Of a stretch of 64,000 nt of DNA, positions 1-64,000 are shown one piece after another (positions within the stretch are counted from its first letter, which is position 1; every line of letters starts with the position of its first letter). A program made the translations under genes and the position numbers. The stretch spans positions 62,001-126,000 of the forward strand of contig JAFCMP010000028.1 of NCBI GenBank assembly GCA_017506865.1, written 5' to 3'. This stretch comes from Tribonema minus. Lineage: Eukaryota > Sar > Xanthophyceae > Tribonematales > Tribonemataceae. The notes beneath the pieces were generated by a model. That model was not told the origin of the DNA and made no database searches. It saw nothing but the letters and a program-made list of their open reading frames with translations.

Positions 1-979
1 GGTCGCTGTACAGCTCAAATTGCTGAGTATGACTGGACTGCAGGCGTACATTGGACCCCTGGTCGCCCATGCGGCGCTGGTGAACGCAAACCCACGTGTA
101 GGTAGGTACAATGGATGGCGGTATGTAGTGTTCGTCCATTGAGTGGGACCCAATGTCTGTGCATGGCCTTGCGCGTCATGCCTAGAATATTTTTCATGTA
201 TATGCCTCGCTCACGGCACTCATGAAGCAAGTGCATGATGACAACAGATGTCAGTGGTTTACCGCTACCGAGTGGACGCCGCTCACAACAAACGGCATCG
301 CACGGGATGGTTCAGCTGTGTGGTGTCTGGTACTAGTGTGCTCGTGCACTCTGAGTGCGCACACGTATGTACCGTGATTGTACACCTGGGAACACACACA
401 CGTACTTAATGTGCTTCCACTCGAGGAGTGGGAACCGTATGAAACATGCAAGGCCTGCGGCTTTGATGTCCTTGCAAAGCGTGCGCTGACAACGCACATG
501 TAAGCCGGCAGCCGAAAGCAAGCGCTACCAAGCACTTCTAATTTCAAAGCAGTACACTCTGCCAGAGCATCTATGGCCCCTACATTCAGATCAATGCCCC
601 CGCTACTGTCCCTACAAGATTGGGGCGCAGCCAGACACAACATACACTGTGATCAAACACTTGGGAATACACACGTACTTCCAAGTCATCTCCCTCATCG
701 CCAGCTGCTGGAAAGAAGAATATTCAGTCAATGATCTTGCAGTCATAGTGCGTGCATGCCTTGGGTGATGTGTCATGCAACTCTGACCCTCCCTCCGGCC
801 GTGACTGTGGACATCACAGTGGGTCAAGCCCCGCTGCCATACGCATTACCGCCTGAGCTGTTCATGGCCTCGCAAGCACTAGTGCATAGCACCCTACATG
901 CTCTTTGTCATGATCCAGGCATTGTTGGGACTTGCGTGCCACTGGTACATTACCAACAGCCGTTGATGTTGCGAGGGAC
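1..979. other. no recognisable gene; one diverged short repeat pair
   Basis: I recognise no protein in this stretch on either strand. A segment at about 366-412 is similar to one at about 643-690: both run through a CTGGGAACACAC- or TTGGGAATACAC-like core followed by ACGTACTT. On the minus strand these read as pyrimidine-poor tracts ending in CAG, so they could be duplicated intron ends of the minus-strand gene that begins at 2562, but I cannot place an exon beside them. Confidence 0.3.
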
Positions 980-2562
980 TCAGATAAGTCTGCGTATGCA
1001 TACATCATAGCTTGCAGCACTGATGGGGTATCTCTTGGTGCGCAAGTTGGCGGCTTCCACTGCTGCAGACTTCAAGATTTAAGTTTGGCCATAACGAGGC
1101 TAGATTAAGGTAAAGCCGTACCTGGCTTGAAGATGCCCCTCCGGAACAGACGCGGGTACAGCCCGCTCGCCGGCCGCGCACTTGAAGCTGGCCTTGAACT
1201 TGAAGTTGGCAGCATTGCTCCGCCTGCGTGCCCGCCCCTGGCAAACGCTGACGCCGGCCGCCTCCGCACCTTCGCCTGCACCTTCCCCAAAGAAGCGTCC
1301 CAGGTCTGCTGCGCCTTTCCCGAGGAACTTTCCCAGGTCTGCTGCGGTGCCTTGTGCGAGCCAACGCTCAGCCGCACCGGCACCGAGACTGCAGATCCCC
1401 CCTTGGCCACCCCACTGGCCCCCTTGAGGTTGACGCTCCCGCCTGTGCTCCCTCTAACGCCAGCAGCATTGCCCTTGTGTCTGCTGCCAGCGGTGCTGTT
1501 GTTGGCGGCGGTCACCGCAGCAGCGGCAGGCGGCGCAGCACCGGCTGCGTGCTCACTGGGCGCTGCTGCCGCCGCCGCCGCTGCTGCTGCGGTGGCTGCG
1601 TGAGGCGGCTGGTGTTTGTGACTTGGGTTAGGGTTTGAGAACAGCCGCACCATCATCTCCTCCACCGTCTCCCGCCTGTACGCAGTTGGCTGGTGCAGCG
1701 GCTTCCGCGCGCGGCTGCGTGGCGCCCCTGCTGAGCATCCGCTCATTGCAGCAGACACGGTCGGCCGGTACTTCAACTTGTAGCTGCCAGCGTCATCGGC
1801 GGTCACAGCGGGCGTGGTGCCTGCTGCTCTCGGCCCTGCTGACTGCGGCCGCCGCAGCTTTGCTGCTGGCTTTACTGCCGCTGCAGCTGCTGCGGACACA
1901 GTGCTGGTGGCACTGACCTTGACAGCGGAGTGCGGCCGAGCTATCGCCTTGGGTTTGCTGATCGACTGAGGCTGAAGATGGCCGTGACCCTGACTGGTCG
2001 CTGGCGCTATGACTGTGCGTCTATACACAGGCCTCGCAGCATTGCTGGCGCAGCTGGGAGCCGTGCTGTGATCTTGCGAGGCGTTGGCGGCCGTCGTGGT
2101 TGGTGTCGGCACGACTGCTGCTGCATGCGCCTTGGCCTTCGGCACGTACACTTGCCGAGGCTGGCCACCATCTACCGACGACGCCTTGCCAGGGCTAGCA
2201 GCGCTAGAAGGGCGCGGTGGCACATATACGTATCCTGTCTGGCTGTTCTGCCTTGTGGAAATCCGGACTGGCGCCGCACTTGTGGGCCTCGCAACAGCGA
2301 GCCTGGCGTTATCTGGAGGCGCACATGGTGGAGGTCGGGGCACATAGATTCTGACAGGGGCGCCGACAGCTATGTCCTGCTGAGAGCCACTCCCAGATGA
2401 GCTTTTAGTATTGGCGGCGTGGAATGGCCTCGCGGACTGAGGCCTGGCTCGTCGCAGTGGTGGAGGGCGATTGAAGAGCAGAGCACGCTGCTGCAGCTCA
2501 TAGGACTCTCTGCACTTGGTGGACTGCAGGAAGCGGGGGCCTGACTCTCCCGCCACCGTCAT
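980..2562 (-). CDS. Ala-rich protein with repeated RPxSA motifs, function unknown
   Basis: The start ATG is at 2562 and reads MTVAGESGPRFLQS. The frame stays open for about 480 codons to 1122, where a good donor (CAG|GTACGG) falls just before an in-frame stop. A plausible last exon is 1062-980 (acceptor CTGCAG at 1063-1068), which keeps phase and ends in TGA, giving about 507 aa. The protein is basic, rich in Ala, Pro, Ser and Arg, and repeats the short motif R-P-x-S-A at least seven times (RPQSA, RPTSA, RPSSA, RPHSA, RPASA). It has a poly-Ala run near the middle and no membrane segment. RPxSA motifs occur in cytoskeletal and flagellar proteins, but that is only a weak hint. The gene is divergent from the eL19 gene, 685 bp away. 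The long open frame and codons ending mainly in G or C support a real gene; the last exon is a guess. Confidence 0.5.
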
Positions 2563-3247
2563 GGCTTCCTTCGCCCAACGACGGTGCCTCCAGTTCTGCT
2601 GCTTCCTCGCGCTCTAGTGCAGCGCACACCCTTTAGCCCACGTGTAAAACGCCAGTTACAAAACCGTTGATTTTGACCCCTTTGGTGTACTCCCCGAATG
2701 ATCACGGTAAGCAAGCACATGTACACTAAGTGAGCTGGACACCATCATGCGCGGTGTTGACAAGATGTGGCTGCAGAAGCAAAGCCCCCTCAAGCCTGCC
2801 ATTGTCATCATTGAGCTGCTGATGCATGGCTGAATCAGAGCACAAACAGTCGCGCATGAATGCAGGCGACCAAAAACGTATGCTGTGCTGTGTGCTGTTG
2901 CAGAAAGTTGAGGCAATTTGTTTGCATTGACTCTTCTACTAGTCACATACATGACATGTCATCCCGTTGTGTACTTTCAGAGCAGCTCGTAAAAGCAGGC
3001 AGCGGTGGCGCTGTGTGATGCGTGAGCGTCCAGCGAGCGTCTCTCAGGCTGCTTGGCAAGGGTACACTGCCATGCTGGTACACCGCTTCAAGCAACAGCA
3101 CACATTAGTCAATGCTTATAGGTTCTGTGTCCACAAGTGGTATACCTACCGTAAGGGCGTCCAGAATCGTTCGTAGCCGGTTGTGACCGCCTGGGCCAGC
3201 ATGGTGTGGCGGCAGGCAAAGCCGAGGGGAGGGCCCGTTTAGCAGCG
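2563..3247. promoter_or_regulatory. divergent intergenic region between the RPxSA gene and eL19
   Basis: This 685-bp spacer separates the starts of two divergent genes, so both promoters should lie here. I see no convincing TATA box or other named element. Several short ORFs cross it, but none resembles a protein. Confidence 0.3.
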
Positions 3248-6235
3248 ATGGTGAGTGCGAGCGGTGTCAGAAAGCTTGTGGCTACATAGTGGTCATATCT
3301 GCAGCAGGCAGGGGGCGGCGGGGTGGCGGATGAGGGCGGTGTTGGTTGAGTTGACAAATTGCTGGTGCCATGGACAAGGCTAGCTAGCGGAGCCGCTGGA
3401 GGCATTGGCAGCGTTAGCGAAGCCGAGAGAGCTGGAGAAGGTTGCCATACTGGCGATCTGGCGATGGCTGGGTGGGGACAGAGGGCGTGCCGAGTGGCAC
3501 TCTGCTGCACTGGCGGAGCAGCATTCGGCTGTCGCGGACGGAGCAACAGCAGTGACTGCAAGCATATGCATGCGATTAGTCCTTAATTGGTGGTTACCTC
3601 GGCCGTGCTTTCATGGCGTCGCTCATGGTAATGCTGCTAGTTGTAATTCTTTGAAACTAGTCATGGAGCGCGCAGCAGTGCAGAAAGCCCTCTTTGTCGC
3701 ATCTCGGTAGTGTTAGCCTGCAGCAGTCCCTCGACAGTTTTATTGATTTCCACTGGTCAGTGATTTGGCATTAATCACAATTTTGTGCATGGCGTGCGCA
3801 GGTGTCGCTGAAGCTTCAGAAGCGCCTTGCGGCGTCTGTGCTGAAGTGCGGCAAGCGCAAGATCTGGCTGGACCCCAATGAGGTCAACGAGATCTCGCTG
3901 GCAAACTCCCGCCAGAACATCCGCAAGGTCGGTCCTTCTAATTGTGCTGTGTCATCACGTACTCCTTCTTCACGTCTTCACCGCTCTGACACTTTTGCAT
4001 GTTATAGCCGCGAGGGTGTCCAATGCGTTTTTCTCATGAACACAATGTCGTCAACAGGTTGACCAGCGGGTCCTGTGATGCAGGACGTGCATGGCATCAT
4101 GTGTGTCCTGGAACATGGGCCAATGCATAACAGTGCTCGTGCTGCATATCTACATACCTGCAGGTCCTGTGATTTCAGAGCAACTGTGTGCTCACATGAA
4201 GCAGGCACACCTGGCTCTGCTGTTAGGGCCCAGCTTGCGCCAGTTGCCGCCTCTATGATGCAGTGACTCAGGAGGAGACATGTTGGTGCCCTTGGCAGCT
4301 GCAAGTATCAGGCAGCTGCGTCCTCTTGTTCAAGTGTTGAAGTTCAAAGTTCATGACCGATCCAGAGTTACATTACCTGGGGTGCACTTGCGGCTACGGC
4401 GCATAGCAGCTGGAATTCGCACATCTGCATTGCGTGCAATGCCACGAGCTCCTGATGTGTTTACCATATGCACCCTATGCTGACACCACACAATATGTAA
4501 CGTACAATGAGCTCATGATGGTGCCAGCTTTGTCCTGTGCACCAATCAACGCATCATCACATGTGTTCACGGGCCTGACCCCGCACCCCCCCCCCCTCCC
4601 TGCCCAATCATCGCCGCAACTAAGAAAGGATGGCCTGACCATCAAGAAGCCCGCGGTGATCCACTCGCGCGCGTGCGTGCACTAATCAAAGCATTGTCAG
4701 ATGTTCGAAAACCTGACCTCACAGCCCCCCCTTGCCCAATCACCTCTCTGCAGCTGAAAAAGGATGGCCTGATCATCAAGAAGCCCACGGTGATCCACTC
4801 GCGCGCGCGCGTGCTGGCTCGCAACGAGGCCAAGCGCAAGGGACGCCACACCGGCCCCGGAAAGAGGCACGGAACCGCCAACGCGCGCCTGCCCTTCAAG
4901 CTGCTCTGGATGAGGCGCATGCGCGTGCTGCGCAGGATGCTCCGCAAAGTGAGTACTCAGAGTCTCAGTCACATCGAGTCTCAGTCTCACTCTCAGTTCG
5001 TAATGTCCGAGTCTCACTCTCAGTTGGTCTGGATGAGGTTAATGCGCGTCTCGCGTAGACCGCTCCACAGAGTGAGATACAGTCTCAGTCTCTCAGTTGA
5101 TTGAGGTGCGAGCAGGTAGCACGCACAGCATGCTTTGCAAAGTGACTCAGAGTCGCAGTCTCAATCACAGCAGTCGTGACTGCAGCTGCAGTGCTGGCGG
5201 TGCACAAGCCGCAATTGCAGGCGCTACAGCACCTCGTTTTTAGGGGCATTGCACAACGGACTGGGGTTTTTGCACTGACGAAGTTGTGGTAGGGTTAGGG
5301 TTGGGTAGGGTCATCTATCGCAGGCGCGCATTTCACACACGCTGGACCGCACATGCCATGATCGCATTTGCGGGTTGCGGCACAACAGCAAATGCCCTGA
5401 CTTTCGGCTGCTGCCATGTTGACTGTCTCTGCACAGCTACTCTGGTGGGTCAGAGCGCGCGTGTATACTGTGCAGGATGCTCTGCAAATTAGTCGTGTTC
5501 CTGGTGATTCTTAGCCAATGGTGGTTCTCAGCCCCATAACCATTGCGTTGTTGCGAGCTCTGAGATTCTCTGAGTTGTAGTGAGGTTTGGGGGCCAAGAT
5601 TTGGCGCTCTGTGCGAATATGGCGAGCTACGTGATGTGATGCTCAGCGAGGTAATGTTACTTCTGAAATGCAATTCTGCAGTGGTATCAACAAGTCACAG
5701 TGGCTATGCGAGGGGTGAGGCACATGCACATGCATCATGCGGCTTACAAGGGCTACTCTTAGGGTTATGGTTAGGTGGCTAATCCTAGATCCCCTGCCGC
5801 TCCCGTGAACACCACGATCCATCTGCGAATGTGTGCTTTGAAATAGCCTGTAGCTCAGCATCAAACCTCTCGTCAGGGATTGCATTGGGTGTCCTTCCAA
5901 CCCTAGACTTGACAAAATCAGTGCCTTGTGGCAAAGTGGCGCTTTGGGAGTCGGTGCTCACATCCCCCCTGTTCCCCCTTTCCCCCCTGCAGTACCGCGA
6001 CGCCAAGAAGGTGGACAAGCACCTGTACCACAAGCTCTACATGCTGTGCAAGGGTAACCAGTTCAAGAACAAGCGCGTGCTCATGGAGGCGATCCACAAG
6101 ATGAAGGCGGAGACGCTTCGCGAGCGCGCGCTCGTTGAGCAGGCCGAGGCCCGCAAGGCCAAGGCAAGCGCTAAGAAGGACAGGAAGGCCAAGAAGGCAG
6201 AGGAGGCTGCCGCCGCTGCTCAGCCCGAGGCATGA
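3248..6235 (+). CDS. RPL19: 60S ribosomal protein eL19
   Basis: This is ribosomal protein eL19 of the large cytosolic subunit, 188 aa in four exons: 3248-3250 (only the ATG, followed by GTGAGT), 3802-3927, 4754-4948 and 5993-6235. All junctions are phase 0 and the total is 567 nt. Exon 2 encodes [17 protein letters not shown], nearly the plant sequence. Exon 3 carries the eL19 core, including [35 protein letters not shown] and [11 protein letters not shown]. Exon 4 encodes [28 protein letters not shown] and a Lys/Ala-rich alpha-helical tail ending AAAAQPEA. The length is normal for the family. A start exon that ends exactly at ATG is common in ribosomal protein genes and explains why the ORF appears to begin with GTG. 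The exon 2 donor (AAG|GTCGGT) is weaker than the others. Introns 2 and 3 hold decayed copies of exon 3. Confidence 0.95.
4543..4812 (+). repeat. tandem duplication of the eL19 exon-3 acceptor region
   Basis: Two adjacent diverged units of about 135 bp lie at about 4543-4681 and 4682-4812. Each has the order AATCA..GC, TGTTC, CCTGAC, a C-run, TGCCCAATCA, then exon-3 sequence reading KDGLxIKKPxVIHSRA. The downstream unit is the working exon with CTGCAG before it. In the upstream copy the acceptor AG has become AAC, so it should not be spliced. Confidence 0.85.
4905..5500 (+). repeat. decaying copies of the eL19 exon-3 donor in intron 3
   Basis: The end of exon 3 with its donor (CTCCGCAAA|GTGAGTACTC, followed by AGTCTCAGTC runs) is repeated downstream with increasing damage: about 5026-5098 (TGGATGAGG..CGTCTCGCGTAGACCGCTCCACAGAGTGAGA), about 5115-5172 (CATGCTTTGCAAAGTGACTC) and about 5462-5497 (CTGTGCAGGATGCTCTGCAAATT). 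Each copy keeps the exon-to-intron order. Confidence 0.75.
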
Positions 6236-9200
6236 GTCAGAGTCTGAGTCGTGTAGATGGGGTCTCTCGGGGGCCTCTGATGTGCGACGGCGCGCGTGAG
6301 CTTTTCCTCCCACCCCCCCTGGCTAATGGAACGATGCTTGGACAGAGACCGCTTGGAAGGTTGTGTTTGTACGTGTGCGGCTTTTGTAATGGCGTGCCCT
6401 CTTTTGTTGCCTGTTGTGAGGCCGCATGTGGCATGTGTCATATGCGCTTGTCAACGAATGTTGGGTGTCCAGAGGGGTTGTTGCTCGGAGGGCATCTGCT
6501 GATGACGCTGCAGTCATGGTTGATACAAAGTCCATCAAAGTGCAGGTCACGTGCTGTGTACACCTTGACTGTACTGTACAAGCATACTTCAGGCCAGTTC
6601 ACCTGAGGACCGTTCCTAGGTGTTCCAGGAACCACTTGCACACACTCTAGGGCAGCACTTCTCAGTGGCTGTACTCGTGCTAGCCAGCTGCTGGACAGCA
6701 GGGACTTGTTGGAGCTGAGTCATCACTAGTACACCAGGTATGCTGCCTTTTCTCCATGCAATTGGTTAGCCTACATCCTGAGAGTGAGCTCCGGCTTGCC
6801 AGAAGGGCTTGGCCTGCTCATGAGCAACCCAGAGGCCTTTCCCTTTGCATCATAGTGGCGCTGTCTCTATGAACATTCATGAATGTATTTGTTGCGGTCC
6901 ACCGGCAGAGCCCCAGCTGATGACAGTCAGAACTCGTCTAGGCACTTCAGGCGGTGCATGCTGGATCTCAAAACTGCTCTACTTGCATAGTTTCTTAACC
7001 CAATGATCTACAGAAGTGATACAGATCGGACCCCTTAACTCCGGGACTCCCCTCTTTGGGAAACAGAGTGGAGTCACTCGAGACAGTCAAGTGCGACTCG
7101 TGTACTCGACGGTGGCCTGGCCTGGCGAGACCGTAAGCGCAGCTTTGGAACTGGCGTTACCTGAGGGGGGCATCGGAGTGAAGCTCAAGCTTTCGAGAGA
7201 GCTCTGGAGTAAGCGATCGCAAGGAGGCGGCAATCATGGTGCGTAATCCGTGTCTTCGCCAGGCTTGCCACGCTGGTTGGGGTGTGTGTGTGGTAGCACT
7301 CTCGAAGAACCAGACCTTGTGAGCTGCAGCAGCGTAAGCCGAGTTTGAATCTCTGCAAATCAGAAGCATGTCCTGCTGCCGCACCACAGCTGGTGCAGTG
7401 GTGGCGCTGTCACAACGCTATCGGCCCTCAAGCTGTTTTCGCTTGCTTGTCTGCCGCCGAGGAAAGCAAAGGGACATAGCGTAGAGCGCGAAGAGCCTCC
7501 ATTGTTTGTTGGCGTTCATTTTATTGGTCCATTTATCTGATCTGCATCTTGCAGACAATCAAGCATTGCATGCATACAATCACTGCATCGTCATGTCAGC
7601 TTTTTGGTGAGCAACCTCCCAGCTGATCATCGTAGGATACCAAGCAAGTCTGTTGGTATAGTTTTCTGCCTTGATCACAAGGTGAACGAACGGATCCGCA
7701 TCGCTGTTGCTCGCCGAGGCATTTGCTGATGCTCTGCTGCCAGACCTTGTTCTGTAAGACCAAAGTTCCCTGACCTTCTTTATGCTTCACAGTGATGTGT
7801 GTTATTCAGCACAGCACTCTTCAACAGACTAAATGCACCAGTCACAGCTGTATCAGAAAAATGCAGTGGACTCTGCAGCTGCTTGCTGCCCTTCAAAGAT
7901 ACATGGTCAACAGCAGAGGCTTTATGATAATCCGAAGCGCGTACATTATCAGACCCGCAACGGTCCCTGTCTCCTCAGTGAGGGAGATCGCTTTTGACGG
8001 CAGTAGGCGTTTCGAGTTTGGTATCAAGCAGGGCGCAGCGTCGTAGGCGTATCCCCGTATTCCATGTGGATCCAGCATAACCGGCAGGACGCGTTGCCAG
8101 GTATCAAACTTCACCTGATGATTGCAGTTAGGATATTGCATGTCACATTTGCAACTGTTGAACTTGACTTGCTCTGAGCAGGCCCGTCACGGTGGCGCGG
8201 CTGCAGGCGTGTTAGAACGAACTTCACCACGAACTTCACCTTACTCTCCCGCAGTGTAACGGAACACTCGCGGGGGAATGGCGCTGGTAAAGGCAATGCG
8301 TGAGTGCCATTGTGTCCATCTACACCAGTGATTGAGTAAAAGATAGCAGAAAGTTCTGAGTACCATCAGGGGCAAAGTGAACGAGCAACTGCACTCTGCT
8401 GGAGTGTCGCTGTGCCTTGCACCTCGCATGTTATGTGCCTGCTCTCTCGCCATGCAGGTTGCATAGCTCGCTACGATTTTCTACATGTAGTGCGTTGAGA
8501 GGGACCCTCAAAGCATCAGCGCCGCTGTTGCGCATTGCGCCCGCAGAAAAAGCGTGGCTTTTTCAGACAGAATAGCTCGAGTCAGGCTCGTACAGCGAGC
8601 AGTACGTGCGCCGTACAATACAGAACAGAGTACGGTACAGTATAGAATACAGTGCAGAGTCCAGTCAGTGTTCTCTTATCCCCCGGGAGCAAGTGGACGT
8701 TAGTTACAGAGCTAGCACGGCCGGTTTCTGTCGGAGCAGCGGTTAGCTTCTATTCAAAGGAGGCACACTCAAACGCAGCTAACATCACAAGCGGCAACTC
8801 TGTCGCGCTGCCGGCCGCCCTTGTCTCCTGCTGACCCTCTCAGCATGACGGCGAGGGCTTGGATCGTATCTTGAACTTACACCATGCTTACATATGCAGC
8901 ACACATGTAGCGTGTCTAACTTCGTCACATCAAGCGTTGAACTAACCCCTTCACATCCCATCCCCCTGGCCCCCGGCTGATGTGAAGTCACAGCTGAGAA
9001 CTGCTGCAGCAGCAGTGCCAGCAGCAGCCCCCCCGTGTGATGCACACCTCTCGGGCCCTGCTGCTGTGGGGCCTGTCAAAGATTACCATATGCGCTGCGT
9101 ATGTTATGCCGGCTGACACTGATGTTGTGCTTGCCCATCTGGGCACTGGCTGCTGGCTTTCTCACCAGCTGTTGGCTATCGCGCCAAGCTTGGGCTGTAG

Positions 9201-9802
9201 CCTGCGCCACTTTGAACAGAGGCTGCGAGGCTCACTATGCTGTCCCATGGCGGCCTTGCTTCTGCTGCCAGATCACGCCTGTGGCAGCAGCGCACACATG
9301 CACACCAATTGTGGATCACCGGTCGATCACTAACAATTATCCTACCAGGCTAATCTGCTGCTTGCTCGTCGTCCCACTAACGTCGTCCCAGTGACCGATT
9401 ACTGTGTATGCCCGTCTGTGCATGCAGGTGTTTGACCGTGAGGCCAACAAAACTCTCACTTTAGGCAAGAGCATGCCTTCAACTTCAACTTGCAGTGACC
9501 TCGTTTTTCTCACATCTCCTGCCTTTGGCGCCTGGCCCTTCACAAGCCTTGCACACCGCGTCACAACAACAACAACGCAATCATACATGAGCTCACCATA
9601 TGCGCATACACTCGCACCGCACGACCACCACACATCATATATGACATGTTCTCCATTACGCACCCTGTTTCGCTCGGTCCACCACCCAGCTAACACGCTG
9701 TTACACTGCGACACAAACACTTCAGAAAGCAAGAATTCATTTCCCTCCCCCACCCCCGCCCTCTCCCCCCCTTCAAACCCCTCACCTTCCCCCTCCCCGC
9801 AG
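6236..9802. other. no recognised gene; presumed eL19 3' flank and 5' region of the PRP40-like gene
   Basis: No ORF here resembles a known protein. The first recognised PRP40 exon (9803) starts behind an acceptor without a Met at its edge, so the true start exon probably lies in this stretch. One candidate is ATG at 7236-7238 followed directly by GTGCGT, the same arrangement as in eL19, which would give M + NPAGRGGGRGRG. An acceptable alternative is a longer unseen exon. CAG-rich sequence at about 9002-9035 is low complexity. Confidence 0.3.
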
Positions 9803-12800
9803 AACCCCGCTGGCAGGGGCGGCGGACGCGGCCGCGGAATGGTTCTGCCCGCATGGATGACCAAGGACCCCGCAGCGGCAGGTGCAGCAGCGGCTCAGTC
9901 GCCTGCGGGGATAATAGGGGGGCTGCAGGCGGAGCGCAGGCCTCCACCGCTAGCTGCGCCGCCTATGATGGGGAGACCGGCCGCGGCAACGCAGCAGCAG
10001 CAGCAGCAGATGGGGGTGCCAGGGCGCATGCCGCCGCAGCTTGGGATGCCGCTGCAGGCGCCGCCGATGCTGCAGCACCACCACCTAGGTGAGCAGTGCA
10101 TCTAGGGCTAGTGTATTTAGGGCTTGTGTATCTAGGGCTAGTGTATCTAGGGCTACGGTTTGTCTCGTGTGGGTGGCTCGAGGTGATGCGGGCGCCGCCG
10201 ATGCTGTAGCACCATCACCTAGGTGAGCATTGCATCTAGGGCTAGTGTATCGAGGGCTAGGTTTTGTCTTGTGTGGGTGGCTTGAGGTGATGCAGGCGCC
10301 GCCAATGCTGCAGCACCACCACCTAGGTGAGCAATAGCTAGGGCTAGGGATTGGTAGTGTGGAGGTGCCTATGCTGCAGCACCATCACTTCGGTGAGCAG
10401 TGCCTAGGGCTAGGGTTTGTCTAGGGATTGTAGTGTGGAGGTGGCCCGAGGTGATGGGGGTCTGTGTTTTTACAGCGTGCAGGCGTCATGTGTGGTCTGG
10501 TGTTAAGGGGGGGGTGTACCCCAACCCCAAACTAGGTTTAGGATAAGGCTAACAAGCGGGCGTGACATGCTTGTAAGCGCAGGTTGCGCAGTGTGTGGGC
10601 ACACTCTACTGTTTAAGTCGTGGTACCTGAACATGAGAGTGGTGCTCCGTGAAGTCTTATTCAACTTGCTGTACCTGAACGTGGCGGCGGTAGTTCGGTG
10701 AAGTCTACTTCAACTTGCGGTGTTTGAACCTGAACAGTGTTCAGTGCAAGGGCCTCACATGCTGAGTGCTAGGCAGCTGCCGGTGGGGGTTAGGTTTAGG
10801 GTTGGTGTTAGTTGCCTCGCTGGTTTCGCAGCACCTTCCAAGTGACTGGCATCAGTTACAGCTTTCGTACCTGTTACAAAAACAAGGGATAGCCCGCCAG
10901 GCTCGGTGCAAGCATAATACACTATACGAGTTATGTCTCATTGGGTGCTTGCATCTCGTTGGATGGCATGCCGTTAAAGGGGCACCGCTGCCAGCCCCAG
11001 CATGTTACATCATAGATGTAGTTGTCAATTGTGTAACAGCCATTCCGCTCACTGGCTTCTGGCTTGCCGCATTTTCACATGCGCTTGCCCCCTGGCAGCC
11101 CCCCTGCGTCTTTATGTCATATCCTCAGAGCGGTGTGTGTCATATCCTCAGTGGTGTGTGACAATGTCGTGCTGCAGCTGCTCAGGTGCCGCCTGATGTA
11201 ATACCTACGGTACTCGCATGGGAGAGCGTTCGAGCTCTACTTCAACTTGAAGTATAGGCAGACGCGCCCCTTCCACTCCTTCTGCAGTGCTGTGCCTGGC
11301 ACACCTCACACCCAACCCTAACCCTACAGTTTTACACACAAACATAAACATACAATGCTGATATGCTACCATTCCATGCTGCTGCTGCTGCTGCCGCTGC
11401 TGCTGCTGCTGCTGCTGCCACTGCTTCTGCCACTGGTAATAGGGGCGCCACCGATGCTGGTGCCGCCTGGGAGGCCCCCTGCTTTTGCCATGCCCCCCGG
11501 TGTAGGCATGCCGCAGGTGCTTCGCGCCCCCCCAATGGTTCCCGCAGGGCTACCTGTGCCCCCTGCTATGCAGCCGGCACCGGTGACGTGTGATTGGTCG
11601 GAGCACAAGGCCCCTGACGGCAGGTCATACTACTACAACAAGGTAATGTCAACTTCAACAAAATGTTGCGAGGTAGTGACGTAATTTTGAGAAGCACAAC
11701 ACGCTGAAGGGCATGTGGTGTTCTGCTACTGCATCTTGCGGTACTACTGTACACACGACACTTTACTTGTCAACAGCGTCGTTGATGTTATGTAAAGTGC
11801 TTTCAGGTATGCACAAGCGCACTGCGCGCCACATGGATGCTCAATGCCGCATGCAGTTTCAGTTGCCCATCAAGTGCATGACCAACTCAACTCCAACTTC
11901 AAACCCAGAACTTAACATATGCGATTTGAAACCCCCTTTTGCTGCGCGGCACAGGCAACTTCACTTCTCGCCACTTTCTTCACCCCCTGAACTTAAACTT
12001 CCCAACCCTCACCCTTCTCATGCCCACCCTCCCCCTTCCCCCTACCCCTTACACATCAGGTCACCAAGGTCTCCACCTATGACCGCCCCGCTGCCCTGGG
12101 GCCCCCGAAGACCACCGTTGTCGTCGTACAGAAGCCCCTCACCGCCGCCCCCTACGCCGCAACCTCCGCCGCCGCCGCTGGCGCCGCCGCCGCAGCAGCA
12201 TCCTCCGCCGCTGCCGCTGCCGCCGCTGCGGCCTCGCCCGCACTGACCGCGGCGTCGCCTGCAGGAGGAGGCACCCCGTCGAAGGCGGTTTCGCCTGCTG
12301 TAACTGCCGTAACTGCCGGTGGGACGCCGCTCACCGCCACTCCGCTCGGCGCTGCTGCGGCGTCGCCCGCGCCTACTGCGACTCCGTCCGCTGCTGCCGC
12401 TGCGTCGCCTGTGCCTGCGGCGGCGGCGGCGCCGGCGGTGGAGCTTGTTCTGCAGAAGGTTCCTGTGGTGCCGCCGTGCAAGTGGAAGGAGTACGACCAC
12501 AATGGCAAGAAGTACTACTCGGATGGCAAGACGAGTCTGTGGGAGAAGCCCGCGGAGATGAAGGCGCATGAGGTATGTATGTATGTGTGGAACGATGGGG
12601 CAAGCAGCGCTCAGCAAATCTTTTGCTACTATGTAGTAGTGAACTGCTGACTATCATACAGAGTGTAGGAACAGCTCTTAGCATACACTTAGTGACGTTT
12701 CCTTTCTTGTCGTTGCATGGAGTGTAGGAGTTCTTGACTGGGCTGAAAGCTGGTTAGGTCCTTACACTGCTGCGATTTCAACCGGTGGCGTTTTTGCATA

Positions 12801-15800
12801 CTATGTGACCAAGTGCATGCAGGCAAGACAGGACTGGGGTGGCCTTCTCATAGTTTATTCTGGTTGCTTACCGTATCATCCAGCAGTCGGAGCGTCGGAG
12901 CCGCTGTCGCCATTCAGTGCTGTTTGCAATTGCCACCCACTGCGCTCATTGAGACACGAATTGCGTTCAATCTCAAAATCTGCACGTGTGACTAGAGACA
13001 TGCTCGAATAGTTTTTGTTTATCAGGCTGCCTGCCTTTACTGTAGCGATGACTGCACCGTGCATCTGCACACAGATACTGAGGGGCATGCATGGTCTTTG
13101 TTGCAATGCGTGCATGCAGGCGGCAAAAGCGGAGGCAAAGCGTATCGAAGAAGAGAATGCCAAGGTGAGGCTGGCAGTTAGTTGACTTGTCCTCTCGTCT
13201 TCAGCTTTGAAGTTTACTGGGCAGCGCCTATGCCATTCTGTTTACCTCTCTACTGTTTGGGTTGCGCTTACACTAGGCTGGGGTATTGACGAGCTCAATG
13301 ATAACTTGAGCTCTTGAGATGAGTTCGTTCGATACAGGATGCGCTCACAATTGAGGTGGGGAATCTGCACTGCTTTGTACTGTAACTCTGTACTGTAACT
13401 CGTACTTCAACTCTAACTTTGCGCCGCCCAGGCCATGCAAGCTGATGCAGAACGCACATCGCAAGCGTGGTGAACTCTGTTGTACAGCACCTGTACCGGC
13501 TGTGTACCAAGTATTGACGGAAGTCTGCACGAATTTGTGCACAGCACATCGAAGCTGAAACACAGCGAGTGACAAAAGCTGAGGCCAAGGCCAAGGTATT
13601 GCCCTCTGTTGTACTGCACACATGCACATGCACTATTGTATTTTGACAGAAGTGTGCTCTTGTGTGTGCGCAATACAGGCGGTGGAAGCCGAAGCGAAGC
13701 GAGCAGCGGAAGCTGAGGCCAAGGCCAAGGCTGATGCGGAGGCAGCAAATGTGGCGGCGGCAGCATCTGCCGCTGCCGCCGCTCGGAAGGCCGCGGCAGA
13801 TGAGGAAGAGGAGGAGAGACAGGTGCAAAATTTTATTCACGAATTCATGTTGTTTGTTAATTCACTGTTCAGCATCAGCCGCCGCCGTCGCTTGGAAGGC
13901 TGCAGCAGATGAGGAAGAGGAGGAGAGACAGGTGCAACTGATTCATGAAGTCATGTTGTTCGTTATATCGTTGTGGTGGCACCAGCGGCCGCTGTTGTCG
14001 CTCACAAGACTGCGGCGGATGATGAAAAGCAAGTCCAGTTCTTGTTTTTCTGTTGACAAGAAATTGATCAGTCCATCGCCCACGAAAGTGGGGTACACGA
14101 ATCACCTTCATTAACAGGCCCCGGCGGGGAACGCGTGGCTCTTTGTGTTGGTGTCCACCAAGCTTTGCTACTTGTCGATAGTCATCGGCGTTGCATGAAC
14201 GCATTTGCAAGTGTTCACTTTCGTGAAAAGGCCAGGGCGCGCAAGGCGCGGCGCCCCACAGTGAAGTGAACATATTTTCTTCCCATTCATGAAATTCACA
14301 TGTTGCTCGTGAATGTTCATGTTCATGAACAGGCCAAGGCACGAAAGGCGCGGCACCCCACAGTGAAGTGAACATATTTTCTTCCCATTCATGTAATTCA
14401 CATGTTGCTTGTTCATGAACAGGCCAAGGCACGCAAGGCGCGGCGCCCCACAGTGATCGACATAGCGGAGTACAAGACGTTCAAGCAGAAGAAGGAAGCC
14501 TTCATGTCACTGCTAGCAGATGAGGAGGTAACCTCTGGCACCAAGTGGGCCGACATTGAAAAGGCCTGCGCTGAGGTGCGTTCACAACTTCAAAGCCAAC
14601 TTCAAGCACAAAGACCAGATGATGATGAACAGGCACAAGTGGGCCAACTTGAGAACGCCTAAGTGCTGGCGTGTGTGCTTGACTGAAACTTCAAAGTCAG
14701 CTTACATGAGTCATGTCAGAACCCCAGGTACCCACCCCTGGTTTTTTTCTTTCTTTCTTGCCAAGCGTTGGTGAGAAATGTGTCATTTCACGCTTGAACG
14801 TCATGTGCGTGCTGATCATCGTGCATGCATGATTAGCACCGCGTTCATGATTGAATTCATGCGACACCTGAATGAATTCATCCGACACCTGGCCTTGTTG
14901 CGGCCCTACAGGGAGAACGGCAGTACACACACACACTGGCACCGAGCACCAGAATCATGGTCATGGATGGATGTGTTGATGCGATGGCAGTACAGGGTCT
15001 GCAATGGCTAGTCTTGGCTGCCTTCGAGACTGGAGAGCGTCTAGACCCCTCCGAGTAAACAACACCAGTGGTCGCTTCTCAAGTAGTTTCACTGGGAAAA
15101 CCCTCTTTGCTGTTACTCTCTTTGGTAATGGTGAACATCCGGCTGCCAAAGAGTACCAGAAACAGAATTCCAGGACAGTGTTTATAAATGAATGCACCAG
15201 AAAACCCTCTTTACCAAGGCTGCACAGGACTTATGCTGGGCGGGTCTCAAGAAGGGAGTACAGCGCCAGACCGCTAACTGATTCATGCGCGAACGCACGC
15301 TCATAAACGCATTCATGAGTGAATAAATTCATTTGAAACTGGCGCACAACAGCGTTGTTCATTCATTTGGAAACTCTCTGTGCACAGGACCCGCGCTGGC
15401 TGGTGCTCAAGAAGGGAGAACGGCGCCAGACCGCCACTGAGTACCAGAACATGAGGCGTAAGGAGGAGGCAAAAGAAGAGCGAGCGCGTGCTAAGAAGGC
15501 CAAGGATGCATTCTTGAAGATGCTTGCCACCAACTTCAGCATCGACGGTAAGCAAATGCAGCGTTCTGGATGGTACAATGCCTTGCGAGTGAGAAACGGG
15601 TCGACCATGCCCTTAGGCTGTTGATGAAGGCTGTCAAAATATTCTCGAAGGTCCTCGCCACCAACTCCAGCATTGACGCTAAGCACGCGGCATCATTGAA
15701 TTGCAGTGCCCAGCCAGTACATCAGCCAAGACCTACCTGTTGCAGCGCTCAATCGCCGACCCTATACCTACCTGCTGTGAGTGCGGCAGTGCTCAGCTAG

Positions 15801-18800
15801 GTGCGCCACACCGGCCAAGCACACCTTGTTGTTCTAGCTCGCCGCCAACCTCAATGTTGATGTTGAGTGCTTTGGATCGGCACTTTTTTAGAGCCACGGT
15901 CTCCATCACGATTTGATGTGCTTGTGAGTCTTACTGCAGTGCTCAAATCTTTTCTCCTGCGCACCAAAAACAAGCGTCGCTGCAAGCAACACGCAGTTTT
16001 CTTTGCATTGGAAAACACATGGCTTACCTGTCATTATTGTTGTCGCGCATTTTGAGCTCTTTCTCAGGCAACACGCGTTGGACAGAGGCGAAGGACCTGC
16101 TCGCCTCAGACATCCGCTTTCAGAACGTGCAGGACGACAGAATCCGTGAGGAGATCTTCATGGAGTTCACAGAGGAGCTCAGGAAGAGGGACAGGTGTGT
16201 GTCTTCTGTGTAGTTCAAATTTGAATCACAGTTGGGTGTGTTGTGTTTGATGTACTTCAATAGAGTGAAGTATGCACGTGTGTAGTTTACGGGTAGGCAT
16301 GCATGGTGACAGGATCTCTCAATGGAGCTAGTCGAAGAGCTCGGAGGAAGCAGGCATGGTAACATTGGTGCACAAAGTTGAAATGTCGCCCACCTGCACT
16401 CGCTGCATGCACTTCTTGAAGTGTAAATGGTTGTGGTAGGAGTGTACTCAACACCGTGCGATCCGGTCCGCTGATCCATCACAGTTTAGCGGCGCTGAGA
16501 TGAGAGGACCCCACTGCCGCATCCCAAGAACTTGAAGTCTCTGCTCTTGGGCTCAACAGCTGCACCTGCTCCAAATCAGGGCCTCTGCTTGCTGGGCAGC
16601 ACGAGTTTGCCAAGCCGCAGCGCTTGGTTGATGCTGAAACCAAAGGCAGCAGTGTCTCCTGGCAATTAATTTATCACTGCCTCTTGCAGCATCGAGGCAC
16701 CGTCATCATCGTCATCACCATGTACGCTGACGCTCGCTAGCTGCCAATCCTGACCCATTTCACGAAGAGGAGTCAAAGTGGTTAGGGTTAGGGGGGTTCA
16801 GTTTAACGGGTAGGGGGAGGCATGGCAATTTCGTCATTATCATTATTCGTGATGATGGCTCACTGCTTACCTCAACCCTACTGCAGGGAGGAGGAGTCAA
16901 AGCGCCGCAAGCAGGCACTGGCGTCATGCAGCAATAACTTCACATTGACTGACACTGTTATGGCATTGCCATCATTTGGCACTTGCGGCTAAGCATCCCT
17001 TGTCATCTAAAGCTCTACGATCTTTTGATTCGTTGTCATTTATCACCACTTGTGCTGACGATGGTTCGCTGCTTATTTTAACACAACTGCAGGGAGGAGG
17101 AGTCAAAGCGACGCAAGCAGGCTCTGGCGGCATACGCGGAACTTGTGGCAGGTGCCAACCAGGCTGGCCTAAACATCACCCACACCACCAAGTGGAGCGA
17201 GGTGTCCATGGCATTGGCGGACATGGCTGCTCCTGACCCACTCCTATCAGGTACGTATGTATATACGGACTGCACTTGAACTTGAAGTTTAGAAGTAGAA
17301 GTACGTAGTACGTAATGTAGACCCCCTTGTCATTCAATTTGCGGGCGGACATGGCGGCTCCTGACCCACTCCTATCAGGGTTGTACGTATAGTGTAACTT
17401 TACTTCTCTACGTACGAAATGACGGCCTGACCCATTCCCATCAAGTGTGTTTGTGTAACACTATGTTGTTTTTGTATATATACTTTGTAGTATGGCACTG
17501 GTGGACAAAGTCGGGTCCTGACCCACTCCCTCGGATGTATACCATGTACCTCACCTTGCATTTCCGATTGTCACCACCGTGAATTAGTGATAACGGAGAC
17601 AGAGAAGCGTCGCATCTTCAACTTCCTCCAACCCAACTTCAACTTTTTCCCCAATCACTGCGAAACAGTCATCACAGAAACGGAAAAGCGCGGCATCTTC
17701 CAGGAGCACGTCACCAAGCTGCTGAGCGAAGAGGAAGAGAAGCGCGTCAGGGAGCGAGAGGAGAGGCGCAGGGAGGATGCGCGCAATCGCAAGGCGTTTG
17801 AGGCGTTCCTCCGCGCGAAGCTCGATGCGGGCGGTATCACCGCTGACACCAAGTGGAAGGACCTGCGCGCGGTGAGTTGAAGTTATGACACGTGTGTTGG
17901 TGAAGTTCACATTGTGGATGCTGCGTGTAGTCCCTCTTTTGAAGAGGCGCAGGGAGACATGCGTGCGATCGCAAGGCCTTCGAGGCATCTTTCTGCGCTA
18001 AGCTCGATGCGGGCGGCATCACTGCTGACACCAAGTGGAAGGACCTGCGCGCGGTTAGTTGAAGTGAGGGCAGCACGAGCACGAATACGAGGCCATGCCA
18101 CCCCACCAGTCAGCGCGTATCATTGATGTTTCTTCTTGGTGTACGATTTCATCTTTAATTGATACTATATACTGCTGACGTAGTCTACCCAACCGCCATT
18201 CTCCCGTGCAGGAAATTGAACATGAGCCTGAATATAAACAAGGCCATGAGAGGCAGGGCTCCACCAATCGGCGCGTATCGTTGATGTTTCTACTTGTCAT
18301 ATATGTTCTTGTCTTTATTCAATACTATCTCTCGCTCACCGAGTCTACCCCATTTCCATTTTAAAATTTTCCCATGCAGGAAATTGAACACGAGCCTGAA
18401 TACGAGGCCATGGAGAGGCAGGGTCCCACCAGCCAGCGCGACGTATTTGACGTCATTGTGGATGAGCTTAGGCGGCAGTTTCGCGATGACAGGCGACTCA
18501 TGGAGGATCTCGCGCGCGAGGCCAAGTTTGCAGTCACGCCAGAGACCACGCAGGATCAGTTCATGGTGAGATCACATTTTTTCTGGTGTTGGTTACCATA
18601 CAAATGCGTATCCAACACAGACCGTACTAAAGGGACCTTGCATAGTCTATTGCTCTTGGCCAGAGACCACGCAGGAGCTGTTCACGGTGAGGCAACTGTT
18701 TTTCTCATGTTGGATAACATCCCATTACATACCAGCAGGATCAGTTCGTGGCAAGACAACTGTTTGCCTGGTGTTGGGTAACGTAATAATACGTACTAAC

Positions 18801-21800
18801 ACAGACCGTAACCATAGGGGCCTTGTGTAGTCTGTCCCTCTGGTGCAATTGTACACGTTGCCGCAGCCCTGTGAAACATAGATGTAAACGACAGTACATT
18901 GCTCCTGCAAGCCTGCCACATGGCACCTGTTCACTGCTTGCAGCCAGTTGCCATACAACCATATAACCAACCCTCAGCATTTGCATATGTTGAGTGTATC
19001 CGGTGACTGACCATACATGACATGCCACAAATTTTCATGTGTTTGATGTTCTTCGTGCAACTGAGTTCTGGTGACGCAATCCCCTCACCGCAGGACATTC
19101 TTGTGGCGACAGAGTGGAAGCTGATCTGCGACAAGCACCCGCGCCTCAAGGCACTGGAGGAAGCGCACCGCGAAAAACTCCAGGCCAGAGAGGCTGCCAA
19201 AGCGGAGGCGGGCATTGAAAACGGCGACGCTGCGGAGAATGGAGATGAGAATGGGGAGAATGGGGATAGCGAATATGAGGTTGCCATGCGTGACGCGCCG
19301 GCGCGACGCATGCAGGAGATGGCCACGAAGCGGCGCGTCAACGTGGAGCTCACCTTCAAGGCGCTCATGGAGAGGGCCATCGTGGCGAGGTGCGTCACAC
19401 TTGAAGATATATATACAACAGTTTGCATTACCCTAGGCGCATTCGCTAGGCGCGTCACATGTCAAGTTGCGCGTGAATGTGGAGTTGACAAGGCTCATGG
19501 AGAGGGCCATCGTGGCCAGGTGCGTTGCGTCATACTTGAAGTTACATGTGAAGTTTTGCTGGGCGCTTTACATTTGAAGTTGTATGTAAACAAGGAGCTG
19601 ACGTACAAGGCGCTCATAGAGCAGGCTGTCATCGCCTGGTGCGTCACACTTGAAGTATACTCCAGTTAAGGGGTCGGCTGCCACTCCGCTTCTTTCTGCG
19701 CAGTTTCTCCTGTGCAGGACAGAGCACAAGGGTGCAAGCGCGTGCGTCTGCAATGTGTGCTTTGGGACGGCAAGTCACACGCCTTCAAATTTCAAATCTA
19801 GCATTTAGTTCACATTGGCGCGCTCCTCATGCCTCCTTTGCAGGAAGGAGCAAGAGCGCAAGCGTGCACGCCTTGAAAAAGACTTCAGGGAGCTGCTGCT
19901 GGAGTGCTTCTACCGCAGCGACCACGTAACTGCCACCTGGGAAACGGCGCGCACCAAACTGCAGAAGCGGGGTCCCACAGGTATGTATGTATGCAATATG
20001 CTGTCTTGTTGCCTGCTTTCGTAGTGATGGCAGGCATGTGATGCATGGTGCAGATGGTGGGCAGTTGAGCACTGCAACACAGGTGCTGTGGAGCGCTGCT
20101 GCTGAGTGCTTACGTCACCTACAGTGGGGTGTAGCCAACTGCTGCAGTGGCCCCACACATGTGCGCCAGCTACAGGACTGTTTATGCAAATACGACGATC
20201 GTTGGTCAACGCATGCAGCGAACTGCAGCAGCAGGGTCCTAATCGCATATGGCAGCGAACCTCTTGGTGAACACAGTGATCTTTGGCCTGTGCAGTAGTT
20301 AAGATGATGTGGGTTAGAGGTTGGGTTGAGGTCAGGACTAGGCTATCTATCATCCTAAGCACGTGTGAATGTGCTTGTCTAGGAAACACACAGCGCGCGT
20401 GGTGTTGGCATTCTCGAGTGCGCTTTAGTTGACATTCCCATCTAGCGTTTGCCCTTCCACTCAGTGTTTGCTGGTCACAGCGCACTGTTTCAGTGACACT
20501 ATGCACCGTGGATTGGCACCTCAACAGTGCACTGGGTGCGCATGAATCATATCCGGCTTGTCACATTTGAAGATGGGATGGAGCGTCACATGCCCTTGCA
20601 CTTGATGTTTGATGGATGCAGGTGTGCTGGAACTTCCTGAGGATGCTCAGCAGGTTCTGTTTGAAGAACACATGATCAAGCTCAGGGAGGCCATGGCAGA
20701 GAGGGTAAGTGTGTTGCCACTTGTATGATGGGAAAAAACACTGTTTGATGCTTGAGAGCAAAGTGATCATTGTGGTACTTAATTATGTTGCCATGTGTAT
20801 GATGAGAAGAAAAAAACACTTTGTCGCTGCTTGAGAGTTAGTCATTGATGTGGTATTTCAGATGCACATGTGCAGATGCACCCTGCGAAGCACGGGGAGG
20901 CCAAATGTTGTCGTTAGTGTGGTAAGATTGTGTGTTTGTTTGCGTGTTGCGTGTGTTTGGTCAGTGTGTTGACTGCAGCTCCAGCCGCTAACCATGATAT
21001 TCATCAAGCGAGTTTTCCTATCGCTGCAGCTGACGGTCGCAGCCTTGCGCCCAGGTGCGCATTGTTGTGACGCTCATTTCCTGTCACAAGACTGATAGTT
21101 GCCACCTCCACCAGTGCACTGCGGCTGCTGCATACTGCGGTGGCAGTTCAGGCAGGAGTTAGTGTTAAGGGTTTAAGTGCAGCAGGGTATTGCGGAAATC
21201 AATGCGGAGCGCGACGCAAGGCGCGTCACTGTTTGAAGTATGTTGCCCCCCCCTACCTCAGCATGTTTGCAATGACGGCAAGTGATAACTGTTTAAAGTG
21301 TGTTGCCCCCCCCCCCCCCCCCCCCCCCCATCTTAGTACAGTACAGTACAGCATGCATGCAATGGCGTAACTGATGATGACCCCCTGCCACTGCGTCTCA
21401 GGCGGAGAGGCAGGAGAAGCTCAAGGCAGAGCGTGAGGCGAGGCGAGAGGCAGCCAAGGTAGCAGCCAGGGAGGATGGGGAGCTTGCCGCTGCAGAGGAT
21501 GAGAAGCGAGCACAAGAAGGTCAGACACATGAACCAACACACGGCAGTGATGATTTAAATGACAAACCTAATCAGTTCCGAGCGCATGCTGTGAGGGGAG
21601 ACAATGATCATAAGGACCTCACAGGTCGGCAACGTATAAGCTGCTGCAGAGCGGAAGAGTGTGTCATCTGGTGGCAGAGGACAGAATAGTGCACAAGTAG
21701 GTCAGAAAGAGAACCACCATGTGTCTTCCAACATGGCAATTCGAAATATTCAATGATGCCATGATGATCATGTACTCCATCTAGTCTAAGGCCAGGAAAA

Positions 21801-23933
21801 TGAATACAGTGCTCTGATGGAATCGAATGCATTCTGATCAATTGCCATTGAATGCGTTCTGATCACCACGCAAGCGTGTGAGGTGAGCTGAAAATCGTTG
21901 AGCAAAATGAGTTGAGCACTGACTGAGCCCCTGCACTCGTCCCGCCTACCGCTTGTTTTGTGACGACACAGTGCGAATGCTGCCGTGGCCGTGACCACGA
22001 CTGCAGCAAGCCTCTTTGTCTCATCCCAATGGATGAACACCAACTTCAAATACCTGTCTTATGCACCGTGTACCAAGCGTTGCGCTCATTTGGCGTCCCC
22101 CTCCCTCAATTACAGAGCGCCGCCGCGGGCGCGAGCGCGAGCGCAGCCGCTCGGCCAGCCGTTCGCGCAGCCGCTCTCGCGCAGCAGCGAGCAGCAGGTC
22201 TCGCTCCAGCAGCAGGGGCAGCGGCAAGCGCGCATCCAAGCGACACGCCGCCGCACCGCGCCGTTCTTCGCGCAGCCGCAGCGAGAGCCGCAGGCAAGTG
22301 GAGGAGCCCGAAGGGTGAGGAATGAGAGTTAGGAGTATGTGGGGTTGGGGTTTGGGTACTGACTGGGGATAAGGTAGGCCGTGCGCAGCCGCAGCGAGAG
22401 TCGCAGGCAAGTGGAGGAGCCTGATGGGTGAGCGTGAGAGGCAGGTTCAGGTGTGACGGCTAGGGCAGGGGTTGTTGGAGCTTGAAGGATAAGGGTGAGA
22501 GGCAGGTTTAGATGCTAGGGCTAGGGTTGGGGTGTGGGGTTAGGCAGTGAGAGCTGCAGGTGTGTGCCGTGTTGGACGAGGGTACTAGCTAGGGTTAAGC
22601 TAGGTCGCGCAGCCGCAGCGAGAGCTGCAGACAGGAGTTGGAGCTTAAAGGGCAAGGGTGAGAGATACAATGCGGTGCTAGGGCTAGTGTCGCAGACACA
22701 GCTCTTTCGGTTGTGATGCTGCATCCGCCACATTTTGCTACACATTGATGCTGAAGGTATGTCGTGCAGCTTAGCCATTGTGCCTGTGCATTTGGTTGCT
22801 AGGTCAAGGCAGTATTTGTATTCAACAGTGCTCTGCACCCGCCAGGTGCGCTTGACTTCTGATGTGTCGTCTGCCTGGGTGCCACAACTGACTATCCACC
22901 TTAAAGTACTCCCTGCGTCTCTTCCGGTCAATGCACTACCAGTATATGGTTCTTCTACTTTGCTACTGCATGGCTGCAACAACTCCAATCATCTTATTAA
23001 TGCTTTCCTTTGTGGCCATCAATTACTCTACTCCGCTAGTCTATTGCCACAACCGCTCTAATACTTGTATTGATGCTTTTCCATGTGGCCTTTCGTGGTG
23101 CTGCAGCCGCCACCGCAAGTCCTCGCGCAAGTCCTCCAAGCACAAGCGCAAGAAGCACAGCAAACACAGCAAGCACTCGCGAAGGTGGGTCAAATGCCCT
23201 GTTGAAAATCGAGTCTTTGACCTTTCTGCTATAACATGTGCGCTGATAGTGCAGCACCTGTTGGTAAAACTGTCACTTTGTATATGTTTTGCCCTTTGTG
23301 TGGTTGCCTGCATTTCAGATGGCACACAATCGTTCTGGCCCCAGCAAATTGACCATACTTGAAGTGAAGGTCCAGATGATCTTATACTCCATTTACAGTA
23401 GTAATTGTTGATTGCATGCTGAGTCCCACACTCTGTCTGCTCACTGCGGCCACAGCTTGTAGTGCCACTCCCCTTGCAAAATGAAGGAAGTGCTTGTGCA
23501 GGCAAGACGGTGTGTAGTGCAATGACATGCCCCCCATCCTCAAACACTGATGTCAGGTGCTGCTCTCTGCGAATGCATGTAGCGCTCGCAAAACACACAG
23601 TCCAACGATTGCATGCGCCGTTTGCCATGTATATACTCCGAAGTATATGCCTACATACCCCCACTATTACCCACAAAATGCCAGATGCTGAGCGCTGCCA
23701 CCGTTGCTCACTGCCACCACAGCCGCTCGGGCTCGCGCCCCCGCCGCTCATCCAAGAAGGCCCGCACGCACTCCCTGGAGGAAGAAGAGGGGGAGATCAA
23801 GCCCGCTCTCGAGGTGGCGGTGGCGCGTGCGCAAGCCCTGGCAGCAGCGCTCACTAGCGGCAAGGGCGCTGCTGAGCCGCCGCGCGATGCCGCACCCCCG
23901 GATTCGCCCCTAGGGAGCGATGACAAGTGGTAG
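9803..23933 (+). CDS. PRPF40: PRP40-type pre-mRNA splicing factor (two WW, about six FF domains)
   Basis: PRP40 proteins are U1 snRNP-associated and bridge the 5' splice site and branch point: WW domains bind Pro-rich splicing factor 1, FF domains bind U1 and polymerase partners. I recognise 19 exons: 9803-10088, 11443-11642, 12060-12572, 13120-13164, 13545-13595, 13679-13822, 14423-14575, 15388-15547, 16068-16194, 17093-17250, 17669-17871, 18380-18565, 19094-19389, 19844-19980, 20622-20704, 21402-21519, 22116-22314, 23107-23184, 23723-23933. Phases agree throughout, giving 1115 aa without the missing start exon. Order: RGG-rich start with MVLPAWMT; Pro/Met/Gln-rich segment; WW1 near residues 145-172 (CDWSEHKAPDGRSYYYNK; second Trp replaced by Tyr); long Ala/Pro linker; WW2 near 300-327 (CKWKEYDHNGKKYYSDGKTS, then LWEKP); charged helix; FF domains from about 437 to 912; acidic insert; RS repeats and a Lys/His-rich stretch; acidic end stopping at DDKW. 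Small exons could have been missed. Confidence 0.92.
10060..10412 (+). repeat. four copies of the PRP40 exon-1 donor junction
   Basis: The exon end and donor (GCGCCGCCGATGCTGCAGCA, CCAC, CTAG|GTGAGCAGTGC) recur at about 10190-10240, 10291-10335 and 10366-10410 with only a few changes. Between them sits a shorter repeat of about 16 bp with core TCTAGGGCTAGTGTAT (10098-10160). The copies still carry CTAGGTGAGC or TCGGTGAGC, so they could be used as alternative donors if paired with an acceptor. Confidence 0.9.
13776..14035 (+). repeat. three copies of the PRP40 exon-6 donor junction
   Basis: The end of the Glu-rich exon (GCGGCAGATGAGGAAGAGGA, then GGAGAGACAG|GTGCAA) is followed by a second copy at about 13878-13970 that keeps GAGAGACAG|GTGCAA and the same downstream intron words (ATTCATGAA.TCATGTTGTT). 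A third, more decayed copy is at about 13985-14035 without a donor. Confidence 0.88.
14218..14450 (+). repeat. three copies of the PRP40 exon-7 acceptor junction
   Basis: Two upstream copies (about 14218-14310 and 14311-14410) match the real acceptor and exon start at 14411-14452 (GTTCATGAACAG|GCCAAGGCACGC). The second copy keeps a normal CATGAACAG acceptor. In both copies the exon text runs into CCACAGTGA and then the intron word AGTGAACATATTTTC, marking the duplication breakpoint. Confidence 0.9.
15215..15885 (+). repeat. copies of both ends of PRP40 exon 8
   Basis: Upstream of the exon, about 15218-15282 copies its acceptor and first 45 nt (CTGCACAG|GACTTATGCTGG, TCAAGAAGGGAGTACAGCGC), with a stop soon after. 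Downstream, about 15625-15690 and 15835-15880 copy its end (GCCACCAACTCCAGCATTGA, CGCTAAGC and a weaker version). So one exon has acceptor copies before it and donor copies after it. Confidence 0.82.
16845..17535 (+). repeat. acceptor and donor copies around PRP40 exon 10
   Basis: The exon acceptor (ACTGCAG|GGAGGAGGAGTCAAAGCG) has an upstream copy at about 16845-16930, including the preceding GATGATGGCTCACTGCTTA. The exon end (GCTCCTGACCCACTCCTATC, AG|GTACGTATGT) is copied at about 17347-17392, 17424-17452 and 17514-17540, progressively shorter and without intact donors. Confidence 0.85.
17583..18064 (+). repeat. copies of both ends of PRP40 exon 11
   Basis: An acceptor-side copy at about 17585-17668 (TGATAACGGAGACAGAGAAG) precedes the real exon. 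A long donor-side copy at about 17935-18064 repeats the last 100 or so nt of the exon, including GCTGACACCAAGTGGAAGGA and CCTGCGCGCGGTTAGTTGAA. The donor GTGAGT has become GTTAGT in the copy. Confidence 0.88.
18115..18765 (+). repeat. copies of both ends of PRP40 exon 12
   Basis: About 18115-18285 duplicates the intron end and exon start: TTGATGTTTCTTCTTG, a pyrimidine tract, TGCAG|GAAATTGAACATGAGCC, then GGCCATGAGAGGCAGGG. The copy loses the frame after about 50 nt. After the exon, about 18660-18695 (CCAGAGACCACGCAGGAGCT, GTTCACGGTGAG) and about 18737-18760 (AGGATCAGTTCGTGGCAAGA) copy its end. Flanking intron words, such as AACACAGACCGTA, are repeated with them. Confidence 0.87.
19335..19665 (+). 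repeat. three copies of the PRP40 exon-13 donor junction
   Basis: The exon end (AAGGCGCTCATGGAGAGGGC, CATCGTGGCGAG|GTGCGTCACACTTGAA) is repeated at about 19478-19540 and about 19585-19655. Both keep a GTGCGT donor. The intron word CACACTTGAAG.ATA follows each. Confidence 0.9.
21306..21330. repeat. poly-C tract
   Basis: An uninterrupted run of about 24 C residues in PRP40 intron 15. A related shorter run precedes it at about 21245-21253, in another decayed tandem unit that shares GTTTGAAGTATGTTGCCCCC. Confidence 0.9.
22265..22660 (+). repeat. copies of the RS-exon donor junction in PRP40 intron 17
   Basis: The end of the Arg/Ser exon (CGCAGCCGCAGCGAGAGCCG, CAGGCAAGTGGAGGAGCCCG, AAGG|GTGAGG) is repeated at about 22382-22438 (keeps GATGGGTGAGCG) and about 22605-22660 (decayed). 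The intervening intron words (GGGGTTAGG, GGCAGGTT.AG) are repeated too. Confidence 0.85.
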
Positions 23934-25570
23934 CGCTCCGCCTGCGCATGTGGTGTGGGTGGCGGCGATTGTGGCGTTGAGCACTGCTGCGGTGTGTTGT
24001 CGATGGCGGTGTGGGACGTGGGTGTGTGGTGGGGATCTCATGTGCTGCGCCACGCGCGTTCACGGCACAGAGAAAGCCTCGCAGTTGCCGCTGCGGCGCT
24101 GCAATAATTAAAACACAGTCAGACCGTGCCGGCTTGTGTGGGCCATGTGTTCTGTTGCCTGGCGGTGCCCTGTGCTGTAACACCAATGTGCTCTGAGCAA
24201 AAGCTGTGTGCCAAGCACGGAAGCTGCTGTGCTATCTTGTCAGCAGCGCCAGCCGCCTGCATTCAGCTCGGATGAAATCATGTAGCGTTGAATGGTGCAG
24301 TACCTATACGTAAGCGCAGTGCGTCGGGGCGCCCAACATCATTTTTTTCAACAAAACTGCTCAAAAAAAAGTTCAACATCAACAACTTGAGTTCTGGAAA
24401 CCCGAAGCAATGTGCAGAAGCTCGCCTCTGCACCAGAAGAGCTTTGACAGCAATGTAACAGGGCACGATCTACCACCAGCGATAATAGCAGAGTACAATG
24501 ATGCCTTGGGCTGCTTAGTTGCCTCTCTAGAGATCTTCTGCAGGCGCGAAACTCGCAACTTCGGCAGGTGCCAACCCTACCCCAGCGCTGACGGGCTCGC
24601 ATGTGTTTGCCACTCAGGTGAGCTTAGACCGCACTGCTATCTAGCATGCGATCAGCCGGATTGTGTCTCGGTGTCTGGTGCGTACTGAACATGCCGCAAG
24701 TCAGTGAAGCAGCTTTCGCCCAGAGGTCGGAACAAAAGAGACATTCCTCACTTGCAACAACTGTCGACGAGCCGCTGCGTTTTGCAGTGCTTAGAGAACG
24801 CTGTTTGAAGACAATTTCATCAATAACAAGCATTCTACGTGCGTTTTGGCTGCATTCACAGCTGTATGACTACAGATCCATGAGTTCTTCAGACTTCTGG
24901 CAACTGATGACACCAGGTACGCTGACATCCAGTCAAGCCCTAACCGAAACCTAACTGCTATGTACATCTGCGCCCCACGTACGCACCATTGAAGCAGCCC
25001 AGAAGCTGGGGATGATGGCGGATGTGTATGTTTTCATTTGCAGCGCCACCAGTCGCGTTAACTTGTGAAGACTTGATGTCTGTACATGGTGCCTGAGACC
25101 CACATGTGTTCTCCTTAATGTAGAAAAATTGTCAAGTATACTCGATCTGCAATGCTGTTATTCGGGAGTACTCATGGACACTCTGCTGCCATGCAGTTGC
25201 AGTTGACACACCCTTGAAGAGTGCATCAGCAGCTTTGTCAAAAGCTGCACCTCAACTTGAAGGTGGCTCTGACTTAACATAACCACATATGGCAGTTTAA
25301 GCTTTAAGGATCACACCTGACATTGGTCTGTCCAGTATGGCTTTTGTGGCTCAGGTGCATAACCGCAGCGCATGCACTGAAGTTTGATTGTGTCGGCGCA
25401 CACCAGACGCACTGTACTCGTCCAGTGTCATCTATACTTTGCAATTTGAGGGTGTCAGTGGCACACTTGCTAGATTCTTTTACGCTGTCCCCATTGACTC
25501 TTTGGATGCGGCGGGTATGCCGATTCCCCGCATCACATTGTGAGGCACCAAATTTGTACTTCGAAGTATG

Positions 25571-25789
25571 CATGCCTTGAAGAACTATACCCATGTTTAT
25601 CCCCGCAACATGCGAAGGTGCGTCGGCTGCCAGCACGCCTGCTGCCGAAACGGCACGCGGGACGCATCATTCAACACCGTCTTCTGCAACAAGGACGCAA
25701 CGCTGTCCGGCAGCGCATGCTTTGCACCCCACAAATACTGCTTGGCGGACACTAAGGGAAGGCCCAAGAACACCGCCTGCACATCGTGA
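25571..25789 (+). other. Cys-rich ORF fragment, unrecognised
   Basis: This 73-codon reading frame starts at ATG 25571 and contains ten Cys in its last 60 residues (CVGCQHACCR, FCNKDATL, ACFAPHKYCLAD), a spacing that suggests a small disulfide- or metal-stabilised domain. There is no clear signal peptide and no neighbouring gene. It could equally be one exon of an unrecognised gene or chance. Confidence 0.25.
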
Positions 25790-26478
25790 TTGAAGTGCCG
25801 CGGTGGCCGTATGAGCGCAAGAGCGGCCTGTCTCCACGAAGTGCTGCAGAAGAACGAGGTGAGCTGTGATGACATGTGAAAAATTACGCATGTGAGAAAT
25901 ACTTCATTATCCAGTATATGTCACAGATGTTCCTAGTTGGGTGGCATGCACACACCAGCTGAGCTGGGGTGGGGAGAGGGGGGAGGGGGACTTGTTGTTG
26001 GACCTTCAACGAACAGAGTGGGGGGGCGAGGGATTCAGCCCTTCCCTGAGACTGAGGTATCTCAGGCGGGCCTGGACTGCTCACGATCTGCTTCAAGTTC
26101 ACTGTTCAGTGCACGAACAATGAGGAACACAACGCGGGGATGACTGCTACGGCTGTTGCGTCAGCGGGTGCGATTTGACACCAGTGGCATGCTCTGGCAC
26201 CCTCCTAAGTCAGAGAAGACGGTGGGCTTGTTAGGGGTTATGTTGGATGACAAACCTGTTCAGACCACCTACTGCGGATTTGACAACGAAATATGGTATG
26301 TTTGATGTAGACCTTTTGAGACAACAATAACAAGAAACAAAACGACATTTTTTTGTGAAAAAATCAGGAAAACAAAGCCGAAACAGGAACCGCAGTGTTT
26401 TTGGCCGCATTACTCAATAGCTTTTGAAGTTGAACGAAAAGCGGGTGCTAATGCAATCATGATTGGGAATTTGATTCA

Positions 26479-26840
26479 ATGGCCGAGCTTCATACTGTGG
26501 CGGCTGAAGGCGATGATATATTTCCAGTGCAAGAGGTTGTAAATCTACTTACTAATAGCGCAGCAGATTGCGCCTGGGTACAGTGGGGCACAACTTGTCC
26601 TGCCATTCGGATGTGGGAGCACAGCACCGTATGTGATAGATGCTGCACTGGACCTGCAGGAAGCCAAGCAAGGCACTTTAAGATTCAATCAATTGGCGTG
26701 CACCTGTGGCTCCCGCTTCACCTACTGCACGGGCCGCATTTCAGTCAACGCAAAGCAGAAAAGAACCAATGCGGTACGCGACGCAGCAGCAGCCGCAGCC
26801 CCTGATGGCGACATCAGTTCAGATTTGAAGGCGCCGAAGA
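26479..26840 (+). pseudogene. left copy of a duplicated, broken gene fragment (ACTCGSRFTYC motif)
   Basis: After the ATG at 26479 the first 24 or so codons follow the right-arm copy. A small insertion near 26555 then shifts the frame, after which the sequence reads LVLPFGCGSTAPYVIDAALD, LQEAKQGTLRF and LACTCGSRFTYCTGR. The family is unknown to me. On the opposite strand, 26931-26832 reads CGKQCPGCGHASLVVCECNE followed by CLFGAF, a zinc-ribbon-like pattern with GC-ending codons, so part of the segment may derive from a minus-strand gene. Confidence 0.4.
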
Positions 26841-27217
26841 GGCACTCGTTGCACTCGCACACGACCAGGCTGGCGTGGCCGCACCCGGGGCACTGCTTGC
26901 CACAGTGCTCGGCTCTGACTCGCTGGTGCGAGGCAGCATCATGGTGCCAGCACCACACTCGCACGAGAAGTATGGGGTCATCAGATCCTCCGGGTATGCT
27001 GACTGTCCGTAGCTGTGCTGCATTTGAGGTGATCAGACAGCCTCTGGAAGCAGCTTCAAGTTGGACAGGTGACTTGGAGGCACGGCAGGGACGCCCTCGG
27101 ATAGTCGATCTTCAAGTTTCAGGCGGCAGCTGCGCGCGCGGTGCGCTGACGGTTACTAACTTCAGCTTCGTCGGCGGGTGACTCTGGAATAGAACGCTGT
27201 GCTTGCAGATGATCTTT

Positions 27218-27556
27218 GGCACCTTGGAATCTAGACTGGGGTCGTTGTCAGGGGCTGCGGCTGCTGCTGTGTCGTCTGCCGCATTGGATATATTCTTCTT
27301 TGGGTTGACTGAACGCGGCCCGAGCAGTAGGTGAAGCGGGAGCCACAGGTGCACGCCAATCTTAAAGTGCCTCGCTTGGCTTCCTGCAGGTGCGGTGCAG
27401 GATCTTTCACCTATGGTGCTGTGCTCCCGTATCTGAATCGCAGGACAAGTTGTGGCCCACTGTGCCGAGGCGCATTCTGCTGCTTTAGATCCACGACTTC
27501 TGGCACTGAAAATATTTTACCGCCTTCAGAGGCCACAGTGTCAGGGTCTGCCATGG
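27218..27556 (-). pseudogene. right copy of the same broken gene fragment
   Basis: Read on the minus strand from the ATG at 27555, this keeps one frame for about 50 codons (ending FRYGSTAP) before a TAG. A segment equivalent to LACTCGSRFTYC follows in another frame. It lacks 9 nt present in the left copy near the RFNQLA position. No function can be given. Confidence 0.4.
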
Positions 27557-30500
27557 CGGTGATCACTAACTATGTACACTACCTGCGCTCTCCGCCCTGC
27601 TGCGAGACAAGCTCGCAGTGAGATGAAAGCTTGCGCCAAATTCAGCTGCTGAGCAGTAGCGCAAATAAAACATCTTGCTGTCATTCGTGGTTTCCGTGTT
27701 TTCCATCAACTTTTCTTGGTTTTGTTTTCCCCAGTCTCATTCATTGTGAACATCCTTAACCCCCCCCAAAAAAGGTCTCATTCATTGTGAAACTTACAAG
27801 AGACCAGCGATGCATGCTTGGTTTTTGGTTATTGCTGATTCCGTCCAGCCAATTTGGTAAGATCATGATCCTGCAGGTCAGGCTTGCGAGGCATCATGAT
27901 GTTTATTGAGCAGGCGCTGTACCGCGCTCACTCTCTATATTTGACCATCTATATTTTGACTTGCTCTCTGCGCCATCTTGACCTGACAGGCCTGTGTGTC
28001 GTTATTGTGCCTGCACCAGTGTGACTTCTCCCTGCTGCCCCACCTTCCGTCTGCCGCGTTGATGTCATCCCGCTTGAAACCTGTGTATGTATGAGAGAGC
28101 TGTGGAACAAGGTCAGCTTAGCCCTCTGCAATTGGGGAGGGAATGTGCATTGCTGACTGGCAGGGCCCCCACTCTACACTTTACTAGGTCTTTCATAGCA
28201 TACTCGCTTTTCCAGATTCTGACTCCAACCCTAACCCTGACACTTCGTGTAATCTGCTGCCTGCTTACCTCAGGTGTGTGTTAAATGGGAGCCTAGACCA
28301 TCAGTCCAAGTGCATTGTTCAGCCTATATGCTCTGGCCAGAGGCCGGCATTTAGTGCTGTCAAAAAAGAGCCAGTTCCCCACATTTAAGCAATTCAGGCT
28401 TTCCTACATACTTCACCCGAGACACTTGTCCTGCCGGCATGGGGTGCCACTTCAAGCTGAATGGTGCAAAGATGAAGGCAGTCAGAAGGTGTGTGCAACT
28501 GAAACGATTGCTGAAAATTGCCTGCATTCCAAGTAAGTGCTTATTTTTTAAGGTGTATCAGGTTTATGTATGAAATCTTGTACTTCGAAGTATAGAAGTA
28601 TTTGGAACCTTATCAATATGATTTTAAATGTAAGTGTGTTGAGTGCCTGGCTGTCTCAATACTCAACATACAACTTCAAGGTACTCGCAAGTTGCAGCTT
28701 TTCAAGCTCATGGATCATTCAGTCCTAACCACAGGCAAGATGACCAGAGCTGACAGTACGAAGGAGAAACAATGGTGCTGATCCCACGCTGATGCTGCAG
28801 CGGAAGCAAGGCAAGGTTACCTACGAGTTCGGTATGTTACTGCCAAACCGCAGCAATGCAGGGGCCACAAAGCAATGTTTCTCCGGCCACTGAGGCCCGT
28901 GCCATGCAACCCCCACTGGGGCAGAACTGACTATGCGCCCAGATGTTGTCGCCAACACAGCGCAGCTCGTTACCTGTACGACACTAGTGACAGAAAGCGT
29001 TGCATCAACAGCACCTGAGCGCACCTGACCAACCGGAAAAAAACAATTGTACACACACACGGCTTCCTAGGGTCTGGGATTGGAAGCAAACACACACAAA
29101 AGTAAGATTGAGGCCCCAATGCCGCAAGCCACACATATATGGGGCCATGTGCATAAACAGCAACATGCACCTGCGGCTTGGTCATGCTGCCAAGCACCGG
29201 TGTGGCATACACAAAAGGGCAAACATTCCCAGGCGTTGAGCCCGCCATGGCTGCAGTCAAGGTGCATGTGCTCCAGTTTTGTTGAGGGGCCAAGACAAGG
29301 TGAGGGGTGGGGGAGGGGGGGGCGTGGCATAGAAGGAGCAGGCTGCCCTGCTAAGTGTGCAGAAGCCTCTAGCTCCCTGGTAAAGCCAGGGTCACCACAG
29401 TGTTGTGCGTTGTGCAAACCCACCCCCATCTGCTCAGCAGTGCAGACTCATCGGATGTGTTCATGCGCATCAGCCCCAACGACAAGCCTGGCAGCAGAGC
29501 TATACCACGACTGTGCACATCCAATATCCCCACAAACCTGCTCAGGAAGCATGCTCAATTGACGAGCTGAGGTAGCGTCGATCGTTACAACTCTATCCCT
29601 AACCTTAACCCTAACCCTCACTTTGCCACAATTACATGTGCCGCCGCTTGCTGCTTGTTTGCAGGAGGCCTCTTCTCTGGTGACGGTGGCCACGGCACTG
29701 GCGGATGCATCCGCTGAGTGCCACCACTTGAGTCGAGTCGCAGTGCAAGGCCTCAGGTGCACGCCCACACCAGCAGCATGCCTACTAGTAGGGCTGTACC
29801 GTACGTGGCCCTTTGAGGTTATGGCAGCAGCAAGTTACTGTAATGTACTTCAAGTTTGAGGTGTTGTGGCTGAAGAATCACCATCGCCAGCCTGCTTCTG
29901 TGGTGCCCGCTTGGGAGTACTGCTCTGTGCTCTGCTGCCTCCATGGCCGCTACCGATGTCGTCGAGCAGATGCCGTAGAGCAGGTTATGCGATGTCTGCC
30001 TTTGGCAGAAAACTGACACTTCAAGTCATAGAGTCACTGACGGTCCTACCTGGGTAATAATCTCCTTACATTGCGAACTAGCTGAGCCTGTGTGCTTCCA
30101 GGCCCGTGCCATTGGAGTAGTGTAGATTGTCGTCCTTCTGATGACAAATACATTGTGGCAAGGAGCACAATGTCCGTCCTGCAATGCTACGTTGGTGCTA
30201 GTACTGCGTGCGGTTCCAGTCAACCTGGGTGTGCTACTCGTAGTACGCAGTACTCTGAGGGTTAATCGCATGATGCGTTGTGGATGGTTTTGTGTCCGCT
30301 GCTTTGAGTCTACCAGCCTTGACGCATGCAAAGTCATGTTGTACGGCAAAGCCGAACGTGTAGACTAAGCGTTGTGCCAGGCAATAATTCCGGCCCCAAC
30401 TTGCAACTGCAGCATGCCCTTTGCCACTCCATTCAAATGAAGCGTTTGCATCATGAGAGTTGCAAAGGCTCACCAGTCACAGCGGTTTGCAGCATGGCTT

Positions 30501-32585
30501 TCCTTCAACAACAGCCGTTGTGGGGTAATGGCCGAGCGACGTCAGCAGGAAACGCGATTCTCACAGACACGCTGCTTACTGCGCCAGCGCACCGCTGTGA
30601 GCGGGCCCAGGCATGTGCTTCCTCAAGTGGCAGGCCGAACCTCAAGTTGCATGTCCTGCAACCTGTCGAGAATGCCCGAGCGCGATCACTTTGGATTAGA
30701 TCTGACATGAAATGCATACCGTGACGCATATGCATCTGGGTATAGCACTACTCAAATGTTGCACTCCAGCTGCGCAACAACAACGGCAGCTACTTGCCGC
30801 CCCACTCATTCCACCCTGGCAGTCCTTCAATTGAATTGCTTGGCAGCAGTACCATAATGGCGGCTGCAGCGGCGGCAATTGCAGCGTGCGGGTGACAGCT
30901 GGTGTGGTGGCACATGTGCCAGTGGCGGTGGCGGCTGTTGCCAATGTGACAGGTGCACCATGGCCGCCGCAGCAGCAGCTGCTAGTGCTAGTAGTAGATG
31001 CAGATTCTGTGACGGGGCAGCTGAGCAGGTGCCACACCGTGCAGGCATGGGCTGCTGCTGCGGCTGCGATAGGGTTGTCACAAGGTGCCAAGAGCTGTGT
31101 TGCAACGGTGCAACCGTTGTGACAAACATGTGCATGGAATGGGGACAAATGCGCCACCACTGTAAAGCATACTCTTGGAGTATTCTCAAGATCTTGCAGC
31201 GCCTTCAAACTTCTTGAGGCCGTTGTCAATTGGAGCACTGCCGCGTAGTAATTTCCATTGCAGTAACGGTCGCTGCTGCAGCAGGTGCGAAATAGCTGTG
31301 CCATATACCGTCGCAGAAGCTGCGGCAGCATGATGTTGCTGCCAGATAGCTGGCATATGGCCGTAGCAGTCATACCTATGGCCAACAACGGCCAAAATGC
31401 TACTGGTGCTGCTGCCGCCGGCGCTGCCGCCGGCGCTGGCGCGCTGCACCGCCTAGTCTCGCCCCCTCTGGTGCTCTGCTTGTGCCGTCTGTCGCTGTTC
31501 GATGCCCGTGGCTCCCTTTGGTACAACATGGCACCGCCATTATGTTAGCAATTGCCACAGCTTCCGCCCTAGCTGCCGCTGCTGCTGGCACTCATCATCA
31601 ATCAATCTTGCCAGGGTTGACACTCTCAGGCTGGTAGTGCAATGCAGCACAATGGATGCAGTATCAAGTTGCATACCACTTGATGCTCTACATTCCTTCC
31701 TCAGTTGAACGCGGGTCAGTACTTTCCACTGATGCATATGCATTGATTGATGCTTCAGACTAGCGCAGCAGAGCGTCACAGCCCCAAATATCAAGTTTGC
31801 TCCAGAGCGCCTTACAACCAGGAGAGCCTAACAAAGTACATGAAGTAGCTTGTGAGTGGCACCACATGAAGCTTGTGAGTGGTACCACGGTCCAAAGAGC
31901 CGTGCTGTGAAGTAGGAAAGAGCTTTGAACAAGTCAAGTGCGCAAGCCAGCACGACTCAACTACAAGTTGGCCTCCACCCCAGCTGCAGCAAGGCAGATC
32001 CACACTGCCAGGCAGAGTGACAGTGCGCGCACGGAGGTGAAGTGACACCGCTGATCTCATCAGGCCGGGCTTCCTGCGGGGCATCGATCTGTTTGTCAAA
32101 ACAGCCTGCATGCATGTCTTCGTCGCGACCGCCGCCCACGCCGATGCCAACATGGCCATGAATTGCCCGTGCAAGCCCGACGGTAACGCAGCGGCAACTT
32201 CCTTCTTAACAACGTTGCACGCTCTACAGGCAGCAGGGGGTGCAAAGACTACGACGCTGTGGCATGTACACACACTTGTTATGACGCTGTTTCAGTTACA
32301 AATGCGGGTGTATAGCGGCTGAGTAAGCTGGCATCAGAGCACGCTTAGGTTGCAGCTCCAGCCCAGATAGAAGGGCGCCAGGCCGTGTCGCCATCCTGAT
32401 CGCCGTGCCTGCCTAGTGCGTTCGCTGTCTCGCGGAGTGAAGGTCCTTTCACCCCTTTTCGGCTCGATCGAGCTCAATCCTCGAACGACTTGTTGTGTCA
32501 CGGCCTCGAGGGAGGTGAACGCGCGGCCAGTCGCTGTGTGCTGGTACAGTACAGAGGAGGCATTCAAAGGGGAAGTGGAGTAGCG

Positions 32586-35500
32586 ATGCACGTCCTGGAG
32601 TGCCTTCCCGCACCAGTCCTCTGGCCCGCCTGTGCGTTCTTGGACGCCGACGATATTGTTCAGCTCAGCGCTGTGTCGCCCTCGCTGCACCAAGGCTTGT
32701 CGTCTGCTGCCGCCGATGGACAGATATGGAGCAGGAGGACTCGCTCGCTGGCTGCCAGGTAAGCCGCGTCCCAGGTAGCCGAAAAGCACGCGAATTACGC
32801 TAGCTGCTGCTGGTCGCCTCCGTGCCAGGATGCACCTGCCTGCTGCATACCCACCCGCACCGAGCTGCATCATTTGTGCATCTGATGAAATGGCAGCATG
32901 ACGACGGCAGACACTTCACTCCACAGTTTAAGCCAGTGTGTTTCGCTGAAGTTGCTCCGTTGACGTGCTCAATGAACCCATGTGTTGCTGTGCTGTCCTG
33001 CCCAATCTGTGCAGCTACGACGTCTCTTTGTTCTCGACTCTGGCGTGCTGGGACACTCCTTCGACATGGACGGGACTGACCACCTTCAGGGAGTTGTATT
33101 TCTGGGCACGCCGTGTGCTGCCGCTGCTAGGCCTGTGGCGATGGGACAAGGGGATGCATGGCGGCGTGTTGGTTTTGAGGTACGCTGCGGCTGATTCCTT
33201 TCATGCGTCGCCTCCTTGTCTCGCGCTTTCAAACTTATCGTGCCAAGCTGCACAGCTGATCAAGCTGTGTGGCCGACAGGCCGTCACTAGGGAGGCAGGA
33301 CTCCGATGGCCAGGCCGCTAGCTGCACCTTCCGCAGCTCTCAGTTACCTCATGCTGTCTCACTTCCTCATCGGATCCACCAAACCTGGTTGGTTGCTTAT
33401 GACAGCGGGATCGTCAGGGCATTGCCCCCATCGTGGGCACTGTTTGTCGCGCGGTCACTTCCGCCATGTGGTATACCGGCTGATACTGCTGTCTGATGCG
33501 TTCATCTGCAGCAACAGTGTGTGCTTGCGGTATTGTCCATTTGGCAGGGCTCAGTTTAGCGTTACTGCCATTTGCTTTGGTCCATCATAACTATTCTAGC
33601 GCAGCCACTTCCATCATACTGTTCAACACACTTCGTCACGACCAACCTAATCTGCAGCGTTACTCGTTTTCTGATAGTGAGGCAGCGTGCAGTGTGTGGC
33701 GCTGTCGCATCGCTCATTCGTCACCGCTTTCCACTTGCCTCTGATTGCACCCGCACCAAATTTGTCTTCTGGCTTGAATATGGCAATGCTCAGAGCAACA
33801 TCAGTGCTCATTCAGCGAACCACGTGCAGCTTATTATAGTTGAATTCAACAGTCTTCTAGACTTGTTATGTGACAACGCTCAGCCCAGCACTGTCAGCAG
33901 CGCTCATCCAGTCCATCCCCATTCCTCATTTCCTCATGTCACTCTGTTGCTGTCACTATGTGATGTGGCAGGGCTCAGTCATGGCGATGTGCACATAGTG
34001 ATGCTCATCACGCCCGTCAGTCTGTCACTGTCACTACATGGCGCAGCAGGGCTCTATTGCGATGTGCGCATGGTCATGCTCACCGCGCATTGCCCTCTAT
34101 TGCGTTGTGCGCTGTCTGTTGTTTGGTGATGTGGCAGCGCTCAGAATGTGGCAGCGCTCAGAGGGCGGTGTGTGCCATATGCTAATGCTTACCACTAGGG
34201 TTGTTGGAATCGTAAATTTTTGAAAATTTAAGTCGTAAATCGTAATCGTAACGTACCGTAATCGTAAGCCGTAACAATGCTGCTAATTGTAAATCGTAAG
34301 CGTAACATAAGTATGCCGTAATCGTAAATAGTAAAAGCCGTAAATGTCGTAAATGAGGTTTTTTGTAACATGTGCACCCCCCAACCTCAAACCAGATATG
34401 CTTCACACATCAGGATCAATGCAACATGGTGGAAGACAATTATTATGTCTATTGCTTCAGAGCAGTACAGAGAGACCACCGTGAACATGTGCTGGCGAAG
34501 CCCTGAGCTCAATCTGGGCCTGTCGTGCGGTCGTTTGGGGTACCCCAGCATCGTTCTTGCCAGAGTGACAGTAAAAAGTGTCAGCCGTAGTGGTTGCATC
34601 TAGCAGCCGCCTTCTTTTTCAAGCTCGCCCGCACGTAGTGGCATCTAGCACCAAGTCCCCTCTGCTTTTGCGGTGCAAGCTTTGTTTGTGCGCTTACATG
34701 CACATCAGCAAGTACTTGTTCCACAACGCAAAGAAGCTCGTCGGCGCACGCTGTCCAACAGCGTTGCACCTTCATTGCATCATCGCTCTTTAACTTCACT
34801 TCAACCTGATTTTTGAGGGTGCGTGTGCAGAGAAACGAGAGAAACACGAGTAGCCTACTAGCAGGCTACTACCTACTACATATATACAGTATATGCCGCA
34901 AGTTACGGCACCGGCACCGTAACTTAATGGAACCGTAACTTACGGTCTTATGATATGCGTTCTGATTTACGGCATAAATTACGGCATAAAACGTTACGCG
35001 TAACTTTACGGTTTAAGATTGCAACAACCCTACTTACCACGCATCGCCCTCCATTGCTGCCGTTTTGTGCGCTGTCTGTCACTATGTGATGCGACAGGGC
35101 TCAGGGCGGTGTGCCACATGGTGATGCTCACCGCGCATTGCCCTCTATTGCTTTGCGTACTGTCACTTTGTGATGTGGCAGGGCTCAGGGTGGTATGCCG
35201 CATGGTCATGCTCACTGCGCATTGCCCTCTATTGCTTTGTTCACTTCGCTTTTTGATGTGGCAGGGCTCAGGGTGGTGTGGTGCTGGCATCGCTCATCCG
35301 TCCCATCCACGAGCCGCACTTCTACACGTCCGCCGCCGTGCACTTCACGTCGCGCACCATCTTCAGGTGAGTCCGACTCTGACTTTGACTCAGCAGTTAG
35401 GGTAGGTTGGTCTGAGTCTGACGAGCTCACATGTATGTGCCTTGTAAAGTGGATGAGATTTTGACCTACGACGCTGCACTCTCAACATGACATTCTAAAC

Positions 35501-38500
35501 TATGCTCAGATGTCTGTTGGAGCATGGTGGCAGGACAGCTGTTACATACTTATGGCGGTTGCATGGCGGCGGTGGCAGTCGGCGCGCTTATTGGCCGTGG
35601 GCAGCGCAACACGCAACACATTCACTGCTAGCAGGTCACGACTCGGTGGTGGTCTTCGGTTGCTGTTGTGAAGTTGCCGTCTACTTCTGATGGTGTGTAT
35701 TCCCAGGCCGGCTGGCAACAGCTCGCTACTGTGCCCCCATTTCCAGGCGAAGCTAGCTGACTCAGCGCAATCATAATGTGATTGGGGAAACGCATCTGAC
35801 ATGCTCATGAGTCACATGTAGGAGCTTCTATTGCATTCCTGTCGTATAGGCTGGGCGGTGGTAGATGTACTTGTGCTCATGTTCTGCCTGATTCTCCACA
35901 CGTTGTGCCACACGCCACTCTCGTGCATGTATGTTCGCAAGCAGCGTAAACAAGTACGTCTGCGACTTGTCCAATCGCATAGCATGTGCATGTTACCGGC
36001 AATGCTGACACGCTACACGCGCATTTACTTTGAAAATAGATCTCCTGACTCTGCAAACTCGTACTGCTCATATGCTACACACGTACCTACAGCAGTCACG
36101 GGATGCTCCCCATGCTTGCCCACATGGGGTATGTATGAGCTGGCCTACCGAACACGCGATAGCTTCCCATACTGAACCCCCATGCCTCGTACGCTAAAAA
36201 GCTTGCACAAGTCTTTCGACTACTGTGGATGTGGTAGCACTGTTTGACTCGTGGCCAATTGTCGCAGCAGTGGCGACCACGGTCATTGGTGGAAGGCTTT
36301 CCAATTGACGGCTCACCGCCCCTTGTCACCTAGAGCTCTACGATCTTCTGCTTTGTTTCCATGTATGCGCATAGGGCATGTATGTATACCCATTTTCACA
36401 GCTATTCCTACCCCCATGCGCAGGCTACTCGCCAAGCAGCGCCTGCCGCTGCCCAGCGGCAAGTCTGGAACGTTTGTCGCCGCCAGCATGGTGGAAGTTC
36501 CCGGCAAAGGCACCGACGACAACCGCCTGTGTGAAGTCGTCTCCGCCATTGTAAGTTCAACAAACACTTCAACAGGTTTATCATCAGTCCAGTAGGGTCA
36601 ATGCACTTGAAAACAGGTGTATCACGAATCTTGTAGGGTAAACGCTCTTTGAAAACTTGACGGAGATATCAGCGATTGCGCAGGAGATAACCTGTGTGTT
36701 GTCGTTTCCGCCACTGAGGCGCTTGAATAACAACTTCAAGACAAGCTTCGACGGTAGGTTCAAGTGTGTTTGCCACCCCCTACCTGCTTTACAGTGGCGT
36801 GTGCAGGGCGGTGCCTGTCGCCACTTTGTTGCTGAGCGCTGCTTTTATGCAGTCTTAAGTCAAAATCACTTGCAAGTACCAGGCTTGCGCTGCACAGGGT
36901 AGCCTACTTCAAGTTCACATGCGCACAACCCTGCGCCTGTGGCTGATTGCTCTGGCACTGCACGCAGCATCTGCACTCACGTGTTAGAAATAACGTTTTG
37001 CTTTGTGATTACGGTACCTACTTCGCATTGTTGTTGACGTGTTCCTTCGCGCGGTGTGTGGATTTTTTGAGGCAGCTGCTCATCAGCATCAGGGCTGTAG
37101 CTGACGTGCCATCTGCCAGTGACGATCGTCAAGCAGCAAACGCTTTGTGCTGGTCTACATGCGGTGCAGTTTGTCCATAAACTTTGTGTGTACTTTGCGC
37201 CTGGGGTGTTTGCCCACCCCCGCCCCCTATCGGCCCCCACATGCGATGCTCACATTCTAATCACATTCTCACACATGAACTTGAAGGATGTTTATGAGTT
37301 CACCATGTTGACGCCAACCATCGCTGTAACTTGCATTCAAACGCTGGAGCAGAGGCCACCTGAGACAGAAGTACGTGATGATTCACCTTGCCTTCGCCCC
37401 CCCCCCCCCCCCCCCCTTCTCATCCTTCCAGGGCGTAGTGCAGCTGCTGCCTAGCCCCGCTGCCGACGCCACCTCCGCCCCCCACGAGAACGCCTGCGCA
37501 GAGCGCCTGGTGCTGGCCTACCAGGCCTCGTGCCGCGGCTACAGTTACAGCGATGGCAGTTACGCTGATGGCAGTGCTCAGGCGGGGGCCACCGCCCCCG
37601 TGATCATGCCGGAGGCGGGGCGCGAGAAGTTTGAGCGCCTGCCCGCACCGTGCGCGCTGCCGTTTCTCCTCAGGTAATGAAGGATGGTTTAACGCTTGAC
37701 ATACTTATACGAATGCATGTCCATATATGCTCAGGATCACAATTGAAGTATGGGAGTTCGAGTGCCTGCCCGCACCGTGCGCGCTGCCGTTTCTCCTCAG
37801 GCAATGAAGGGTGGTTTAACGCTTGACATACTTATACGAATGCATGTACTTATAAGAAGTATATGGTTGGGAATAGGCATCAAAGTTTGAGCGCCAGCAC
37901 GCGCCTTGCGCGCTGCCGTTTCTCCTCAGGTAATGAACGATTTAATGGTTTTTGACGTACGTATACGAATGCATGGATATAGTTGATGGCAGTTTAAGCG
38001 CTTGGCCTCACTGTTCACGCCGCCGTTTCTGCTCAGGTGGTGCATGGCGTAGGTTCATGAAGACTATATCTGTTGCTAGTACGCGTGTGTGCACGCATCG
38101 GTATGTAATGCAGCGTCTGCTAGGTGTTGTCACGGCGATGCGGCTCACAAGTCGCCACCTACCTGCATCAAATTGCTGTTTGGCCAGAGTTAACCTTTAG
38201 TTTGTCTCAGCAGCACCCCAACGCTCGCTCTACTCCTCAGGCTGGCCGTGCATCCGATTATAGTGTTGCATGTGCGCCAATAACGGAGGATTGACTGTGG
38301 AAAGATGGATTCAGCAGCGCTCAGCTGGTCAAGCATGAGCAGTGCTCAGCACTCAACAGCAGTGCAGTGTGGGTCTGCATGTCGGTTATGGCAGTTACTA
38401 GTAACTGTCACAAAATGGAAGCAGTAGCGCTCAGCACTTCACGCATGCGCTTCAAGTGATGCACACAAGCCAACAGCAGTGCACGTCTTGCAACTGCGCG

Positions 38501-41500
38501 CCACAGCCCTCCTGCTGTGCGCGACAGGTCTGCACTGCACCTGAGGACTGCACCTGCTGCTGTTATGTACCACCGGCACACAACCGCCGCCGCTGCTGCT
38601 GCTGTTGCTGGTGCTGCTGCCGCTGCTGCCACTGCTGCTGCTGCTGCCGCCGCCAGTTCCGGCATTGCACCTCAGCTGCCCCTGAGCTGCTCCTGCGCTC
38701 TGTTGCCCCCGCCCCCCCCCACACACACAGACTCACACACTCCTGCTGTTTTGCGACCCTGCAGCGCAACCTGCGGCGCAGCCCTTGCGGGCCGTTTCGG
38801 ACAGTGGCCGGCCCCGCCGCCACTGGTCGGCTTTGGCCACCAATCCGCTGCGGCGCTGCTCGGGCCCGACCAATCAGCTGCCGCCGCCGCTGCCGCCCCT
38901 CCTGCCGCCGCGCTCCCGCCCATTGCTGTCGCGGGTGACGCTCCTCATGACGATGCTGCTGCAGCAGCGATGCCATTGGTCGCGCGCAACGTTCTGATTG
39001 GTCGAGCGCTGCCGCAGCACAACCAGCGCGGCGGGGTCATGGAACTCGCGCGTTCCCCGCTCGCGCGGCACGTTCCTGGACTGTTCTTTGCAATCTACGG
39101 CCCCCACGGCATCGAGATGGTCAGCGTGAGACTTGAAGATGGCATGTTGAAGGGCCTTAAGGCCACTGGCGATGGCAACGTGCCATCAGGGCGGCTGACG
39201 TTCCGCAGCGCGGGTCCTCTGCAGGTGCCGCCGTTTGCGACGCCGCCGTGCAGCTGCGGCTTCGAGTGCGAATGTAAGTGACGCTTCACTGACTTTTGAT
39301 GTTAGTCTTAGATGCAACGATGAGCCTTCACCAGAATACAGGTGTAGGGCCGCCGTTTGCGATTGCAGCTGTCGCTTCGAGTGCAAATGTGAGTGACGCT
39401 CCAGTGGATCTGATGCTAACCTGAGATTAAATGATCTTATCACATGAGCCAAGGACAGAGCTGTCACAGTGTAGGTTTATAGGTTTAGGTTTAGCGCTGG
39501 TGTTTGCGACGCTGCCGTACAGCTGCGGCTTCGAGTGTGAATGTGAGTGATGCTTCAACTGCAACTGATGCTGGCCTGAGATGAAATGATGTTATCACAT
39601 GAGCCAAGGATGAGCTGTCCTAAAAAACAGCTCATCCTAAAAAAAAATCAGTTGAGGGCTGCCGTTTGGGGGTCGCCACCGCATAGCTGCGGCTTTGAGT
39701 GCAAATACAAAGCGATGCCCTGCTGGTTGATTAACGTGACTCTGGTTGTTTGGTAGGTCATGAATGCATGAATGGAGTTTAGTGATTGTCTCTGAACGCT
39801 GCGCATGATTGCTTCTTGATGACTGGAGTCGAAGATCAATCACGAGCGGCACAAGCGGTGTTTGCTAATGCCTTGATTGAGGGACTACACCTTCTTCATA
39901 TGCTGAGTCGTCTGCACCACAGCTGATAGTTCAACTGTACGTGCCACACGCACCTCAAGTAGTTTTTTTTTTGTCGTTTTGACTGTTGTCTCTGTTTTTT
40001 TTCCTCACTTGCTCTTGTTTCGTGCGCTTGACTTCACGTGTCTTTAGGCTTCACTTCAAATGAGCTGCGGCACGTGACACTGCTGGGCAAGATGGAGGCG
40101 CAGGCGCGCACTGCGCAGACCGGTTTCATCAATGACACCTGGTGAGTCACCTTTTGAAGTACAAGCTACAGCAACGGCTTCAATCAATAACACGTGGAGA
40201 GTCACATCTTGTACAAGCCCGTCTCACTCCTGATGGTACGTGAAGATAAAGGGGTGGCTTGGGGTCATCAGTGGATTTAGGCCCTGCCCCCTACCAGGGG
40301 TGAAAGCACTAGTTTCGATCCTTCGCTTTATAGAAGTACTACAACTAGTGTCTTGCGTGCATGCCCAACATGGTCGTTAGTGGCACAAATGGCAAGAGTT
40401 GATTACGCATGCACAGCGCCATGCATTCGTGTACTGGAAATGCCCCTGCAGGCAAAGTAGCAGTCACCGATGAGCCAGTTGCAGCAGCGTGGACAGCCTT
40501 GTCGATTGCTCAGCGCAGTGGCAGCAGTGGCGGCATCACAATCTTGCCCTGTGTTTGTTGCATGGCACCAGTCAACATTCTCACGCACACACACACAAGT
40601 TTGCAGCCCCTTGTATGCGTTCTATGTGAAGGTGGAGGTTAATCGACATATTCTACTCTCAACGTTGAACATTATTCGTGTTGTACAGACATGCCGCCGC
40701 GTGAGGCCCTCTTCAACCTTGCTCAGAGAGTCTCCTCCAACTTTGTGAAGTGCTGCTCCTGCTAACACATGCATACTTCAATAATTATAAAGGTGAACGT
40801 TCTCGCTGCATATGCTGCCCCCATGAATCATTTCACTAGTGCGCCTGTAAAACAGAAAGGGAGGAATTGACACACTTACAGCACATCGTTGCATACTTCA
40901 AAAGTGAAGCTCAGTGTCCCTGGTATGTGTCCCTGGTGCTTGCTTTGCGCACAGGAACAATGCCACCATTGTGTTGTTTGATGCACGCGAGGAGTGGATG
41001 CACTACAGCACAAGGGAGCCAGCCGTGGCCCGCGTCCTAGAGTCGCCCATTCGGTGAGCTCAGATGACTCACGAACCTGACTTGACTCGTGTTACACGGG
41101 GATGCTTGAATAATAGGGTAATCACAGCGTAACAACTATTGCTGTAGTTAGTTGTTGGGCACTGTTGCTCAATTATATGTAAGTTGGTCCTTAGTTGGCC
41201 TCAAGTTCAATTGCCCATCTGGCAAGCTCCAAAGACTCTTGGACCCGAATCGACGCACCTTTCAAACAGGGGATCCCCAGGGTACTTGAGAGTGTGACAA
41301 CTCCTGGAATTGTTCCAAAACAGTTGGTGTTGGGGGTGTTTGATAGGATCAAAACGATACTCAATGAGGCTGTTTGACCTGACAGTATAGCGATGCATTT
41401 GCATTGCTCATGCTGTCAGAGACCGCCGTTTCTGACTCTGCCTTCAAAACTGCACCTCGAAAGCGTGCAGTGACTTAACATGCAGCAGTAGAGCGACAAA

Positions 41501-41823
41501 CAGACGGGGCGGGGTGGCGATGAGTAACCTTTGGGGAAACTGCTCTCTGGGTGCTGTCAGTGTCAATCCACTGTGCCCGTCCGGTGCCCGCAATTTGCGC
41601 ACGAAAGTTTGCTCACATGAATACCTATGGCATGAGCAGCGCTAGCTCACAGGAACTCTCCCCCCCCCGCCTCCCCCTCCCCCCCCTTTCTGCCTGCTGC
41701 AGCGCGGTGGCAGCGCCCACCGGCTGTGCCTCCTCCATTGCCACCTGCGCCATTGGCCTTCTGGTCACGTGGTGCGGCGACGGCTTTCGCACTTCCATGC
41801 GCTTCCGACCCTTCTGCCCGTAA
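32586..41823 (+). CDS. F-box protein with FBXO31/EXECUTER-like C-terminal domain
   Basis: Probably the substrate-recognition subunit of an SCF ubiquitin ligase. Nine exons agree in phase: 32586-32758, 33015-33179, 35265-35366, 36424-36550, 37432-37673, 38765-39273, 40048-40141, 40955-41053, 41703-41823, giving 543 aa. Residues 1-55 resemble an F-box (VLECLPAPVLWPACAFLDAD, then DIVQLSAVSPSL). Residues about 93-113 (LPLLGLWRWDKGMHGGVLVL) match the 'LLGLWR..GGLLVV' segment of plant F-box proteins. Residues about 374-415 (PGLFFAIYGPHGIEMVSV.., GLKATGDGNVPSGRLTF) match the 'GLF.G.YG.HG.E....KITGD.NVPAG' signature shared by FBXO31 and EXECUTER-type proteins. The later exon with GKMEAQARTAQTGFINDTW fits the family's 'G.G..A..GF..P.W' block. 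The protein ends RFRPFCP. Ala-rich insertions occupy residues about 270-350. The assignment to the family is firm; the substrate is unknown. Confidence 0.85.
33930..35275 (+). repeat. tandem copies of the F-box gene exon-3 acceptor in intron 2
   Basis: The acceptor region TGATGTGGCAG|GGCTCAG with about 70 bp of upstream intron (GATGCTCACCGCGCATTGCC, CTCTATTGC..TGTCACT) occurs at about 33961-33978, 34127-34144, 35087-35104, 35171-35188 and at the working site 35254-35271. The MITE split this array. Several copies keep an AG that could be spliced. Confidence 0.88.
34196..35032. mobile_element. 837-bp hAT-like MITE in intron 2 of the F-box gene
   Basis: The ends are inverted repeats: left TAGGGTTGTTGGAATCGTAA, right (reverse complement) TAGGGTTGTTGCAATCTTAA. 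They are flanked by a perfect 8-bp direct repeat CTTACCAC (34188-34195 and 35033-35040). Removing the element and one CTTACCAC rebuilds the local tandem unit (CATATGCTAATGCTTACCAC followed by GCATCGCCCTCC), which confirms the insertion independently. Both subterminal regions are packed with CGTAA/TTACG words. The 8-bp duplication and TAGGG ends fit the hAT superfamily. No transposase is encoded, so it is non-autonomous. Confidence 0.92.
37398..37416. repeat. poly-C tract before F-box exon 5
   Basis: A C-run of about 19 residues forms part of the pyrimidine tract of the intron-4 acceptor (TTCTCATCCTTCCAG). Confidence 0.85.
37620..38045 (+). repeat. copies of the F-box gene exon-5 donor junction
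   Basis: The exon end (TTTGAGCGCCTGCCCGCACC, GTGCGCGCTGCCGTTTCTCC, TCAG|GTAATGAAGG) is repeated at about 37757-37850, 37877-37965 and 37990-38045. The first copy is nearly identical, with GCAATGAAGG instead of GTAATGAAGG at the donor. Intron words CTTGACATACTTATACGAAT follow the first copies. Confidence 0.92.
39225..39725 (+). repeat. copies of the F-box gene exon-6 donor junction
   Basis: Units of about 140-150 bp begin with the exon end (GCCGTTTGCGACGCCGCCGT, GCAGCTGCGGCTTCGAGTGC, GAAT|GTAAGTGACGCTTC). They continue with intron words (GATGTTA..GATGAAATGAT, TTATCACATGAGCCAAGGA). Copies are at about 39348-39412, 39497-39560 and 39657-39720. A separate small copy of the exon-7 donor lies at about 40172-40218. 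Confidence 0.9.
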
Positions 41824-43664
41824 CCGCAGCTTGCGCTAAGCTCGAAGTTGCGGTTGGCGGAGAGTTCAACTTGAAGTTGAGGCACCAAGCTGCCGAGTCA
41901 ACGAGCCTTACAGTAAAGAGCCGAGCGATGGAGGCTCGCTGCACAACTGGAGGATGCAGGGCCGCTTTCATGCAGGCGCGATTGCTCGCCTCCCGCTGCT
42001 TTCAACGAAGCCACCATAAACGAAGGCGCTCTGGCAGCACTAGGGAAGGTGCCCTTACACTAGGCGCGCTGCCGCCGCTGCTGCTGCTGCTTCGCGGCAG
42101 CTGCAGCGGTTGCATCTTGCGCTTTACATGTTCAGCCCTTCGTGTCGTATCGACATCATTGCCCCACGTGCGTCCTGCTTGGTCCAAAGCCTTCTCTCAG
42201 GTTCTGCACCCCCCCCCAAAAACCACATCCATCCTCACAGGGTTTCGACTATCCAAACTCCTCCCCCCATTCACCTGCATTCCCACGCCATATCACAGTG
42301 GCAGGGCCTACTGCCCCCCCTGCGCACTTGCATGTTCACACCCAAACTGGTGTAAAATACACGCTGCAAGACAGTAGCATAGTACACACTTCAGGCCCCG
42401 CCCCAACACGAACTTTCCGCGTGTACTTCCAACGCTTCATTTCCCCCATTCGGCCCACTTCATACTTCCCCTACCCCACCTGTCACGAAGCTTTGACTCA
42501 GGGGGGTGTGACTCCCTTGGTGCCACAATCAACCTTCTCTCAAGGCAACAGTGGACTCAAGGTGGGGTGTGGGGGTGCGGTTCTGGCTACTGGTAGCGTA
42601 TCGTGAGTTGGAATGAGGCCACTTGCATGCAAGCGACAACACCGAGATGCCAGGTTTTCAGCTACGGCTCTGTAATCTGCTTCATATACAAATGTGCATA
42701 CCCCTAGCCCATTTTCTGCGCTTTTGATGCACTGTGTGTGTTCATGTGCCAATGCTGCAATAGTGTACTTCTATCTTTTTGTGCCCATACTTTGTTGTGC
42801 AGCATGGTGCACCATGTCTATCTGCCTTGTGTTGAAGTGCTGGTGATGTGCGGACTGTTCGTCTGCACATGCTGCATCAAAAATTGCAAGCAGCGACGAA
42901 GGCGGTTTCAGGCAGTTGTATTAACACGTGCATGGCGAGACAGCCAAATACTATGTGCAGTGCTTTCAGACTGTTCCTGTAGATCACCATGTTCAGAAGC
43001 ATGATTCATGGGCCAAATCACGGGGTTGCGCTGCCTGCAGCAGCCTTCAAGACATTCGCAAAGCAACAGGTGAGCTCCCTATATATGGCAACAGCCGACG
43101 CATGCACAATACCAGACCAGTGTAGTTCCACTGTGACCACGCTTGCCATGTGCAACAACAACCATTGCATGCATGGAGCATAGGCAGGCACTGTATGCAG
43201 CAGGCAAATCAAAAGGCACAGACAATGTCACTGAAGGTTAATAGAAGTACGATACGTGTTAATAAAAAGTACGGTACATGTACATGATATATATTAGTGT
43301 GTCATTGCAGGTGCTTCACTTGCATAACCCCAGTAAACCATGACATAGGAGCGCTGCTTCCTTGTGTGAACTGGCACAACAGCCGAGCTCACATATACAC
43401 TGGTGGCGCCTAGAACAAGATAACCATTGGGTTAAAAGGTAGGGTTTGCTTGGATATCAGCGCATGTCCCCTGTCTTCCACCCCCGTCCTTGTACACAAG
43501 TGCCGCATACAGTTGGCACCTCATGCGCTACCCAATACGTAATGTGTGCCAAGAGTCAGACGGGATGAGCAACTGCCATTGTTGAATTTTGCGTGGCTCA
43601 GCCACTGCCAGCGTCGAAGCTTGCATGGCTCAGCAAACATGCGCGCTGCAGAACTTCATTTTCC
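41824..43664. other. convergent intergenic region, no recognised gene
   Basis: This lies between the 3' end of the F-box gene and the 3' end of the carbonic anhydrase gene. It holds low-complexity C-rich stretches (about 42208-42350), a perfect ACTTGAAGT-type palindrome at 41865-41880, and short unassigned frames. A frame at 42738-43004 is Cys-rich and hydrophobic, then basic, but nothing supports it as a gene. Confidence 0.4.
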
Positions 43665-46600
43665 TCAAGGAAGGATCCTCTGCAAACGGTTCCAGAGGTT
43701 CCCCGAGGACTGTGCCTGGGACGAAGAACTATCCGCAGCAGCCGCCAGCGCCTCCTGAGGAACCTTCTTCAGAGGGGTCATGCGGCCATTCGGTGCAACC
43801 GGTGCAGAGGCCCCTGCAATGGTGGATTTCGGGAACTCGTAGAGGCTGTAGATGTTCTTGTACTTGCGGATCTCTGTGCGAAAGTCAATCTTCAAGTCCT
43901 TAAGCAGGCCGCTGCCGATGTCGTAGACCCAGCCGTGGATGCGAGGTTGAGCATCCGTGGCCTGCGGCAGCGCTCAAAACCACCAAGGGCCACCTTGTCA
44001 ACACCTATGTTGAAGTTGATGTTTTCGTACAGACACTTGATAATGATGCTGAATGAGACACTACAGTGTGAGTGACTCCATATACAGAGAGATGGAACTT
44101 GTTTTCTTCAGCACTTCAATACATATATTGCAGTCCGGGAGTTGCATGTGTGCCCAAAAACGTGCCACTATGGTGCGCTTTGGGAGGGCTCATCACATGT
44201 GTGCCTCTTGACAGGGAATGATTGCAAAGCTATTCATATTGCATGCCATTGTATAACACTGACGCGTGCGCTGAGGTCATGCTCTGAGAGTTGGTCACAT
44301 CAGTACCACAAGATCAGCAGAGTCACTGATGTCCAAGAATTATGTACGGAGTATGCTTGGAGCCCAACTTTGACTTCTCATGATACATACCTCCAAGCAT
44401 TACTGTTATGCTGCACAACAACCACATGGCATGGTATGCGTTGGGGCGATAAAAAGTGTGCAGGTCCTGCAGGTCAAAATCGACTATGCACTGGTGACAT
44501 TCCTCTGTTGAAGTGCACAAAGTTGAAGTACGTGCAACCGTGTGCACATTGGGGCCAGTAATACTCGAGCTGCTTTGCTGGATGGACTCTACTTAAGTGC
44601 TTTGAAACTCTGGCGCGTATACAGAGGTGCAGGACGTGTGCGACCATGATGAGGCCATCATTGCCGAGTGCGCAGAGAATGCGCGCAGGGAGCGCACGCA
44701 CTCCTAGCGGCGAACGTGTGCCGTTTTCCCGTCCTGTTGCCGCCCGGGCCGCCTTGCCTTCAGCAATGGCGCCGGCCGCTGCCCACTGCTCAGCGGCGAC
44801 TGTGACACGCCTCAGCGCGCGGTTTCTTCGCCTTGTTGGATTGTTGTGTTTTTTTGCCCGCCGAACTCATGCGCCCGGCCCACTGGGGCGCACTACAATC
44901 CAACAATCCGACAAGGCGGCCCGGGCGGCAAGAGGATGGAAAAAACAGCACACCTTTGCCGCTAGAAGCGCGTCCGCTCCCTGCGCGCATACTCTGCATA
45001 TTCGACAATTATGGCCTCATCATGGTCGCACAAGTCCTGCAAAGGACCACCAAGCGCAACAATCCACTTAAGCGTTGCTCCTCATTGCGCACGTAACTTG
45101 AACTTCTGAATTAGTGCTTTGAATCTCCTCAATTTTCTTCAGCACAACAAGACTGCGCCACAGGTTGGCACAAATCCTCATTGTGAACTTCAACAACATG
45201 CTCTTTTCTTGTCTATGTGCTTCTGTATGTAGCTGCGCACTAATTGCAGTTATGGCTAATTGAGTCAAACGCATCCATCGGACTGCCACTGCACTTGAAG
45301 TATGCCGCACCTGCTTCTTCTGCACGACAGGGTTGGCAAACAGGTTCATGCAGGCCTCTTGAACATTAAGTTCAACTAGGCGCTGGTGACGCTCCTCTTC
45401 ATTGGGAATCTCCGCGAGCTCTGCCTGGTGCAACCGCTGCACGTTGCGGATGTGCATGAGCCAGTGCTCAAGCAGACCTGCAGAGAGTAACAGCAGTGAA
45501 GTAAGGGTGTCAGATAAATCATTGTTGAAAATCCAGATCTACACAAGTGTATGGGGTATCATGTACAATGCATGAGCCAGTGCTCAAGCAAACCTGGAGC
45601 ACAGAACAGCAATCAAGATGTCACAGTTTATGTACTGTATATATGCAGGGGTCTGAGGTACAGCAGTTTGAAGCATTGTCATAGATGTAGACTACTATAG
45701 AGGTGATATGTATGTATGTGCACGAGCCAGTGCTTGAGCAAACCTGCAGCACCAAACAGCAGTCAAATGAGGGTCTCAGGAAAACCATCGTTGAAAATCC
45801 CCATCAATGTACTCTACTATAGGGGATATCATGTAGAATTATGCGCATCAGCCAGAGCTCCAGCCCTGCAGCTAGTACCGGCAGTCAAAGAAATTCTAGA
45901 AGTTGGGCTCTCATGTGTGCTCCAGCAGCCCTGTTGCGAGTGATGGCAGTCAAAAGATCATACTACAGGTGCGATCAGCGACCATGCAGGTATGCTAATC
46001 ACCAAGTACCACAACCAAACATGGTTGAGGGTTGTCAACGTGTAAGTGGGATGAGAGCTTACACCTTACCTTCACCCCATGCCCAGGCAGAGCTCATATT
46101 GCTTTCATCACTCTTCTTCTTTCGATCAGTGCACTCAACAATATTCTCTTCTCAAAAAGCGGCCGCTCGCTACTCAAAAGTGAGGCACAACGCAACGATG
46201 CATCTGGGGCCTCGCACAGATTTTCAGCTTACTTGAACTCCAACTGTGACTTTCACCATGACCGTCCTATGCAACTGTGGTAGTGCGTCTTTGAAAAAAC
46301 AGCAGCCACCCAGCTTGCTATTAGTTTCTCTCGTGTCTGTGCTTTTGTGCATGACCTTAGTGTGTGACCTATTGAAAACATACAAGCGAAGACTCTACTG
46401 TTCAGAATTATGTATACATACCAGCGCCAGCATCCTCACTGGAGGGATATATATACATGGAAGAACATGAAGCTGCTGCTTCCATATTTTAGCCTTTACA
46501 TTTGCCATTTAGCACTTGTTCTACTTACACAGCGACACTACACAGTGCGGAGGGCTCACCATAACCCTAGCACTTACGTTGTGTGAGGGGAAGTTTGACA

Positions 46601-49165
46601 ACGGCAATCGTGTTCTATCCGCGCCGTCTATATACATGGGACCCTCAATTGATGCTCGACTTCGTTGTCCAGGGCATGTGGTCATGGCACCATACCGTGG
46701 CTTCCAAGTGACACCAAAGAGCCATTGTAGGAACGTCTGTTGACTGGTCATTTGCACCAGCACATTTGCAAGAGCATGTCATCTAAAATGCCGTTCATTG
46801 CCTGCTTTACCATGTTCGCCCCGCACTTGTTCTGAGTTCACAGTGTGTTCACTTAGTACGCTGTTAAAAAGCTCACCGTGGTCCTTGTTCTCCATAGCAG
46901 CCCTCACTCCACCGCAGCCATAGTGTCCGCACACAATGATGTCCGTCACCTACAATAGAATGAAATGAGTGGAGCTCATGAATGAACTGATAGACGAACA
47001 GGTTAGACTAGCCAACAATGGAAGAAAAACTACTCAATTGATGCACATGCAGAGTACTACATTTACAAAATCATGTCCATCACCTGGACTGAAATGAATG
47101 AATACATGCATTAAAAGTCAGAAATAGACAGAGAAAGGAAAACATTGGCAATAATCAGGTGTGTCATTTGTGTGAACGCGCCGAGCAACGGGCAGAAAGC
47201 AGCCGGACACACATCCCAGAATCTAATACCCATGGTAAGCATCTAATACCCATTGTAAGATGAAGATACACAAGTACACACATCTGCAGCTCCGACCATT
47301 AAACGTGCAACATATTGATGCTGCGCGTGCTGGCTGCCAGTGCCACACCAAGAGCAACCACAAGCCCGCGCTCCAACGCCGTTGCCACGACTCCAACCGC
47401 CGTTGCCGCGACGGCGCGTCACCTGCCCAGCTACCCGTTGCTGGGCCCTTGCAATGGCAATCGCATTCGGACCTGCCGATGAATGGCTGGACCATCATCA
47501 GCAGTGACACTTGGTAAAAAAATGCCGTCTCTATTTTCATGCCGCCCTCGGTAAACTCAGTCGGCCTGAAGAGGCGCACGATGGTACAGACCATGTAGAG
47601 TACATCAATCAGGCCTCGGGTAAACTTGCAAATAGCATTGCCAAATACATTCATTGAGAAGCTCCACTACGCGTGTATACTATATTCAAGTGAAGTTTGT
47701 GCCTCAAGAACCTCCACCGCGTACGTGAGCACTGACAGCAGCGAAAAGTCCGTGTTGACGCAGAGGTTGGCCACGTTGCAGATATTAAGGTAAAGTGCGT
47801 ACCTCAAGAACCTCCACTGCGTACGTGAGCACTGACAGCAGCGAGTAGTCCGTGTTGACGCAGAGGTTGGCCACGTTGCGGTGCACAAACAGCTCTCCCG
47901 TCGTCAGCCCAAGCATGTTCTGAGCGGGCACGCGGCTGTCGCTGCAGCCGATGTACAGGTACTTGGGTGCCTGTGAGAGTTACACGGAAAAAGGCATGGC
48001 ATTTGGCATCAATGCGATGCACGCTTGTTGTTTGTCAATTACAGAACTCAAATAGTGCTAGGCAAGCATTTAACGTTTGATGCACGTCGTACGACACGTG
48101 GTTTGAGGCATGCAACGCAGGGCTTCATTCGCACTGGGATGAAAAACAGGTTCAGGGGTGTTGGATCATAATAATGTGACGCTGGCCGAGGCATGAATCA
48201 GTTGCGGACCGAAGTGATGTTGGCACGGAGTGGCATGGGGAACTGCAGGAGACAGCAGCGATGGTAGTGAACTTAGGCAGTAGAGCGGGTTCAATGGAGG
48301 TGCAATTGTGGCTCTTGCTAGTAGCCCAAACGCCTTGATGATATTGCCACTGTTGACTACTGCAACTTGCTCGTGACGCGTCATGAAAAAGATGCTGACA
48401 CGGAAGCCCGGGCAGTCGAAAGGTGCAGTTGTTCTGTAACCGATTGCGGTCCTCATAGTTCCGAAATGCATCTGACAGTACAGTCTGCATGAATTTTTAT
48501 GTAGTTCACTAAAGGCGGCTGTGTCTCAACTCACGCACTGCCATGTTGAACATGCTCCTTGACATCAACATGCTGTAACACATCACAAAAGCCAATGAAA
48601 GGGTGACAGCAGCAGCGGATTGAGCTGCTGATCGCATGTGGATCAGCTGCTACTGCAGTCACTGCACTGCAACTGCTGCATTGCTCTGCCGCCGATGCCC
48701 TCAGCTGACGTGTTGACGCCCTCGACCCAACAAACGAGCGCAGACACATGAACAGCACACGTTTCAGCTATTACCTCCGGATTATAGTCAGAGGGTGCTC
48801 AAGTTGCTACCGTTACTGCTGAATATATATAACCAAAACGACTGCTACTGGTTGCGGTGGCGCACCTGTGCGTACTTCAGCCTTGTGAAAATTTCAGGAT
48901 CCTCCTCCAAGCAGTCTTGCACCCAGCGCTTGTTGCTGTCGAATATGTAGTCAAGGTTTTCCGCCGTGTCCCAGATGCTCTTCGCTCGCTCGTACGGGCT
49001 CCTGTTGCCCATTCTTAGTGCGCTGGAGGATCTTTGTCGCTGCGGTTGCTGCAGAGTGGGTCGCCAGCTAAGGCTCTTGCATACTGGCCCATTACTGGGG
49101 ACGAACGCTGCAGCGACTGCAGCTGACGCCAATAACAGCAGCAGAGACCTGTTAACTTGGGCCAT
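43665..49165 (-). CDS. beta-carbonic anhydrase with plastid-type bipartite leader
   Basis: It interconverts CO2 and bicarbonate and probably serves inorganic-carbon supply to the plastid. Five exons on the minus strand agree in phase: 49165-48866, 47970-47803, 46949-46877, 45477-45311 and 43961-43665, giving 334 aa. The N-terminus ([25 protein letters not shown]) is a signal peptide followed by Phe at the expected cleavage site. A Ser/Gln/Arg-rich stretch to about residue 52 follows. This is the two-part leader used for complex plastids; a secreted form is an alternative. The catalytic residues are present: Cys109, Asp111 and Arg113 in GCSDSRV, and His165 and Cys168 in CGHYGCGGV. Other family blocks are [37 protein letters not shown] and [18 protein letters not shown] Ser/Ala/Gln-rich tail extends beyond the usual end. 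Confidence 0.94.
44628..45041. repeat. foldback inverted repeat in carbonic anhydrase intron 4
   Basis: The left arm 44628-44756 pairs with the reverse complement of 45041-44912 (for example TGTGCGACCATGATGAGGCC, GCGCGCAGGGAGCG, GCCGCCCGGGCCGCCTTG). The right arm continues into GTCGGATTGTTG, which matches 44829-44846 on the left, so the left arm carries an insertion of about 72 bp (44757-44828). Each arm starts TGCAGGAC and its first 80 nt are open in one frame ([20 protein letters not shown]), which looks like captured exon sequence. The arms are about 85% alike. Confidence 0.88.
45435..45895 (-). repeat. acceptor-side copies of carbonic anhydrase exon 4
   Basis: On the minus strand the exon start is CTGCAG|GTCTGCTTGAGCACTGGC, then TCATGCAC. 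Copies lie upstream in intron 3 (higher coordinates) at about 45568-45610, 45717-45775 and 45840-45895. On the plus strand they read ATGAGCCAGTGCTCAAGCA or a variant followed by AACAGCAGTCAAATGAGGG or AACAGCAATCAAGATG. They grow more diverged with distance. Intron words such as TATAGGGGATATCATGTA repeat with them. Confidence 0.85.
47690..47885 (-). repeat. donor-side copy of carbonic anhydrase exon 2
   Basis: The last 75 or so nt of exon 2 (plus-strand text CTCAAGAACCTCCACTGCGT, ACGTGAGCACTGACAGCAGC) are repeated at about 47702-47780 with few changes. The copy encodes [20 protein letters not shown] where the exon has NTDYSLLSV. At its end the donor is GC instead of GT. The word GCAGATATTAAGG at 47778-47790 marks the join. 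Confidence 0.92.
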
Positions 49166-49295
49166 GACGCGGTATAAGTGTCCCGTCTAGCCAAACTGGC
49201 TGTAGTGATGATGTTCCACAATTTAGAGGGCGACGCTCCAGGCCTGCACTGTGAACTCTGTGTGGACTGTACACTTGAACTTTGCGATCTTGGCC
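49166..49295. promoter_or_regulatory. short divergent spacer between carbonic anhydrase and the ANGCPW-repeat gene
   Basis: Only 130 bp separate the carbonic anhydrase ATG (49165, minus) from the first in-frame ATG of the plus-strand repeat gene (49296; another is at 49320). If both are transcribed, they share a promoter region. A TTATAC word sits about 12 bp before the carbonic anhydrase start, too close to serve as a TATA box for that ATG. No other element is clear. Confidence 0.35.
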
Positions 49296-51050
49296 ATGGT
49301 AGCAAACAGGTGTGTAGCGATGGAGCCCGACAGATCCATCAGGATGAGGGCTGCAGCTGACCAACCAGTGCTGGCGACTGCGCCGTACACACTGGCTTTC
49401 CTCTCTCCGTCCCTCATGATCAGAAGCACCTGCACCTCTTTCAATGCCGAGATAGACACCCTCGAAGCCCCACGGAAGCACCAGACGGTAGCGGCAGATG
49501 CCATGGGCAGCGCCAATCTCATAGAGTGGGCGATGCAGAACGGCTTGGAGGCACAGCTGGCGCAGAACTCGTGCGTACAGCACGGAGACCTCGAAGGTCT
49601 GCTTCTGCTGCGCAGCTTGCACGCTCCGCCGCTGCATCGAAACTACACCAGCATTGCCGCCAAGGGGGGACATTTGCGTCTGCTCCAGTGGCCCACACAG
49701 AACGGATGTCTAGTGTGGAGAGAGGACTGCGAATCTGCGGCCGCAGGCGGACACCTGGAGGTGCTGCAGTGGCTGTACCAGAACGGCCGCCACGGCTGGA
49801 GGTCGGACACGTCCGTATGCGTTGCTGCCTCTAGAGGTGGCCACCTCACGGTGCTGCAGTGGGCGCGCGCCCATGGCTGCCCCTGGCGTGCGGCCGTATG
49901 CTCGTATGCGGCTGCGGGCGGGCATCTCGATGTCCTTAAGTGGGCGCATGCCAACGGGTGCCCCTGGGACAAGGATGTATGCTCAGAGGCAGCAAAAGGG
50001 GGCCACCTTGCGGTGCTGCAGTGGGCGCATGCCAATGGGTGTCCCTGGGACGAGGCCGCCTGCAGGCGCGCCGCAACCGAGGGCCACCTCGACGTGCTGC
50101 AGTGGGCGCGCGCCAACGGATGCCCGTGGAACCAGTGGGTGTGCCGTAATGCCTTTGACCGGAGGCACCTCAACGTGGTGCAGTGGGCATCCGCCAACGG
50201 CTGCCCCTGGGACTCTAACGGCATTTGTGAGTACGCTGCGGCGCGCGGAGATCTGCAGCTGTTGCAGTGGGCCCGCGCCAACGAAATCGCTTGGGACGTG
50301 AAAACGTGCAGCACAGCTGCATCTCGGGGGGCGCTCGGGATGTTGCAGTGGGCACGTGCAAACGGATGCCCCTGGGACGAGCGCACATGCAGTAACGCTG
50401 CAAAGAACGGTCACCTTGAGTTGCTGTAGTGGGCGCACGCCAATGGCTGCCCCTCGGACGCAGTTACATGCAGCAATGCTGCAGCAAGGGGGGATTTTTC
50501 GTTGCTGCAGTGGGCACACGCCAACGGCTGCCCCTGGGATGCGGCCACGTGCAGCACAGCTGCATCTCGGGGGAACTTCGAGATGTTACAGTGGGCACGT
50601 GCAAACGGTTGCCCCTGGGATGCGGAGACATGCAGCACCCTTGCGCAGAAGGGGGACCTCCAAGTGCTGCAGTGGGCGCACGCCAACGGCTGTCCCTGGG
50701 ATGCAGGCACATGCGCAGCTGCTGCAAATGGAGGGCACATTGAGGTGCTGCGCTGGGCGCACGCCAACGGGTGCCCCTGGGATGAGCACACGTGCGTGGC
50801 CCTAGCTAGGACGGGCAACTTCGAGGATCTCAAGTGGGCGCAAGCCAACGGGTGCCCCTGGGACAAACAGGTACGCGGCGCGCGGCACGGGAATACCATA
50901 TGCTGCAGTGGGTGCGCTCGCACGGCTGCCCCTGGGACGAGTTGACCCTAAACTCCGCAAGAGGGCACCGCCGTGTGATAGAGTGGGCTCTTGCTCACGG
51001 GTGTCCGGAACCCGAAGACTTCTGGGGGTGTCAGACTGGGACCCTAATGC
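49296..51050 (+). pseudogene. ankyrin-like 'ANGCPW' repeat protein, broken by a stop and a frameshift
   Basis: The protein is built of about 27-residue repeats with the consensus GGHLDVLQWARANGCPWD, then xxTCxxAA. These are degenerate ankyrin-type repeats, abundant in algal and oomycete genomes and thought to mediate protein binding. The frame is open from ATG 49296 (or 49320) through about ten repeats to a TAG at 50427-50429, where a CAG Gln codon is expected in LLQWAH. The same frame then resumes for about six more repeats to about 50875. A frameshift there moves the reading to the frame with HMLQWVRSHGCPWDELTL and RVIEWALAHGCPEPED, ending near 51050. The first 60 residues resemble no domain. 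Either this is a young pseudogene, or only the 378-aa front part is made. Confidence 0.8.
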
Positions 51051-51140
51051 AGCCATCAGCTGTCGCTGTTTGGGTCCCCCCCCCCCGCTAGCAACGCATG
51101 TGTGCACATGGCCTTTGCAGATTTGGCACGAAGGTGTGAG

Positions 51141-51147
51141 GCTGCTG

Positions 51148-51191
<44 letters not shown>

Positions 51192-51240
51192 CTGCTGCTG
51201 CTGCTGCTGCTGCTGCTGCCCTGCTGCCCCTGCTTGCTGA
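51141..51240. repeat. (CTG)n microsatellite
   Basis: A near-perfect run of CTG triplets, interrupted twice by CCCTGC, immediately follows the remains of the repeat-protein gene. Similar but shorter CTG/GCC tracts lie at 11376-11418 and 38590-38650. Confidence 0.95.
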
Positions 51241-51972
51241 TGCTGGTGTTTGGGATGACATTGTGTTGATGGTGCCTGCGTGTCTCTGATGGTCTGCTTT
51301 GTGTTTGATATCTGTCTTGGGATGGTGGCCATGAGAGGTGAGTCAGCAGGCAGTTTTTTGGCGATAAGCAGTAGTAGTGCACATGCATGCAGTATGGATG
51401 TCATGGCATGCTTACTGGAAAAGGCCAATGGGTTGCGACGTTTTGCATGCTGATTGATTGGTCCCAGATTGTGTGCCCCTCAGGCAGCTGTTCATTGTGT
51501 GGCTGTTGCTCCCAAGTTGTAGCCATCTATGCTGACGGTTGCATTGCCCGCGCCTTCGATAGCACTTGAAAAGCACGGTAAGAGCAGGAACAGGGGTCGT
51601 GAATATGCAAGAATAGCATAGATCGCAGCATATGCCATGCCCTGGTATCAATTTGTGTGCTGCTGGTGCTGGCTGACAGTGCTAGCTGGACAGACAGTGC
51701 CTTCATGTCATGACATAGGTTGACGCACACACATGATGATGCACGCACATGTACCTCACAAGATGCGTACAGCAAGGTTGACATGCCATGTGGGCTTTTT
51801 CGTGCCCTAATCGAGAATCAACAGAGGCTTCTAGTCCTGCCACAGCACAATGAGTATAGTTTCATCTTAGGTCTCATGAACTTCGTGCAAATTGAAGTCT
51901 TCCAAGCAGTGCATGAGAGCTGGTAAGGTGTGCACTCAAGTGTTCTTGATGCAATGTATCTCAGTGCTGATG
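51241..51972. other. spacer without recognised features
   Basis: I see no gene-like frame, splice structure or repeat between the CTG microsatellite and the 48-bp repeats at the 3' end of the retroelement. Confidence 0.4.
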
Positions 51973-52070
51973 CATGTACTTTATATTTATTCTCGCTCAG
52001 GGCGTGAAAAAGCCCAGATGATGGTGTACTTTGTATTCATTCTCGCTCAGGGCGCGAAAAGCCCAGATGA
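51973..52070 (+). repeat. two tandem 48-bp units with a GGGC...GCCC hairpin at the retroelement 3' end
   Basis: Unit 1 (51973-52020) and unit 2 (52021-52070) share ATTCTCGCTCAGGGCG, TGAAAAAGCCC or CGAAAAGCCC, and AGATGAT.G. GGGC and GCCC can pair around an A-rich loop. The units begin 23 bp beyond the stop codon of the minus-strand RT frame, so they are in its 3' UTR. A third copy lies at 62899-62951. Confidence 0.85.
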
Positions 52071-52092
52071 TTGGCATCTAGCTGTAAGGAAT

Positions 52093-55000
52093 CTACATGT
52101 CGTATGACAGTCTGAAAGTGTCGCAACGACAACCACTCAAACGCCGCCGCCGCCAAATGGCATCTCGGGGTCCTCCCCTACGTCCTCCTCCATGTGCCCC
52201 CCCCCCCTGGATCTGCCATGTGTGTATGACACGGCCAGAGTACGCCATGTGGAGCGCTGCCGACAGTGCCGAGCGTAAGCGCGCCAGGGCGATGCCCTTG
52301 AGAGCTTTAGGGCGCGCTCCTCCGGGCACTGACATCCTGCTGGCATACTCCGTCGCCACAGCCTCCAGCAGCTTCCGCCCCTGCTCCCCGATGCTGCCAA
52401 ATGACCCTATTGCCAAAGTGGCAAGTTTGTAGCAATTCTGATCATAATGACCAGAATAGTGGGTAGTCTTGGCGGCCTCTTGGTCGCGGCAGCATCGCTC
52501 GGGGTCTGCTGCAGTCTTCGCCGCCCGCGACGCCACCTGTGCCTCGAAGCAGGTAACGTCCACCATGAGCGGTAGGTGGCGTGTCGGGTCGTCGTAGCCG
52601 GTCACCGGGAAGGCGTCGGCAGGCAGCACGATGTCCATCCTGCGACTCCCCGGCGGCCCGGCGGACCCCAGAAACGGCGTGTAGTCCTCGTCCACCAGTC
52701 CCGTTTTGAGGTATTGCCACAGGATGCGCTGCGTGGCCCTCTTGACGCTATTGTGGACGATGGTGTCGTGCGCCTTGACGCGTGGCGCTTGACACAGCCG
52801 TGCATGCAGGGTGCCGCCCGGCGACTTCCCGCACAGCTTGCAGCCTGCCGTCTGCTCCTCTACTCCGATGGCGCGTTTGACGGCCAGCTGCCAGGATAGG
52901 CCATCGAACGAAGCCGTTGTGGAGTACATGGGCTCGTTGAGGAATGCCATGCCGATCGAGTGCATGTGGCGCTGCGACCGGAATCGAGCAAGTGCTTGCG
53001 TGCGTTGCGTGCCCTGCGGCAGCTGTTGCAGGTCCGCCTCCACCTTATCTGCAAGCTCGGTAGCGACGGCATCTGCAAGCGCACTCTGATTGGGGCGCTT
53101 CAGGCTACACTGCAACTGCAGAGCACTGGCGTCAAGTACGCAAGCAGCATCCGCACCAGTGCCACCACCTGCTGTCGGCCGCAGCGGCGGCTGCTGCGTA
53201 GGTGGTTGCTGCTGCAGTGGCGTTAGCGCTGGTGGCAGTATATGTTCCAGCTTGTCACCTGTTGCTGCACGTAGAGATGTGGCAGCTGTGGCGATCATCC
53301 GCATGAGGGGCAGGCGCGCCACCTCTGCTGCTGCTGCGCCTTGTAGCATTGCTGGTGTGGAACGCGCAGCGCCTGCATTGACGGCTGCCGCTGCTGCGTG
53401 CGCTGGTGCTGCAGCTGCGCCGCCTGCCGTTGCTGCTGCTGCCAGTGGTGTTGCTGCTGCCGCAGGTGTTGGTGCAGCACCTGCCGCATTGGCCGCTGCC
53501 ACCGCCATTGCCGCTGTCGCAGCCGGCACGGTTGCGGCGCCGCCTGCCGACGCTGCAGCTCCTGTTGCAGGTGCTGCAGCAGCCCTTAGGCTAGTAGGGC
53601 CTGTAGCAGCTGTGTTGCCTATGCCCGCAGCCGCTGCTGTTGATGCTGCAGTTAGTGATGCCGCCGAGGCCACTTGAGGTGCAACATGTGCTGCCGCTGC
53701 TGCAGCAGCATCTGATGCTGGAGCAGCTGCTGCTGCCGCCGCTGCTGCTGCCGCCAGAGTAGTTGCGCCGTGCGCCGCCGCTGCTGCTGCTGCCGCTGGT
53801 GCCGCCTGTGCTGCCGCCGCGGCCCCTGATCCAGCGGCAGCTGCGTCGTGTGTTGCCGGAATGGCTGCGCCATAAGCGCGGCCAGCCGCTGATGCAGTTG
53901 CCACTGCCGGAGCGGTCGCGCCTCCACTGGCAACCGCCGCTGCCGCTGTAACAGTTGCCGCTGCTGATGCTGCTGGTGCTGGTGCTGCTGCCGCTGCTGC
54001 CAGTGCCGCTTGTGTTGCCGCATCCTGAGCAGCGTTGTCTGCAGCCGCTTGAGGAGCCGCCTGCTGCAGCACCCCCGCCCATCCAGAGAGTGCTGGTTGC
54101 AGCGCTTGCAACGTGCCCGCCACATACGCAGCATCAGCGATGTCGCAGGCGCTGGTAATGCCAAGGCCGCCATGCCGTGTTGGGAGTCGCGCTTGCTGTA
54201 AGGCTGGGCCGTGCGCTGCCAGATGGAAGTGGGCCCCACTTTGCTCAAACTGGCGCCAGGTCTGGCCTGGTGGCTGCAGGCCCATTGAGTGCTCAAGCAC
54301 CCACTGCGTGACCCGATCCCACTCCTTGGCGGCTGGCGCTGTCTGCGTAGTGGGAATGGTGCGCACGCAGTACGTCATGCGAGGCACCACGCAGTAGCGC
54401 AGTAACCTGAACATAGCCCTCGGAGATGTCAGGCGCGCGCATCGCTCTGCAAATCGAGCCCCTGCCCCGCCTGCACCCGCTTCCCTGCGCAGCCATGCGT
54501 CCACAAAGCTGCTGTGGCCCACCGGCACCCCCAGCAACACAGCTCCACGGTTCTGATTTTCATCCGTATCCCCCACTAGCTGAACGCCCAGCTGCTGCAG
54601 CAGTTGCCGCTCGTGGTCTGTCACCACATGCCCCCTGCCAGGCAGCGCGCGTGACTTGGTGAGGTTTAGCTCCAGCCCCACCTCCGCAAAGTGTTGTTTG
54701 AGCTGCGCCACCGCCTGTATGTCATCCTGAGTCAGCGTGCATGCGCCTGTTCGGACGTTGGCATCGTCCATGTAGGCGCCCATCCGCCTCCGCGCGCGCT
54801 GCGCAGCCGCCGCCTCATTGAACCGTTTCAAGCACTGAGCAATGGCGCCGCAGAAGAGCATCGGTGCCGCGGGGTCCCCCTGCTTAAACCCGCGCTGAGA
54901 CATGATGATGCGCGTGGAGCCGTCGACGTGCTGGAACAGCAGACGTGGCCGAGTGCGCACGTATGTGCCGATGAAGTAGTCGAGGAAGTCCGGCAGCTGT

Positions 55001-55520
55001 GCTGCTACCCATTCCGCTGCCGCCAGGACGAACACCATGTTGAAGGCATTCTTGAGGTCCAGCATGAACTGCCAGTGACCGAGCTCTTACGCGAGTTTGC
55101 CGGCCATGGCCGCTTTCTCCGCTCCTGCTGAGACGGCTACCCCATACTGCCCGTCTGGCTCAAGGAGCTCCGCCAGAAAGTCTTTGCGGTCTGCCACGTA
55201 CACCGAAGTGCATAGTCGCTACAGCACCTCGCCGCAAACGATGGGCCGCTGCTTAGCTGTACCATCTTCCTGTTGTTCTGCAAGTGGCGTCAGGCGCCCC
55301 GCGCCATGCAACTGCCAGAAGGCATCCGGCAGCCGCGCAGCCTCCCGCATAACGGTCTGAAGCCACCGTGTGAGGACAGCAGCAAACTCATGCCGTCCCC
55401 AGCTTGTGCGTAGCGCATCCTGCAGGTGGCTGTAGCGCAGCCCCGATGGGCCTGCTCCACTGTAAGGGCTTGCTCGCTGGATGAGCTTGGCAACCGTCTC
55501 TGGCTCAATTCCCTCCCCCT
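52093..55520 (-). pseudogene. reverse transcriptase, RT domain and C-terminal half of the retroelement protein
   Basis: The RT motifs are visible in order: upstream block GPSGLRYSHLQDAL with RLTPLAEQQ and RPIVCGEVL; motif A LDLKNAFN (about 55062-55039); motif B RGFKQGDPAAP (about 54897-54860); motif C YMDD (about 54774-54763). A thumb-like region with LPTRHGGLGI follows. A stretch of about 270 residues, nearly all Ala, Thr, Pro and Gly (about 54040-53250), interrupts the distance to a C-terminal domain holding RSQRHMHSIGMAF, QTAGCKLCGKSPGGTLHARLC (C..C..H...C) and MDIVLPADAFPV. Two stops lie upstream of motif A in the same frame (55221-55219 and 55089-55087). The rest, 990 codons from 55065, is open. 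Confidence 0.88.
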
Positions 55521-55720
55521 GTGTGGTGAGGCGACCCTAGGTGGAGCCGTTGTTGAAGTAGGGTTGTGTAACCGCTTGGTACACGACATGCCTTTTGTGC
55601 TCTATACAAGATACCCAACACCATGACTTCCTGACAGGACTTCTCTCCACTGCCTTTGGCCGCTGGCTATGCTCTCATTTGATATGGGTTTGCACACAGC
55701 ACATGGGCATGTGGAACTGA
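55521..55720 (+). repeat. terminal repeat A1 of the split-direct-repeat element
   Basis: Begins GTGTGGTGAGGCGACCCTAG and ends CATGTGGAACTGA. It is identical base for base to 58633-58832 (offset 3112), and sequence diverges immediately outside both ends. Confidence 0.97.
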
Positions 55721-56103
55721 GGTCTCAGGAGTCGTAAGGTGTGTAGTTTCTAGCGTAGTTCATAAACACAGCAGTGAGGCAACTCATGCTTATGATGGCA
55801 GATCTCGGCAGTCTTTAGCCAGCCAGGAGACACTCTGGGAAGGCTTAGCGCAGCAGTACGCGGCGCCAAGCTCCGTTGAGCTCGTGCTGCAGCATCAAGC
55901 AGGGGCAGTCGGCGGAGCTTCGGGATTTCAACAGCTGGGGGCGTGTGCTAGTTGTGGCGAGCTACAGCGACACTACTGCGCCACCTTCAGTTCAGCAACA
56001 GCAGCAGCAACGCTGCTTTGGCGTGCAGCGACGTGCCTAACCGTAGGTGCACGCCGGCATCGGTTCAACAACAGCACGTGCACGCCTTCTTGCTTGCAGC
56101 AAA

Positions 56104-57915
56104 ATGGTGTGGGGGGAGGAACGTGCTGCTATAAGTCGTGAGGAGGCATTGGAAATTCACAACTGGCTTGTCACAGTTGGACGAAATCCATACAGCAGCT
56201 GGCAGCGAATGGAGGAAATGAAGGGATCGCAGATTGAGCCGCAGTTCTGGAGTGTATGCGATGCATTGGAGCACTTCTATACAGACAGCGAGCGCCTAAT
56301 TGGTGTTCAGCGACGACTCAAAACGCGTCTAGCGGAGACAGAAGAAAGGGTCGCTGAGGAAAACCTGAGGGTATTGCAGCTGCAAGATCGTACAGTGAGC
56401 AGCCAGGAGGCAGCGGTAGCGGCAAGGCTGGCGGAGCTACACATGCAGCAGCAGATGCAAGAGCGGCTACAGCAACAGCAGCAGTTACACCAGCAGCAAC
56501 AGCAACAACTGCAGCAGCAGCTTACAGGCGTAAACGAGCGCCTAGAGCAGCAGATGGAGGAGGCGGACGGGCGAGAGGGCCGACTGTGGGCTCGCATCAA
56601 GGCGCTAGAGCAGGGGGAAGCGCACTTGGAGCAGGAGCTAGCAGAGGGCTCAGCGCGTCGAGGTACGCTGGAGGCGCGAGTGCTGGAGCTGGAGTCGTCT
56701 GCAGCAGCTATGCTTGCAGTGGAGCTGCAGCAGCAGGTTCAGCGTTTGGAAGCGCAGAATGCTGGCCTGCGTGCTGCAGTGCAGGCTGCGTCGGTTACCA
56801 CTTCATCAGCCAGCACCGTGACACCAGCGGCCAGCAGCATCCCAGCACCCGCTCGTCAGCGTGAGCAACAGGGTGCAGCAGCTGACGATTCAGCATTGCT
56901 TTCGCAAATGCGGAGGCGGGTGTCGGAGCTGGAGCAGGATGCTGCTAGCAGCAGAGCGTTTGCGGAAGGTCTGCAGCAGCGGCTTGCTGCAGCTGACGCT
57001 CAAAGCGTGCACCTACACATGGTGTGCGATGCGGGAGCGCGTGCGAGCGCGGCGTTGCGTGAGCAGCTTGCTTGTGCGCAGGCGGCCGCTGCGGCAGCGC
57101 GTGTGCCCACAAACACGGGTGCTAACGGTGGAGATGCTATCAGCGGTGTTGATATCGCTGCAACATCAGCGCCCACGGCGGCGCTAACATTAGCGCCCAT
57201 GGCGGCGCTTACATCAGTCATGTGCGGGGGCAGCAGCGACACTCCCAGCAGCAGCGGCGCATGCAACAGCAGCGACGGCGCGCGCAGCAATAGCAGCCAC
57301 AGCGATGCTCGCTGCAACGACGCGCGCGGCGATGCACACGGCAGCGGTGCTAGCGGCGGAAGCGTGTGCGGCAGCGGCGGGCACGGCGGTACTGGCGGCA
57401 GCACGCGCGGCGGCAGCGGCAGCAGCGGCAGCAGCGGCAGCGGCGGCGGCGCGATCGGCAACAGCAGCAGCTGCTGCATGCGCGGTAGCAGCGCTCCGCG
57501 CAACAGCGGCACGCCAGCGCTGCACGTTCCGGCGCACGCGAGAGGACGCGGCATCAGGCGGGCGTACAGCGCGGCGGCCGGCGGCAGTGTCGGGCGGCCG
57601 CTCACACGGCGGCAGCAGAAAAGGAGGGAGTATTGGGCGGCTTACACGCCTGAGGAGCAGCAGCATCTGCGCGATCGCCAGGCGAGGCGCAAGGTGATGC
57701 TCACGCGCTGCGTCAGCAAGGCGGGAGGCAGCGATGGCGCGCAGCTGCCGCCAGACTTGGCAGCAGCAGGTGCGCACAGCGGCGCACACTCAAGCGCAGC
57801 TGTGGCGCTCCGCAGCAATCAGGCTCCTCATCATAGCGCATATTGCGCTGATGTTTGTGAGACACACACAGCAGCAGCTCTTCTCTGTGCCATGTGTCTT
57901 ACAGATACACCTTGA
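56104..57915 (+). CDS. coiled-coil protein of the split-repeat element, unrecognised family
   Basis: The first ATG in the open frame (56104) gives 603 aa, ending at TGA 57913-57915. Residues about 1-75 form a compact N-terminal domain (EEALEIHNWLVTVGRNPYSS, WQRMEEMKGSQIEPQFW). A long Gln/Glu-rich coiled coil with Leu heptads spans about residues 76-235 and resumes at about 265-340. A Gly/Ser/Asn-rich, low-complexity region covers about 370-490. The tail is basic (RGRGIRRAY, RRQQKRREYWAAYTPEEQQH, RDRQARRKVM). Coiled coil plus a basic tail would fit a Gag-like nucleic-acid-packaging protein, but that is inference. It is the only long ORF of the element and is antisense to the host RT gene. Confidence 0.65.
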   Translation: MVWGEERAAISREEALEIHNWLVTVGRNPYSSWQRMEEMKGSQIEPQFWSVCDALEHFYTDSERLIGVQRRLKTRLAETEERVAEENLRVLQLQDRTVSSQEAAVAARLAELHMQQQMQERLQQQQQLHQQQQQQLQQQLTGVNERLEQQMEEADGREGRLWARIKALEQGEAHLEQELAEGSARRGTLEARVLELESSAAAMLAVELQQQVQRLEAQNAGLRAAVQAASVTTSSASTVTPAASSIPAPARQREQQGAAADDSALLSQMRRRVSELEQDAASSRAFAEGLQQRLAAADAQSVHLHMVCDAGARASAALREQLACAQAAAAAARVPTNTGANGGDAISGVDIAATSAPTAALTLAPMAALTSVMCGGSSDTPSSSGACNSSDGARSNSSHSDARCNDARGDAHGSGASGGSVCGSGGHGGTGGSTRGGSGSSGSSGSGGGAIGNSSSCCMRGSSAPRNSGTPALHVPAHARGRGIRRAYSAAAGGSVGRPLTRRQQKRREYWAAYTPEEQQHLRDRQARRKVMLTRCVSKAGGSDGAQLPPDLAAAGAHSGAHSSAAVALRSNQAPHHSAYCADVCETHTAAALLCAMCLTDTP

Positions 57916-58091
57916 GTACTACTCGGAGTAGCTAGGCCTGCTCAGCTCGGTCAGTTACACATGACAGCGCTTGGCATATTGCACGTTAGCAATGACGTGA
58001 CAGGAGGCGTTTTGCAGGTCTATCTCTGGGCCTGTACGTTTTAGACACCACACTACTTCGGTATAGGCTCAGCAGTGTAGTGTCTGGGGGC

Positions 58092-58152
58092 GATGTCGTA
58101 CAGGTACCGAGACACGTGCATGGCACAAGTGTCGACAACACCTGGACGCACA
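58092..58152 (+). repeat. internal repeat B1 of the split-direct-repeat element
   Basis: 61 bp beginning GATGTCGTACAGGTACCGAG and ending CCTGGACGCACA. It is identical to 58831-58891. Confidence 0.95.
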
Positions 58153-58632
58153 AACCCACCCGCCCACCCTAAAGATTGTTTCGGCCACCGCGCACTTGTT
58201 TTGCGCGTGTGTTCGACACAAACGCTGGGGGGGGATTAGTGCGCAGTGCCAACATGTCGGGCGCGTACGTTGAAGTAGAATGGTGGTGTGTTTGCTTGCG
58301 TTGATTGCGCAGTGCCAACATGTCGGGGGCGCATATAGCAGCGGAGCAAGTTGCTTGCTCAAACTTGTTTTTGTGCTGCAGCAGTAAGATTGTATTGTTT
58401 GCAGCAACGCAGGTACTACTCCGGCCAGACGCGCTGCAGTCTTTCTGAGACTTGGTGGTAGCGGAGGGTTAGTGGTATATGCCAGACGCCCGCGTTCTCT
58501 TCGAGAGTTTCGGCGGTAGCGGAGGGCTGCTGTTCTTGCATTCGTAGAGATACTGAGTGTGTAGCACCTAGGGCACCTCACATGTGTGCATGTCTTTCCA
58601 CTTGCGGAGCAGAAGAGCCATGCAGGGGGCGT
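58153..58632 (+). other. B1-A2 spacer of the split-direct-repeat element
   Basis: This 480-bp stretch has no ORF that I trust. It contains a 20-bp direct repeat (GCGCAGTGCCAACATGTCGG at about 58239-58258 and 58307-58326) and a weaker pair around GGTAGCGGAGGG (about 58457 and 58514). In described elements B1 and A2 are close together; the spacer is unusual. Confidence 0.6.
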
Positions 58633-58832
58633 GTGTGGTGAGGCGACCCTAGGTGGAGCCGTTGTTGAAGTAGGGTTGTGTAACCGCTTGGTACACGACA
58701 TGCCTTTTGTGCTCTATACAAGATACCCAACACCATGACTTCCTGACAGGACTTCTCTCCACTGCCTTTGGCCGCTGGCTATGCTCTCATTTGATATGGG
58801 TTTGCACACAGCACATGGGCATGTGGAACTGA
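58633..58832 (+). repeat. internal repeat A2 of the split-direct-repeat element
   Basis: Identical to A1. It is followed without a gap by B2; the last two bases (GA) are shared with B2. Confidence 0.97.
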
Positions 58833-58891
58833 TGTCGTACAGGTACCGAGACACGTGCATGGCACAAGTGTCGACAACACCTGGACGCACA
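58831..58891 (+). repeat. terminal repeat B2 of the split-direct-repeat element
   Basis: Identical to B1. The next base outside is C (58892), which belongs to the interrupted RT frame. Confidence 0.95.
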
Positions 58892-60798
58892 CCTGTAACA
58901 GGCTGAGTTCTGCTGGCATGTTGGCTGCTTTCGCCACAAGCTGATCAACCATGCCGGATAGCTCATGGAGTTGTTCCCCTGGCGCAGCGGGGGGGTGTTT
59001 GGGCTGCATGGCGGCAAAGCAGTCATCATCAGGTATCGCCACCGTTTTGGGCTGAAGGAAACGCGCTGCCTGCTGTAGCCCCCCCCGTGTGCCCATGCAC
59101 TGTAGGACGTAGGCGTTGATCGCTGCCTCCGTTTGCTGGCGCGCGCGCCAGCGCCGGTGCGCACGCGCGTGTGCGAGGAGCGCTGGCACCAACCGGTCAA
59201 GCTCACCGCGTGCCAATATTCTGATTCTGTCGGAGCGAGTGACCAGGTGCGCCATCGGTGGAGGTGATGAGTGATGGCATGAGGTGGTGTAGAATCGTGG
59301 ATCTTTGCTGTCGCTGCACCCGCCCTGCGGAATCTGGCTCCCGCGCCGCATTGACGAACATCGTCATTGTGTGTGCCAACAGATGTGTTGCTGCGTTCTC
59401 CAGTGCAGCTCCCACATAGCGACGATTGCATGGTCTACCAAGGCTTCTAGTTGTCGCGAACTGCAGCTTGCACAGCTCATCGAGGCTGATGCTGTCAAGC
59501 ACTGCTGCGACTGCGGGGGTTGAGATGGTCCACGTGAAAAGCCCACCTGCCCCACCTGCTGCGCCTGCAGGGCCTGGCGCTGCCGCTGCTGTCGCCGCAC
59601 CTGCCGCTCTGGGGCCCCCTCCGCCGCCGCCGCGGCCGCCACGACCACAGCCTCGTCCGCCGCTGTCGCTGCTGCGACCGCTGCCACGGCCACTGCGGCC
59701 GTTTTGAGTTCGCGCGCCACTGCCGCTGTTGCTAGCACCGCCGCTGCGGCTGCTGGCATCACTGCTGCGGCCGTTGCCAGCGCCGCTGTCCTTAGTACCG
59801 GCTGCACTGCCGCCGCCGGCACCGCTGCTGCTGCCGCCTCCGGTTCTGCTGCCGCTAGTCGCTCTGCTACTGCTGATGTCTGCATCATTGCTGCCGCTGC
59901 GAACGCGTCCTCCATTGCCACGTCCGCGCCCTCCACTGCGACCCCGACCCCCTCGTGTAGCACTGCTACTCCCGCGTTCCGGCCTCTTTGAGCTGCCGGA
60001 GGAGCTGCTGCCACCAGCCTGAGCAGCAGGTGCCTGCTGCGCGTGCGCTGGTCCCTTTGCGTAGGGGTTGCCGATGGGTGTGCACGCCGGTTGCTGCTGT
60101 GGCAGCGACGTGGTAGCTGTTGCCGTCGATGCATCAGGTGCTAGCGGTGCTGCTGATGCTGTTGTTGACAATGTTGCCGCCACTGCAGCGGGTGAAGTGA
60201 TAGGCCTGCAGTTGCGGCAGTGCTTGCCCGCGCTGGCATCGCTGCTGTCCACTCTGAATGTCTTGTTGGCATGAAACAGGTTTTTGCACAAGGCACACTC
60301 GGTGTAGATGGTTTGCAAGTGCGAGGTGCTGAGGTCGGAGCGCTCCAGGAACGTTGTTGCTGTCCCACTGTGGTGTTCGCGCTGGTGCTTCGCCGCGATG
60401 TGGGCGTTTAACCTCTGCTGTAACGAGAGCAGCGACATGCCCTTCTTCACCACGAGGTCGCATAAGTTGCACTTGTACTCCGGGTCCGCACTGCCTCCAC
60501 CTCCAGCTTCGTCGTCTAGCATCAGACGTTGCTGTTCCAGACTGTTATGACCTGTTCTAGAGCGCTTAACTGCACTTTGCCCGCCCGTGTGCTCCCCTTC
60601 GCCTGTTTGATCGGAAATTGACCAACCGTCATTCTGTACCCTCTTGCGTTTGTGCGCTGCGCGTCCGTCTCCAGTTGCTCTGCTGCTGCCACTCGTGCCA
60701 TCGTCCTGTTGACAAGCGCCATTGCCATCTGCAGCACTGGTGCTAATATCCTGCGCTTGTGCGCACGCTAGATCGGATTCTTTGCATTTCTGCGCCAT
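58892..60798 (-). pseudogene. N-terminal half of the retroelement protein (zinc fingers, Gly/Ser-rich linker)
   Basis: The frame opens at ATG 60798 and runs 531 codons. Residues about 108-140 hold a C2H2-like finger (YKCNLCDL, then HIAAKH). Residues about 165-200 hold a second Cys cluster (ECALCKNLF and KHCRNC). A linker of some 200 residues of Ser, Gly, Arg and Ala follows, then a conserved-looking segment (VAAVLDSISLDELCKL, HTMTMFVNAAREPDS). The frame shifts between about 59300 and 59203 and continues as MAHLVTRSDRIRILARGELD and QPKTVAIPDDDCFAAMQP to ELSLLQ at 58893, where the insert begins. The fingers probably bind nucleic acid. Confidence 0.8.
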
Positions 60799-62898
60799 TC
60801 AGAGTTGGCAATACGGGCCTCCCGCCGCCGCCATGATATTCTTTTCATGATCTCTGCTACGCCATGGTGCTACATGCTACAGCTACATACCTATCCGCAT
60901 CTCGTGCAGGCTGTAGTAGTACTAAGTGTACTAAAGATGGTGTACATATCTGTACGGCAGTATTGGCAGTTCCCATGAACAGATCTTGCATGCAAATGCA
61001 CAAAATACAGTAACCCCAACCTAATTCAAGTTGCTTGCAATGCTTCAGATACCCTGAACGCACAGGCAAGACGTCAAGCTCAATGCGAAGGATCGTATGC
61101 AAACAATTTAAACTAGCCCCGGCATGCTACATATCACGATAGCGCCCCCTGAAGTTTGTGGCCACTCTACAAATCCAGGTCAGGTCTGCGCAAAAGTGAT
61201 GAGTTGAAGCTAAGACTAGGGTACTTTCCCTGCCCAGCACCGTTGGCTGCCCCCAGTAGTTTGGGGTATGTAGCTACATCACACTCTCCAGATAACCAAA
61301 GAGCCAAAGCAGCATTGTGTGTACACAACGCCAGCACTAGCAGCTGTCGTCCAGTGGCGCAATGCAAAGCAGCAGGCACGAGGAGAAGAAGAAATGTCCG
61401 AGCGAACGGTGTATAGGCGTTAAGCGATTTGTCTTGCGAGTCAACCACGGGGCTGGGGCGAGAGCCTCCGCGCCTTGCGGAGGGGGCAACGTACACGTAT
61501 ATGTCTCGGCCATGGGTATGTATGCGCTACAGAGCTGCAGCAGCGCTCACCAGCTGCTGCTGCCGGAGTCGCCATGCGCAGCCCGTAAAAGAGGCTCGAC
61601 GCACGGCGTGTGTGCGCGCGTCCAGACTTCCCAAACGTCAAGTCAAACGTGAGCACACAGCGGCGGAGGCGACCAAATCCGAGACTAGTACAATCTGCCA
61701 AATTAAAGGCCGTGCCAGGCGGGCCGCCAAGACAAAGTGAGATAGGTATACTATAGCTAGCGTAGGTATGAATATGCGTGCGCGCGCGATATGAGCAGGG
61801 AGGGCGGGTGTGGGGGCAGGGTGTGAAGCGGGGTGGCTTGTTGCTCCTCTGGAGAGGAGCGGTGTGGCACAGGCTTGTGGCGTGTGGCCACTCCGCGCGG
61901 GAAGTGCTAGGTCACAGGGGGCAGTGCGCAGCGGCAGCAGCTGAGCACTGCTCAATGCCGTCTAACAGCTGCATCTTGCAGCGCTGCTGTTGCAGCGGCT
62001 CGCTTGGGCGCGATTGCAAGAGGGGTGTGTGTGTGTGGGTGTGTGGGTGGGGGTGATGCGTCATAGTGAAGCTGCCCTATCAGCGGCGCTGACAAAGGGC
62101 GGCTGTGTACTGATATATATTCTCTCTCGGACATGTGTTGCGGAGCGGGGACTAAGACGGGGGTGTTCAGGGGGTTCGGCAGGCTGGAACACACCGCGAC
62201 TGCGATACACACAGGCCAACTTCAAGTGTGCACGCCACAACGGGGGCGCACTTCAAGTGTACACTCCGCGCTGTGTGAAAGCTGTGGCACGTGGTGAAAA
62301 AAAAGCGCGTGGCGCAGCGCAAACAGGGGGCCATCGACCCCCCAAAACCCCCCCAGTTATGGCGGCGCAAGAGGGGGTTGGGGTGTCTCCCGTGACATCA
62401 ACGATCGCTGAATGGGGAGCGCTGGCAAAGGGGGGAAAGGCCCCCAGAGAATTGGCGAATAGAAGGCGGGGGAAGGGACCAAGGGGGTCCGGTGAAGGGG
62501 GGGCAGCAAGGCGCAACTTCACTCTTGAAGTGCGGGACCCATAGGCACGAGCGGGGCACCATCTAACCGTGGCTGCGCGCATATACGCTGCAGCTCCTCA
62601 GGGCAGCAGGGCGTGGCAGTTGCGCGTCGCACGTTACGCACGCACGTGTTGCGGCCGTAGCTCTGGTTGTAGCGCTGCCCTGCTGCCCGAGGTGGGGTAG
62701 GGGGTCTTATCCCGGCTCACGCTGGTCATAAGCAGCGGCTTGCTCTGCCGCAGCCTGTGACACACACGCGGATTGTGTGCTGTTGAGTTTACGATGGCGG
62801 ACAATCGTAGGGCAAGTGCAGCATTCGCCATGGGTGGCACATGAGCAGCGCATGGAAAGCGTTGCATGTCTCAGCAAGTGCGGTCTGCGACACATGCA
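60799..62898. other. upstream flank of the retroelement, no recognised gene
   Basis: This should include the 5' UTR and promoter of the RT element. GC-rich, purine-biased sequence dominates 61.8-62.6 kb, where a plus frame (61990-62544) is open but looks like low-complexity Gly/Ala/Arg sequence. ACTTCAAGT-type palindromes occur at 62218-62229 and 62250-62260. Confidence 0.4.
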
Positions 62899-62951
62899 CA
62901 AAATGTACTGTTTATAGATTCTCGCTGAGGGCGTGAAAAAGCCCACATGGT
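62899..62951 (+). repeat. third copy of the 48-bp hairpin repeat, upstream side of the retroelement
   Basis: It reads AATGTACTGTTTATAGATTC, TCGCTGAGGGCGTGAAAAAG, CCCACATGGTAGGC. It is in the same orientation as the copies at 51973-52070, so this repeat brackets the whole retroelement region. Confidence 0.8.
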
Positions 62952-63031
62952 AGGCTACCAGACTTCACAAAGCCATGTGTTGTTTGAAAACTTGAAGAGA
63001 TGGGCCTGATCCCGTCCTGCCGCTACATGTG

Positions 63032-63062
63032 TGTGTGTGTGCGTGTGTGTGTGTGTGTGTGA
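63032..63062. repeat. (GT)n microsatellite
   Basis: A run of GT dinucleotides with one GC interruption. It is non-coding. Confidence 0.95.
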
Positions 63063-63464
63063 GGACCGACGTGTTGACAGTGGTTCGCACTGCCTCTGTG
63101 GCACCTACTTCAGCTTGCCGCTGTTGCACCTACTTCAGCTTCGCGGCTTGGTGCTCAAACTGTGTTTTGACTAATAACAAATTATGCAGAGCAAGTTCGT
63201 GCATGTGTGTGCTTGCAGTAACTACATAAAAGCCACAATACTGAGCATCATCTGCACCCTGTGTTGTTGCGCGTGCACCCTAACTGCACAGCGTGTCGCG
63301 CACTTTGCATCAGTAGCCACTGACGCGTACCACGTACTTGAAGTTGGTTTTGCTCAAACGAATGTAAGGCGATCGTGTGCTTGGGAGATGCATGTACACC
63401 CAAGTACAGAAACAGTAATAGCAGCTACAACATCCCGCACGGGTGTGTGCCATCAGCAACAGCT

Positions 63465-63808
63465 CTACTGAGCATCACCAGCGCCATGCACTGTGCTGCG
63501 CACTGCCACACACCGCACACCTAGCATCACTTGCTGCTGAACCTTCCCCCGTGGCACAAGCATATACCGTCAGAACTATGCTGCACTTGTCACACACTGC
63601 CCACCAGCAGCACGAGTCACTGACACTCCTCCTGAACACACGCTCTTGTACGAGGCGCATGCGCGACACATCCAACATGAACTTCAACAGGAGAACTTCA
63701 AGGGGTGCTGAGCATCACCTGCATCATGCGCTGCGCGCACGCCTTCTGCACGCGGTGCATCATCATGAACTTCAACAGCAAAAACTTCAAGGGGAAGCTG
63801 AGCATCAC
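63465..63808 (-). repeat. donor-side copies of the KH-domain exon
   Basis: The end of the KH exon with its donor (plus-strand text GAGCATCAC|CTGCATCATGCGCTGCG, CGCACGCC) is repeated at about 63705-63789 with the same GAACTTCAA(C/A) flank, and in more decayed form at about 63471-63510 (GAGCATCACCAGCGCCATGC). On the minus strand these copies lie downstream of the exon in the following intron. Confidence 0.88.
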
Positions 63809-63970
63809 CTGCATCATGCGCTGCGCGCACGCCTCCTGCACGCGATGCATCATCATGTACTGCGCCGCGTGCGCCGCCGCTGCGCTGCCGGTGATGGTGA
63901 CCACCCTATCTGTGGTGCCCGGCAGCGCGTTGCCTCTGCGGCTGACGCTGATGCGCGCGCCGGTGATCAT
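63809..63970 (-). CDS. KH-domain RNA-binding protein, single exon, gene runs off the window
   Basis: A 162-nt exon in phase 0 lies between an acceptor (CGCACGCAG|ATG) and a donor (ATGCAG|GTGATG). It reads [40 protein letters not shown] and [14 protein letters not shown]. This is the second half of a type I KH domain: the strand ARISVS, variable loop, RVVTITG strand and C-terminal helix, most like poly(C)-binding or Nova-type proteins. The GxxG loop and first helices must lie in the preceding exon beyond the window. KH proteins bind single-stranded RNA in splicing, stability or translation control. Confidence 0.85.
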
Positions 63971-64000
63971 CTGCGTGCGGCAGCAAATAGATGGTGAAGA

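What the first reader, a model, noticed from the sequence alone, without database searches (positions are those of the whole stretch)
3248..63970. Genome-wide tandem duplication of exon-intron junctions, about thirty copies in five genes
In eL19, the PRP40-like gene, the F-box gene, carbonic anhydrase and the KH gene, the introns next to many exons contain one to four diverging copies of that exon's own edge together with adjoining intron sequence. Acceptor copies lie upstream of the exon and donor copies downstream, so each is a tandem duplication spanning one splice junction. Copies range from nearly identical (37757-37850) to barely visible (17514-17540), which suggests a continuing process. 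It lengthens introns, creates decoy splice sites and could feed alternative splicing. I know of tandem intron gain by exon-internal duplication, but not of a genome where junctions are copied this regularly.
Basis: seen in the sequence. Interest (0 to 1): 0.9.

Follow-up and report, generated by a model that had tools for sequence, protein, structure and literature searches.

The report
Introns studded with copied exon edges
In this alga-like genome many introns hold decaying head-to-tail copies of the end of the neighbouring exon together with its splice site, so introns seem to grow by repeated small DNA duplications laid across exon-intron borders.

Summary
The window holds 36 exon-edge copies at 22 junctions, and 10 of 13 sampled gene loci on other contigs carry such copies. 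Of 179 edges tested, 63 have a direct copy in their own intron and none an inverted one. In 28 introns with exons fixed by homology or hand, 25 of 28 arrays span a junction, 9.4 expected. Simulated uniform duplication gives 14-30% junction arrays; 49 of 67 were seen. A held-out family was weaker: 4 of 7 spanning, 3.4 expected; all 7 touch or lie within 15 bp of a junction (rule chosen afterwards). Copies decay without frame constraint (0 of 28 gaps a multiple of three) and lose GT/AG at about the background rate. Best reading: small tandem duplications recur at exon-intron borders, are spliced out and lengthen introns; why borders are targeted is unknown. The nearest named eL19 relative is the yellow-green alga Tribonema minus. 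No RNA evidence was available.

The parts
4754..4948 (+). eL19 exon 3; both edges are copied into the flanking introns
   Evidence: frame hand-checked; Pfam Ribosomal_L19e; edges 4725-4814 and 4899-4970
4593..4682 (+). acceptor-edge copy upstream of eL19 exon 3; acceptor AG now AA
   Evidence: 87% identity
5022..5484 (+). three donor-edge copies downstream of eL19 exon 3 (5022-5093, 5123-5166, and a short one at 5457-5484)
   Evidence: 74%, 80%, 81%
10187..10443 (+). three donor-edge copies downstream of PRP40-like exon ending at 10088
   Evidence: edge 10053-10111
13514..13601 (+). acceptor-edge copy of exon starting 13679 (gene finder only)
   Evidence: 72%
13870..13968 (+). donor-edge copy of exon ending 13822 (gene finder only)
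   Evidence: 86%
14220..14354 (+). two acceptor-edge copies of PRP40-like exon starting 14423, 102-bp unit
   Evidence: 86% and 91%
15221..15274 (+). acceptor-edge copy of exon starting 15388
   Evidence: 81%
15641..15685 (+). donor-edge copy of exon ending 15547; GT now CT
   Evidence: 84%
16850..16927 (+). acceptor-edge copy of exon starting 17093
   Evidence: 86%
17344..17529 (+). three donor-edge copies of exon ending 17250; the last (17492-17529) is faint and stops short of the junction
   Evidence: 90% and 78%, 82%
17575..17619 (+). acceptor-edge copy of exon starting 17669
   Evidence: 73%
17943..18064 (+). donor-edge copy (110 exonic bp) of exon ending 17871
   Evidence: 88%
18198..18272 (+). 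acceptor-edge copy of exon starting 18380
   Evidence: 82%
18659..18811 (+). two donor-edge copies of exon ending 18565
   Evidence: 81% and 78%
19469..19660 (+). two donor-edge copies of exon ending 19389
   Evidence: 78% and 79%
21674..21721 (+). donor-edge copy of exon ending 21519 (gene finder only)
   Evidence: 79%
22383..22668 (+). two donor-edge copies of exon ending 22314 (gene finder only)
   Evidence: 94% and 78%
35040..35196 (+). two acceptor-edge copies of exon starting 35265 (gene finder only)
   Evidence: 88% and 72%
37755..38038 (+). three donor-edge copies of exon ending 37673 (gene finder only)
   Evidence: 94%, 84%, 81%
39349..39704 (+). three donor-edge copies of exon ending 39273, in the F-box/Cyclin_D1_bind gene
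   Evidence: 74%, 82%, 78%; domain
45569..45800 (-). two acceptor-edge copies of carbonic anhydrase exon whose 5' edge is at 45477
   Evidence: 86% and 80%; Pro_CA
47682..47779 (-). donor-edge copy of carbonic anhydrase exon 47803-47970; GT now GC, 100-bp unit
   Evidence: 91%
63468..63771 (-). two donor-edge copies of the KH exon whose donor is at 63808 (63671-63771 and a short one at 63468-63496)
   Evidence: 91% and 83%; KH_1

Best explanation
Short head-to-tail DNA duplications (62 of 67 arrays have a period below 300 bp, median 142) arise again and again at exon-intron borders. The unit holds 16-110 bp of exon edge (20-65 bp in 49 of 60 junctions; under 15 bp could not be seen) and in 54 of 60 at least 45 bp of adjoining intron. 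The exon-proximal copy goes on serving as exon and splice site; the extra copy is removed with the intron and decays, so the intron grows by one unit per event and fills with decoy exon edges. SHOWN: anatomy, direct orientation, correct side, excess at junctions in the introns tested, loss of reading frame in copies, neutral-like loss of GT/AG. INFERRED: that the outermost splice site is the one used; that the mutations come from local break repair or slippage, such as fill-in of staggered breaks; that borders are mutational hotspots and not selected sites; that this explains the long introns.
For: Introns with fixed exons: 25 of 28 arrays junction-spanning, 9.4+-2.4 expected; with the held-out family, 32 of 35 arrays touch or lie within 15 bp of a junction, 14.7+-2.8 expected, 0 of 500 simulations. 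Uniform-duplication simulations predict 14-30% junction arrays, observed 49 of 67. 63 of 179 edges copied directly, 0 inverted; exon middles gave only two 14-bp matches in 33 probes. Periods; exon and intron parts. Unit intron part under 45 bp: acceptors 2 of 31 (11.8 expected), donors 4 of 29 (12.0 expected), as if the working splice site must keep its own intron context. Gap lengths in copies: 0 of 28 multiples of three. GT/AG kept in 44 of 60 copies, 65-66% predicted from flanking intron identity and 79% from exon identity. Exon halves more similar than intron halves, 0.879 vs 0.809 in 34 pairs, as expected if only the real exon is constrained. Small tandem duplications from fill-in at break ends are known (PMC8355091, abstract).
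Against: Held-out TCP1 family: 4 of 7 arrays strictly span a junction, 3.4 expected, P=0.48. At 90% identity or more, 5 of 9, 3.3 expected. Intron-only probes: junction-adjacent 39 of 123 vs internal 47 of 276, odds ratio 2.3, not significant at 80% identity or more; flat intron-only profile. In 14 of 44 copies with exon identity of 0.90 or more no intron similarity is seen beyond 10 nt, which a plain tandem unit does not predict. Mismatches concentrate at codon position 3 (14.8% vs 8.3 and 6.1%); the real exon's own evolution may explain this, but constraint on copies is not excluded. I know of no process that targets exon-intron borders.
Confidence: 0.6

Rival explanations
1. Tandem duplications strike introns uniformly; junction-spanning ones merely stay visible longer because the real exon copy is conserved.
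For: Intron-only probes show only a 2.3-fold junction excess; intron-only coverage does not depend on distance to the junction; exon halves diverge more slowly; held-out split 4 spanning, 3 not; excess not significant at 90% identity or more.
Against: The simulation includes slower exon divergence and still predicts 14-30% junction arrays against 49 of 67; introns with fixed exons 25 of 28; at 85% identity or more 15 of 21 arrays span a junction, 7.7 expected.
Confidence: 0.15
2. The copies are kept by selection as decoy or alternative splice sites that regulate splicing or yield isoforms.
For: 80 of 101 crossing copies keep GT or AG; in-frame stops in 1 of 67 ungapped copies, 3.6 expected if 70% of changes are the copy's; third-position excess; 36 of 78 copies have a site score within 1 of the parent or above it.
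Against: GT/AG retention matches background decay; no gap is a multiple of three; stop deficit not significant, P=0.12; unit length is a multiple of three in 19 of 60; mean site scores are about 2 lower than the parents'.
Confidence: 0.15
3. Copies are templated insertions of exon edges (break repair copying nearby DNA, or RNA-templated), not tandem duplications.
For: 40 of 98 copies lack clear intron similarity beyond 10 nt of the junction, 14 of them with exon identity of 0.90 or more; some copies lie 600-1300 bp away (L023 acceptor 8511).
Against: 58 of 98 copies do carry adjoining intron; no inverted copies at 179 edges; copies sit on the correct side.
Confidence: 0.1
4. The copies belong to a dispersed repeat or intron-making (introner-like) family.
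For: None found.
Against: Each copy was found by its own exon edge; the one intron searched genome-wide finds only itself and its own exon edge.
Confidence: 0.02

Closest known systems
Junction-crossing tandem duplication in potato RdRp (Ma, Lan and Niu 2016, PMC4974935; abstract read)
   Same: One tandem duplication that crosses an intron-exon boundary, with splice signals inherited by the copy.
   Different: A single event that made a new intron; here dozens of events at both donors and acceptors lie inside existing introns.
Intron gain by tandem duplication of an AGGT-bearing exon segment (reviewed in PMC3443670; passages read)
   Same: Short tandem duplications that duplicate splice signals.
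   Different: There the duplicated segment is exonic and creates an intron; here exon interiors are not copied and the intron already exists.
Small tandem duplications from fill-in at DNA break ends (PMC8355091; abstract read)
   Same: Short head-to-tail duplications.
   Different: The abstract names no link to exon-intron borders; mechanism not tested here.
Introners (PMC9860276; search listing only)
   Same: Change introns across a genome.
   Different: Introners are copies of one element in many genes; these copies match their own exon.

Membership tests
Junction-crossing tandem genomic duplication | Direct head-to-tail copy of a segment spanning exon and intron | tested here: met
   63 direct, 0 inverted of 179 edges; intron part recognisable in 58 of 98 copies
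Junction-crossing tandem genomic duplication | Duplicated region spliced out as part of a new or longer intron | not testable with these tools
   no RNA data held for this organism
Intron gain by AGGT exon duplication | Duplicated unit is exon-internal | tested here: not met
   exon middles: two 14-bp matches, one inverted, in 33 probes
Introners | Sequence family shared between introns of different genes | tested here: not met
   only one intron searched genome-wide; it matches itself and its own exon edge
Mutually exclusive exon duplication | Whole exon with both splice sites copied | tested here: not met
   nearest crossing copies hold 16-110 exonic bp of one edge; one gene-finder exon in L022 (142 bp) comes near a whole-exon copy and is probably itself a copy
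Small tandem duplication by break fill-in | Dependence on a named repair pathway | not tested
   sequence alone cannot show it

The most novel reading that the evidence does not exclude
This lineage has a mutational or repair process aimed at exon-intron borders (or dependent on splicing or its chromatin), so that introns grow outward from their splice sites by repeated junction duplication while the spliceosome reliably ignores near-identical decoy sites. It could be a source of the long introns of this group of algae.
Probability: 0.4. Interest if true: 0.9.

Novelty: new variant of a known kind. Interest (0 to 1): 0.74.

Why it matters
Long introns are often put down to transposons (recalled). 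Here the neighbouring exon's own edge is a recurring source of new intron sequence, and each copy is time-stamped against a conserved exon. Comparing intron sequence alone, 18% of intron bases lie in detectable local duplications, against 0% of the window's intergenic stretch, 1.3% of a transposon-rich block and 2.7% of a virus-like block. Ectocarpus, a brown alga of the wider group (kinship recalled), also has long introns (median 524 bp, PMC12477816, passages), so the idea can be tested in published genomes. The copies are also many natural duplicated splice sites for asking how a spliceosome picks the right one.

Tried and rejected
My first guess of a volvocalean green alga (note), with two Haematococcus papers read in passages, was wrong: the eL19 search gave Tribonema minus and other stramenopiles first. 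A first gene finder chained whole blocks into single genes and was replaced by a two-strand one. Random block A (C223) proved virus-like and block B (C46) repeat-rich: each of two 1.2-kb probes matches about 40 other places, capped lists; both are weak controls. Pure detection bias, suggested, was set aside. A deficit of in-frame stops is not significant. Telomere-like repeats in introns are not tied to the arrays (7 overlaps, 6.4 expected). One search timed out and was redone in smaller form.

Rows dropped before counts: window exons at 44.6-45.0 kb and 49.2-62.7 kb (transposon and ankyrin region) were removed from the confident set; arrays needed 40 bits or more (36) and a period of 30-600 bp; copies with under 15 exonic bp were not counted; introns with fixed exons needed profile ends within -25 to +4 positions. 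The kinesin loci tested also trained the gene finder; the TCP1 loci did not.

Literature: searches (open-licence PubMed Central; listings of at most 20 rows, three of them partly on other questions) listed no paper on recurrent junction duplication across a genome.
Full report
WHAT WAS CHECKED. The window is bases 62001-126000 of contig C28 in a 158-Mb, 554-contig genome. The eL19 protein read from the window is closest, among named hits, to Tribonema minus (94% over 85% of the length), then Phaeothamnion and Chrysoparadoxa; the sequences differ, so this is a relative of yellow-green and brown algae, not T. minus itself. Pfam supports eL19, WW and FF domains, carbonic anhydrase and KH; the F-box gene is supported by a sub-threshold F-box-like match and a Cyclin_D1_bind domain over its cut-off.

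THE OBSERVATION. Self-alignment shows tens of local direct repeats in the intron-rich genes. For each confident exon edge I searched its own adjacent intron. Of 196 junctions in the window and nine kinesin loci, 67 have a hit and 60 have a copy that reaches the junction; 42 of those 60 junctions are hand-checked or homology-anchored. In the window alone there are 36 copies at 22 junctions. Edges are copied in direct orientation (63 of 179), never inverted (0 of 179); exon middles gave two 14-bp matches in 33 probes, one inverted; 23 of 165 probes hit on the wrong side, all 23 explained by the other edge of the same exon.

GENE MODELS. With no annotation I trained a small gene finder from hand-checked window exons. 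It recovers 36 of 43 kinesin exon matches located independently by profile search and 10 of 13 hand exons exactly; one hand exon had its end 2 bp off. One kinesin locus (L025) got no gene model and has no repeats; three of its four exon matches are clean and one holds 2 TGA stops, so it may or may not be a pseudogene.

BEYOND THE WINDOW. Nine of ten carry junction copies. Of three TCP1 loci fetched later, chosen for contiguous profile coverage, one (L033) does by the strict rule; I had already seen that the C5 gene shows an exon-end copy. In that table exon-edge copies appear as repeated matches to the same profile end: C51 21979, 22169 and 22346 (profile starts 52, 53, 51), C135 208409 and 208583 (starts 241, 242) and C5 353216 and 353558 (both ending at 224).

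IS IT MORE THAN RANDOM INTRON DUPLICATION? Evidence pulled both ways. Placement null over all confident exons: 49 of 67 arrays span a junction, 26.4+-3.8 expected; at 85% identity or more 15 of 21 (7.7), at 90% or more 5 of 9 (3.3). Probe test: 56 of 143 junction probes hit, 28 of 176 intron-internal, 6 of 400 in block A, 8 of 400 in block B, 0 of 319 with shuffled targets; at 85% identity or more 30 of 143 against 5 of 176. But exon copies are conserved on one side and stay visible longer; with intron sequence alone, junction-adjacent probes hit in 39 of 123 and internal probes in 47 of 276 (odds ratio 2.3, P=0.0015; P=0.09 at 80% identity or more), and coverage does not fall with distance from the junction. 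I therefore built a stricter test. In 28 introns flanked by exons that are contiguous in the family profile (19) or hand-checked (9), 25 of 28 arrays span a junction, 9.4+-2.4 expected, P=1.5e-9. A simulation of uniform duplication, with the exon copy evolving at 0.35 of the neutral rate and divergence uniform from 0 to 0.40 (both my assumptions), predicts 14-30% junction arrays among those detected. The flat intron-only profile is then explained, I think, by intron halves and multiple copies of junction arrays. Held out, with the gene finder frozen: 16 TCP1 introns, 7 arrays, 4 strictly spanning, 3.4 expected, P=0.48; this does not replicate the strict result, but all 7 touch or lie within 15 bp of a junction (4.0 expected, P=0.016; the distance rule was chosen). 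Together 32 of 35 arrays, 14.7+-2.8 expected.

ANATOMY OF THE UNIT. Nearest-copy period is 55-286 bp and the exonic part 16-110 bp. The intronic part is under 45 bp in 2 of 31 acceptors (11.8 expected) and 4 of 29 donors (12.0 expected). Acceptor units are more intronic than donor units (exon share P=0.007 over all; means 0.32 and 0.47 in the 21 and 22 junctions with long enough exons). That fits a need for the working acceptor to keep its own branch point and pyrimidine tract; the donor deficit has no such simple reason. Acceptors and donors are copied equally often (29 of 72 and 27 of 71 probes). Hand-checked or anchored junctions with copies have a larger exon-intron GC step (0.150, n=42, vs 0.083, n=58, P=0.0036), a lead for a mechanism.

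FATE OF THE COPIES. Gap lengths in 87 copies: 28 gaps, none a multiple of three. GT or AG kept in 44 of 60 copies with at least 20 aligned bases on both sides, where neighbouring identity predicts 65-66% (intron) to 79% (exon). Mismatches fall more on codon position 3 (14.8% vs 8.3% and 6.1%), which the real exon's own evolution can largely explain (my estimate). In-frame stops: 1 of 67, 3.6 expected, P=0.12; if all changes were the copy's, 5.1 expected, P=0.02. Together this looks like neutral decay, with some room for constraint. In 14 of 44 copies with exon identity of 0.90 or more, and 26 of 54 others, the intron half is not recognisable; later deletion, fast intron change or templated insertion could explain this.

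CONTRAST WITH OTHER DNA. With intron sequence alone, local duplications cover 18% of 72 kb of introns (38 of 87 introns), 0 of 60 pieces from window 24000-32400, 1.3% of pieces of block B (6 of 150) and 2.7% of block A (11 of 150). Of two 1.2-kb probes of the intergenic stretch, one is single copy apart from a nearby inverted partner and the other holds two short repeated stretches. Block B is repeat-rich and block A virus-like, so only the small intergenic stretch is a fair control.

MECHANISM. I commit to recurrent small tandem duplications at exon-intron borders, tolerated because the extra copy is spliced out. Fill-in at break ends is a known route to small tandem duplications (PMC8355091, abstract). 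What brings breaks or slippage to borders is not known; R-loop edges or the GC step are guesses. Use of the outermost splice site is inferred from intact reading frames.

KNOWN OR NEW. A junction-crossing duplication is known from potato RdRp (PMC4974935, abstract), and tandem duplication is an accepted route of intron gain (PMC3443670, passages). Nine searches of open-licence papers listed no report of it as a recurrent feature of a genome. Hence a new variant of a known kind.

Noticed in passing
introns of the window and L021-L030: Telomere-like 8-mers (TTAGGG type) occur at 2.44 per kb of intron against 0.06 shuffled, about 0.5 in intergenic and block B, 0 in exons and block A; 40 clusters in 25 of 87 introns, on both strands, not tied to the duplications.
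   Followed up: partly
L001-L010 (contig C223, 500001-600000): Gene-dense block of mostly long open frames with a Pox_A32-like packaging ATPase: looks like part of a giant-virus insertion in the alga's genome. Observed only.
   Followed up: partly
introns generally: The heptamer ACTTCAA is at 0.94 per kb in introns against 0.06 in exons.
   Followed up: no
window 26479-26840 and 27213-27554: Inverted repeat, about 350 bp per arm and 80% alike, in the intergenic stretch; no other copy found in the genome.
   Followed up: no
window 52093-55086 (-): Reverse-transcriptase reading frame of a retroelement.
   Followed up: no
window 49227-50945 (+): Ankyrin-repeat protein or relic with 81-bp coding repeats, interrupted by a stop near 50429.
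   Followed up: no
L025 (C101 kinesin locus): No gene model and no local repeats although four kinesin exon matches are found, one with stops.
   Followed up: no
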